Of a DNA stretch of 64,000 bases, positions 1 through 64,000 are shown in pieces. Both the position numbers and the translations under genes were made by a program. Numbering within the stretch: the stretch's first letter is position 1; every line of letters begins with the position of its first letter. The notes under the pieces were generated by a model, which worked only from the letters and a program-made list of their open reading frames with translations, had not been told where the DNA came from and did not search any database. Source of the DNA: Chamaelirium japonicum (Eukaryota > Streptophyta > Magnoliopsida > Liliales > Melanthiaceae); assembly GCA_947650365.1 (NCBI GenBank), contig CANTAL010000028.1:620001-684000 (forward strand), given 5' to 3'.

Positions 1-448
1 ATTCATACAATCCATTCTAATTCTTTCACACGATCCATTCTAATTCATTCGTACGATCCATTCTAATTCATTCGTACAATCCATTCTATTTCATTCGTAC
101 GATCCATTCTTACTCATTCTTATGATCCATTCTAATTCATTCATATGATCCATTCTAATTCATTCGTACGATCCATTCTAATTCATTCGTACGATCCATT
201 CTAATTCATTCGTACGATCCATTCTAATTCATTCGCACGAATGTATCTATTCTAGTTCATTCGTACGATCCATTCTAATTCATTCGTACGATCCATTCTA
301 ATTCATTCGCACGATCCATTCTAATTCATTCATACGATCCATTCTAATTCATTCATACGATCCATTCTAATTCATTCATACGATCCATTCTAATTCATTC
401 GTACGATCCATTCTAATTCATTCGTACAATCTATTCTAATTCATTCGT
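1..448 (+). repeat. Forward block 1
   Basis: Starts inside a monomer at the window edge. It holds a TTCTTTCACACG variant near 21, CTATTTC and CTTACTC variants near 86-115 and one 28-bp unit near 232 with CTAGTTC. It ends at a J1 switch (442-455). Confidence 0.93.
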
Positions 449-496
449 ACGAATGGATACATTCGTGTGAATGAATTAGAATCGATCGTACGAATG
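449..496 (-). repeat. Short reverse block after J1
   Basis: About two reverse monomers beginning GAATGGATACATTCGTGTG, the usual right flank of J1, then cut off at AATGCCATTC. Elsewhere this flank runs for hundreds of bases, so this copy is truncated. Confidence 0.9.
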
Positions 497-949
497 CCAT
501 TCTAATTCATTCGTACGATCCATTCTAATTCATTCGTACAATCCATTCTAATTCATTCGCACGAATGTATCCATTCTAGTTCATTCGTACGATCCTTTCT
601 AATTCATTCGTACGATCCATTCTAATTCATTCGCACGATCCATTCTAATTCATTTGTACGATCCATTCTAATTCATTCATACGATCCATTCTAATTCATT
701 CGTACGATCCATTCTAATTCATTCGTCAGATCCATTCTAATTCATTCGTACGATCCATTCTAATTCATTCGTACGATCCATTCTAATTCATTCGCACGAA
801 TGTATCCATTCTAATTCATTCGTACGATCCATTCTAATTCATTCGTACGATCCATTCTAATTCATTCGCACGATCCATTCTAATTCATTCGTACGATCAA
901 TTCTAATTCATTCGCACGAATGTATCCATTCTAATTCATTCGTACGATC
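497..949 (+). repeat. Forward block 3
   Basis: Near-consensus monomers with 28-bp units near 558, 797 and 917 and an unusual GTCAGATCC monomer near 726. It ends at J4 (946-956, GATCTTGAATT). Confidence 0.93.
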
Positions 950-950
950 T

Positions 951-1117
951 TGAATTAGAATGGATCGTACGAATGAATTAGAATGGATACCTTTGTGCAT
1001 ATGAATTTGAATGGATCGTACGAATGAATTAGAATGGATCATATTAATGAATTATAATGGATCGTACGAATGAATTAGAATGGATACATTCGTGCGAATG
1101 AATTAGAATGGATCGTG
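951..1117 (-). repeat. Left arm of K2 palindrome 1
   Basis: Carries the marker words ACCTTTGTGCATATG (989) and CATATTAATG, which recur as a set elsewhere in the window. Ends at GTGCAC (1115-1120). Confidence 0.93.
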
Positions 1118-1223
1118 CACGAATGTATCCATTCTAATTCATTCGTACGATCCATTCTAATTCATTAATATGATCCATTCTAATTCATTCGTACGATCCA
1201 TTCTAATTCATATGCACAAAGGT
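989..1223. repeat. Large imperfect palindrome centred on GTGCAC
   Basis: From ACCTTTGTGC at 989 to its complement GCACAAAGGT at 1214-1223, the two sides are inverted copies about the centre at 1117/1118. The left side has one extra monomer. The cassette is the mirror image of the one at 33961-34195, where the extra monomer is on the right. Confidence 0.88.
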
Positions 1224-1282
1224 ATCCATTCTAATCCATTCGTAGGATCCATTCTAATCCATTCGTACGATCCAGTCTAATT
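1118..1282 (+). repeat. Right arm of K2 palindrome 1
   Basis: Mirror of the preceding block: ATTAATATG, then ATGCACAAAGGT (to 1223). The left arm is one monomer (23 bp) longer than the right. It ends in a diverged switch, CTAATTGATCGTTCG. Confidence 0.92.
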
Positions 1283-2149
1283 GATCGTTCGAATTAATTA
1301 GAATGGATACATTCGTGCGAATGAATTAGAATGGATTGTATGAATGAATTAGAATAGATCGTGCTAATGAATTAGAATTGATCGAACGAATGAATTAGCA
1401 TGGATCGTGCTAATGAATTAGAATGGAACGTACGAATGAATTAGAATGGATCGTGTGAAAGAATTAGAATGGATTGTATGAATGAATTAGCATGAATTAG
1501 AATGGATCGTACGAATAAATTAGAATGGATCGTATGAAAGAATTAGAATGGATCGTATGAATGAATTAGAATGGATACATTCGTGTGAATGAATTAGAAT
1601 GGATTGTATGAATGAATTAGAATAGATTTTGTGAATGAATTAGAACTGATCGTACGAATGAATTAGAATGGATACATTCGTGCGAATGAATTAGAATGGA
1701 TTGTATGAATGAATTAGAATGGATCCTATGAATGAATTAGAATGGATCGTACGAATGAATTAGAATGGATACATTCGTGCGAATGAATTAGAATTGATCG
1801 TACGAATGAATTAGAATGGATCGTGCGAATGAATTAGAATGGATCGTACGAATGAATTAGAATGGATACATTCGTGCGAATGAATTAGAATGGATACATT
1901 CGTGCGAAAGAATTAGAATAGATCGAATGGATACATTCGTGCGAATGAATTAGAATGGATCGTACAAATGAATTAGAATGGATCGTACGAATGGATTAGA
2001 ATGGATTGTACGAATGAATTAGAATGGATCCTACTAATGAATTAGAATGGATCGTGTGAAAGAATTATAATGGATTGTATAAATGAATTAGAATGGATCG
2101 TATGAATGAATTAGAATGGTTCGTGCGAATGAATTCGAATGGATCGTAC
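1283..2149 (-). repeat. Reverse block 6
   Basis: Contains the TTAGCATGG / GGAACGTACG / CGTGTGAAAG series near 1395-1460, many 28-bp units (GGATACATTCGTGCG) and GAACTGATCG near 1650. It ends at K1 (GAATTC at 2131 and 2150). Confidence 0.93.
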
Positions 2150-2155
2150 GAATTC
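2131..2155. repeat. K1 junction, orientation p
   Basis: Two GAATTC sites flank GAATGGATCGTAC. Reverse monomers lie to the left and forward monomers to the right. Same orientation at 23935, 27938, 35899, 41430, 45792 and 55843; opposite orientation at 15212, 16226, 37761 and 53136. Confidence 0.92.
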
Positions 2156-2857
2156 ATTCTAATTCATTCATAAAATCCATTCTAATTCTTTCACACGATC
2201 CATTCTAATTCATTCGTACGTTCCATTCTAATTCATTAGCACGATCCATGCTAATTCATTCGTTCAATCAATTCTAATTCATTAGCACGATCCATTCTAA
2301 TTCATTCATACGATCCATTCTAATTCATTCGCACGATCCATTCTAATTCATTCATACAATCCATTCTAATTCTCTCACACGATCCATTCTAATTCATTCA
2401 TAGGATCCATTCTAATTCATTCGTACAATTTATTCTATTTCATTCGTACGATCCACTCTTACTCATTCGTATGATCCATTCTAATTCATTCGGACAAATG
2501 TATCCATTCTAATTTATTCGTACGATCCATTCTAATTCATTCCTACGATCCATTCTAATTCATTCGTAAGATCCATTCTAATTCATTCGTACGATCCATT
2601 CAAATTCATTCGTACGATCCATTCTAATTCATTCGTACGATCCATTCTAATTCATTCGTACGATCCATTCTAATTCATTCATACGATCTATTCTAATTCA
2701 TTCATACAATCCATTCTAATTCTTTCACACGATCCATTCTAATTCATTCGTACGATCCATTCTAATTCATTCGCACAATCCATTCTATTTCATTCGTACG
2801 ATCCATTCTTACTCATTCGTATGATCCATTCTAATTCATTCGCACGAATGTATCCAT
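2150..2857 (+). repeat. Forward block 7
   Basis: Opens with the K1 right flank: TTCTTTCACACG, ACGTTCC, ATTAGCACGATCCATGC, CGTTCAATCAATTC. A CTATTTC / CTTACTC pair follows twice. Ends at J3 (2854). Confidence 0.93.
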
Positions 2858-3344
2858 AATGGATCATACGAATGAGTAAGAATGGATCGTACGAATGAAA
2901 TAGAATGGATTGTGCGAATGAATTAGAATGGACCGTACGAATGAATTAGAATGGATACATTCGTGCGAATGAATTAGAATGGACCGTACGAATGAATTAG
3001 AATGGATACATTCGTGCGAATGACTTAGAATGGATCGGACGAATGAATTAGAATGGATCGTACGAATGAATTAGAATGGATCGTACGAATAAATTAGAAT
3101 GGATACATTCGTCCGAATGAATTAGAATGGATCATACGAATGAGTAAGAATGGATCGTACGAATGAAAAAGAATAGATTGTACGAATGAATTAGAATGGA
3201 TCCTATGAATGAATTAGAATGGATCGTGTGAAAGAATTAGAATGGATTGTATGAATGAATTAGAATGGATCGTGCGAATGAATTAGAATGGATCGTACGA
3301 ATGAATTAGAATGGATCGTGCTAATGAATTAGAATGGATCGTAT
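2858..3344 (-). repeat. Reverse block 8
   Basis: Starts with the J3 right flank GGATCATACGAATGAGTAAG and a GAAATAG monomer. It contains two GGACCGTACG monomers. Ends at a K1-like junction keeping only one GAATTC (3345-3350). Confidence 0.92.
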
Positions 3345-3422
3345 GAATTCATTCTAATTCATTCATACAATCCATTTTAATTCTTTCACACGATCCATTC
3401 TAATTCATTCGTACGTTCCATT
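3345..3422 (+). repeat. Short forward block 9
   Basis: About 3.4 monomers of the K1 right flank (TTCTTTCACACG, ACGTTCC), cut inside CATT and joined to a reverse monomer. This looks like a deletion joint. Confidence 0.9.
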
Positions 3423-3840
3423 AATGAATTAGAATGGATCGTACGAATGAATTAGAATAGCTCATACGAATGAATTAGAATGAATCGTATGAATGAATTA
3501 GAATGGTTACATTCGTGCGAATGAATTAGAATAGATCGTACGAATGAATTAGAATGGATCGTACGAATAAATTAGAATGGATCGTGGGAATGAATTAGAA
3601 TGGATCATACGAATGAATTAGAATGGATCCACCGAATGAGTTAGAATGGATCATACGAATGAATTAGAATGGATTGTACGAATGAATTAGAATGGATTGT
3701 GCGAATGAATTAGAATGGATCGTTTGAATGAATAAGAATGGATCGTACGAATGAATTAGAATGGATCGTGCGAATGAATTAGCATGAATCGTACGAATGT
3801 ATTAGAATGGATTGTACGAATGAATTAGAATGAATCGTAC
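3423..3840 (-). repeat. Reverse block 10, inverted copy of 11.6-12.0 kb
   Basis: Rare variants read as the complement of the forward block at 11619: CACCGAATGAG here (near 3630) matches CTCATTCGGTG near 11816; AGCTCATACG near 3468 matches CGTATGAGCT near 11990; TTAGCATGAATCG near 3780 matches CGATTCATGCTAA near 11664. It ends at K3 in orientation q (3828-3841). Confidence 0.9.
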
Positions 3841-5326
3841 GATCTATTCTAATTCATTCGTACGATCCATTCTAATTCATTCGCATGAATGTATCCATTC
3901 TAGTTCATTCGTACGATCCATTCTAATTCATTCGTACGATCCATTCTAATTCATTCGTACGATCCATTCTAATTCATTCGTATGATCCATTCTAATTAAT
4001 TCGTATGATTCATTCTAATTCATTCGTACGATCCATTCTAATTCATTCATACAATCCATTCTAATTCATTCGCACGAATTTGTCCATTCTAATTCATTCG
4101 TATGATCCATTCTTCTTCATTCACACGATCCAGTCTAATGGATTCGCACGATCCATTCTAATTCATTCGCACGAATGTATCCATTCTAATTCATTCATAC
4201 GATCCATTCTAATTCATTCGTACGATCCATTCTAATTCATTTGCACAAATGTATCCATTCTAATTCATTCGTACGATCCATTCTAATTCATTCGTACGAT
4301 CCATTCTAATTCATTCATATGATCCATTCTAATTCATTGTACGATCCATTCTAATTCACTCATACGATCCATTCTAATACATTCATACGAACCATTCTAA
4401 TTCATTTGCACGAATATATCCATTCTAATTCATTCGTATGATCCATTCTAATTCCTTCGTACGATCCATTCTAATTCATTCGTACGATCCATTCTAATTC
4501 ATTCGTATGATCCATTCTAATTCATTTGTACGATCCATTCTAATTCATTCGCACGATCCATTCTAATTCATTCGTACGATCCATTCTAATTCTTTCACAC
4601 AATCCATTCTAATTCATTCGTACGATCCATTCAAATTCATTCGCACGATCCATTCTAATTCATTCGTACGATCCATTCTAATTCATTCATACGATCCATT
4701 CTAATTCATTCGTACGATCCATTCTAATTCATTCGCACAAATGTATCCATTCTAATTCATTCGTACAATCCATTCTAATTCATTCGAACGATCCATTCTA
4801 ATTCATTCGTACGATCCATTCTAATTCATTCGCACGATCTGTTCTTATTCATTCGCACAATCCATTCTAATTCATTCGCACGAATTTATCCATTCTAATT
4901 TATTCGTACGATCCATTCTAATTCATTCGTACGATCCATTCTAATTCATTCGTTTGATCCATTCTAATTAATTCGTATGATCCATTCTAATTCATTCGTA
5001 CGATCCATTCTAATTCATTCATACAATCCATTCTAATTCATTCGTACGATCCATTCTAATTCACTCATACGATCCATTCTAATACATTCATACGATCCAT
5101 TCTAATTCATTTGCACGAATATATCCATTCTAATTCATTCGTACGATCCATTCTAATTCCTTCGTACGATCAATTCTAATTCATTCGTACGATCTATTCT
5201 AATTCATTCGTACGATCCATTCTAATTCATTCGTACGATCCATTCTAATTCCTTCGTACGATCCATTCTAATTCATTCGTACGATCCATTCTAATTCATT
5301 CATACAATCTATTCTAATTCATTCGT
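3841..5326 (+). repeat. Forward block 11
   Basis: Begins with K3 flank monomers. Contains two copies of the cassette CACTCATACG / AATACATTC / TTTGCACGAATATATCC (4350-4420, 5060-5130) and a CGATCTGTTCTTATTC variant at 4834. Ends at J1 (5320-5333). Confidence 0.93.
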
Positions 5327-5530
5327 ACGAATGGATACATTCGTGTGAATGAATTAGAATGGATCGTACGAATGAGTAAGAATGGATCGTACGAATGAAA
5401 TAGAATGGATTGCACGAATGAATTAGAATGGATCGTACGAATGAATTAGAATGGATCGTGTGACAGAATTAGAATGGATCGTACGAATGAATTAGAATGG
5501 ATCGTGCGAATGAATTAGAATAGATCGTGC
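4570..5530. repeat. Local duplication, copy 1 (offset 3,052)
   Basis: GATCTGTTC at 4836 and J1 at 5320 recur at 7888 and 8372, both exactly 3,052 bp downstream. Flanks match from about 4570 to 5530, including the polarity switch. Confidence 0.85.
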
Positions 5531-5557
5531 GAATGAATTAGAATGAATTAGAATGGA
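5327..5557 (-). repeat. Reverse block 12
   Basis: J1 right flank: GATACATTCGTGTG, GAGTAAG, GAAATAG, GATTGCACG, then CGTGTGACAG. Ends in GGATCTATTC, where half-monomers of both polarities abut. Confidence 0.92.
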
Positions 5558-8378
5558 TCTATTCTAATTCATTCGTACGATCTATTCTAATTCATTCGCA
5601 CGATCTGTTCTTATTCATTCGCACAATCCATTCTAATTCATTCGTACGATCCATTCTAATTCATTCGTACCATCCATTCTAATTCATTCGTATGATCCAT
5701 TCTAATTAATTCGTATGATCCATTCTAATTCACTCATACGATCCATTCTAATACATTCATGTATCCATTCTAATCCATTCGTCCGATCCATTCTAATTCA
5801 TTCGTACGATCCACTCTAATTCATTCGCACAAATGTATCCATTCTAATTCATTCGTACGATCCATTCTAATTCATTCGCACGATCTATTCTAATTCATTC
5901 GTACGATCCATTCTAATTCATTCGTACGATCCATTCTAATTCATTCGTATGATCCATTCTAATTAATTCGTACGATCCATTCTAATTCATTCGCACTATC
6001 CATTCTAATTCATTCGCACTATCCATTCTAATTCATTCGCACTATCCATTCTAATTCATTTGTACAATCCATTCTATTTCATTCATACGATCCATTCTTA
6101 CTCATTGGTACGATCCATTCTAATTCATTCGCACGAATGTATCCATTCTATTTCATTCATACGATCCATTCTTACTCATTGGTACGATCCATTCTAATTC
6201 ATTCGCACGAACGTATCCATTCTAATTCATTCGTATGAATCCATTCTAATTCATTCGTACAATCCATTCTATTTCATTCGTATGATCCATTCTTACTCAC
6301 TCGTATGATCCATTCTAATTCATTCGCACGAATGTATCCATTCTAAATCATTCGTACGATCCAGTCTAATTCATTCATACGATCCATTCTAAATCATTCG
6401 TACAATCCATTCTATTTCATTCGTACGATCAATTCTAATTCATTAGCACGATCCATTCTAATTCATTCGTACGATCCATTCAAATTCATTCGCACGAACC
6501 ATTCTAATTCGTTCGTACAATCCATTCTATTTCATTCGTACGATCCATTCTAATTCATTCGTACGATCCATTCTAGTTCATTCATATGATCCATTCTAAT
6601 TTATTTGTACGATCCATTCTAGTTCATTCATATGATCCATTCTAGTTCATTCATATGATCCATTCTAATTCATTCGCACGATCCATTCTAATTCATTCGT
6701 ACGATCCATTCTAGTTCATTCATAAGATCCATTCTAGTTCATTCATATGATCCATTCTAATTCATTCGCACGATCCATTCTAATTCATTCGTATGATCCA
6801 TTCTAGTTCATTCATATGATCCATTCTAATTTATTTGTACGATCCATTCTGATTCATTCGCACAAATGTATCCATTCTAATTCATTCGTACGATCCATTC
6901 AAATTCATTCGCACGAACCATTCTAATTCGTTCGTACAATCCATTCTATTTCATTCGTACGATCCATTCTTACTCATTCGTATGATCCATTCTAATTCAT
7001 TCACACGAATGTATCCATTCTAGTCCATTCGTACGATCCATTCTAATCCATTCGTACGATCCATTCTAATTCATTCGCATGAATGTAACCATTCTAATTC
7101 ATTCATTTGATCCATTCTAATTCATTCGTACGATCCATTGTAATTCATTCGTCCGATCCATTCTAATTCATTCGCACGAATGTATCCATTCTAAACCATT
7201 CATACGATCCATTCTAATTTATTCGTACGATCCATTCTAATTCATTCGTAAGATCCATTCTAATTCATTCGTACGATCCATTCTAATTCATTCGTACGAT
7301 CCATTCTAATTCATTCGTAAGATACATTTTAATTCATTCGTACGATCCATTCTAATTCATTCGTACGATCCATTGTAATTCAGTCGCACGAATGTATCCA
7401 TTCTTGTTCATTCGTACGATCCATTCTAATTCATTCGTACGATCCATTCTAATTCATTCGCACGATCCATTCTAATTCATTCGTACGATCCATTCTAATT
7501 CATTCATACGATCCATTCTAATTCTTTCGTACGATCCATTCTAATTCATTCGCACAAATGTATCCATTCTAATTCATTCGTGTGATACATTCTAATTCAT
7601 TCGCACGATCCATTCTAATTCATTCGTACGATCCATTCTAATTCTTTCACACGATCCATTCTAATTCATTCGTACGATCCATTCTAATTCATTCGCATGA
7701 TCCATTCTAATTCATTCGTACGATCCATTCTAATTCATTCATACGATCCATTCTAATTCATTCGTACGATCCATTCTAATTCATTCGCACAAATGTATCC
7801 ATTCTAATTCATTCGTACGATCCATTCTAATTCATTCGCACGATCCATTCTAATTCATTCGTACGATCCATTCTAATTCATTCGCACGATCTGTACTTAT
7901 TCATTCGCACAATCCATTCTAATTCATTCGCACGAATTTATCCATTCTAATTCATTCGTACGATCCATTCTAATTCATTCGTACGATCCATTCTAATTGA
8001 TTCGTATGATCCATTCTAATTAATTCGTATGATCCATTCTAATTCATTCGTACGATCCATTCTAATTCATTCATACAATCCATTCTAATTCATTCGTACG
8101 ATCCATTCTAATTCACTCAAACGATCCATTATAATACATTCATACGATCCATTCTAATTCATTTGCATGAATATATCCATTCTAATTCATTCGTACGATC
8201 CATTCTAATTCCTTCGTACGATCCATTCTAATTCATTCGTACGATCTATTCTAATTCTTTCGTACGATCCATTCTAATTCATTCGTACAATCCATTCAAA
8301 TTCCTTCGTACGATCCATTCTAATTTATTCGTACGATCCATTCTAATTCATTCGTACAATCTATTCTAATTCATTCGT
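5558..8378 (+). repeat. Forward block 13, longest single-polarity run
   Basis: About 2.8 kb without a switch. Notable parts: three consecutive CGCACTATCC monomers (5990-6055); CTTACTCATTGGTACG twice near 6100-6190; a run of CTAGTTCATTCATATG monomers (6560-6830); TAAACCATTC near 7192. 6.2-7.4 kb resembles 31.16-31.9 kb. Ends at J1 (8372-8385). Confidence 0.94.
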
Positions 8379-8582
8379 ACGAATGGATACATTCGTGTGA
8401 ATGAATTAGAATGGATCGTACGAATGAGTAAGAATGGATCGTACGAATGAAATAGAATGGATTGCACGAATGAATTAGAATGGATCGTACGAATGAATTA
8501 GAATGGATCGTGTGAAAGAATTAGAATGGATCGTACGAATGAATTAGAATGGATCGTGCGAATGAATTAGAATAGATCGTAC
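7622..8582. repeat. Local duplication, copy 2 (offset 3,052)
   Basis: Partner of 4570-5530. Differences are single substitutions (CTGTACTTATTC for CTGTTCTTATTC; GTGTGAAAG for GTGTGACAG), with no net length change between the markers checked. Confidence 0.85.
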
Positions 8583-9587
8583 GAATGAATTTGAATGGAT
8601 CGTACGAAGGAATTAGAATGGATCGTACGAATGAATTAGAATGGATATATTCGTGCAAATGAATTAGAATGGATCATACGAATGAGTAAGAATGGATCGT
8701 ACGAATGAAATAGAATAGATTGTACGAATGAATTAGAATGGATCCTACGAATGAATTAGATTAGATCGTGTGAAAGAATTAGAATGGATTGTATGAATGA
8801 ATTAGAATGGATCGTACGAATGAATTAGAATGGATCATACGAAGGAATTAGAATGGATCGTGCGAATGATATAGAATGGATCGTACGAATGAATTATAAT
8901 AGATCGTACGAATGAATTAGAATGGATCGTACGAAGGAATTAGAATGGATCGTACGAATGAATTAGAATGGATATATTCGTGCAAATGAGTTAGAATGGA
9001 TCGTATGAATGTATTAGAATGGATCGTACGAATGAATTAGAATGGATCGTGTGAAAGAATTAGAATGGATCGTACGAATGAATTAGAATGGATCGTGCGA
9101 ATGAATTAGAATGGATCGTACGAATGAATTAGAATGGATACATTTGTGTGAATGAATTAGAATGGATCGTAAGAATAAATTAGAATGGATCGTATGAATG
9201 AATTAGAATGGATACATTCGTGCGACTGAATTAGAATGGTTCGGACGAATGAATTAGAATGGATCGTACGAATGAATTAGAATGGATCAAATGAATGAAT
9301 TAGAATGGTTACATTCATGCGAATGAATTAGAATGGATCGTACAAATGGATCAGAATGGATCGTATGAATGGATTAGAATGGATACATTCGAGCGAATGA
9401 ATTAGAATGGATCGTACGAATGAATTAGAATGGATCGTACGAATGGATTAGAATGGATCCTACGAATGGATTAGAATGGATAACTTTGTGCATATAAATT
9501 AGAATGGATCGTACGAATGAATTTGAATGGATCATATTAATGAATTAGAATGGATCGTACGAATGAATTATAATGGATACATTCGTG
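8379..9587 (-). repeat. Reverse block 14
   Basis: J1 right flank, then CGAAGGAATT monomers and a GATATATTCGTGCAAATG unit. The marker series GGATCAAATG, GGTTACATTCATGCG (9307), ACATTCGAGCG and AACTTTGTGCATATA leads into K2 (9585-9590). Confidence 0.93.
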
Positions 9588-10907
9588 CACGATCCATTCT
9601 AATTCATTCCCACGAATGTATCCATTCTAATTCATTCATACGATCCATTCTAATTCATTCGTACGATCAATTCTAAATCATTCGTAAGATCCATTCTAAT
9701 TCATTCGTACGATCCATTCTAATTAATTCATACAATCCATTCTAATTCTTTCACACGATCCATTCTAATTCATTCGCACGATCCATTCTAATTCATTCGT
9801 ACGATCCATTCTAATTCATTCGTACGATCCATTCTAATTCATTCGTCCGATCCATTCTAATTCATTTGCACGAATGTATCCATTCTAATTCATTCGTACG
9901 ATCCATTCTAATTCATTCGTACGATCCATTCTAATTCATTCGTAAGATCCATTCTAATTCATTCGTACGATCCATTCTAATTCATTCATACAATCCAATC
10001 TAATTCTTTCACACGATCCATTCTAATTCATTCGCATGATGCATTCTAATTCATTCGTACGATCCATTCTAATTCATTCGTACGATCCATTCTAATTCAT
10101 TCGCACGAATGTATCCATTCTAATTCATTCGTACGATCCATTATAATTCATTCGTACGATCCATTCTAATTCATTCGCACAAATGTATCCATTCTAATTC
10201 ATTCGTACGATCCATTCTAATTCATTCGTACGATTAGTTCTAATTCATTCACAAAATCAATTCTAATTCATTCATACGATCCATTATAATTCATTCACAC
10301 GAATGTATCCATTCTAATTCATTCATACGATCCATTCTAATTCATTCGTAACGATCCATTCTAATTCACTCATACGATCCATTCTAATACATTCATACGA
10401 TCCATTCTAATTCATTTGCACGAATATATCCATTCTAATTCATTCGTACGATCCATTCTAATTCCTTCGTATGATCCATTCTAATTCATTCGTACGATCC
10501 ATTCTAATTCATTCGCACGATCCATTCTAATTCATTCGTACGATCCATTCTAGTTCATTCATATGATCCATTCTAATTTATTTGTACGATCCATTCTGAT
10601 TCATTCGCACAAATGTATCCATTCTAATTCATTCGTACGATCCATTCTAATTCATTCGCACGATCCATTCTAATTCATTCGTACGATCCATTCTAATTCA
10701 TTCGCACGATCTGTTCTTATTCATTCGCACAATCCATTCTAATTCATTCGCTCGAATGTATCCATTCTAATTCATTCGTACGATCCATTCTAATTCGTTC
10801 GTACGATCCATTCTAATTCATTCGTATGATCCATTCTAATTCATTCCTATGATCTATTCTAATTCATTCGCTCGAATATATCCATCCATTCTAAGTCATT
10901 CGTACGA
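9588..10907 (+). repeat. Forward block 15
   Basis: Starts at K2. The complement of the GTGCATATG marker is missing here, so this palindrome copy is truncated. Contains the CACTCATACG cassette near 10366 and CGATCTGTTC near 10708. Ends at a J2 palindrome. Confidence 0.92.
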
Positions 10908-10919
10908 TCGTACGAATGA
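10896..10919. repeat. J2 palindrome, 24 bp perfect
   Basis: Perfect self-complement centred on 10907/10908 with core CGTACGATCGTACG. An extra G follows the next CGTACG on the right, the asymmetric mark of orientation p. Confidence 0.93.
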
Positions 10920-11617
10920 ATTAGAATGGATCGTACGGAATGAATTAGAATGGATTGTATGAATGAATTAGAATGGATACATTCGTGCGAATGAATTAGA
11001 ATGGATCATATGAATGAGTAAGAATGGATCGTACGAATGAAATAGAATGGATTGTACGAATGAATTAGAATGGATCGTAAAAATGAATTAGAATGGATCG
11101 TACGAATGAATTAGAATGGATCATACGAATGAGTAAGAATGGATCGTACAAATGAAATAGAATGGATTGTACGAATGAATTAGAATGGATCGTACGAATG
11201 AATTAGAATGGATCGTGTGAAAGAATTAGAATGCATTGTATGAATGAATTAGAATGGATCGTATGAATAAATTAGAATGGATCGTGCGAATGAATTCGAA
11301 TGGATCGCATGATCCATTCGAATAGAATCGATCGTATGAATGAATTAAAATGGATCGTGCGAATGAATTAGAATGGATTGTAGGAATGAATTAGAATGGA
11401 TCGTATGAATGAATTAGAATGGATCGTATGAATGAATTAGAATGGATGGTACGAATGAATTAGAATGGATCATACGAATGAATTAGAATGGATCATACGA
11501 ATGAGTAAGAATGGATCGTACGAATGAAATAGAATAGATTGTACGAATGAATTAGAATGGATACATTCATGCGAATGAATTAGAATGGATCGGACGATTG
11601 AATTAGAATGGATCGTA
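10908..11617 (-). repeat. Reverse block 16
   Basis: J2 right flank (GATTGTATG, GATACATTCGTGCG, GAGTAAG, GAAATAG). Contains micro-inversion 11294-11323. Ends CGGACGATTG then K3 (11614-11627). Confidence 0.92.
11294..11323. repeat. Micro-inversion hairpin M
   Basis: Perfect 13-bp inverted arms (ATTCGAATGGATC and its complement) around GCAT: a forward half-monomer inside a reverse block. Same orientation at 13738 and 38578; opposite, with spacer ATGC, at 12753, 23113 and 40608. Confidence 0.92.
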
Positions 11618-13351
11618 CGATTCATTCTAATTCATTCGTACGATCCATTCTAATACATTCGTACGATTCATGCTAATTCATTCGCACGATCCATTCTAAT
11701 TCATTCGTACGATCCATTCTTATTCATTCATACGATCAATTCTAATTCATTTGCACAATCCATTCTAATTCATTCGTACAATCCATTCTAATTCATTCGT
11801 ATGATCCATTCTAACTCATTCGGTGGATCCATTCTAATTCATTCGTACGATCCATTCTAATTCATTCCCACGATCCATTCTAATTTATTCGTACGATCCA
11901 TTCTAATTCATTCGTACGATCTATTCTAATTCATTCGCACGAATGTAACCATTCTAATTCATTCATACAATTCATTCTAATTCATTCGTATGAGCTATAC
12001 TAATTCATTCATACGATCCATTCTAATTCATTTGTACGATCCATTGTAATTCATTCATACAATCCATTTAGATTCATTCGCACAAATGTATCCATTCAAA
12101 TTCATTCGTACGATCCAGTCTAATTTATTCGTACGATCCATTCTAATTCCTTCGTACGATCCATTCTAATTCATTCGTGCGATCTATTCTAATTCATTCG
12201 TACGATCCATTCTAATTCATTCGTACGATCCATTCTAATTCCTTCGTACGATCCATTCTAATTCATTCGTACGATCCATTCTAATTCATTCGTACAATCT
12301 ATTCTAATTCATTCATACAATCCATTCTAATTCATTCGCACGAATGTATCCATTCTAATCCATTCGTACGATCCATTCTAATTCATTCGTACGATCCATT
12401 TTAATTCATTCGTACGATCCATTCTAATTCATTCGTACGATCCATTCTAATTCATTCGCACGAATGTATCCATTCTAATTCATTCGTACAATCCATTCTA
12501 TTTCATTCGTACGATCCATTCTTACTCATTCGTATGATCCATTCTAATTCATTCGTATGATCCATTCTAATTCATTCGTACGATCCTTTTTAATTCATTC
12601 GTACGATCCATTCTAATTCATTCGCACGATCCATTCTAATTCATTCATACGATCCATTCTAATTCATTCATACGATCCATTTTAATTCATTCCTACAATC
12701 CATTCTAATTCATTCGCCCGATCCATTCTAATTCATTCATACGATCCATTCTATTCAAATGGATCATGCGATCCATTCGAATTCATTCGCACGATCCATT
12801 CTAATTCATTCATACGATCCATTCTAATTCATTCATACAATGCATTCTAATTCTTTCACACGATCCATTCTAATTCATTCGTACGATCGATTCTAATTCA
12901 TTCGTACAATCCATTCTATTTCATTTGTACGATCCATTCTTACTCATTCGTATGATCCATTCTAATTCATTCGTACGATCCATTCTAATTCATTTGTACG
13001 ATCCATTCTAATTCTTTCACACGATCCATTCTAATTCATTCGTAGGATCCATTCTAATTCATTCGTACAATCTATTCTATTTCATTCGTACGATCCATTC
13101 TTACTCATTCGTATGATCCATTCTAATTCATTCGGACGAATGTATCCATTCTAATTTATTCGTACGATCCATTCTAATTCATTTGTACGATCCATTCTAA
13201 TTCATTCGTACGATCCATTCTTACTCATTCGTATGATCCATTCTAATTCATTCATACGATCTATTCTAATTCATTCGTACGATCCATTCTAATTCATTCG
13301 CACAATCTATTCTAATTCATTCGTACGATCCATTCTAATTCATTCGTACGA
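11618..13351 (+). repeat. Forward block 17, direct copy of 22.2-23.5 kb
   Basis: Rare variants in order: AATACATTCGTACGATTCATGC, TAACTCATTCGGTGG, CGTATGAGCTATAC, CCATTTAGATTC, hairpin M at 12753. The same series starts at 22188 with 17 monomers fewer. Ends in the 60-bp J2 palindrome. Confidence 0.93.
12753..12782. repeat. Micro-inversion hairpin M, opposite orientation
   Basis: 13-bp arms around ATGC with one mismatch (ATTCAAATGGATC on the left). A reverse half-monomer sits in a forward block, mirroring 13738-13767 across the J2 centre at 13351. Confidence 0.9.
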
Positions 13352-13381
13352 TCGTACGAATGAATTAGAATGGATCGTACG
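13322..13381. repeat. J2 palindrome, 60 bp perfect
   Basis: Both halves (13322-13351 and 13352-13381) are exact reverse complements. Beyond it, an extra G at 13382 interrupts the pairing, then symmetry resumes. Hairpins M at 12753 and 13738 lie on opposite sides, so homologous inverted arms reach about 0.4-0.6 kb with monomer-sized indels. Confidence 0.93.
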
Positions 13382-15217
13382 GAATGAATTAGAATGGATT
13401 GTATGAATGAATTAGAATGGATACATTCGTGCGAATGAATTAGAATGGATCATATGAATGAGTAAGAATGGATCGTACGAATGAAATAGAATGGATTGTA
13501 CGAATGAATTAGAATGGATCGTACAAATGAATTAGAATGGATCGTACGAATGAATTAGAATGGATCATACGAATGACTAAGAATGGATCGTACAAATGAA
13601 ATAGAATGGATTGTATGAATGAATTAGAATGGATCATACGAATGAATTAGAATGGATCGTGTGAAAGAATTAGAATGCATTGTATGAATGAATTAGAATG
13701 GATCGTATGAATGAATTAGAATGGATCGTGCGAATGAATTCGAATGGATCGCATGATCCATTCGAATAGAATGGATCGTATGAATGAATTAGAATGGATC
13801 AGGCGAATGAATTAGAATGGATCGTATGAATGAATTAGAATGGATCGTATGAATGAATTAGAATGGATCGTGCGAATGAATTAGAATGGATCGTACGAAT
13901 GAATTAGAATGGTTCGTACGAATGAATTAGAATGGATCATACGAATGAATTAGAATGGATCATATGAATGAGTAAGAATGGATCGTACGAATGAAATAGA
14001 ATGGATTGTACGAATGAATTAGAATGGATACATTCGTGCGAATGAATTAGAATGGATCGTACGAATGAATTAGAATGGATTGTACGAATGAATTAGAATG
14101 GATCTTACGAATGAATTAGAATGGATCGTACGAATGATTTAGAATGGATCGTACGGATGAATTAGAATGGATACATTCGTGCGAATGAATTAGAATGGAT
14201 CGGACGAATGAATTAGAATGGATCGTACGAATGAATTAGAATGGATCGTACGAATGAATTAGAATGGATCGTACGAATAAATTAGAATGGATACATTCGT
14301 CCGAATGAATTAGAATGGATCATACGAATGAGTAAGAATGGATCGTACGAATGAAATAGAATAGATTGTACGAATGAATTAGAATGGATTCGTATGAATG
14401 AATTAGAATGGATACATTCGTACGAATGAATTAGAATGGATCGTACCAATGAGTGAGAATGGATCGTACGAATGAAATAGAATGGATTGTGCGAATGAAT
14501 TAGAATGGATCGTACGAATGAATTAGAATGGATCGTACGAATGAATTAGAATGGATCCTATGAATGAATTAGAATGGATCGTGCGAATGAATTAGAATGG
14601 ATCGTACGAATGAATTAGAATGGATCGTGCTAATGAATTAGAATTGATCAAACGAATGAATTAGAATAGATACATTCGTGCGAATGAATTAGAATGGATC
14701 AGACGAATGAATTAGAATGGATCGGACGAATGAGTAAGAATGGATCGTACGAATGAAATAGAATAGATCGTACGAATGAATTAGAATGGATCGTACGAAG
14801 GAATTAGAATGTATCGTACGATTGAATTAGAATGGATATATTCGTGCAAATAAATTAGAATGGATCGTATGAATGTATTAGAATGGATCGTATGAGTGAA
14901 TTAGAATGGATCGTACGAATGAATAAGAATGGATCGTATGAATGAATTAGAATGGATACGTTCGTGTGAATGAATTAGAATGGATCGTATGAATGAATTA
15001 GAATAAATTTTGTTAATGAATTAGAATGGATCGTGCGAATGAATTAGAATGGATCGTGCTAATGAATTAGAATGGATCGTGCTAATGAATTAGAATTGAT
15101 CGAACGAATGAATTAGCATGGATCGTGCTAATGAATTAGAATGGAACGTACGAATGAATTAGAATGGATCGTGTGAAACAATTAGAATGGATTGTATGAA
15201 TGAATTAGAATGAATTC
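13352..15217 (-). repeat. Reverse block 18
   Basis: First about 0.6 kb is the complement of 22.85-23.53 kb. Holds hairpin M (13738-13767), GGATTCGTATG near 14388, GATATATTCGTGCAAATA near 14835, and the GAATTGATCGAACG / TTAGCATGG / GGAACGTACG series near 15085-15150. Ends at K1 orientation q. Confidence 0.93.
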
Positions 15218-15236
15218 GTACGATCCATTCGAATTC
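15212..15236. repeat. K1 junction, orientation q
   Basis: Two GAATTC sites flank GTACGATCCATTC, the complement of the K1 insert at 2131. The flanks are inverted too: left of 15212 is the complement of 2156-2290, and right of 15236 is the complement of about 2030-2130. Confidence 0.9.
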
Positions 15237-15619
15237 ATTCGCACGATCCATTCTAATTCATTCATACGATCCATTCTAATTCATTCATACAATCTATTCT
15301 AATTCTTTCACACGATCCATTCTAATTCATTCGTAGGATCCATTCTAATTCATTCGTACAATCTATTCTATTTCATTCGTATGATCCATTCTTACTCATT
15401 CGTATGATCCATTCTAATTCATTCGGACGAATGTATCCATTCTAATTTATTCGTACGATCCATTCTAATTCATTCGTACGATCCATTCTAATTCATTCGT
15501 ACGATCCATTCTTACTCATTCGTACGATCCATTCTAATTCATTCGTACGATCCATTCTAATTCAGTCGCACAATCTATTCTAATTTATTCGTACGATCCA
15601 TTCTAATTCATTCGTACGA
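15218..15619 (+). repeat. Forward block 19
   Basis: TTCTTTCACACG, CGTAGGATCC, CTATTTC, CTTACTC, ATTCGGACGAATG series, then TTCAGTCGCAC near 15565. Ends in a J2 palindrome. Confidence 0.92.
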
Positions 15620-15649
15620 TCGTACGAATGAATTAGAATGGATCGTACG
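15590..15649. repeat. J2 palindrome, second 60-bp copy
   Basis: Centre 15619/15620. Same 60-bp symmetric core as 13322-13381 and the same extra G just outside the right end, so orientation p. Confidence 0.92.
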
Positions 15650-16231
15650 GAATGAATTAGAATGGATTGTATGAATAAATTAGAATGGATACATTCGTGC
15701 GAATGAATTAGAATGGATCATACAAATGAGTAAGAATGGATCGTACGAATGAAATAGAATGGATTGTACGAATGAATTAGAATGGATCGTACAAATGAAT
15801 TAGAATGGATCGTACGAATGAATTAGAATGAATCATACGAATGAGTAAGAATGGATCGTACAAATGAAATAGAATGGATTGTACGAATGAATTAGAATGG
15901 ATCGTACGAATGAATTAGAATGGATCGTACGAATGAATTAGAATGGATCGTACGAATGAATTAGAATGGATCATACGAATGAGTAAGAATGGATCGTACG
16001 AATGAATTAGAATGGATCGTACGAATGAATTAGAATGGATCGTACGAATAAATTAGAATGGATACATTCGTCCGAAAGAATTAGAATGGATCATACGAAT
16101 GAGTAAGAATGGATCGTACGAATGAAATAGAATAGATTGTACGAATGAATTAGAATGGATCCTACGAATGAATTAGAATAGATCGTGTGAAAGAATTAGA
16201 ATGGATTGTATGAATGAATTAGAATGAATTC
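15620..16231 (-). repeat. Reverse block 20
   Basis: J2 right flank with several GAGTAAG / GAAATAG pairs, CGTCCGAAAG near 16070 and CGTGTGAAAG near 16185. Ends at K1 orientation q (16226-16250). Confidence 0.92.
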
Positions 16232-17316
16232 GTACGATCCATTCGAATTCATTCGCACGATCCATTCTAATTCATTCATACGATCCATTCTAATTCATTC
16301 ATACAATCCATTCTAATTCTATCACACGATCCATTCTAATTCATTCGTACGATCCATTCTAATTCGTTCGTACAATCTATTCAATTTCATTCGTACGATC
16401 CTTTCTTACTCATTCGTATGATCCATTCTAATTCATTCGGACGAATGTATCCATTCTAATTTATTCGTACGATCCATTCTAATTCATTCGAATGATCCAT
16501 TCTAATTCATTCGTACGATCCATTCTAATTCATTCGTCCGATCCATTCTAATTCATTCGCACGAATGTATCCATTCTAATTCATTCGTACGAACCATTCT
16601 AATTCATTCGTACGATCCATTCTAATTCATTCGTAAGATCCATTCTAATTCATTCGTACGATCCATTCTAATTCATTCGTACGATCCATTCTAATTCATT
16701 CGCACGAATGTATCCATTCTAGTTCATTCGTACGATCCATTCTAATTCATTCATACAATCCATTCTAATTCATTCGCACGAATGTATCCATTCTAATTCA
16801 TTCGTATGATCAGTTCTAATTCATTCACAAAATCTATTCTAATTCATTCATACGATCCATTCTAATTCATTCACACGAATGTATCCATTCTAATTCATTC
16901 ATACGATCCATTCTAATTCATTCGTACGATCCATTCTAATTCACTCATACGATCCATTCTAATACATTCATACGATCCATTCTAATTCATTTGCACGAAT
17001 ATATCCATTCTAATTCATTCGTATGATCCATTCTAATTCTTTCGTACGATCCATTCTAATTCATTCGTACAATCTATTCTAATTCATTCGTACGATCCAT
17101 TCTAATTCATTCGTACGATCCATTCTAATTCCTTCGTACGATCCATTCTAATTCATTCATACAATCCATTCTAATTCTTTCACACGATCTATTCTAATTC
17201 ATTCGTACGATCCATTCTAATTCATTCGTGCAATCCATTCTATTTCATTTGTACGATCCATTCTTACTCATTCGTACGATCCATTCTAATTCATTCACAC
17301 GAATGTATCCATTCGT
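16232..17316 (+). repeat. Forward block 21
   Basis: Opens like block 19 (TTCTATCACACG variant). CACTCATACG / AATACATTC / TTTGCACGAATATATCC cassette near 16945-17000. Ends CACACGAATGTATCC then J1 in its complementary orientation (17310-17323). Confidence 0.92.
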
Positions 17317-17323
17317 ACGAATG
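17310..17323. repeat. J1 palindrome, orientation q
   Basis: Perfect 14-bp palindrome CATTCGTACGAATG preceded by CACGAATGTATC. This is the complement of the flank that follows J1 at 442, 5320 and 8372. Confidence 0.92.
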
Positions 17324-18698
17324 AATTAGAATGGATCGTACGAATGAATTAGAATAGATCGTACGAATGAATTAGAATGGATCGTACGAAGGAATTAGAA
17401 TGGATCGTACGAATGAATTAGAATGGATATATTCGTGCAAATGAATTAGAATGGATCGTATGAATGTATTAGAATGGATCGTATGAGTGAATTAGAATGG
17501 ATCGTACGAATGAATTAGAATGGATACATTCGTGCGAATGAATTAGAATTGATCGTACGAATGAATTAGAATGGATCGTGCGAATGAATTAGAATGGATC
17601 GTACGAATGAATTAGAATGGATACATTCGTGCGAATGAATTAGAATGGATACATTCGTGCGAATGAATTAGAATGGATACATTCGTGTGAAAGAATTAGA
17701 ATAGATCGTATGAATGAATTAGAATGGATCCTATGAATGAATTAGAATGGATCGTGCGAATGAATTAGAATGGATCGTACGAATGAATTAGAATGGATCG
17801 TGCTAATGAATTAGAATTGATCGAACGAATGAATTAGCATGGATCGTGCTAATGAATTAGAATGGATCGTATGAATGAATTAGAATGGATCAAATGAATG
17901 AATTAGAATGGTTACATTCATGCGAATGAATTAGCATGGATCGTACGAATGGATTAGAATGGATACATTCGAGCGAATGAATTAGAATGGATCGTACGAT
18001 TGAATTAGAATGGATCGTACGAATAAATTAGAATGGATACATTCGTCCGAATGAATTAGAATGGATCATACGAATGAGTAAGAATGGATCGTTCGAATGA
18101 AATAGAATAGATTGTACGAATGGATTAGAATGGATCCTACGAATGGATTAGAATGGATACCTTTGTGCATATGAATTACAATGGATCGTACGAATGAATT
18201 AGAATGGATCATATTCATGAATTAGAATGGATCGTACGAATGGATTAGAATGGATCGTGCGAAAGAATTTAAATGGATCGTACGAATGAGTTAGAATGGA
18301 TCGTACGAATGAATTAGAATGGATCATATTAATGAATTAGAATGGATCGTACGAATGAATTAGAATGGATACATTCGTGCGAATGAATTAGAATGGATCG
18401 GACGAATGAATTAGAATGGATCGTACGAATGAATTAGAATGGATCAAATGAATGAATTAGAATGGTTACATTCATGCGAATGAATTAGAATGGATCGTAC
18501 GAATGGATTAGAATGGATACATTCGAGCGAATGAATTAGAATGGATCGTACGAATGGATTAGAATGGATCCTACGAATGGATTAGAATGGATACCTTTGT
18601 GCATATGAATTAGAATGGATCGTACGAATGAATTAGAATGGATCATATTAATGAATTAGAATGGATCGTACGAATGAATTAGAATGGATACATTCGTG
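17317..18698 (-). repeat. Reverse block 22
   Basis: Holds two copies of the series GGATCAAATG, GGTTACATTCATGCG (17910, 18464; 554 bp apart), ACATTCGAGCG, CCTACGAATGG, ACCTTTGTGCATATG. Ends at K2 (18696-18701). Confidence 0.93.
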
Positions 18699-18738
18699 CA
18701 CGATCCATTCTAATTCATTCATACGATCCATTCTAATT
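18699..18738 (+). repeat. Truncated right arm of a K2 palindrome
   Basis: Only about 40 bp of forward monomers follow GTGCAC before CTAATTTATGAATG returns to reverse polarity, against about 165 bp at full copies (34067, 47344, 58532). Confidence 0.9.
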
Positions 18739-19550
18739 TATGAATGTATTAGAATGGATCGTATGAGTGAATTAGAATGGATCGTACGAATGAATTAGAA
18801 TGGATCGTATGAATGAATTAGAATGGATACATTCGTGTGAATGAATTAGAATGGATCGTATGAATGAATTAGAATAGATTTTGTGAATGAATTAGAACTG
18901 ATCGTACGAATGAATTAGAATGGATACATTCGTGCGAATGAATTAGAATGGATTGTATGAATGAATTAGAATGGATCCTATGAATGAATTAGAATGGATC
19001 GTACGAATGAATTAGAATGGATACATTCGTGCGAATAAATTAGAATTGATCGTACGAATGAATTAGAATGGATCGTGCGAATGAATTAGAATGGATCGTA
19101 CGAATAAATTAGAATGGATACATTCGTCCGAATGAATTAGAATGGATCATACGAATGAGTAAGAATGGATCATACGAATGAAATAGAATAGATTGTACGA
19201 ATGAATTAGAATGGATTCATACGAATGAATTAGAATGGATACATTCGTGCGAATGAATTAGAATGGATCGTACCAATGAGTAAGAATGGATCGTACGAAT
19301 GAAATAGAATGGATTGTGCGAATGAATTAGAATGGATCGTACGAATGAATTAGAATAGATCGTGTGAAAGAATTAGAATGGATTGCATGAATGAATTAGA
19401 ATAGATCGTATGAATGAATTAGAATGGATTCGTACGAATGAATTAGAATGGATACATTCGTGCGAATGAATTAGAATGGATCGTACCAAAGAGTAAGAAC
19501 GGATCGTACGAATGAAATAGAATGGATTGTGCGAATGAATTAGAATGGAT
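18739..19550 (-). repeat. Reverse block 24
   Basis: GTATGAGTG, GATTTTGTG and GAACTGATCG variants near 18760-18900 also occur near 1620-1660. Two GGATTC(A/G)TACG units near 19215 and 19428. Ends GGATGGCACGAATG. Confidence 0.92.
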
Positions 19551-20000
19551 GGCACGAATGTATCCATTCTAATTCATTCGTACGATCCATTCTAATTCAT
19601 TCGTACGATTTATTCTAATTCATTCGTATGATCCATTCTAATTAATTCGTATGATCCATTCTAATTCATTCGTACGATCCATTCTAATTCATTCATACAA
19701 TCCATTCTAATTCATTCGTACGATCTATTCTAATTCACTCATACGATCCATTCTAATACATTCATACGATCCATTCTAATTCATTTGCACGAATATATCC
19801 AATCTAATTCATTCGTACGATCCATTCTAATTCCTTCGTACGATCCATTCAAATTCATTCATACGATCTATTCTAATTCATTCGTATGATCCATTCTAAT
19901 TCATTCGTACGATCTATTCTAATTCCTTCTTACGATCCATTCTAATTCATTCGTACGATCCATTCTAATTCATTCGTACAATCTATTCTAATTCATCCGT
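19551..20000 (+). repeat. Forward block 25
   Basis: Contains the CACTCATACG / AATACATTC / TTTGCACGAATATATCC cassette (19735-19800) and CCTTC variants. Ends at an imperfect J1 (19994-20007, CATCCGTACGAATG). Confidence 0.92.
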
Positions 20001-20180
20001 ACGAATGGATACATTCGTGTGAATGAATTAGAATGGATCGTACGAATGAGTAAGAATGGATCGTATGAATGAAATATAATGGATTGCACGAATGAATTAG
20101 AATGGATCGTACGAATGAATTAGAATGGATCATATGAAGGAATTAGAATGGATCGTACGAATGAATTAGAATGGATCGTA
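20001..20180 (-). repeat. Short reverse block 26
   Basis: J1 right flank only (GATACATTCGTGTG, GAGTAAG, GAAATATAATGG, GATTGCACG), truncated at CGTACAAATGTATCC. Confidence 0.9.
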
Positions 20181-20454
20181 CAAATGTATCCATTCTAATT
20201 CATTCGTACGATCCATTCTAATTCATTCGTAAGATCCATTTTAATTCATTCGTACGATCCATTCTAATTCATTCGTTCGATCCATTCTAATTCATTCGCA
20301 CGAATGTATCCATTCTAGTTCATTTGTACGATCCATTCAAATTCATTCGTACGATCCATTCTAATTCATTCGCACGATCCATTCTAATTCATTCATACGA
20401 TCAATTCTAATTCATTCGCACGAATGTATCCATTCTAATTCATTCGTACGATCC
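20181..20454 (+). repeat. Short forward block 27
   Basis: Near-consensus monomers with one CTAGTTC and two 28-bp units. Ends at J4 (20450-20460, GATCCTGAATT). Confidence 0.92.
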
Positions 20455-21019
20455 TGAATTAGAATGGATCGTACGAACGAATTAGAATGGATACCTTTGT
20501 GCATATGAATTAGAATGGATCGTACGAATGAATTAGAATAGAATGGATCGTACGAATGAATTAGAATGGATCATACGAATGAATTAGAATGGATCTTACG
20601 AATGGATTAGAATGGATACATTCGTGTGAATGAATTAGAATGGATCGTACGAATGAATTAGAATGGATCAAATGAATGAATTAGAATGGTTACATTCATG
20701 CGAATGAATTAGAATGGATCGTACGAATGGATTAGAATGGATCGTACGAATGAATACTTTCAAGCGAATGAATTAGAATGGATCGTACGAATGAAATTAG
20801 AATGGATCGTACGAATGAATTAGAATAGATCGTACGAATGAATTAGAATGGATCGTACGAATGAATTAGAATGGATCGTGTGAAAGAATTAGAATGGATC
20901 GTACGAATGAATTAGAATGGATCGTGCGAATGAATTAGAATGGATCGTACGAATGAATTAGAATGGATCGTGCTAATGAATTAGAATTGATCGAACGAAT
21001 GAATTAGCATGGATCATGC
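20455..21019 (-). repeat. Reverse block 28
   Basis: ACCTTTGTGCATATG near 20490, a TAGAATAGAATGG partial monomer near 20530, GGTTACATTCATGCG at 20688, and a damaged ATACTTTCAAGCG (usually ATACATTCGAGCG) near 20755. Ends in GGATCATGCA joined to TTTGTACG. Confidence 0.9.
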
Positions 21020-21366
21020 ATTTGTACGATCAGTTCTAATTCATTCGTAAGATCCATTCTAATTCATTCGTACGATCCATTCTAATTCATTCGTACGATC
21101 CATTCTAATTCATTCGCACGAATGTATCCATCCTAGTTCATTCGTACGATCCATTCTAATTCATTCGTACGATCCATTCTAATTCATTTATACGATCTAT
21201 TCTAATTCATTCATAAAATCCATTCTAATTCTTTCACACGATCCATTCTAATTCATTCGTACGATCCATTCTAATTCATTCGCACAATCCATTCTATTTC
21301 ATTCGTACGATCCATTCTTACTCATTCGTATGATCCATTCTAATTCATTCGCACGAATGTATACAT
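21020..21366 (+). repeat. Forward block 29
   Basis: TTCTTTCACACG then CTATTTC and CTTACTC monomers. Ends at a mutated J3 (GTATACATAATAGATC near 21359). Confidence 0.91.
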
Positions 21367-22187
21367 AATAGATCATACGAATGAGTAAGAATGGATCGTA
21401 CGAATGAAATAGAATGGATTGTGCGAATGAATTAGAATGGACCGTACGAATGAATTAGAATGGATACATTCGTGCGTATGAATTAGAATGGATCGGACGA
21501 ATGAATTAGAATGGATCATACGAATGAATTAGAATAGATCGTACGAATGAATTAGAATGGATCATACGAATAAATTAGAATGGATATATTCGTTCGAATG
21601 AATTAGAATGGATCATACGAATGAGTAAGAATGGATCGTACGAATGAAATAGAATAGATTGTAAGAATAAATTAGAATGGATCGTGCGAATGAATTAGAA
21701 TGGATCGTACGAATGAATTAGAATGGATCGTACGAATGAATTAGAATGGATCGTGCGAATGAATTAGAATGGATCATATTAATGAATTAGAATGGATCGT
21801 ACGAATGAATTAGAATGGATACATTCGTGCGAATGAATTAGAATGGATCGTGCGAATCCATTAGACTGGATCGTGCGAATGAATAATAATGGATCATACG
21901 AATGAATTAGAATGGATCGTACAAATTAATTAGAATGGATACATTTGTGCGAATGAATTAGAATGGATTGTATGAATGAATTAGAATGGACCATCCGAAT
22001 GAATTAGAATGGATCATACGAATTAATTAGAATGGATCATACGAATGAATTAGAATGGATCGTACGAATGAATTAGAATGGATCGTACGAATGAACTAGA
22101 ATGGATCGTACGAATGAACTAGAGTGGATACATTCGTGCGAATGAATTAGAATGGATCGTACGAATGAATTAGAATGGATCGTACGA
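21367..22187 (-). repeat. Reverse block 30
   Basis: J3 flank (GAGTAAG, GAAATAG, GGACCGTACG), then near 21840-22110 the series CGTGCGAATCCATTAGACTGG, GACCATCCG and AATTAATTAG, also seen near 34900 and 53950. Ends at K3 (22181-22194). Confidence 0.91.
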
Positions 22188-23528
22188 TTCATTCTAATTC
22201 ATTCGTACGATCCATTCTAATACATTCGTACGATTCATGCTAATTCATTCGCACGATCCATTCTAATTCATTCGTACGATCCATTCTTATTCATTCATAC
22301 GATCAATTCTAATTCATTCGCACAATCCATTCTAATTCATTCGTACAATCCATTCTAATTCATTCGTATGATCCATTCTAACTAATTCGGGGGATCCATT
22401 CTAATTCATTCGTACGATCCATTCTAATTCATTTCCACGATCCATTCTAATTTATTCGTACGATCCATTCTAATTCATACGTACGATCTATTCTAATTCA
22501 TTAGCACGAATGTAACCATTCTAATTCATTCATACGATTCATTCTAATTTATTATTATGAGCTATTCTAATTCATTCGTACGATCCATTCTAATTCATTT
22601 GTACGATCCATTGTAATTCATTCATACAATCCATTTAGATTCATTCGCACAAATGTATCCATTCAAATTCATTCGTACGATCCAGTCTAATTCTTTCGTA
22701 CGATCCATTCTAATTCATTCGCACGAATATATCCATTCTAATTCTTTCGTACGATGCATTCTAATTCATTCGTACGATCCATTCTAATTCATTCGTACGA
22801 TCCTATCTAATTCATTCACACGAATGTATCCATTCTAATTCATTCGTACAATCCATTCTAATTCATTCGTACGATCCATTCTTACTCATTCGTATGATCC
22901 ATTCTAATTCATTCGTATGATCCATTGTAATTCATTCGTACGATCCATTCTAATTCATTCGTACAATCCATTCTAATTCATTCGCACGATCCATTCTAAT
23001 TCATTCATACGATCCATTCTAATTCATTCATACGATCCATTCTAATTCATTCCTACAATCCATTCTAATTCATTCGCCCGATCCATTCTAATTCATTCAT
23101 ACGATCCATTCTATTCGAATGGATCATGCGATCCATTCGAATTCATTCGCACGATCCATTCTAATTCATTCATACGATCCATTCTAATTCATTCATACAA
23201 TGCATTCTAATTCTTTCACACGATCCATTCTAATTCATTCGTACGATCCATTCTAATTCATTCGTACAATCCATTCTCTTTCATTTGTACAATCCATTCT
23301 TACTCATTCGTATGATCCATTCTAATTCATTCGTACGATCCATTCTAATTCATTTGTACGATCCATTCTAATTCATTCGTACAATCCATTCTATTTCATT
23401 CGTACGATCCATTCTTACTCATTCGTATGATCCATTCTAATTCATTCGCACGAATGTATCCATTCTAATTCATTCATACAATCCATTCTAATTCATTCCG
23501 TACGATCCATTCTAATTCATTCGTACGA
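22188..23528 (+). repeat. Forward block 31, shorter copy of block 17
   Basis: Offset from block 17 falls from 10,567 bp (GATTCATGC 11665/22232) to 10,360 (hairpin M region) to about 10,176 (J2), i.e. by 9 and then 8 monomers. Contains hairpin M at 23113-23142. Confidence 0.92.
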
Positions 23529-23558
23529 TCGTACGAATGAATTAGAATGGATCGTACG
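23499..23558. repeat. J2 palindrome, 60-bp core, orientation q
   Basis: Centre 23528/23529. The extra base is a C on the left (23498) instead of a G on the right. The left flank to about 22.85 kb is the complement of the right flank of 13352, and the right flank matches the complement of the left flank there. Confidence 0.92.
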
Positions 23559-23953
23559 AATGAATTAGAATAGATTGTGCGAATGAATTAGAATGGATCG
23601 TACGAATGAATTAGAATGGATCGTACGAATGAATTAGAATGGATCATACGAATGAGTAAGAATGGATCGTACGAATGAATTAGAATGGATCGTACGAATG
23701 AATTAGAATGGATCGTATGAATAAATTAGAATGAATACATTCGTCCGAATGAATTAGAATGGATCATACGAATGAGTAAGAATGGATCGTACGAATGAAA
23801 TAGAATAGATTGTACGAATGAATTAGAATAGATCCTACGAATGAATTAGAATGGATCGTGTGAAAGAATTAGAATGGATTGTATGAATGAATTAGAATGG
23901 ATCGTATGAATGAATTAGAATGGATCGTGCGAATGAATTCGAATGGATCGTAC
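23529..23953 (-). repeat. Reverse block 32
   Basis: J2 right flank with GATTGTGCG and GAGTAAG, then CGTGTGAAAG and GATTGTATG leading to K1 orientation p (23935-23959). Confidence 0.92.
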
Positions 23954-25068
23954 GAATTCATTCTAATTCATTCGTACGATCCATTCTAATTCATTCGCTC
24001 GAATGTATCCATTCTAATTCATTCGAACGATCCATTCTAATCCATTCGTACGATCCATTCTAATTCATTCGCATGAATGTAACCATTCTAATTCATTTAT
24101 TTGATCCATTCTAATTCATTCGTACGATCCATTCTAATTCATTCGTCCAATCCATTCTAATTCATTCGCATGAATGTATCCATTCTAATTCATTCGTACG
24201 ATCCATTCTAATTCATTCGCATGATCCATTCTAATTCATTCATAGGATCCATTCTAATTCATTCATACGATCTATTCTAATTCTTTCGCACGAATGTATC
24301 CATTCTAATTCATTCGCACGAATATATCCATTCTAATTCTAATTCATTCGTACGATCCATTCTAATTCATTCGTATGATCCATTCTAATTAATTCGTATG
24401 ATCCATTCTAATTCATTCGTACGATCCATTCTAATTCATTCATACAATCCATTCTAATTCATTCGCACGATCCATTCTAATTCACTCATACGATCCATTC
24501 TAATATATTCATACGATCCATTCTAATTCATTTGCATGAATATATCCATTCTAATTCATTCGTACGATCCATTCTAATTCCTTCGTACGATCCATTCTAA
24601 TTCATTCGTACGATCCATTCTAATTCATTCATACGATCCATTCTAAATCATTCGTACGATCCATTCTAATTCATTCGCACAAATGTATCCATTCTAATTC
24701 ATTCGTACGATCCATTCTAATTCATTCGTACGATCCATTCTAATTCATTCGTAAGATCCATTCTAGTTCATTCGTACGATCCATTCTAATTCATTCGTAC
24801 GATCCATTCTAATTCATTCGCGAATGTATCCATTCTAATTCATTCGTACGATCCATTCTAATTCATTCGTACGATCCATTCTAATTCATACATACGATCT
24901 ATTCTAATTCATTCATACAATCCATTCTAATTCTTTCACACGATCCATTCTAATTCATTCGTACGATCCATTCTAATTCATTCGAACAATCCATTCTATT
25001 TCATTTGTACGATCCATTCTTACTCATTCATATGATCCAATCTAATTCATTCGCACGAATGTATCCAT
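23954..25068 (+). repeat. Forward block 33
   Basis: GTAACC 28-bp variants, TTATTTGATCC near 24106, a CTAATTCTAATTC partial monomer near 24335, the CACTCATACG / AATATATTC cassette near 24483, and a 26-bp unit CGCGAATGTATCC near 24818. Ends at J3 (25065). Confidence 0.92.
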
Positions 25069-26489
25069 AATGGATCATACGAATGAGTAAGAATGGATTG
25101 TACGAATGAAATAGAATGGATTGTGCGAATGAATTAGAATGGACCGTACGAATGAATTAGACGTACGAATGAATTAGAATGGATACATTCGTGCGAATAA
25201 ATTAGAATGGATCATAGGAATGAGTAAGAATGGATCGTCATTCTAATTCATTCGTATGATCCATTCTAATTCATTTGTATCCATTCTATTTCATTCGCAC
25301 GATCCATTCTAATTCATTCGCGCAATCTATTCTAATTCATTCGTACGATCCATTCTAATTCATTCGTACGATCCATTCTAATTCATTCATACAATCCATT
25401 CTAATTTATTCGCACGAATGTATCCATTCTAATTCATTCGTACGATCCATTCTAATTCATTCGCACAATCTATTCTAATTCATTCATACGATCCATTCTA
25501 ATTCATTCGCACGAATGTATCCATTCTAATTCATTCGTACGATCCATTCTAATTCATTCGTACGATCCATTCTAATTCATTCATACGATCTATTCTAATT
25601 CATTCATACAATCCATTCTAATTCTTTCACACGATCAATTTTAATTCATTCGTACGATCCATTCTAATTCATTCGCACAATCCATTCTATTTCATTCGTA
25701 CGATCCATTCTTACTCATTGGTACGATCCATTCTAATTCATTCGCACGAATGTATCCATTCTAATTCATTCATACGAATCCATTCTAATTCATTCATACA
25801 ATCCATTCTATTTCATTCGTACGATCCATTCTTACTCATTCGTATGATCCATTCTAATTCATTCGCACGAATGTATCCATTCTAAATCATTCGTACGATC
25901 CATTCTAATTCATTCGTACGATCCATTCTAAATCATTCGTACAATCCATTCTATTTCATTCGTACGATCAATTCTAATTCATTAGCACGATCCATTCTAA
26001 TTCATTCGTACGATCCATTCGAATTCATTCGCACGATCCATTCTAATTCATTCGTACAATCCATTCTATTTCATTCGTACGATCCATTCTTACTCATTCG
26101 TATGATCCATTCTAATTCATTCGCACGAATGTATCCATTCTAATCCATTCGTATGATCCATTCTAATCCATTCGTACGATCCATTCTAATTCATTCGCAT
26201 GAATGTAACCATTCTAATTCATTCATTTGATCCATTCTAATTCATTCGTACGATCCATTCTAATTCATTCGTACGATCCATTCTAATTCATTCGTACGAT
26301 CCATTCTAATTCATACATACGATCTATTCTAATTCATTCATACAATCCATTCTAATTCTTTCACACGATCCATTCTAATTCATTCGTACGATCCATTCTA
26401 ATTCATTCGCACAATCCATTCTATTTCATTCGTACGATCCATTCTTACTCATTCGTATGATCCAATCTAATTCATTCGCACGAATGTAT
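25065..26489. repeat. About 1.4-kb higher-order unit, nested in the 4-kb duplication
   Basis: J3 at 25065 recurs at 26490 (1,425 bp), with the same GTACGAATGAATTAGACG partial monomer and K5 junction after it. A later marker pair (29779/31158) is 1,379 bp apart, 46 bp less, explained by two missing monomers. Confidence 0.88.
25069..25237 (-). repeat. Reverse block 34
   Basis: Seven to eight monomers: GAGTAAG, GAAATAG, GGACCGTACG, a truncated TTAGACGTACG, GATACATTCGTGCG, CATAGGAATGAGTAAG. Bounded by J3 and K5 (25232-25243). Confidence 0.92.
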
Positions 26490-26493
26490 CCAT
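25238..26493 (+). repeat. Forward block 35
   Basis: ATTTGTATCC partial monomer near 25275, GCGCAATC near 25320, CTTACTCATTGGTACG near 25712, TAAATCATTC monomers near 25885-25930, CATTCGAATTC near 26018. Ends at J3 (26490). Confidence 0.92.
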
Positions 26494-26661
26494 AATGGAT
26501 CATACGAATGAGTAAGAATGGATCGTACGAATGAAATAGAATGGATTGTGCGAATGAATTAGAATGGACCGTACGAACGAATTAGACGTACGAATGAATT
26601 AGAATGGATACATTCGTGCGAATAAATTAGAATGGATCATACGAATGAGTAAGAATGGATC
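26494..26661 (-). repeat. Reverse block 36
   Basis: Copy of block 34, with GTACGAACGAATTAGACG and CATACG for CATAGG. Bounded by J3 and K5 (26657-26668). Confidence 0.92.
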
Positions 26662-27531
26662 GTCATTCTAATTCATTCGTATGATCCATTCTAATTCATT
26701 TGTATCCATTCTATTTCATTCGCACGATCCATTCTAATTCATTCGCGCAATCTTTTCTAATTCATTCGTACGATCCATTCTAATTCATTCATACAATCCA
26801 TTCTAATTTATTCGCACGAATGTATCCATTCTAATTCATTCGTACGATCCATTCTAATTCATTCACACAATCTATTCTAATTCATTCATACGATCCATTC
26901 TAATTCATTCGCACGAATGTATCCATTCTAATTCATTCGTACGATCCATTCTAATTCATTCGTACGATCCATTCTAATTCATTCATACAATCCATTCGAA
27001 TTCTTTCACACGATCCATTTTAATTCATTCGTACGATCCATTCTAATTCATTCGCACAATCCATTCTATTTCATTCGTACGATCCAATCTTACTCATTGG
27101 TACGATCCATTCTAATTCATTCGCCCGAATGTATCCTTTCTAATTCATTCATACGAATCCATTCTAATTCATTCATACGATCCATTCTAATTCATTCATA
27201 CAATGCATTCTAATTCTTTCACACGATCCATTCTAATTCATTCGTACGATCCATTCTAATTCATTCGTACAATCCATTCTCTTTCATTTGTACAATCCAT
27301 TCTTACTCATTCGTATGATCCATTCTAATTCATTCGTACGATCCATTCTAATTCATTTGTACGATCCATTCTAATTCATTCGTACAATCCATTCTATTTC
27401 ATTCGTACGATCCATTCTTACTCATTCGTATGATCCATTCTAATTCATTCGCACGAATGTATCCATTCTAATTCATTCATACAATCCATTCTAATTCATT
27501 CCGTACGATCCATTCTAATTCATTCGTACGA
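26662..27531 (+). repeat. Forward block 37, across the duplication seam
   Basis: Copy of block 35 up to about 27156, then switches within a monomer to the sequence found after 23154 (AATGCATTC, CTCTTTC). The seam lies in CGAATCCATTC. Ends at J2 (centre 27531/27532). Confidence 0.92.
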
Positions 27532-27956
27532 TCGTACGAATGAATTAGAATGGATCGTACGAATGAATTAGAATAGATTGTGCGAATGAATTAGAATGGA
27601 TCGTACGAATGAATTAGAATGGATCGTACGAATGAATTAGAATGGATCATACGAATGAGTAAGAATGGATCGTACGAATGAATTAGAATGGATCGTACGA
27701 ATGAATTAGAATGGATCGTATGAATAAATTAGAATGAATACATTCGTCCGAATGAATTAGAATGGATCATACGAATGAGTAAGAATGGATCGTACGAATG
27801 AAATAGAATAGATTGTACGAATGAATTAGAATAGATCCTACGAATGAATTAGAATGGATCGTGTGAAAGAATTAGAATGGATTGTATGAATGAATTAGAA
27901 TGGATCGTATGAATGAATTAGAATGGATCGTGCGAATGAATTCGAATGGATCGTAC
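27532..27956 (-). repeat. Reverse block 38
   Basis: Second copy of 23529-23953, ending at K1 (27938-27962). Confidence 0.92.
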
Positions 27957-29071
27957 GAATTCATTCTAATTCATTCGTACGATCCATTCTAATTCATTCG
28001 CTCGAATGTATCCATTCTAATTCATTCGAACGATCCATTCTAATCCATTCGTACGATCCATTCTAATTCATTCGCATGAATGTAACCATTCTAATTCATT
28101 TATTTGATCCATTCTAATTCATTCGTACGATCCATTCTAATTCATTCGTCCAATCCATTCTAATTCATTCGCATGAATGTATCCATTCTAATTCATTCGT
28201 ACGATCCATTCTAATTCATTCGCATGATCCATTCTAATTCATTCATAGGATCCATTCTAATTCATTCATACGATCTATTCTAATTCTTTCGCACGAATGT
28301 ATCCATTCTAATTCATTCGCACGAATATATCCATTCTAATTCTAATTCATTCGTACGATCCATTCTAATTCATTCGTATGATCCATTCTAATTAATTCGT
28401 ATGATCCATTCTAATTCATTCGTACGATCCATTCTAATTCATTCATACAATCCATTCTAATTCATTCGCACGATCCATTCTAATTCACTCATACGATCCA
28501 TTCTAATATATTCATACGATCCATTCTAATTCATTTGCATGAATATATCCATTCTAATTCATTCGTACGATCCATTCTAATTCCTTCGTACGATCCATTC
28601 TAATTCATTCGTACGATCCATTCTAATTCATTCATACGATCCATTCTAAATCATTCGTACGATCCATTCTAATTCATTCGCACAAATGTATCCATTCTAA
28701 TTCATTCGTACGATCCATTCTAATTCATTCGTACGATCCATTCTAATTCATTCGTAAGATCCATTCTAGTTCATTCGTACGATCCATTCTAATTCATTCG
28801 TACGATCCATTCTAATTCATTCGCGAATGTATCCATTCTAATTCATTCGTACGATCCATTCTAATTCATTCGTACGATCCATTCTAATTCATACATACGA
28901 TCTATTCTAATTCATTCATACAATCCATTCTAATTCTTTCACACGATCCATTCTAATTCATTCGTACGATCCATTCTAATTCATTCGAACAATCCATTCT
29001 ATTTCATTTGTACGATCCATTCTTACTCATTCATATGATCCAATCTAATTCATTCGCACGAATGTATCCAT
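27957..29071 (+). repeat. Forward block 39
   Basis: Second copy of 23954-25068, including the 26-bp CGCGAATGTATCC unit near 28821. Ends at J3 (29068). Confidence 0.92.
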
Positions 29072-29240
29072 AATGGATCATACGAATGAGTAAGAATGGA
29101 TTGTACGAATGAAATAGAATGGATTGTGCGAATGAATTAGAATGGACCGTACGAATGAATTAGACGTACGAATGAATTAGAATGGATACATTCGTGCGAA
29201 TAAATTAGAATGGATCATAGGAATGAGTAAGAATGGATCG
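29072..29240 (-). repeat. Reverse block 40
   Basis: Second copy of 25069-25237, including CATAGGAATGAGTAAG. K5 at 29235-29246. Confidence 0.92.
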
Positions 29241-30496
29241 TCATTCTAATTCATTCGTATGATCCATTCTAATTCATTTGTATCCATTCTATTTCATTCG
29301 CACGATCCATTCTAATTCATTCGCGCAATCTATTCTAATTCATTCGTACGATCCATTCTAATTCATTCGTACGATCCATTCTAATTCATTCATACAATCC
29401 ATTCTAATTTATTCGCACGAATGTATCCATTCTAATTCATTCGTACGATCCATTCTAATTCATTCGCACAATCTATTCTAATTCATTCATACGATCCATT
29501 CTAATTCATTCGCACGAATGTATCCATTCTAATTCATTCGTACGATCCATTCTAATTCATTCGTACGATCCATTCTAATTCATTCATACGATCTATTCTA
29601 ATTCATTCATACAATCCATTCTAATTCTTTCACACGATCAATTTTAATTCATTCGTACGATCCATTCTAATTCATTCGCACAATCCATTCTATTTCATTC
29701 GTACGATCCATTCTTACTCATTGGTACGATCCATTCTAATTCATTCGCACGAATGTATCCATTCTAATTCATTCATACGAATCCATTCTAATTCATTCAT
29801 ACAATCCATTCTATTTCATTCGTACGATCCATTCTTACTCATTCGTATGATCCATTCTAATTCATTCGCACGAATGTATCCATTCTAAATCATTCGTACG
29901 ATCCATTCTAATTCATTCGTACGATCCATTCTAAATCATTCGTACAATCCATTCTATTTCATTCGTACGATCAATTCTAATTCATTAGCACGATCCATTC
30001 TAATTCATTCGTACGATCCATTCGAATTCATTCGCACGATCCATTCTAATTCATTCGTACAATCCATTCTATTTCATTCGTACGATCCATTCTTACTCAT
30101 TCGTATGATCCATTCTAATTCATTCGCACGAATGTATCCATTCTAATCCATTCGTATGATCCATTCTAATCCATTCGTACGATCCATTCTAATTCATTCG
30201 CATGAATGTAACCATTCTAATTCATTCATTTGATCCATTCTAATTCATTCGTACGATCCATTCTAATTCATTCGTACGATCCATTCTAATTCATTCGTAC
30301 GATCCATTCTAATTCATACATACGATCTATTCTAATTCATTCATACAATCCATTCTAATTCTTTCACACGATCCATTCTAATTCATTCGTACGATCCATT
30401 CTAATTCATTCGCACAATCCATTCTATTTCATTCGTACGATCCATTCTTACTCATTCGTATGATCCAATCTAATTCATTCGCACGAATGTATCCAT
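29241..30496 (+). repeat. Forward block 41
   Basis: Second copy of 25238-26493. Ends at J3 (30493). Confidence 0.92.
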
Positions 30497-30664
30497 AATG
30501 GATCATACGAATGAGTAAGAATGGATCGTACGAATGAAATAGAATGGATTGTGCGAATGAATTAGAATGGACCGTACGAACGAATTAGACGTACGAATGA
30601 ATTAGAATGGATACATTCGTGCGAATAAATTAGAATGGATCATACGAATGAGTAAGAATGGATC
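30497..30664 (-). repeat. Reverse block 42
   Basis: Second copy of 26494-26661, with the same GAACGAATTAGACG. K5 at 30660-30671. Confidence 0.92.
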
Positions 30665-33161
30665 GTCATTCTAATTCATTCGTATGATCCATTCTAATTC
30701 ATTTGTATCCATTCTATTTCATTCGCACGATCCATTCTAATTCATTCGCGCAATCTTTTCTAATTCATTCGTACGATCCATTCTAATTCATTCATACAAT
30801 CCATTCTAATTTATTCGCACGAATGTATCCATTCTAATTCATTCGTACGATCCATTCTAATTCATTCACACAATCTATTCTAATTCATTCATACGATCCA
30901 TTCTAATTCATTCGCACGAATGTATCCATTCTAATTCATTCGTACGATCCATTCTAATTCATTCGTACGATCCATTCTAATTCATTCATACAATCCATTC
31001 GAATTCTTTCACACGATCCATTTTAATTCATTCGTACGATCCATTCTAATTCATTCGCACAATCCATTCTATTTCATTCGTACGATCCAATCTTACTCAT
31101 TGGTACGATCCATTCTAATTCATTCGCCCGAATGTATCCTTTCTAATTCATTCATACGAATCCATTCTAATTCATTCATACAATCCATTCTATTTCATTC
31201 GTACGATCCATTCTTACTCATTCGTATGATCCATTCTAATTCATTCGCACGAATGTATCCATTCTAAATCATTCGTACGATCCATTCTAATTCATTCGTA
31301 TGATCCATTCTAAATCATTCGTACAATCATTCTATTTCATTCGTACGATCAATTCTAATTCATTAGCACGATCCATTCTAATTCATTCGTACGATCCATT
31401 CGAATTCATTCGCACGATCCATTCTAATTCATTCGTACAATCCATTCTATTTCATTCGTACGATCCATTCTTACTCATTCGTATGATCCATTCTAATTCA
31501 TTCACACGAATGTATCCATTCTAATCCATTCGTACGATCCATTCTAATCCATTCGTACGATCCAATCTAATTCATTCGCATGAATGTAACCATTCTAATT
31601 CATTCATTTGATCCATTCTAATTCATTCGTACGATCCATTCTAATTCATTCGTCCGATCCATTCTAATTCATTCGCACGAATGTATCCATTCTAAACCAT
31701 TCATACGATCCATTCTAATTTATTCGTACGATCCATTCTAATTCATTTGTAAGATCCATTCTAATTCATTCGTACGATCCATTCCAATTCATTCGTACGA
31801 TCCATTCTAATTCATTCGCACGAATGTATCCATTCTAGTTCATTCGTACAATCCATTCTAATTCATTCGTACGATCCATTCTAATTCATTCGCACGATCC
31901 ATTCTAATTCATTCGTACGATCCATTCTAATTCATTCGCACGAATGTATCCATTCTAATTCATTCGTACATACGATCCATTCTAATTCATTCGCACGAAT
32001 GTATCCATTCTAATTCATTTGCATAATCCATTCTATTTCATTTGTACGATCCATTCTTACTCATTCGTATGATCCATTCTAATTCATTCGCACGAATGTA
32101 TCCATTCTAATTCATTCGTACGATCCATTCTAATTCATTCGCACTATCCATTCTAATTCATTCGTACGATCCATTCTAATTCATTCGTATGATCCATTCT
32201 AATTTATTCGTTCAAATATATCCATTCTAATTCATTAGTACGATCCATTCTAATTCATTCGCACGATCCATTCTAATTCATTCGCACGAATGTATCCATT
32301 CTAATTCATTTGCACGATCCATTCTAATTCATTCCTATGATCTATTCTAATTCATTCGTACGATCCATTCTAATTCATTCGCTCGAATGTATCCATTCTA
32401 ATTCATTCGTACGATCCATTCTAATTCGTTCATATGATCCATTCTAATTCGTTCGTACGATCTATTCTAATTCGTTCATACGATCCATTCTAATTCATTC
32501 GTATGATCCATTCTAATTCATTCCTACGATCTATTCTAATTCATTCGCTCGAATATATCCATTCTAATTCATTCGTTCGATCCATTCTAATTCATTCGCA
32601 CGATCCATTCTAATTCATTCGTATGATCCATTATAATCCATTCGTACGATCCATTCTAATTCATTCGTACGATCCATACTAATTCATTCGTACGATCAAT
32701 TCTAATTCATTCGCACGAATGTATCCATTCTAGTTCATTCGTACGATCCATTCTAATTCATTCGTACGATCCATTCTAATTCATTCGCACGATCCATTCT
32801 AATTCATTCGTACGATCCATTCTAATTCATTCATACGATCCATTCTAATTCATTCGTACGATCCATTCAAATTCATTCATACAATCCATTCTAATTCATT
32901 CGTACGATCCATTCTAATTCACTCATACGATCCATTCTAATACATTCATACGATCCATTCTAATTCATTTTCACAAATATATCCATTTTAATTCATTCGT
33001 ACGATCCATTCTAATTCCTTCGTACGATCCGTTCTAATTCATTCGTACGATCTATTCTAATTCATTCGTACGATCCATTCTAATTCCTTCGTACGATCCA
33101 TTCTAATTCCTTCGTACGATCCATTCTAATTCATTCGTACAATCTATTCTAATTCATTCGT
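30665..33161 (+). repeat. Forward block 43
   Basis: Leaves the duplication at about 31182. 31158-31680 repeats 29779-30290; 31.16-31.9 kb also follows 6.2-7.4 kb (TAAATCATTC, ATTAGCACG, TAAACCATTC). Later parts: CGTTCAAATATATCC near 32210, CTAATTCGTTC monomers near 32420-32475, CACTCATACG cassette near 32920. Ends at J1 (33155-33168). Confidence 0.93.
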
Positions 33162-34066
33162 ACGAATGGATACATTCATGTGAATGAATTAGAATGGATC
33201 GTACGAATGAGTAAGAATGGATCGTACGAATGAAATAGAATGGATTGCACGAATGAATTAGAATGGATCGTACGAATGAATTAGAATGGATCGTGTGAAA
33301 GAATTAGAATGGATTGTATGAATGAATTAGAATGGATCGTACGAAGGAATTAGAATGGATCGTACGAATGAATTAGAATGGATCGTACGAATGAATTAGA
33401 ATGGATCGTACGAATGAATTAGAATGGATCATGTGAATGAATTAGAATGGATCGTACGAATGAATTAGAATGGATCGTGCGAATGAATTATAATGGATAC
33501 ATTCATGCGAATGAATTAGAATGGATCGTACGAATGAACAAGAATGGATACATTCGTGCGAATGAATTAGAATGGATCGTACGAATGAATTAGACTGGAT
33601 CGTACAAATGAATTAGAATGGATCTTACGAATGAATTAGAATGCATCGTACGAATGAATTAGAATGGATCGTACGAATGAATTAGAATGGATACATTCAT
33701 GCGAATGAATTAGAATGGATCGGACGAATGAATTAGAATGGATCGTACGAATGAATTAGAATGGATCAAATGAATGAATTAGAATGGTTACATTCATGCG
33801 AATGAATTAGAATGGATCGTAAGAATGGATTAGAATGGATCGTACGAATGGATTAGAATGGATACATTCGAGCGAATGAATTAGAAAGGATCGTACGAAT
33901 GAATTAGAATGGATCGTACGAATGGATTAGAATGGATCCTACGAATGGATTAGAATGGATACCTTTGTGCATATGAATTAGAATGGATCGTACGAATAAA
34001 TTAGAATGGATCATATTAATGAATTAGAATGGATCGTACGAATGAATTAGAATGGATACATTCGTG
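33162..34066 (-). repeat. Reverse block 44
   Basis: J1 flank, then the series TCTTACG, CGGACG, TCAAATG, GGTTACATTCATGCG (33786), GAGCG, CCTACGAATGG, ACCTTTGTGCATATG (33961), CATATTAATG into K2. Confidence 0.93.
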
Positions 34067-34195
34067 CACAATTCATTCTAATTCATTCGCACGAATGTAT
34101 CCATTCTAATTCATTCGTACAATCCATTCTAATTCATTAATATGATCCATTCTAATTCATTCGTACGATCCATTCTAATTCATATGCACAAAGGT
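33961..34195. repeat. Large imperfect palindrome, orientation q
   Basis: ACCTTTGTGC at 33961 pairs with GCACAAAGGT at 34186-34195 about GTGCAC (34064-34069). The left arm is 106 bp and the right 129 bp: the mirror image of 989-1223. Confidence 0.9.
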
Positions 34196-34232
34196 ATCCA
34201 TTCTAATTCATTCGTACGATCCATTCTAATTC
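34067..34232 (+). repeat. Inverted segment inside the 830-bp unit
   Basis: About seven forward monomers between K2 and a J4 variant (34228-34238, AATTCTGGATC), with ATTAATATG and ATGCACAAAGGT. Confidence 0.92.
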
Positions 34233-35917
34233 TGGATCGTACGAATGAATTAGAATGGATACATTCGTGCGAATGAACTAGAATTGATCGTACGAAAGAA
34301 TTAGAATGGATCGTGCGAATGAATTAGAATGGATCGTACGAATGAATAAGAATGGATCGTACGAATAAACTAGAATGGATACATTCGTGCGAATGAATTA
34401 GAATGGATCGTACGAATGAATTAGAATGGATCGTACGAATGAATTAGAATGGATCTTACGAATGAATTAGAATGGATCGTACGAATGAATTAGAATGGAT
34501 CGTACGAATGAATTAGAATGGATACATTCGTGCGAATGTATTAGAATGGATCGGACGAATGAATTAGAATGGATCGTACGAATGAATTAGAATGGATCAA
34601 ATGAATGAATTAGAATGGTTACATTCATGCGAATGAATTAGAATGGATCGTACCAATGGATTAGAATGGATCGTACGAATGGATTAGAATGGATTCATTC
34701 GAGCGAATGAATTAGAATGGATCGTACGAATGAATTAGAATGGATCGTACGAATGGATTAGAATGGATCCTACGAATGGATTAGAATGGGTACCTTTGTG
34801 CATATGAATTAGAATGGATCATATTAATGAATTAGAATGGATCGTACGAATGAATTAGAATGGATACATTCGTGCGAATGAATTAGAATGGATCGTGCGA
34901 AACAATTAGACTGGATCGTGCGAATGAATAAGAATAGATCATGCGAATGAATTAGAATGGATCGTACGAATTAATTAGAATGGATACATTCGTGCGAATG
35001 AATTAGAATGGATTGTATGAATGAATTAGAATGGATCGTACGAATGAATTAGAATGGATCATACGAATTAATTAGAATGGATCATACGAATGAATTTGAA
35101 TGGATCGTACGAATAAATTAGAATGGATACATTCGTGCGAATGAATTAGAATGGATTGTGCGAATGAATAAGAACAGATCGTGCGAATGAATTAGAATGG
35201 ATCGTACGAATGAATTAGAATGGATCGTGCGAATGAATTAGAATGGATCGTACGAATGAATTAGAATGGATACATTTGTGCGAATGAATTAGAATGGATC
35301 GTACGAATGAATTAGAATGGATCGTATGAATGAATTAGAATGGATCGTACGAATGAATTAGAATGGATCGTGCGAATGAATTAGAATGGATCGTACGAAT
35401 GAATTAGAATGGATCGTACGAATGAACTAGAATGGATACATTCGTGCGAATGAATTAGAATGGATCGTACGAATGAATTAGAATGGATCGTACAAATGAA
35501 TTAGAATGAATCTTACGAATGAATTAGAATGGATAGTACGAATGAATTAGAATGGATCGTACGAATTAATTAGAATGGATACATTCGTGCGAATGAATTA
35601 GAATGGATCGGACGAATGAATTAGAATGGATCGTACGAATGAATTAGAATGGATCGTACGAATGAATTAGAATGGATCGTACGAATAAATTAGAATGGAT
35701 ACATTCGTCCGAATGAATTAGAATGGATCATACGAATGAGTAAGAATGGATCGTACGAATGAAATAGAATAGATTGTACGAATGAATTAGAATGGATCCT
35801 ACGAATGAATTAGAATGGATCATGTGAAAGAATTAGAATGGATTGTATGAATGAATTAGAATGGATCGTATGAATGAATTAGAATGGATCGTGCGAATGA
35901 ATTCGAATGGATTGTAC
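34233..35917 (-). repeat. Reverse block 46
   Basis: Second GGTTACATTCATGCG (34617), ACCTTTGTGCATATG near 34791 without a following palindrome, ACAATTAGACTGG near 34902, TAAGAACAG near 35168. Ends at K1 (35899-35923, insert GAATGGATTGTAC). Confidence 0.93.
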
Positions 35918-36280
35918 GAATTCATTCTAATTCATTCATACAATCCATTCTAATTCTTTCACACGATCTATTCTAATTCATTCGTAGGATCCATTCTAAT
36001 TCATTCGTACAATCTATTCTATTTCATTCGTACGATCCATTCTTACTCATTCGTATGATCCATTCTAATTCATTCGGATGAATGTATCCATTCTAATTTA
36101 TTCGTACGATCCATTCTAATTCATTCGTACGATCAATTCTAATTCATTCGTCCGATCCATTCTAATTCATTCGCACGAATGTATCCATTCTAATTCATTC
36201 GTACGGTCCATTCTAATTCATTCGCACAATCCATTCTATTTCATTCATACGATCCATTCTTACTCATTCGTATGGTCCAT
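35918..36280 (+). repeat. Forward block 47
   Basis: TTCTTTCACACG, CGTAGGATCC, CTATTTC, CTTACTC, CGGATGAATG. Ends at the only complementary-orientation J3 (GTCCATTATGGATAC, about 36275-36289). Confidence 0.92.
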
Positions 36281-36606
36281 TATGGATACATTCGTGCAAA
36301 TGAATTAGAATGGATCATACGAATGAGTAAGAATGGATCGTACGAATGAAATAGAATGGATTGTGCGAATGAATTAGAATGGATCGTACGAATGAATTAG
36401 AATGGATCGTGTGAAAGAATTAGAATGGATTGTATAAATGAATTAGAATGGATCGTACGAATGAATTAGAATGGATCGTACGAATGAACTAGAATGGATA
36501 CATTCGTGCGAATGAATTAGAATGGATCGTACGAATGAATTAGAATGGATCGTACGAATGAATTAGAATGGATCTTACGAATGAATTAGAATGGATCGTA
36601 CGAATG
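36281..36606 (-). repeat. Reverse block 48
   Basis: GATACATTCGTGC, GAGTAAG, GAAATAG, CGTGTGAAAG, GAACTAG, TCTTACG. Ends where CGTACGAATG abuts CACGATCCATGC. Confidence 0.91.
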
Positions 36607-37016
36607 CACGATCCATGCTAATTCATTCGTTCGATCAATTCTAATTCATTAGCACGATCCTTTCTAATTCATTCGTACGATCCATTCTAATTCATTCGCA
36701 CGATCCATTCTAATTCATTCGTACGATCCATTCTAATTCTTTCACACGATCCATTCTAATTCATTCGTACGATCCATTCTAATTCATTCGTACGATCTAT
36801 TCTAATTCATTCGTACGATCCATTCTAATTCATTCGTACGATCCATTCTAATTCCTTCGTACGATCCATTCTAATTCATTCATACAATCCATTCTAATTC
36901 TTTCACACGATCCATCCTAATTCATTCGTGCAATCCTTTCTATTTCATTCGTACGATCCATTCTTACTCATTCGTACGATCCATTCTAATTCATTTACAC
37001 GAATGTATCCATTCGT
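36607..37016 (+). repeat. Forward block 49
   Basis: Begins in the K1 right-flank series (CATGC, CGTTCGATCAATTC, ATTAGCACG) without K1 itself. Ends TTTACACGAATGTATCC then J1 orientation q (37010-37023). Confidence 0.91.
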
Positions 37017-37766
37017 ACGAATGAATTAGAATAGATTGTACGAATGAATTAGAATGGATCGTACGAATGAATTAGAATGGATTGTATGAACGAATTAGAA
37101 TGGATCGTACGAATGAATTAGAATGGATCGTGTGAATGAATTAGAATGGATCGTACGAATGAATTAGAATGGATCGTACGAATGAACTAGAATGGATACA
37201 TTCGTGCCAATGAATTAGAATGGATCGTATGAATGTATTAGAATGGATCGTACGAATGAATTAGAATGGATCGTACGAATGAATTAGAATGGATCATACG
37301 AATGAATTAGTATGGATCATACGAATGAGTAAGAATGGATCGTACGAATAAAATAGAATGGATTGTACGAATGAATTAGAATGGATCGTACGAATAAAAT
37401 AGAATGGATTGTACGAATGAATTCGAATGGATCGTACGAATGAATTAGAATGGATCGTACGAATGAATTAGAATTGATACATTCGTGCGAATGAATTACA
37501 ATGGATACATTCGTGCGAAAGAATTTGAATAGATCATATGAATGAATTAGAATGGATCCTATGAATGAATTAGAATGGACCGTGCGAATGAATTAGAATG
37601 GATCGTACGAATGAATTAGAATGGATCGTGCTAATGAATTAGAATTGATCGAACGAATGAATTAGCATGGATCGTGCTAATGAATTAGAATGGAACGTAC
37701 GAATGAATTAGAATGGATCGTGTGAAAGAATTAGAATGGATTGTATGAATGAATTAGAATGAATTC
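37017..37766 (-). repeat. Reverse block 50
   Basis: J1 q flank (GATTGTACG), GAACTAG, GAGTAAG, CGTGCGAAAG, then the GAATTGATCGAACG / TTAGCATGG / GGAACGTACG / CGTGTGAAAG series into K1 orientation q (37761-37785). Confidence 0.92.
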
Positions 37767-38191
37767 GTACGATCCATTCGAATTCATTCGCACGATCCAT
37801 TCTAATTCATTCATACGATCCATTCTAATTCATTCATACAATCCATTCTAATTCTTTCACACGATCCATTCTAATTCATTTGTAGGATCCATTCTAATTC
37901 ATTTGTACAATCTATTCTATTTCATTCGTACGATCCATTCTTACTCATTCGTATAATCCATTCTAATTCATTCGGACGAATGTATCCATTCTAATTTATT
38001 CGTACGATCCATTCTAATTCATTCGTATGATCCATTCTAATTCATTCGTACGATCCATTCTTACTCATTCGTATGATCCATTCTAATTCATTCGTACGAT
38101 CCATTCTAATTCATTCGTACGATCCATTCTAATTCAGTCGCACAATCTATTCTAATTCATTCGTACGATCCATTCTAATTCATTCATACGA
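37767..38191 (+). repeat. Forward block 51
   Basis: Close relative of 15218-15619 (CGGACGAATG, TTCAGTCGCAC near 38135). Ends in a mutated J2 palindrome (38162-38221, centre 38191/38192) with CATACG in the left arm and ATTATAATGG in the right. Confidence 0.92.
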
Positions 38192-38947
38192 TCGTACGAA
38201 TGAATTATAATGGATCGTACGGAATGAATTAGAATGGATTGTATGAATGAATTAGAATGGATACATTCGTGCGAATGAATTAGAATGGATCATACGAATG
38301 AGCAAGAATGGATCGTACGAATGAAATAGAATGGATTGTACGAATGAATTAGAATGGATCGTACAAATGAATTAGAATGGATCATACGAATGAATTAGAA
38401 TGGATCATACGAATGAGTAAGAATGGATCGTACAAATGAAATAGAATGGATTGTACGAATGAATTAGAATGGATCGTACGAATGAATTAGAATGGATCGT
38501 GTGAAAGAATTAGAATGCATTGTATGAATGAATTAGAATAGATCGTATGAATGAATTAGAATGGATCGTGCGAATGAATTCGAATGGATCGCATGATCCA
38601 TTCGAATAGAATGGATCGTATGAATAAATTAGAATGGATCGGGCAAATGAATTAGAATGGATTGTAGGAATGAATTAGAATGGATCGTATGAATGAATTA
38701 GAAAGGATCGTATGAATGAATTAGAATGGATCGTGCGAATGAATTAGAATGGATCGTACGAATGAATTAGAATGATTCGTACGAATGAATTAGAATGGAT
38801 CATACTAATGAATTAGAATGGATCAGAAGAATGAGTAAGAATGGATCGTACGAATGAAATAGAATGGATTGTACGAATCAATTAGAATGGATACATTTAT
38901 GCGAATGAATTAGAATGGATCGGACGATCTAATAAGAATTGATCGTA
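38192..38947 (-). repeat. Reverse block 52
   Basis: Relative of 10908-11617: extra G after J2, GAGCAAG near 38304, hairpin M at 38578-38607, CGGACGATC near 38930. Ends at K3 (38944-38957). Confidence 0.92.
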
Positions 38948-39180
38948 CGATTCATTCTAATTCATTCGTACGATCCATTCTAATACATTCGTACGATTCA
39001 TGCTAATTCATTCGCACGATCCATTCTAATTCATTCGTACGAATGTATCCATTCTAATTCATTCGTACGATCCATTCTAATTCATTAATATGATCCATTC
39101 TAATTCATTCGTACGATCCATTCTAATTCATATGCACAAAGGTATCCATTCTAATTCATTCGTACGATCCATTCTAATTC
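38948..39180 (+). repeat. Forward block 53, chimera
   Basis: First about 85 bp match the start of block 17 (AATACATTC, GATTCATGC). Then at about 39040 it becomes the right arm of a K2 palindrome (ATTAATATG, ATGCACAAAGGT at 39134), with no left arm. Ends at J4 q (39176-39186). Confidence 0.9.
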
Positions 39181-40266
39181 AGGATCATACGAATGAATTA
39201 GAATGGATACATTCGTGCGAATGAATTAGAATTGATCGTACGAATGAATTAGAATGGATCGTGCGAATGAATTAGAATGGATCGTACGAATGAATTAGAA
39301 TGGATCGTACGAATGAACAAGAATGGATACATTCGTGTGAATGAATTAGAATGGATCGTACGAATGAATTAGAATGGATCGTACGAATGAATTAGAATGG
39401 ATCTTACGAATGAATTAGAATGGATCGTACGAATGAATTAGAATGGATCGTACGAATGAATTAGAATGGATACATTCGTGCGAATGAATTAGAATGGATC
39501 GGACGAATGAATTAGAATGGATCGTACGAATGAATTAGAATGGATCAAATGAATGAATTAGAATGGTTACATTCATGCAAATGAATTAGAATGGATCGTA
39601 CGAATGGATTAGAATGGATCGTACGAATGGATTAGAATGGATACATTCGAGCAAATGAATTAGAATGGATCGTACGAATGAATTAGAATGGATCGTACGA
39701 ATGGATTAGAATGGATCCTACGAATGGATTAGAATGGATACCTTTGTGCATATGAATTAGGATAGATCGTACGAATGAATTAGAATGGATCATATTAATG
39801 AATTAGAATGGATCGTATGAATGAATTAGAATGGATACATTCGTGCGAATGAATTAGAATGGATCATGCGAATCAATTAGACTTGATCGTGCGAATGAAT
39901 AAGAATAGATCATACGAATGAATTAGAATGGATTGTATGAATGAATTAGAATGGATCGTACGAATGAATTAGAAGGGATCATACGAATTAATTAGAATGG
40001 ATCATACGAATGAATTATAATGGATCGTACGAATGAATTAGAATGGATCGTACGAATGAATTAGAATGGATACATTCGTGCGAATGAATTAGAATGGATT
40101 GTGCGAATGAATTAGAATGGATCATATTAATGAATTAGAATGGATCGTACGAATGAATTAGAATGGATACATTCGTGCGAATGAATTAGAATGGATCATG
40201 TGAATCAATTAGACTGGATCGTGCGAATGAATAAGAATGGATCGTACGAATGAATTAGAATGAATC
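39181..40266 (-). repeat. Reverse block 54
   Basis: GGTTACATTCATGC at 39565, ACATTCGAGC, ACCTTTGTGCATATG near 39739, CATATTAATG twice (near 39789 and 40125), ATCAATTAGACT. Ends at K3 orientation q (40258-40271). Confidence 0.92.
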
Positions 40267-41023
40267 GTACGATCCATTCTAATTCAATCGTCCGATCCAT
40301 TCTAATTCATTCGCATGAATGTATCCATTCTAATTCATTTGTACAATCCATTCTATTTCATTCGTACGATCCATTCTTACTCATTTGTATGATCCATTCT
40401 AATTCATTCGTATGATCCATTCTAATTCATTCGTACGATCCATTCTAACTCATTCGTACGATCCATTCTAATTCATTCGCACGATCCATTCTAATTCATT
40501 CATACGATCCATTCTAATTCATTCATACGATCCATTCTAATTCATTCCTACAATCCATTCTAATTCATTCGCCCGATCCATTCTAATTCATTCATACGAT
40601 CCATTCTATTCGAATGGATCATGCGATCCATTCGAATTCATTCGCACGATCCATTCTAATTCATTCATACGATCCATTCTAATTCATTCATATAATGCAT
40701 TCTATTTCTTTCACACGATCCATTCTTATTCATTTGTACGATCCATTCTAATTCATTCGTACAATCCATTCTATATCATTTGTACGATCCATTCTTACTC
40801 ATTTGTATGATCCATTCTAATTCATTCGTACGATCCATTCTATTTCATTTGTACGATCCATTCTAATTCATTCGTACAATCCATTCTATTTCATTCGTAC
40901 GATCTATTCTTACTCATTCGTATGATCCATTCTAATTCATTCGCACGAATGTATCCATTCTAATTCATTCATACAATCCATTCTAATTCATTCCGTACGA
41001 TCTATTCTAATTCATTCGTACGA
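40267..41023 (+). repeat. Forward block 55
   Basis: Third relative of block 31: hairpin M at 40608-40637, ATATAATGC, CTATATC, extra C before J2 (near 40994). Ends at J2 centre 41023/41024. Confidence 0.92.
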
Positions 41024-41448
41024 TCGTACGAATGAATTAGAATGGATCGTACGAATGAATTAGAATAGATTGTGCGAATGAATTAGAATGGATCGTACGA
41101 ATGAATTAGAATGGATCGTACGAATGAATTAGAATGGATCATACGAATGAGTAAGAATAGATCGTACGAATGAATTAGAATGGATCGTACGAATGAATTA
41201 GAATGGATCTTACGAATAAATTAGAATGGATACATTCGTCCGAATGAATTAGAATGGATCATACGAATGAGTAAGAATGGATCGTACGAATGAAATAGAA
41301 TAGATTGTACGAATGAATTAGAATGGATCCTACGAATGAATTAGAATGGATCGTGTGAAAGAATTAGAATGGATTGTATGAATGAATTAGAATGGATCGT
41401 ATGAATGAATTAGAATGGATTGTACGAATGAATTCGAATGGATCATAC
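41024..41448 (-). repeat. Reverse block 56
   Basis: Relative of 23529-23953, with TAAGAATAG and TCTTACG substitutions. Ends at K1 (41430-41454, insert GAATGGATCATAC). Confidence 0.92.
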
Positions 41449-42770
41449 GAATTCATTCTAATTCATTCATACAATCCAATCTAATTCTTTCACACGATCC
41501 ATTCTAATTCATTCGTACGTTCCATTCTAATTCATTAGCACGATCCATGCTAATTCATTCGTTCGATCAATTCTAATTTATTAGCACGATCCATTCTAAT
41601 TCATTCATACGATCCATTCTAATTCATTCGCACGATCCATTCTAATCCATTCTAATTCATTCGTACGATCCATTCTAATTCATTCGTATGATCCATTCTA
41701 ATTAATTCGTATGATCCATTCTAATTCATTCGTACGATCCATTCTAATTCATTCATACAATCCATTCTAATTCATTCGCACGATCCATTCTAATTCACTC
41801 ATACGATCCATTCTAATACATTCATACGATCCATTCTAATTCATTTGCACGAATATATCCATTCTAATTCATTCGTACGATCCATTCTAATTCCTTCGTA
41901 CGATCCATTCTAATTCATTCGAACGATCTATTCTAATTCATTCATACGATCCATTCTAATTCATTCGTACGATCCATTCTAATTCATTCGCACAAATGTA
42001 TCCATTCTAATTCATTCGTACGATCCATTCTAATTCATTCGTACGATCCATTCTAATTCATTCGTAAGATCCATTCTAATTCATTCGTACGACCCATTCT
42101 AATTCATTCGTACGATCCATTCTAATTCATTCGCACGAATGTATCCATTCTAGTTCATTCGTATGATCCATTCTAATTTATTCGTACGATCCATTCTAAT
42201 TCATTTGCACGATCCATTCTAATTCATTCGTACGATCCATTCTAATTCATTCATACGATCCATTCTAATTCATTCGTATGATCCATTCTAATTCATTCGC
42301 ACGATCCATTCTAATTCATTCGTACGATCCATTCTAATTCATTCGCACGATCTATTCTTATTCATTCGCACAATCCATTCTAATTCATTTGCACGAATGT
42401 ATCCATTCTAATTCATTCGTACGATCGATTATAATTCATTCGTACGATCCATTCTAATTCATTCGTATAATCCATTCTAATTAATTCGTATGATCCATTC
42501 TATTTCACTCATACGATCCATTCTAATACATTCATACGATCCATTCTAATTCATTTGCACGAATATATCCATTCTAATTCATTCGTACGATCCATTCTAA
42601 TTCCTTCGTACGATCCATTCTAATTCATTCGTACGATCTATTCTAATTCATTCGTACGATCCATTCTAATTCATTCGTACGATCCATTCTAATTCCTTCG
42701 TACGATCCATTCTAATTCATTCGTATGATCCATTCTAATTCATTCGTACAATCTATTCTAATTCATTCGT
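41449..42770 (+). repeat. Forward block 57
   Basis: K1 right flank (ATTAGCACG, CATGC, CGTTCGATCAATTC), two CACTCATACG cassettes (near 41795 and 42507), GACCC near 42093, CGATCTATTCTTATTC near 42348. Ends at J1 (42764-42777). Confidence 0.93.
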
Positions 42771-42949
42771 ACGAATGGATACATTCGTGTGAATGAATTA
42801 GAATGGATCGTACGAATGAGTAAGAATGGATCGTACGAATGAAATAGAATGGATTGCACGAATGAATTAGAATGGATCGTACAAATGAATTAGAATGGAT
42901 CGTGTGAAAGAATTAGAATGGATTGTATGAATGAATTAGAATGGATCGT
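42771..42949 (-). repeat. Short reverse block 58
   Basis: J1 right flank through CGTGTGAAAG, cut at GATCGTACGATC (42944-42955), a K6-type palindrome present in every pair of opposed monomers. Confidence 0.92.
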
Positions 42950-43474
42950 ACGATCTATTCTATTTCATTCGTACAATCTATTCTATTTCATTCGTACGAT
43001 CCATTCTTACTCATTCGTATGATCCATTCTAATTCATTCGGACGAATGTATCCATTCTAATTTATTCGTACGATCCATTCTAATTCATTCGTACGATCCA
43101 TTCTAAGTCATTCGTACGATCCATTCTTACTCATTCATATGATCCATTCTAATTCATCCGTACGATCCATTATAATTCATTCGTACGATCCATTCTAATT
43201 CATTCGTATGATCCATTCTAATTTATTCGTTCAAATATATCCATTCTAATTCATTCGTACGATCCATTCTAATTCATTCGCACGATCCATTCTAATTCAT
43301 TCGCACGAATGTATCCATACTAATTCATTTGCACGATCCATTCTAATTCATTCCTATGATCTATTCTAATTCATTCGTACGATCCATTCTAATTCATTCT
43401 AATTCATTCGTACGATCCATTCTACGATCCATTCTAATTCATTCGTATATTCCATTCTAATTCATTAGCACGAT
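42950..43474 (+). repeat. Forward block 59
   Basis: CTATTTC, CTTACTC, CGTTCAAATATATCC, then two partial monomers near 43395-43430 (TTCATTCTAATTC; CATTCTACGATCC). Ends at CATTAGCA-CGATCCA-TGCTAATG (43463-43485). Confidence 0.9.
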
Positions 43475-43502
43475 CCATGCTAATGAATTAGAATGGATCA
43501 TA
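43475..43502 (-). repeat. Single reverse monomer
   Basis: One monomer between CATTAGCA / TGCTAATG (43463-43485) and GGATCATACGATCC. The 43463 junction is the complement of those at 48850 and 60062. Confidence 0.88.
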
Positions 43503-45022
43503 CGATCCAATCTAATTCATTCATACGATCCATTCTTACTCATTTGTATGATCCATTCTAATTCAATCGTACGATCCATTCTAATTCATTCGTACGATCC
43601 GTTCTAATTACTTCGTACGATCCATTCTAATTCATTCGTACGATCCATTCTAATTCCTTCGTACGATCCATTATAATTCATTCGTACGATCCATTCTAAT
43701 TCATTCGCGCAATCTATTCTAATTCATTCGTACGATCCATTCTAATTCATTCGTATGATCCATTCTAATTCATTCATACAATCCATTCTAATTTATTTGC
43801 ACGAATGTATCTATTCTAATTCATTCGTACGATCCATTCTAATTCATTCGCACAATCTATTCTAATTCATTTATACGATCCATTCTAATTCATTCGCACG
43901 AATGTATCCATTCTAATTCATTCATACGATGCATTCAACTTCATTCTTACTATCCGTTCTAATTCACTCATACGATCCATTCTAATTCATTCATACGATC
44001 CATTCTAATTCATTTGCACGAATATATCCATTCTAATTCATTCGTACGATCCATTCTAATTCCTTCGTACGATCCATTCTAATTCCTTCGTACGATCCAT
44101 TCTAATTCATTCGCACGAATGTATCCATTCTAATTCATTCGTACGATCCATTCTAATTCATTCGTACGATCCATTCTAATTCATTCGTAAGATCCATTCT
44201 AATTCTTTCGTACGATCCATTCTAATTCATTCGTACGATCCATTCTAATTCATTCGCACGAATGTATCCATTCTAGTTCATTCGTACGATCCATTCTAAT
44301 CCATTCGTACGATCCATTCTACTTTATTCGTACGATCCATTCTAATTCATTCGCTCGAATGTATCCATTCTAATCCATTCGTACGATCTATTCTAATCCA
44401 TTCGTACAATCCATTCTAATCCATTCGTACGATCCATTCTAATTCATTCGCATGAATGTAACCATTCTAATTCATTCATTTGATCCATTCTAATTCATTC
44501 GTACGATCCATTCTAATTCATTCGTCCGATCCATTCTAATTCATTCACACGAATGTATCCATTCTAATTCATTCGTACGATCCATTCTAATTCATTCGTG
44601 CGATCCATTCTAATTCATTCGTAAGATCCATTCTAATTCATTAATATGATCCATTCTAATTCATTCGCACGATCCATTCTAATTCATTCGTACGATCAAT
44701 TCTAATTATTCGCACGAATGTATCCATTCTAATTCATTCATACGATCCATTCTAATTCATTCGTACGATCCATTCTAATTCACTCATACGATCCATTCTA
44801 AAACATTCATACGATCCATTCTAATTCATTTGCACGAATATATCCATTCTAATTCATTCGTACGATCCATTCTAATTCCTTCGTACGATCCATTCTAATT
44901 CATTCGTACGGTCTATTCTGATTCATTCGTACGATCAATTCTAATTCCTTCGTACGATCCATTCTAATTCATTCGTACGATCCATTCTAATTCATTCGTA
45001 CAATCTATTCTAATTCATTCGT
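43503..45022 (+). repeat. Forward block 60
   Basis: GCGCAATC near 43708, CTTACTATCC near 43943, CACTCATACG cassettes near 43965 and 44780, four CTAATCC monomers near 44365-44425, a shortened CTAATTATTCGC unit near 44702. Ends at J1 (45016-45029). Confidence 0.92.
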
Positions 45023-45810
45023 ACGAATGAATACATTCGTGTGAATGAATTAGAATGGATCGTACGAATGAGTAAGAATGGATCGTACGAATGAAATAGA
45101 ATGGATTGCACGAATGAATTAGAATGGATCGTACGAATGAATTAGAATGGATTGTGTGAAAGAATTAGAATGGATTGTATGAATGAATTAGAATGGATCG
45201 TACGAATGAATTAGAATGGATCGTACGAAGGAACTAGAATGGATCGTACAAATGAATTAGAATGGATTGTACGAATGAATTAGACTGGATCTTACGAATG
45301 AATTAGAATGGATCGTACGGATGAATTAGAATGGATCGTACGAATGAATTAGAATGGATACATTCGTGCGAATGAATTAGAATGGATCGGACGAATGAAT
45401 TAGAATGGATCGTACGAATGAATTAGAATGGATCGTACGAATGAATTAGAATGGATCGTACGAATGAATTAGAATGGATCATACGAAGGAATTATAATGG
45501 ATCGTACGAATGAATTAGAATAGATCGTACGAATGAATTAGAATGGATCGTACGAAGGAATTAGAATGGATCGTACGAATGAATTAGAATGGATATATTC
45601 GTCCGAATGAATTAGAATGGATCATACGAATGAGTAAGAATGGATCGTACGAATGAAATAGAATAGATTGTACGAATGAATTAGAATGGATCCTACGAAT
45701 GAATTAGAATGGATCGTGTGAAAGAATTAGAATGGATTGTATGAATGAATTAGAATGGATCGTATGATGAATTAGAATGGATCGTGCGAATGAATTCGAA
45801 TGGATCGTAC
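45023..45810 (-). repeat. Reverse block 61
   Basis: J1 right flank, CGTACGGATG, CGGACG, CGAAGGAATT, then the CGTCCG / GAGTAAG / CCTACG / CGTGTGAAAG series into K1 (45792-45816). A 22-bp monomer (GTATGATGAATT) lies near 45766. Confidence 0.92.
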
Positions 45811-46384
45811 GAATTCATTCTAATTCATTCATACAATCCATTCTAATTCTTTCACACGATCCATTCTAATTCATTCGTACGTTCCATTCTAATTCATTAG
45901 CACGATCCATGCTAATTCATTCGTTCGATCAATTCTAATTCATTAGCACGATCCATTCTAATTCATTCGTACGATCCATTCTAATTCATTCGCACGATCC
46001 ATTCTAATTCATTCATAGGATCCATTCTAATTTATTCGTACAGTCCATTCTAATTCTTTCACACGATCCATTCTAATTCATTCGTAGGATCCATTCTAAT
46101 TCATTCATACAATCTATTCTATTTCATTCGTACGATCCATTCTTACTCATTCGTATGAACCATTCTAATTCATTCGGACGAAAGTATCCATTCTAATTCA
46201 TTCGTACGATCCATTCTAATTCATTCATACAATCCATTCTAATTCTTTCACACGATCCATTCTAATTCATTCGTACGATCCATTCTAATTCATTCGTGCA
46301 ATCCATTCTATTTCATTTGTACGATCCATTCTTACTCATTCGTACGATCCATTATAATTCATTCACACGAATGTATCCATTCGT
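45811..46384 (+). repeat. Forward block 62
   Basis: K1 right flank, CGTAGGATCC, CGGACGAAAG near 46175. Ends CACACGAATGTATCC then J1 q (46378-46391). Confidence 0.92.
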
Positions 46385-47342
46385 ACGAATGAATTAGAAT
46401 AGATTGTACGAATGAATTAGAATGGATCGTACGAATAAATTAGAATGGATCGTACAAAGGAATTAGAATGGATCGTACGAATGAATTAGAATGGATCGTA
46501 CGAATGAATTAGAATAGATCGTATGAATGAATTAGAATGGATCGTACGAAGGAATTAGAATGGATTGTACGAATGAATTAGAATGGATATATTCGTGCAA
46601 ATGAATTAGAATGGATCGTATGAATGTATTAGAATGGATCGTATGAGTGAATTAGAATGGATCGTACGAATGAATTAGAATGGATTGTATGAATGAATTA
46701 GAATGGATACATTCGTGCGAATGAATTAGAATTGATCGTACGAATGAATTAGAATGGATCGTGCGAATGAATTAGAATGGATCGTACAAATGAATTAGAA
46801 TGGATCGTACGAATGAACTAGAATGGATACATTCGTGCGAATGAATTAGAATGGATCGTACGAATGAATTAGAATGGATCGTACGAATGAATTAGAATGG
46901 ATCTTACGAATGAATTAGAATGGATCGTACGAATGAATTAGAATGGATCGTATGAATGAATTAGAATGGATACATTCGTGCGAATGAATTAGAATGGATC
47001 GGACGAATGAATTAGAATGGATCGTACTAATGAATTAGAATGGATCAAATGAATGAATTAGAATGGTTACATGCATGCGAATGAATTAGAATGGATCGTA
47101 CGAATGGATTAGAATGGATCGTACGAATGGATTAGAATGGATACATTCGAGCGAATGAATTAGAATGGATCGTACGAATGAATTAGAATGGATCGTACGA
47201 ATGGATTAGAATGGATCCTACGAATGGATTTGAATGGATACCTTTGTGCATATGAATTAGAATGGATCGTACGAATGAATTAGAATGGATCATATTAATG
47301 AATTAGAATGGATCGTACGAATGAATTAGAATGGATACATTC
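46385..47342 (-). repeat. Reverse block 63
   Basis: GATTGTACG and CGAAGGAATT monomers, GATATATTCGTGCAAATG, GTATGAGTG, then the TCTTACG ... GGTTACATGCATGCG (47065) ... ACCTTTGTGCATATG (47240) series. Ends CATTCTGCACG, a K2 that has lost CG bases. Confidence 0.92.
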
Positions 47343-47343
47343 T

Positions 47344-47510
47344 GCACGATCCATTCTAATTCATTCGCACGAATGTATCCATTCTAATTCATTCGTACGA
47401 TCCATTCTAATTCATTAATATGATCCATTCTAATTCATTCGTACGATCTATTCTAATTCATATGCACAAAGGTATCCATTCTAATTCATTCATACGATCC
47501 ATTCTAATTC
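47344..47510 (+). repeat. Inverted segment inside the 830-bp unit, second copy
   Basis: Right arm of the palindrome, with GCACAAAGGT at 47464-47473. Ends at J4 q (47506-47516). Confidence 0.92.
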
Positions 47511-48833
47511 AGGATCGTATGAATGAATTAGAATGGATACATTCGTGCGAATGAATTAGAATTGATCGTACGAATGAAATAGAATGGATCGTGCGAATGA
47601 ATTAGAATTGATCGTACGAATGAATTAGAATGGATCGTACGAATGAACTAGGATGGATACATTCGTGCGAATGAATTAGAATGGATCGTACGAATGAATT
47701 AGAATGGATCGTACGAATGAATTAGAATGGATCTTACGAATGAATTAGAATGGATCGTACGAATGAATTAGAATGGATCATACGAATGAATTAGAATGGA
47801 TATATTCGTGCGAATGAATTAGAATGGATCGGACGAATGAATTAGAATGGATCGTACGAATGAATTAGAATGGATCAAATGAATGAATTAGAATGGTTAC
47901 ATTCATGCGAATGAATTAGAATGGATCGTACGAATGGATTAGAATGGATCGTACGAATGGATTAGAATGGATACATTCGAGCGAATGAATTAGAATGGAT
48001 CGTACGAATGAATTAGAATGGATCGTACGAATGGATTAGAATGGATCGTACGAATGAACTAGAATGGATACATTCGTGCGAATGAATTAGAATGGATCGT
48101 ACGAATGAATTAGAATGGATCGTACGAATGAATTAGAATGGATCTTACGAATGAATTAGAATGGATCGTACGAATGAATTAGAATGGATCGTACGAATGA
48201 ATTAGAATGGATACATTCGTGCGAATGAATTAGAATGGATCGTACGAAGAAATTAGAATGGATCGTACGAAGGAATTAGAATGGATCGTACGAATGAATT
48301 AGAATGGATATATTTGTGCAAATGAATTAGAATGGATCGTACGAATGAATTAGAATGGATCGTATGAGTGAATTAGAACGGATAGTACGAATGAAGTAGA
48401 ATGGATCGTATGAATGAATTAGAATGGATACATTCGTGTGAATGAATTAGAATGGATCGTATGAATGAATTAGAATAGATTGTGCGAATGAATTAGAATG
48501 GATCGTACGAATGAATTAGAATGGATACATTCGTGCGAATAAATTAGAATGGATTATAAGAATGAATTAGAATGGATCGTACGAATGAATTAGAATGGAT
48601 CGTACGAATGAATTAGAATAGATTGTGCGAATGAATTAGAATGGATCGTACGAATGAATTAGAATGGATCGTACGAAGGAATTAGAATGGATCGTACGAA
48701 TGAATTAGAATGGATCGTACGAAGGAATTAGAATGGATCGTACGAATGAATTAGAATGGATCGTACGATTGAATTAGAATGGATCATACGAATGAGTAAG
48801 AATGGATCGTATGAATGAATTAGATTGGATCGT
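47511..48833 (-). repeat. Reverse block 65
   Basis: GAATTGATCG, GAACTAGGATGG, GGTTACATTCATGCG (47895), GAGCG, then CGAAGAAATT / CGAAGGAATT, GAACGGATAGTACG and several GATTGTGCG monomers. Ends TTAGATTGGATCGTACGATCC (K6, 48827-48840). Confidence 0.92.
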
Positions 48834-48860
48834 ACGATCCATTCTAATTCATTAGCATGG
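48834..48860 (+). repeat. Single forward monomer between two palindromes
   Basis: Flanked by K6 (48827-48840) and by CATTAGCA-TGGATCG-TGCTAATG (48850-48872). Confidence 0.9.
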
Positions 48861-48861
48861 A

Positions 48862-49421
48862 TCGTGCTAATGAATTAGAATGGAATATACGAACGAATTA
48901 GAATGGATCGTAGAATGGATCGTACGAATGAATTAGAACGGATCGTACGAATGAATTAGAATAGATCATAGGAATGAATTAGAATGGATCGTGCAAATGA
49001 ATTAGAATGGATATATTCGTGCGAATGAATTAGAATGGATCGTGCGAATGAATTAGAATGGATCGTACGAATGAATTAGAATGGATATATTTGAACGAAT
49101 AAATTAGAATGGATCATACGAATGAATTAGAATGGATCGTACGAATGAATTAGAATGGATAGTGCGAATGAATTAGAATCGATCGTACGAATGAATTAGA
49201 ATGGATCGTACGAATGAATTAGAATGGATCATACGAATGAGTAAGAATGGATCGTACGAATGAATTTGAATGGATCGTACGAATGAATTAGAATGGATCG
49301 TACGAATAAATTAGAATGGATACATTCGTCCGAATGAATTAGAATGGATCATACGAATGAGTAAGAATGGATCGTACGAATGAAATAGAATAGATTGTAC
49401 GAATGAATTAGAATGGATCCT
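48862..49421 (-). repeat. Reverse block 67
   Basis: GGAATATACG, a TCGTAGAATGG partial monomer near 48909, GATATATTTGAACG (49085), GATAGTGCG, GAATCGATCG, GAGTAAG. Ends at K4 (49415-49431). Confidence 0.92.
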
Positions 49422-50321
49422 AGTACGATCCATTCTAATTCATTCGTACGATCCATTCTAATTCATTCATACAATCCATTCTAATTCTTTCACACGATCC
49501 ATTCTAATTCATTCGTACGAATCTATTCTAATTCATTCGTGCAATCCATTCAATTTCATTCGTACGATCCATTCTTACTCATTCGTACGATCCATTCTAA
49601 TTCATTCACACGAATGTATCCATTCGTACGAATGAATTAGAATAGATTGTACGAATGAATTAGAATGGATCGTACTAAGGAATTAGAATGGATCGTACGA
49701 ATGAATTAGAATGGATCGTACGAATGAATTGGAATAGATCGTTCGAATGAATTAGAATGGTTCGTACGAAGAAATTAGAATGGATCGTACGAATGAATTA
49801 GAATGGATATATTCGTGCAAACGAATTAGAATGGATCGTATGAATGTATTAGAATGGATCGTGCGAATGAATTAGAATGGATCGTACGAATGAATTAGAA
49901 TGGATCGTACGAATGAACTAGAATGGATACATTCGTGCGAATGAATTAGAATGGATCGTACGAATGAATTATAATGGATCGTACGAATGAATTCGAATGG
50001 ATCTTACCAATGAATTAGAATGGATCGTACGAATGAATTAGAATGGATACATTCATGCGAATGAATTAGAATGGATCGGACGAATGAATTAGAATGGATC
50101 GTACGAATGAATTAGAATGGATCAAATGAATGAATTAGAATGGATCGTTCGAATAAATTAGAATGGATACATTCGTCCGAATGAATTAGAATGGATCGTA
50201 CGAATGAATTAAAATGGATCGTACGAATGAATTAGAATAGATACATTCGTACGAATGAATTAGAATGGATCGTACGAATGAATTAGAATGGATCGTACGG
50301 AATGAATTAGAATGGATATAT
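49091..50321. repeat. 1.2-kb higher-order unit, copy 1
   Basis: TTGAACGAAT at 49091 recurs at 50322 (1,231 bp) and 51530 (1,208 bp). K4 (49415/50646) and J1 q (49621/50851) keep the 1,230-1,231 spacing. The third copy is partial (51530 to about 51857), where GATGCTACG replaces K4. Confidence 0.9.
49422..49627 (+). repeat. Forward block 68
   Basis: TTCTTTCACACG, a 24-bp CGAATCTATTC unit near 49520, CGTGCAATCC, CAATTTC, CTTACTC, CACACGAATGTATCC into J1 q (49621-49634). Confidence 0.92.
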
Positions 50322-50651
50322 TTGAACGAATAAATTAGAATGGATCATACGAATGAATTAGAATGGATCGTACGAATGAATTAGAATGGATAGTGCGAAT
50401 GAATTAGAATCGATCGTATGAATGAATTAGAATGGATCGTACGAATGAATTAGAATGGATCATACGAATGAGTAAGAATGGATCGTACGAATGAATTAGA
50501 ATGAATCGTACGAATGAATTAGAATGGATCGTACGAATAAATTAGAATGGATACATTCGTCCGAATAAATTAGAATGGATCATACGAATGAGTAAGAATG
50601 GATCGTACGAATGAAATAGAATAGATTGTACGAATGAATTAGAATGGATCC
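49628..50651 (-). repeat. Reverse block 69
   Basis: GATTGTACG, TTGGAATAG, GGTTCG, GATATATTCGTGCAAACG, TCAAATG followed directly by CGTTCGAATAAATT (the GGTTACATTC-to-GTGCATATG part is missing), CGTACGGAATG, GATATATTTGAACG. Ends at K4 (50646-50662). Confidence 0.91.
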
Positions 50652-51529
50652 TAGTACGATCCATTCTAATTCATTCGTACGATCCATTCTAATTCATTCA
50701 TACAATCCATTCTAATTCTTTCACACGATCCATTCAAATTCATTCGTACGATCCATTCTAATTCATTCGTGCAATCCATTCTATTTCATTCGTACGATCC
50801 ATTCTTACTCATTCGTACGATCCATTCTAATTCATTCACACGAATGTATCCATTCGTACGAATAAATTAGAATAGATTGTACGAATGAATTAGAATGGAT
50901 CGTACGTAGGAATTAGAATGGATCGTACGAATGAATTAGAATGGATCGTACGAATGAATTAGAATAGATCGTACGAATGAATTAGAATGGATCGTACGAA
51001 TGAATTAGAATGGATGGTACGAATGAATTAGAATGGATATATTCGTGCAAATGAATTAGAATGGATCGTATGAATGTATTAGAATGGATCGTGCGAATGA
51101 ATTAGAATGGATCGTACGAATGAATTAGAATGGATCGTACGAATGAACTAGAATGGATACATTCGTGCGAATGAATTAGAATGGATCGTACGAATGAATT
51201 AGAATGGATCGTACGAATGAATTAGAATGGATCTTACGAATGAATTAGAATGGATCGTACGAATGAATTAGAATGGATACATTCATGCGAATGAATTAGA
51301 ATGGATCGGACGAATGAATTAGAATGGATCGTACGAATGAATTAGAATGGATCAAATGAATGAATTTGAATGGATCGTTCGAATAAATTAGAATGGATAC
51401 ATTCGTCCGAATGAATTAGAATGGATCGTACGAATGAATTAGAATGGATACATTCGTACGAATGAATTAGAATGGATCGTACGGAATGAATTAGAATGGA
51501 TCGTACGGAATGAATTAGAATGGATATAT
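50322..51529. repeat. 1.2-kb higher-order unit, copy 2
   Basis: One monomer shorter than copy 1. It has two consecutive CGTACGGAATG monomers near 51480-51510, where copy 1 has one. Confidence 0.9.
50652..50857 (+). repeat. Forward block 70
   Basis: Repeat of block 68 with CAAATTC near 50733 and a normal 23-bp unit at the place of the 24-bp one. J1 q here reads CATTCGTACGAATA (50851-50864), last base changed. Confidence 0.92.
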
Positions 51530-53141
51530 TTGAACGAATAAATTAGAATGGATCATACGAATGAATTAGAATGGATCGTACGAATGAATTAGAATGAATA
51601 GTGCGAATGAATTAGAATCGATCGTACGAATGAATTAGAATGGATCGTACGAATGAATTAGAATGGATCATACGAATGAGTAAGAATGGATCGTACGAAT
51701 GAATTAGAATGGATCGTACGAATGAATTAGAATGGATCGTACGAATAAATTAGAATGGATACATTCGTCCGAATGAATTAGAATAAATCATACGAATGAG
51801 TAAGAATGGATCGTACGAATGAAATAGAATAGATTGTACGAATGAATTAGAATGGATGCTACGAATGAATTAGAATGGATCGTGTGAAAGAATTAGAATG
51901 GATTGTATAAATGAATTAGAATGGATCGTTTGAATGAATTAGAATGGATCGTACGAATGGATTAGAATTGATCGTACGAATGAATTAGAATGGATCGTAC
52001 GAATGAACTAGAATGGATACATTCGTACGAATGAATTAGAATGGATCGTACGAATGAATTAGAATGGATCTTACGAATGAATTAGAATGGATCGGACGAA
52101 TGAATTAGAATGGATCGTACGTATGAATTAGAATAGATCGTACGAATGAATTAGAATGGATCGTACGAAGGAATTAGAATGGATCGTACGAATGAATTAG
52201 AATGGATCGTATGAATGAATTAAAATGGATACATTCGTGCGAATGAATTAGAATGGATTGTACGAATGAATTAGAATGGATCGTACGAATGAATTAGAAT
52301 GGATCATGTGAAAGAATTAGAATGGATTGTATGAATGAATTAGAATGGATCATATGAATGAATTAGAATGGATACATTCGTGCGAATGAATTAGAATGGA
52401 TCGTACAAATGAATTAGAATGGATCGTACGAATGAATTAGAATGGATCGTACGAATGAATTAGAATGGATCGTATGAATGAATTATAATGGTTACATTCA
52501 TGCGAATGAATTAGAATGGATCGTACGAATGGATTAGAATGGATCGTACGAATGGATTAGAATGGATACATTTGAGCGAATGAATTAGAATGGATCGTAC
52601 GAATGAATTAGAATGGATCGTACGAATGGATTAGAATGGATCCTACGAATGGATTAGAATGGATACCTTTGTGCATATGAATTAGAATGGATCGTACGAA
52701 TGAATTAGAATGGATCATATGAATGAATTAGAATGGATCGTGTGAAAGAATTAGAATGGATTGTATGAATGAATTAGAATAGATCGTATGAATGAATTAG
52801 AATGGATCGTACGAATGAATTAGAATGGATCGTACGAATGAATTAGAATGAATACATTCGTGCGAATGAATTAGAATGGATACATTCGTGCGAAAGAATT
52901 AGAATAGATCGTATGAATGAATTAGAATGGATCCTATGAATGAATTAGAATGGATCGTGCGAATGAATTAGAATGGATCGTACGAATGAATTAGAATGGA
53001 TCGTGCTAATGAATTAGAATTGATCGAACGAATGAATTAGCATGGATCGTGCTAATAAATTAGAATGGAACGTACGAATGAATTAGTATGGATCGTGTGA
53101 AAGAATTAGAATGGATTGTATGAATGAATTAGAATGAATTC
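50858..53141 (-). repeat. Reverse block 71
   Basis: Rest of copy 2 and partial copy 3 of the 1.2-kb unit. Then GGTTACATTCATGCG at 52490, ACATTTGAGCG, ACCTTTGTGCATATG at 52663, and the GAATTGATCGAACG / TTAGCATGG / GGAACGTACG series into K1 q (53136-53160). Confidence 0.92.
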
Positions 53142-53782
53142 GTACGATCCATTCGAATTCATTCGCACGATCCATTCTAATTCATTCATATGATCCATTC
53201 TAATTCATTCGTACGATCCATTCTAATTCATATGCACAAAGGTATCTATTCTAATCCATTCGTAGGATCCATTCTAATTCATTCGTACGATCCATTCTAA
53301 TTCATTCGCTCGAATGTATCCATTCTAATCCATTCGTACGATCCTTTCTAATCCATTCGTACGATCCATTCTAATTCATTCGCATGAATGTAACCATTCT
53401 AATTCATTCGCATGAATGTAACCATTCTAATCCATTCACACGATCCATTCTAATTCATTCGTACGATCCATTCTAATTCATTCGTATGATCCATTCTAAT
53501 TCATTCATATGATCCATTCTAATTCATTCGTACGATCCATTCTAATTCATTCGCACGATCCATTCTAATTCATTCATAGGATCCATTCTAATTCATTCAT
53601 ACGATCTATTCTAATTCTTTCGCACGAACGTATCCATTCTAATTCATTCGCACGAATGTATCCATTCTAATTCATTCGTACGATCCATTCTAATTCATTC
53701 GCACGATCCATTCTAATTCATTCGTATGATCAATTCTAATTCATTCGCAAGAATGTATCCATTCTAATTCATTCGTACGATC
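53142..53782 (+). repeat. Forward block 72
   Basis: ATGCACAAAGGTATC near 53231 without a palindrome partner nearby, CTAATCC monomers, GTAACC units, CATAGGATCC, CACGAACG. Ends at J4 p (53779-53789). Confidence 0.91.
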
Positions 53783-55860
53783 CTGTATTAGAATGGATCG
53801 TACGAATGAATTAGAATGGATACCTTTGTGCATATGAATTAGAATGGATCGTACGAATGAATTAGAATGGATCATATTAATGAATTAGAATGGATCGTAC
53901 GAATGAATTAGAATGGATACATTCGTGCGAATGATTTAGAATGGATCGTGCGAATCCATTAGACTGGATCGTGCGAATGAATAAGAATGGATCATACGAA
54001 TGAATTAGAATGGATCGTACGAATTTATTAGAATGGATACATTCGTGCGAATGAATTAGAATGGATTGTATGAATGAATTAGAATGGATCGTACGAATGA
54101 ATTAGAATGGATCATACGAATTAATTAGAATGGATCATACGAATGAATTAGAATGGATCGTACGAATGAATTAGAATGGATCGTACGAATGAACTAGAAT
54201 GGATCGTACGAATGAACTAGAATGGATACATTCGTGCGAATGAATTAGAATGGATCGTACAAATGAATTATAATGGATCGTACGAATGAATTAGAATGGA
54301 TCTTACGAATGAATTAGATTGGATCGTACGAATGAATTAGAATGGATCGTACGAATGAATTAGAATGGATACATTCGTGCGAATGAATTGGAATGGATCG
54401 GACGAATGAATTAGAATGGATCGTACGAATGAATTAGAATGGATCGTACGAATAAATTAGAATGGATACATTCGTCCGAATGAATTAGAATGGATCATAC
54501 GAATGAGTAAGAATAGATCGTACGAATGAAATAGAATAGATTGTACGAATGAATTAGAATGGATTCGTACGAATGAATTAGAATGGATACATTCGTGCAA
54601 ATGAATTAGAATGGATCGTACCAATAAGTAAGAATGGATCGTACGAATGAAATAGAATGGATTGTGCGAATGAATTAGAATGGATCGTACGAATAAATTA
54701 GAATGGATCGTGTGAAAGAATTAGAATGGATTGTATGAATGAATTAGAATAGATCGTATCAATGAATTAGAATGGATCGTACGAATGAATTAGAATGGAT
54801 ACATTCGTGCGAATGAATTAGAATGGATACATTCGTGCGAAAGAATTAGAATAGATCGTATGAATGAATTAGAATGGATCCTATGAATGAATTAGAATGG
54901 ATCGTGCGAATGAATTAGAATGGATCGTACGAATGAATTAGAATAGATCGTACGAATGAATTAGAATGGACCGTACGAAGAAATTAGAATGGATCGTACG
55001 AATGAATTAGAATGGATATATTCATGCAAATGAATTAGAATGGATCGTATGAATGTATTAGAATGGATCGTATGAGTGAATTAGAACGGATCGTACGAAT
55101 GAATTAGAATGGATTGTATGAATGAATTAGAATGGATCGTACGAATGAATTAGAATGGATCATATAGAATGGATCATACGAATGAATTAGAATGGATCGT
55201 ACGAATGAATTAGAATGGATCGTACGAATGAATTAGAATGGATACATTCGTGCGAATGAATTAGAATGGATTGTGCGAATGAATAAGAACAGATCGTGCG
55301 AATGAATTAGAATGGATCGTACGAATGAATTAGAATAGATCGTGCGAATGAATTAGAATGGATCGTACGAATGAATTAGAATGGATACATTTGTGCGAAT
55401 GAATTAGAATGGATCGTACGAATGAATTAGAATGGATCGTATGAATGAATTAGAATGGATCGTACGAATGAATTAGAATGGATCGTGCGAATGAATTAGA
55501 ATGGATCGTATGAATGAATTAGAATGGATCGTGTGAAAGAATTAGAATGGATCGTACGAATGAATTAGAAAGGATCGTGCGAATGAATTATAATGTATCG
55601 TACGAATGAATTAGAATGGATCATGCTAATGAATTAGAATTGATCGAACGAATGAATTAGCATGGATCGTGCTAATGAATTAGAATGGATCGTACGAATG
55701 AATTAGAATGGATCGTGCGAATGAATTAGAATGGATCGTACGAATGAATTAGAATGGATACATTTGTGCGAATGAATTAGAATGGATCGTACGAATGAAT
55801 TAGAATGGATCGTATGAATGAATTAGAATGGATCGTGCGAATGAATTCGATTGGATCGTA
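53783..55860 (-). repeat. Reverse block 73
   Basis: ACCTTTGTGCATATG near 53821, ATCCATTAGACTGG near 53956, GAACTAG pair near 54190-54215, GGATTCGTACG near 54563, a CATATAGAATGG partial monomer near 55161, TAAGAACAG near 55283. Ends at K1 (55843-55867, insert GATTGGATCGTAC). Confidence 0.92.
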
Positions 55861-57942
55861 CGAATTCATTCTAATTCATTCATACAATCCATTCTAATTC
55901 TTTCACACGACCCATTCTAATTCATTCGTACGTTCCATTCTAATTCATTGGCACGATCCATGCTAATTCATTCATTCGATCAATTCTAATTCATTAGCAC
56001 GATCCATTCTAATTCATTCGTACGATCCATTCTAATTCATTCGCACGATCCATTCTAATTCATTCATAGGATCCATTCTAATTCATTCATACGATCTATT
56101 CTAATTCATTCGCACGAATGTATCCATTCTAATTCATTCGCACGAATGTATCCATTCTAATTCATTCGTACGATCCATTCTAATTCATTCGTACGATCCA
56201 TTCTAATTCATTCGTACGATCCATTCTAATTCATTCATACGATCTATTCTAATTCATTCATACAATCCATTCTAATTCTTTCACACGATCCATTCTAATT
56301 CATTCGTACGATCCATTCTAATTCATTCGCACAATCCATTCTATTTCATTCGTACGATCCATTCTTACTCATTGGTACGATCCATTCTAATTCATTCGCA
56401 CGAATGTATCCATTCTAATTCATTCGTACGATTCCATTCTAATTCATTCGTACAATCTATTCTATTTCATTCATACGATCCATTCTAACTCATTCGTATT
56501 ATCCATTCTAATTCATTCGGACGAATGTATCCATTCTAATTTATTCGTACGATCCATTCTAATTCATTCGTACAATCCATTCTAATTCATTCGTACGATC
56601 CATTCTAATTCATTCGTCCGATCCATTCTAATTCATTCGTACGAATGTATCCATTCTAATTCATTCATACGATCCATTCTAATTCATTCGTACGATCCAT
56701 TCTAATTCATTCGTAAGATCCATTCTAATTCATTCGTACGATCCATTCTAATTCATTCGTATGATCCATTCTAATTCATTCGCATGAATGTATCCATTCT
56801 AGTTCATTCGTACGATCCATTCTAATTCATTCGTACGATCCATTCTAATTCATTCGCACGATCCATTCTAATTCATTCGTACGATCCATTCTAATTCATT
56901 CATACGATCCATTCTAATTCATTCGTACGATCCATTCTAATTCATGCGCACAAATGTATCCATTCTAATTCATTCGTACGATCCATTCTAATTCATTCGC
57001 ACGATCCATTCTAATTCATTCGTACGATCCATTCTAGTTCATTCGCACGATCTGTTCTTATTCATTCGCACAATCCATTCTAATTCATTCGCACGAATGT
57101 ATCCATTCTAATTCATTCGTACGATCCATTCTAATTCATTCTTACGATCCATTCTAATTCATTCGTATGATCCATTCTAATTAATTCGTATGATCCATTC
57201 TAATTCATTCGTACGATCCATTCTAATTCATTCATACAATCCATTCTAATTCATTCGCACGAATGTATCCATTCTAATTAATTCGTACGATCCATTCTAA
57301 TTCATACGTATGATCTATTCTTATTCATTCGCACGATCCAGTCTAATTGATTCGCACGATCCATTCTAATTCATTCGCACGAAAGTATCCATTCTAATTC
57401 ATTCGTACGATCCATTCTAATTCATTAATATTATCCATTCTACTTCATTCGTACGATCCATTCTAATTCATATGCACAAAGGTATCCATTCTAATCCATT
57501 CGTAGGATCCATTCTAATCCATTCGTACGATCCATTCTAATTCATTCGTACGATCCATTCTTATTCATTCGCTCGAATGTATCCATTCAAATCCATTCGT
57601 ATGATCCATTCTAATCCATTCGTACGATCCATTCTATTTCATTCGCATTAATGTAACCATTCTAATTCATTCATTTGATCCATTCTAATTCATTCGTACG
57701 ATCCATTCTAATTCATTCATACGATCCATTCTAATTCATTCGTACGATCCATTCTAATTCATTCATACGATCTATTCTAATTCATTCATACAATCCATTC
57801 TAATTCTTTCACACGATCCATTCTAATTCATTCGTACGATCCATTCTAATTCATTCGCACAATCCATTCTATTTCATTTGTACGATCCATTCTTACTCAT
57901 TCGTATGATCCATTCTAATTCATTCGCACGAATGTATCCATA
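55861..57942 (+). repeat. Forward block 74
   Basis: K1 right flank (CGACCC, ATTGGCACG, CATGC), a CATTGGTACG unit near 56375, CGATTCC near 56431, CGATCTGTTC near 57050, ATGCACAAAGGT near 57471, CTAATCC units. Ends at J3 (57938). Confidence 0.93.
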
Positions 57943-58530
57943 ATGGATCATACGAATGAGTAAGAATGGATCGTACGAATGAAATAGAATGGATTGTGCG
58001 AATGAATTAGAATGGACCGTACGAATGAATTAGAATGGATACATTCATGCGAATGAATTAGAATGGATCGGACGAATGAATTAGAATGGATCGTACGAAT
58101 GAATTAGAATGGATCGTACGAATGAATTAGAATGGATCGTACGAATGAATTAGAATGGATACATTCGTGCGAATGAATTAGAATGGATCGGACGAATGAA
58201 TTAGAATGGATCGTACGAATGAATTAGAATGGATCAAATGAATAAATTAGAATGGTTACATTCATGTAAATGAATTAGAATGGATCGTACGAATGGATTA
58301 GAATGGATCGTACGAATGGATTAGAATGGATACATTCGAGCGAATGAATTAGAATGGATCATACGAATGAATTAGAATGGATCGTACGAATGGATTAGAA
58401 TGGATCCTACGAATGGATTAGAATGGATACCTTTGTGCATATGAATTAGAATGGATCGTACGAATGAATTAGAATGGATCATATTAATGAATTAGAATGG
58501 ATCGTACGAATGAATTAGAATGGATACATT
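57943..58530 (-). repeat. Reverse block 75
   Basis: J3 flank (GAGTAAG, GAAATAG, GGACCGTACG), then from about 58.09 kb the series shared with 46.9 kb: CGGACG, TCAAATG, GGTTACATTCATGTAA (58254), GAGCG, ACCTTTGTGCATATG (58429). Confidence 0.92.
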
Positions 58531-58531
58531 C

Positions 58532-58699
58532 TGCACGATCCATTCTAATTCATTCGCACGAATGTATCCATTCTAATTCATTCGTACGATCCATTCTAAT
58601 TCATTAATATGCTCCATTCTAATTCATTCGTACGATCCATTCTAATTCATATGCACAAAGGTATCCATTCTAATTCATTCATACGATCCATTCTAATTC
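58532..58699 (+). repeat. Inverted segment inside the 830-bp unit, third copy
   Basis: GCACAAAGGT at 58653-58662; ATATGCTCC for ATATGATCC. Begins CATTCTGCACG like 47344 and ends at J4 q (58695-58705). Confidence 0.92.
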
Positions 58700-60045
58700 A
58701 GGATCGTACGAATGAATTAGAATGGATACATTCGTGCGAATGAATTAGAATTGATCGTACGAATGAAATAGAATGGATCGTGCGAATGAATTAGAATTGA
58801 TCGTACGAATGAATTAGAATGGATCGTACGAATGAACTAGGATGGATACATTCGTGCGAATGAATTAGAATGGATCGTACGAATGAATTAGAATGGATCG
58901 TACGAATGAATTAGAATGGATCTTACGAATGAATTAGAATGGATCGTACGAATGAATTAGAATGGATCGTACGAATGAATTAGAATGGATATATTCGTGC
59001 GAATGAATTAGAATGGATCGGACGAATGAATTAGAATGGATCGTACGAATGAATTAGAATGGATCAAATGAATGAATTAGAATGGTTACATTCATGCGAA
59101 TGAATTAGAATGGATCGTACGAATGGATTAGAATGGATCGTACGAATGGATTAGAATGGATACATTCGAGCGAATGAATTAGAATGGATCGTACGAATGA
59201 ATTAGAATGGATCGTACGAATGGATTAGAATGGATCGTACGAATGAACTAGAATGGATACATTCGTGCGAATGAATTAGAATGGATCGTACGAATGAATT
59301 AGAATGGATCGTACGAATGAATTAGAATGGATCTTACGAATGAATTAGAATGGATCGTACGAATGAATTAGAATGGATCGTACGAATGAATTAGAATGGA
59401 TACATTCGTGCGAATGAATTAGAATGGATCGTACGAAGAAATTAGAATGGATCGTACGAAGGAATTAGAATGGATCGTACGAATGAATTAGAATGGATAT
59501 ATTTGTGCAAATGAATTAGAATGGATCGTATGAATGAATTAGAATGGATCGTATGAGTGAATTAGAACGGATAGTACGAATGAAGTAGAATGGATCGTAT
59601 GAATGAATTAGAATGGATACATTCGTGTGAATTAATTAGAATGGATCGTATGAATGAATTAGAATAGATTGTGCGAATGAATTAGAATGGATCGTACGAA
59701 TGAATTAGAATGGATACATTCGTGCGAATAAATTAGAATGGATTGTATGAATGAATTAGAATGGATCGTACGAATGAATTAGAATGGGTCGTACGAATGA
59801 ATTAGAATAGATTGTGCGAATGAATTAGAATGGATCGTATGAATGAATTAGAATGGATCGTACGAAGGAATTAGAATGGATCGTACGAATGAATTAGAAT
59901 GGATCGTACGAATGAATTAGAATGGATCGTACGAAGGAATTAGAATGGATCGTACGAATGAATTAGAATGGATCGTACGATTGAATTAGAATGGATCATA
60001 CGAATGAGTAAGAATGGATCGTATGAATGAATTAGATTGGATCGT
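58700..60045 (-). repeat. Reverse block 77
   Basis: Copy of 47511-48833, one monomer longer. GGTTACATTCATGCG at 59084, GAACGGATAGTACG near 59567. Ends at K6 (60039-60052). Confidence 0.92.
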
Positions 60046-60072
60046 ACGATCCATTCTAATTCATTAGCATGG
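60046..60072 (+). repeat. Single forward monomer, second copy
   Basis: Copy of 48834-48860, between K6 and CATTAGCA-TGGATCG-TGCTAATG (60062-60084). Confidence 0.9.
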
Positions 60073-60073
60073 A

Positions 60074-60632
60074 TCGTGCTAATGAATTAGAATGGAATAT
60101 ACGAATGAATTAGAATGGATCGTAGAATGGATCGTACGAATGAATTAGAACGGATCGTACGAATGAATTAGAATAGATCATAGGAATGAATTAGAATGGA
60201 TCGTGCAAATGAATTAGAATGGATACATTCGTGCGAATGAATTAGAATGGATCGTGCGAATGAATTAGAATGGATCGTACGAATGAATTAGAATGGATAT
60301 ATTTGAACGAATAAATTAGAATGGATCATACGAATGAATTAGAATGGATCGTACGAATGAATTAGAATGGATAGTGCGAATGAATTAGAATCGATCGTAC
60401 GAATGAATTAGAATGGATCGTACGAATGAATTAGAATGGATCATACGAATGAGTAAGAATGGATCGTACGAATGAATTTGAATGGATCGTACGAATGAAT
60501 TAGAATGGATCGTACGAATAAATTAGAATGGATACATTCGTCCGAATGAATTAGAATGGATCATACGAATGAGTAAGAATGGATCGTACGAATGAAATAG
60601 AATAGATTGTATGAATGAATTAGAATGGATCC
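60074..60632 (-). repeat. Reverse block 79
   Basis: Copy of 48862-49421: TCGTAGAATGG partial monomer near 60121, GATATATTTGAACG near 60297. Ends at K4 (60627-60643, with GTATG for GTACG). Confidence 0.92.
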
Positions 60633-61556
60633 TAGTATGATCCATTCTAATTCATTCGTACGATCCATTCTAATTCATTCATACAATCCATTCTAATTCT
60701 TTCACACGATCCATTCTAATTCATTCGTACGAATCTATTCTAATTCATTCGTGCAATCCATTCAATTTCATTCGTACGATCCATTCTTACTCATTCGTAC
60801 GATCCATTCTAATTCATTCACACGAATGTATCCATTCGTACGAATGAATTAGAATAGATTGTACGAATGAATTAGAATGGATCGTACGAAGGAATTAGAA
60901 TAGATCGTACTAATGAATTAGAATGGATCGTACGAATGAATTGGAATAGATCGTTCGAATGAATTAGAATGGTTCGTACGAAGAAATTAGAATGGATCGT
61001 ACGAATGAATTAGAATAGATATATTCGTGCAAACGAATTAGAATGGATCGTATGAATGTATTAGAATGGATCGTGCGAATGAATTAGAATGGATCGTACG
61101 AATGAATTAGAATGGATCGTACGAATGAACTAGAATGGATACATTCGTGCGAATGAATTAGAATGGATCGTACGAATGAATTAGAATGGATCGTACGAAT
61201 GAATTAGAATGGATCGTACGAATGAATTAGAATAGATCGTACGAATGAATTAGAATGGATCGTACGAATGAATTAGAATGGATACATTCATGCGAATGAA
61301 TTAGAATGGATCGGACGAATGAATTAGAATGGATCGTACGAATGAATTAGAATGGATCAAATGAATGAATTAGAATGGATCGTTCGAATAAATTAGAATG
61401 GATACATTCGTCCGAATGAATTAGAATGGATCGTACGAATGAATTAAAATGGATCGTACGAATGAATTAGAATAGATACATTCGTACGAATGAATTAGAA
61501 TGGATCGTACGAATGAATTAGAATGGATCGTACGGAATGAATTAGAATGGATATAT
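60303..61556. repeat. 1.2-kb higher-order unit in segmental copy 2, first repeat
   Basis: TTGAACGA at 60303 and 61557 are 1,254 bp apart (copy 1 of the segment: 1,231); the next is at 62788 (1,231; earlier 1,208). Both intervals are one monomer longer than in segmental copy 1. Confidence 0.88.
60633..60839 (+). repeat. Forward block 80
   Basis: Copy of 49422-49627, including the 24-bp CGAATCTATTC unit and CAATTTC. Ends at J1 q (60833-60846). Confidence 0.92.
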
Positions 61557-61886
61557 TTGAACGAATAAATTAGAATGGATCAGACGAATGAATTAGAATG
61601 GATCGTACGAATGAATTAGAATGGATAGTGCGAATGAATTAGAATCGATCGTATGAATGAATTAGAATGGATCGTACGAATGAATTAGAATGGATCATAC
61701 GAATGAGTAAGAATGGATCGTACGAATGAATTAGAATGAATCGTACGAATGAATTAGAATGGATCGTACGAATAAATTAGAATGGATACATTTGTCCGAA
61801 TGAATTAGAATGGATCATACGAATGAGTAAGAATCGATCGTACGAATGAAATAGAATAGATTGTACGAATGAATTAGAATGGATCC
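60840..61886 (-). repeat. Reverse block 81
   Basis: Copy of 49628-50651, one monomer longer; CGTACG replaces the TCTTACC monomer of copy 1 (near 49995). Ends at K4 (61881-61897). Confidence 0.92.
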
Positions 61887-62092
61887 TAGTACGATCCATT
61901 CTAATTCATTCGTACGATCCATTCTAATTCATTCATACAATCCATTCTAATTCTTTCAAACGATCCATTCAAATTCATTCGTACGATCCATTCTAATTCA
62001 TTCGTGCAATCCATTCTATTTCATTCGTACGATCCATTCTTACTCATTCGTACGATCCATTCTAATTCATTCACACGAATGTATCCATTCGT
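61887..62092 (+). repeat. Forward block 82
   Basis: Copy of 50652-50857, with TTCTTTCAAACG for TTCTTTCACACG. Ends at J1 q (62086-62099), here a perfect palindrome. Confidence 0.92.
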
Positions 62093-64000
62093 ACGAATGA
62101 ATTAGAATAGATTGTACGAATGAATTAGAATGGATCGTACGTAGGAATTAGAATGGATCGTACGAATGAATTAGAATGGATCGTACGAATAAATTAGAAT
62201 AGATCGTACGAATGAATTAGAATGGATCGTACGAATGAATTAGAATGGATTATACGAATGAATTAGAATGGATATATTCGTGCAAATGAATTAGAATGGA
62301 TCGTATGAATGTATTAGAATGGATCGTGCGAATGAATTAGAATGGATCGTACGAATGAATTAGAATGGATCGTACGAATGAACTAGAATGGATACATTCG
62401 TGCGAATGAATTAGAATGGATCGTACGAATGAATTAGAATGGATCGTACGAATTAATTAGAATGGATCTTACGAATGAATTAGAATGGATCGTACGAATG
62501 AATTAGAATGGATCGTATGAATGAATTAGAATGAATACATTCATGCGAATGAATTAGAATGGATCGGACGAATGAATTAGAATGGATCGTACGAATGAAT
62601 TAGAATGGATCAAATGAATGAATTTGAATGGATCGTTCGAATAAATTAGAATGGATACATTCGTCCGAATGAATTAGAATGGATCGTACGAATGAATTAG
62701 AATGGATACATTCGTACGAATGAATTAGAATGGATCGTACGGAATGAATTAGAATGGATCGTACGCAATGAATTAGAATGGATATATTTGAACGAATAAA
62801 TTAGAATGGATCATACGAATGAATTAGAATGGATCGTACGAATGAATTAGAATGAATAGTGCGAATGAATTAGAATCGATCGTACGAATGAATTAGAAGG
62901 GATCGTACGAATGAATTAGAATGGATCATACGAATGAGTAAGAATGGATCGTACGAATGAATTAGAATGGATCGTACGAATGAATTAGAATGGATCGTAC
63001 GAATAAATTAGAATGGATACATTCGTCCGAATGAATTAGAATAAATCATACGAATGAGTAAGAATGGATCGTACGAATGAAATAGAATAGATTGTACGAA
63101 TGAATTAGAATGGATGCTACGAATGAATTAGAATGGATCGTGTGAAAGAATTAGAATGGATTGTATAAATGAATTAGAATGGATCGTTTGAATGAATTAG
63201 AATGGATCGTACGAATGGATTAGAATGGATCGTACGAATGAATTAGAATGGATCGTACGAATGAACTAGAATGGATACATTCGTACGAATGAATTAGAAT
63301 GTATCGTACGAATGAATTAGAATGGATCGTACGAATGAATTAGAATGGATCTTACGAATGAATTAGAATGGATCGGACGAATGAATTAGAATGGATCGTA
63401 CGAATGAATTAGAATAGATCGTACGAATGAATTAGAATGGATCGTACGAAGGAATTAGAATGGATCGTACGAATGAATTAGAATGGATCGTATGAATGAA
63501 TTAAAATGGATACATTCGTGCGAATGAATTAGAATGGATTGTACGAATGAATTAGAATGGATCGTACGAATGAATTAGAATGGATCATGTGAAAGAATTA
63601 GATTGGATTGTATGAATGAATTAGAATGGATCATATGAATGAATTAGAATGGATACATTCGTGCGAATGAATTAGAATGGATCGTACGAATGAATTAGAA
63701 TGGATTGTACGAATGAATTAGAATGGATCGTATGAATGAATTATAATGGTTACATTCTTGCGAATGAATTAGAATGGATCGTACGAATGGATTAGAATGG
63801 ATCGTACGAATGGATTAGAATGGATACATTCGAGCGAATGAATTAGAATGGATCGTACGAATGAATTAGAATGGATCGTACGAATGGATTAGAATGGATC
63901 CTACGAATGGATTTGAATGGATACCTTTGTGCATATGAATTAGAATGGATCGTACGAATGAATTAGAATGGATCATATGAATGAATTAGAATGGATCGTG
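62093..64000 (-). repeat. Reverse block 83, runs off the window
   Basis: Copy of 50858 onward: GATATATTTGAACG near 62783, GATGCTACG near 63114, GGTTACATTCTTGCG at 63748, ACCTTTGTGCATATG near 63923. The window ends inside a monomer. Confidence 0.93.

Follow-up and report, generated by a model that had tools for sequence, protein, structure and literature searches.

The mixed orientation of the probable Chio1/Chio2 satellite array analyzed here probably has a layered origin, to which we give a probability of roughly two in three: rare joints between opposite arrays, their inheritance, direct amplification of the segments that carry them, and homologous exchange that is blind to orientation.

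A strand-mixed satellite array

A two-orientation HMM describes the window, i.e. the whole 64-kb stretch of DNA that was analyzed (positions 1..64000), as one unbroken satellite array of mixed strand. The array holds ~2335 copies of a 23-bp monomer (A) and ~372 copies of a 28-bp monomer (B), while a count by unit length gives 2195 units of 23 bp and 352 of 28 bp. The two monomers read ...GGATCGTAC (A) and ...GGATACATTCGTGC (B), with 5 bp inserted in B and an A to G change. The tandem consensus contains TCGTACGA, and its minus-strand reading contains the 9-bp TTCGTACGA. Orientation switches 83 times, giving 84 runs; the switches run from near 451 to near 62089, which fits the span of 442..62099 originally predicted for the recurring junctions. 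The median distance between switches is 572 bp (one switch per ~750-770 bp), and 32 phase jumps without a change of orientation occur in ~2700 monomers. The poorest HMM fit of any 100 bp is 0.85, and thus no non-satellite stretch is seen inside the window.

Near-exact monomers number 1253 in the window and 5,948,077 genome-wide, which scales to ~304 Mb, close to 20% of a 1.52-Gb genome; this rough share presumes equal divergence everywhere and is approximately in line with the published 16-17% (see below). Neither viral_contigs nor genome_contigs contains an exact match to the 23-bp unit, the 4-kb stretch 8001-12000 of the window has no match in plasmids or phages, and an 18-base word has none in viral_contigs; eight single matches of this word in prokaryote contigs were taken as chance. 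A full-text literature search did not find the monomer letters in any paper.

By its match to published features, the repeat is probably Chio1/Chio2, the satellite to which CENH3 binds in the holocentromeres of Chionographis japonica. The relevant sections and passages of PMC10264360 describe 23- and 28-bp monomers that differ by a 5-bp indel and one substitution, an 8-bp dyad, forward and reverse arrays that are mixed, and a large share (about 16-17%) of a ~1.4-1.5 Gb genome. The window has the two monomer sizes, the 5-bp/1-bp difference, an 8-bp dyad together with TTCGTACGA, and the mixed arrays. We infer that TCGTACGA is the 8-bp dyad of that paper.

Switch points belong to a limited set of recurrent junction classes

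Junction classes were defined anew, because those of the original prediction (J1-J4, K1-K3 and M) came without coordinates. Clustering of 50-bp cores on both strands, allowing up to 6 edits, placed 78 of the 83 switches in 10 multi-member classes and left 5 singletons, which upholds the claim that switch points are not random. Core words were then scanned on both strands with up to 2 edits (Table 1). The forward/reverse counts are 11/6 for class C0 (word Ja), 7/7 for C1, 3/4 for C2, 7/1 for C3, 2/5 for C5, 1/2 for hairpin M, 1/1 for C11, and 4/0 for both C6 and C7. The two classes with a single orientation, C6 and C7, are sited in recent duplications in the window, and occur reversed outside it, on contigs C40 and C200, respectively. 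For class C4, whose core is near-palindromic, both orientations were assigned from the flanks.

Table 1. Coordinates of junction classes, modules and duplications in the window.
Feature	Position	Strand	Details
Class C0 (+ to -)	2137..55881		core-word (Ja) starts forward: 2137, 3332, 11605, 22172, 23941, 27944, 35905, 38935, 41436, 45798, 55849; reverse: 3817, 15198, 16212, 37747, 40247, 53122
Class C1 (- to +)	437..62104		forward: 437, 5315, 8367, 19989, 33150, 42759, 45011; reverse: 17292, 36992, 46360, 49603, 50833, 60815, 62068
Class C2 (- to +)	938..58713		forward: 938, 20442, 53771; reverse: 34213, 39161, 47491, 58680
Class C3 (- to +)	2843..57960		forward: 2843, 21352, 25054, 26479, 29057, 30482, 57927; reverse: 36263
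Class C4 (- to +), at GATC	10897..41034		forward: 10897, 13341, 15609, 38181; reverse: 23494, 27497, 40989
Class C5 (+ to -), at GTGCAC	1106..58545		forward: 1106, 19541; reverse: 9565, 18676, 34044, 47322, 58511
Class C6 (+ to -)	25224..30681		25224, 26649, 29227, 30652
Class C7 (+ to -)	49406..61901		49406, 50637, 60618, 61872
Hairpin M (classes C8/C9), forward copy	43459..43491	+	
Hairpin M, reverse copies	48844..48876, 60056-60088	-	
Class C11	21001..36624		forward: 21001; reverse: 36594
Longest inverted block, arm 1	37563..39181	+	three junctions
Longest inverted block, arm 2	40034..41652	-	1619 bp, 96.2%, 0 gaps
Inverted match of 661-1282	33902-34523		97.4%, 0 gaps
C2-C5 island	950..1126	+	~176 bp of + inside - array
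C2-C5 island, mirror images	34056-34233, 47335-47512, 58524-58701		~177 bp of - inside +
C4-C0 module	23527..23956	+	429 bp; direct copies at 27530 and 41022
C4-C0 module, mirror copies	37762-38190, 15213-15618		428 bp and 405 bp
Direct tandem duplication	23154..31181	+	4003 bp; 4025-bp exact match
Direct higher-order duplication	46861..64000	+	~11.2 kb; offsets 11189, 11212, 11235, 11258, 11281

On the class trees, the fewest orientation changes total 17 (C0 6, C1 3, C2 3, C3 1, C4 2, C5 2). At least 5 of the 6 changes in C0 are forced by starred branches, and the orientation labels of C0 are scattered over its tree like shuffled labels, while those of C1 are clustered (29-39 of 500 shuffles as low).

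The only consensus joints that share at least 4 bp are TCGTACGA, GATC and AATT, and both TCGTACGA and GATC are used at real junctions. Nine of the 12 multi-member classes share only 0-3 bp at the joint, so that the use of palindromes is limited to a minority of classes (3 of 12). An origin of class C1 at TCGTACGA depends on assuming a later loss of 10 bp.

Members of a class share their flanks in both orientations

Same-class pairs whose cores differ by no more than 2 edits have a median shorter-flank extension of 177 bp when direct (n=111) and 157 bp when inverted (n=100), vs. 39 bp (n=149) and 38 bp (n=139), respectively, at random anchors with equally similar cores, recent duplicate copies being kept in this comparison. 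When recent copies are excluded, flanks with at least 95% identity are still more frequent than in the control as far as 300-400 bp from the joint, for direct and inverted pairs alike. The comparison of same-class flanks with random anchors had been put forward with the original prediction as its refutation test; since close-core flanks lie far above control either way, the junction classes do recur in both orientations with their flanks, C6 and C7 being one-way in the window only. An extension with lenient affine gaps gave 211 vs. 189 bp for direct and 221 vs. 206 bp for inverted pairs; the contrast is nearly gone because satellites all align to one another once monomers may be skipped, and this measure was dropped as non-discriminating.

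Were the same monomer positions to break again and again, the classes would be hotspots rather than families of descent. Some joints do lie on short monomer palindromes, which could break repeatedly, and the flanks of pairs with looser cores (3-6 edits; medians 38 and 46 vs. 34 for the control) hardly differ from control. However, close pairs share 100-400 bp past the joint in both orientations, well above core-matched anchors, and the class words have changes of their own, for instance an extra G in C4, which makes such independent recurrence very improbable.

Similarly, each joint could be a fold-back, i.e. an inverted duplication of local sequence with arms that are copies of each other. 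This was tested twice and not supported. The arms of one joint have a median score of 122 (n=81) vs. 144 (n=225) for arms taken from different joints, and although 5 of 71 joints, three of them members of C3, lie above the 95th percentile in one of the tests, this is close to the 5% expected. Later exchange could have erased old arms; we nevertheless consider a fold-back origin improbable.

Modules occur about equally in direct and inverted copies

Blocks were defined as non-redundant matches of at least 400 bp and at least 95% identity, leaving out the right-hand 11.2-kb copy as well as copies within the 4003-bp duplication. There are 66 direct and 67 inverted blocks, counts that are not mutually independent, with mean identities of 96.46 and 96.30, respectively; some are gap-free over 1.0-1.6 kb. 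This is in keeping with the picture of the array as modules shuffled by duplication and inversion. Exact matches of 40-150 bp, counted without the two recent duplications, are also split near-evenly (direct/inverted 305/303 at 80-100 bp, 123/107 at 100-120 bp and 58/56 at 120-150 bp), while in the 150-200 bp bin direct matches exceed inverted ones, 29 vs. 19. Beyond the shortest distances, no decay of matches with distance was found, and matches are spread over all distances and contigs.

Modules had also been described as containing a junction. Junction-bearing modules are real, but 35 of the 66 direct and 30 of the 67 inverted blocks contain no junction at all, and there are 0.684 junctions per block copy vs. 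0.724 ± 0.046 under random placement. Junctions are thus passengers of modules, no commoner in blocks than elsewhere.

The two sequences at a block end are in register and in the same orientation in 85 of 132 cases for direct and 95 of 134 for inverted blocks vs. 19% of random pairs, many of these ends being A vs. B differences that alone suffice to stop a gap-free alignment. In a check of the window for site-specific invertible elements, which would have a recombinase gene or defined recombination sites where flipped segments end, no non-satellite stretch was seen and most block ends were found in ordinary monomers in register. Exactly one junction is present in 59 of the 68 junction-bearing blocks; 25 of these 59 are in register at both ends, and 14 of the 32 inverted ones have an end where orientation parts.

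These data bear on non-allelic gene conversion, a spreading mechanism proposed in the part of PMC12722358 used here. In-register ends, short blocks and similar sharing between contigs (see below) all suit conversion without crossover. The prevalence of single-junction blocks does not, since a non-crossover tract could not put a single joint into a one-way recipient while both of its sides remain in register; some crossover, inversion, segmental copying or circle insertion would also be needed. As the sole mechanism, gene conversion is therefore unlikely.

The largest recent duplications are direct

The 4003-bp duplication is single-copy in the 99.9% sister segment on the same scaffold. The offsets of the ~11.2-kb duplication climb in steps of 23, and junction spacings of 1425 and 1231 bp resemble tandem units. 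The largest recent duplications are direct. At 98% identity or more, there are 6 direct and no inverted blocks of at least 400 bp, and 13 vs. 3 of at least 300 bp. In the right part of the window, however, 11 of 44 matches at this identity are inverted (327-427 bp, up to 99.2%), which shows that recent copies are not all direct and that amplification before flipping is not a strict order. The analysis did not catch any event that generated an inverted copy. With respect to the prediction that junction modules were themselves copied in inverted orientation, the modules do exist both ways, up to the longest inverted block of Table 1, but copying in inverted orientation is not established because the largest recent duplications are direct.

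Extrachromosomal satellite circles, a route proposed for this genome in section 14 of PMC10264360, could reinsert either way by homology. They would account for orientation blindness, the mixing of contigs and the tandem units (4003 bp, the 1425- and 1231-bp spacings, and 11.2 kb), and the short, highly similar inverted copies are in line with them. Circles should insert both ways from the outset, whereas the largest recent copies are direct. We regard them as a tentative possibility.

The junction repertoire is shared with other contigs

Locus L019 reproduces positions 931-10930 of the window at 99.95%, and loci L024-L025 hold higher-order copies of the window, and hence contigs C1, C60, C100 and C200 are a cleaner sample. 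On contig C1, 40 of 50 sampled junctions fit window classes, as do 16 of 18 on the other three (56 of 68 together), compared with 28 of 181 artificial joints in the control. Both the junction classes and the modules of the window are found on these contigs at similar density. Blocks of at least 400 bp per 64 kb x 10 kb number 61, 45, 66, 50 and 77 for the window against contigs C40, C1, C200, C100 and C60, respectively. Within the window, the non-redundant count is 49 per 54 kb x 10 kb, equivalent to ~58 on the scale used for the contigs; the contig comparisons have the whole window with its duplicates on one side, while the within-window figure is free of duplicate copies. Parity of direct and inverted blocks fails in single samples, e.g. 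21 direct vs. 45 inverted for contig C200. The two-way junction structure is not peculiar to the array in the window alone.

The same joints, with variants of their own, thus appear on separate contigs, including one of 137 Mb, and mixed orientation is reported by the describers of the satellite in passages of PMC10264360. Both facts argue against the switches being products of chimeric or palindromic reads or of collapsed repeats. Satellites are hard to assemble, and assembly could have generated both the exact 4003-bp duplication and the 99.9% sister segment; even so, an assembly artefact is extremely improbable as the source of the switches.

A probable layered origin of the two-way array

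Taken together, the data are best explained by four layers. First, a new head-to-head or tail-to-tail joint would arise rarely, in some classes probably where + and - arrays share a short monomer palindrome (TCGTACGA, GATC). Second, once formed, the joint would be passed on as a fixed marker, as supported by the extended flanks that class members have in common and by the presence of the same classes on other contigs. Third, segments bearing joints would be multiplied in direct orientation, in units of ~4 kb, ~11 kb and at least 60 kb, such copies being the largest recent events seen. Fourth, orientation-blind homologous exchange in monomer register would flip and swap stretches of 0.4-1.6 kb across the genome, with junctions carried along; block ends that lie in register, the parity of direct and inverted blocks, and a similar degree of sharing with other contigs point to this layer. 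The recombination pathway may be inversion between opposite blocks, interlocus exchange, break-induced copying or reinsertion of circular DNA.

Comparison with known satellites

The closest precedent is found in Tribolium satellites (PMC13081366), which have conserved inversion sites: few switch types, with thousands of copies at 98-99% similarity, are intermingled between contigs. There, most arrays are made of two several-kb subarrays and three inversion types have been named, whereas the window has short runs, at least 10 classes and 0.4-1.6 kb modules. Compared with a macro-dyad of the Tribolium type, the window shows recurrent types of conserved inversion sites, but 84 runs in 64 kb in place of two near-symmetric subarrays.

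In the sister genus, the Chama satellite of Chamaelirium luteum has the 9-bp TTCGTACGA in common with the 23-bp Chio monomer, but its arrays reportedly keep a consistent orientation and show higher-order structure on a scale of hundreds of kilobases (PMC12722358, in part). Primate alpha satellites likewise combine higher-order duplication with inversion, including large polymorphic inversions in orangutan and macaque arrays (parts of PMC9549924 and PMC11062924). However, the inversion in human centromere 1 is described in a legend as the single event in all live centromeres (PMC9549924), vs. one switch per ~770 bp in the window.

Mixed orientation of the Chio satellite is already known; the part not found published is the shared junction repertoire. 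In the outline, abstract, sections 8 and 14 and passages of PMC10264360, we did not find junction classes, recurrence of joints, module parity or sharing of joints between centromere units.

Implications for the holocentromere

For the origin of the ~100 megabase-size centromere units, section 14 of PMC10264360 offers three ideas: interlocus gene conversion, inversions that break within the satellite, and circular DNA. Shared inversion joints are natural barcodes, i.e. markers of how the holocentromere spread, and the joints and joint-flank haplotypes of each unit could distinguish units that grew locally and independently from those copied from one shared pool. Our small sample favours a common, exchanging pool. 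As a speculative extension, which we hold only tentatively, the holocentromere may be one genome-wide, freely mixing, orientation-randomised pool of modules, with joints arising at the 8-bp dyad noted as a possible centromere feature. Inversion-prone exchange would then have helped to seed the ~100 centromere units from one joint-bearing source, an engine that would be missing from the monocentric sister genus with its one-way arrays.

Composition of the Satellite Array

The window is satellite throughout, both ends included. It was modelled by an HMM with two monomers, A of 23 bp (GAATGAATTAGAATGGATCGTAC) and B of 28 bp (GAATGAATTAGAATGGATACATTCGTGC), either of which may lie in either orientation. 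This model places 83 orientation switches (junctions, or joints) and 32 same-orientation phase jumps at 5.8% mismatches, with a fit of 0.85 in the worst 100-bp stretch. Of the bases, 50.9% lie in the + orientation. The 5 bases that set B apart create CATTCG adjoining CGAATG (see table). This arrangement is what a templated quasi-palindrome insertion would produce, and B could be a fossil micro-switch in its own right.

The features tested agree with those that PMC10264360 describes for the holocentromere satellite of Chionographis japonica (Chio), and we infer with considerable confidence that the window comes from this species. PMC12722358 reports that TTCGTACGA is shared between Chio and Chama, the satellite of Chamaelirium luteum, and that orientation alternates frequently in Chio, whereas C. 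luteum arrays are consistently oriented. Mixed orientation of the Chionographis satellite is thus already known from these texts, as are recurrent, conserved inversion sites in Tribolium satellites (PMC13081366). For the present satellite, a literature search covering main-text passages found no published junction repertoire, and no report of parity between direct and inverted modules or of joints shared between contigs.

Coordinates of features in the window and on contig C40, which contains it
Feature	Position	Orientation	Remarks
176-bp island	window 950-1126	+	recurs at three places as - island
C4-C0 module, 429 bp			three copies one way; two opposite-way copies of 428 and 405 bp
CATTCG adjoining CGAATG (example)	window 1081-1100
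GATC joint	window 5556	tail-to-tail
4003-bp unit, duplicated	window 23154-31181	head to tail	exact match spans 4025 bp
11.2-kb unit	window 46861-64000; stretches L024, L025	direct	repeats into next scaffold stretch
Sister segment with single 4003-bp unit	C40:321001-329000 (L044)		321 kb off
Segmental duplication, at least 60 kb	C40:279071-342000 and C40:600001-667000	direct	321 kb apart
LTR-type element	C40 ~607738-613237 (L022 7738-10000, L023 1-3237)		~7 kb left of window

Junctions Recur in Both Orientations

Clustering of 50-base cores on both strands at up to 6 edits places 78 of the 83 switches in 10 classes and leaves 5 singletons. If both sides must show high-identity flank over 80 bp or more, a mark reached by 11.5% of random anchor pairs, 12 multi-member classes hold 72 of the 83 and 11 are singletons. 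Model-independent word scans of the window find seven classes on both strands, namely C0, C1, C2, C3, C5, C11 and the hairpin M; C4 has a near-palindromic core. C6 and C7 occur in one orientation only and lie within the recent duplications. The original observation that switch points recur in both orientations is confirmed.

The accompanying proposal, that flanks of one class are more alike than random neighbours, holds for closely similar cores. When cores are 0-2 edits apart, the median of the shorter flank extension is 177 bp in direct (n = 111) and 157 bp in inverted pairs (n = 100); random anchors matched for core similarity give 39 bp (n = 149) and 38 bp (n = 139). For looser cores (3-6 edits) the median hardly rises above control, and the contrast is almost lost once gap costs are lenient. 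The decay of flank identity, computed without recent duplicates, is almost identical for the two kinds of same-class pair: in direct pairs the share of flanks at least 95% identical is 0.69 at 25-75 bp and has dropped to 0.16 at 300-400 bp, and inverted pairs start at 0.64 and end at 0.12 (controls, 0.13 to 0.05 and 0.11 to 0.04, respectively).

Modules Carry the Junctions as Passengers

Gap-penalised self-comparison of the window yields blocks of at least 600 bp, 35 of them direct and 28 inverted; two monomer-shuffled controls yield none. With recent duplicate copies left out, blocks of at least 400 bp at 95% identity or more number 66 direct and 67 inverted (mean identity 96.46 and 96.30) and span 67% of the window. 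The longest inverted block extends gap-free over 1619 bp and contains three junctions. This block, the 176-bp island and the C4-C0 module (see table) bear out the view that multi-monomer modules with their junctions exist in both orientations. The junctions are passengers: the array is what gets shuffled, and the joints merely reveal the shuffling. Block copies hold 0.684 junctions each versus 0.724 ± 0.046 for randomly placed intervals, and 65 of the 133 blocks are junction-free.

At block ends, the copies run on with matching orientation and monomer register in 85 of 132 cases for direct blocks and in 95 of 134 for inverted ones (random pairs, 19%), while continuation in opposite orientation is seen at 16% of direct and 17% of inverted ends versus 48% of random pairs. 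Many in-register ends are A versus B differences, so that the gap-free alignment was stopped by this difference alone. Register is kept at both ends by 60 of all 133 blocks and, among the 59 single-junction blocks, by 25; orientation diverges at an end in 14 of 32 inverted single-junction blocks. Given the register and orientation of these continuations, we take the block ends to point to homologous exchange rather than random insertion.

As for the birth of joints, the monomer consensus permits joints sharing at least 4 bases only at TCGTACGA, GATC and AATT, a kind of joint that accounts for 3.6% of phase pairs. TCGTACGA is used by some C0 members and, in two of the three M copies, at the tail-to-tail part; GATC joints are head-to-head in C4 and also occur tail-to-tail (see table). 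Palindromic joints account for 3 of the 12 multi-member classes plus single joints, and the remaining nine classes share 0-3 bp, which we read as a preference in a minority of joints and not a rule. Two tests of the joint arms did not support a fold-back origin.

Order of Duplication and Inversion

Direct and inverted pairs are about equally common among exact matches of 40-150 bp. Recent copies of large size are direct: among blocks of at least 98% identity, duplicate copies excluded, 6 direct versus 0 inverted reach 400 bp and 13 versus 3 reach 300 bp. The doubled 4003-bp unit is present once in the sister segment, which elsewhere is 99.85-99.95% identical (four stretches compared, 27 kb in total); the doubling either happened very recently or was produced by the assembly. 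The segmental duplication on C40 was judged from the same four stretches, L041, L019, L044 and L042, against L022 and the window, and its match is gone by C40:358001-368000. Between copies of the 11.2-kb unit, the offset climbs from 11189 to 11281 in exact 23-bp steps, that is, by gain or loss of single monomers. Inverted matches make up 11 of the 44 matches of at least 98% in this unit's region (327-427 bp, identity up to 99.2%), which argues against a strict direct-first order.

Trees of six classes require at least 17 orientation changes (6, 3, 3, 1, 2 and 2). In the C0 tree, well-supported branches force at least 5 of them, and the orientation labels are scattered like shuffled ones; in the class C1 tree they are clustered. 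Large copies would have been made in direct orientation, with stretches flipped afterwards. Duplication together with inversion describes the array; the flip itself was not caught in the window or the compared stretches.

Joints Are Shared between Contigs

The window occupies C40:620001-684000 in an assembly of 1.52 Gb, which contains 2,957,248 forward and 2,990,829 reverse near-exact monomers, or roughly 304 Mb of satellite when scaled by their rate in the window. Inside the satellite on C40 (see table) sits an LTR-type element whose ends bear similar repeats and which carries a Retrotrans_gag open frame (PF03732, E 2.5e-08). Eighteen stretches sampled on C40 and contig C1, one of them satellite-free, comprise 157,838 satellite bases and 181 junctions (11.5 per 10 kb of satellite). 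Window classes accommodate 159 of these 181 within 3 edits and 132 within 1; of 181 artificial joints 28 fit, and of 181 non-junction windows 2. Contig C1 by itself gives 40 of 50, and contigs C60, C100 and C200 together give 16 of 18; the stretches sampled from C2, C5 and C400 contain no satellite. Long blocks are also common to the window and the sampled contigs, at densities and identities resembling those within the window (direct/inverted: 377/309 on C40, 91/112 on contig C1, 21/45 on C200, 17/8 on C100 and 5/9 on C60). Because the joints mark how centromere units spread, they are of practical value as markers of that spread.
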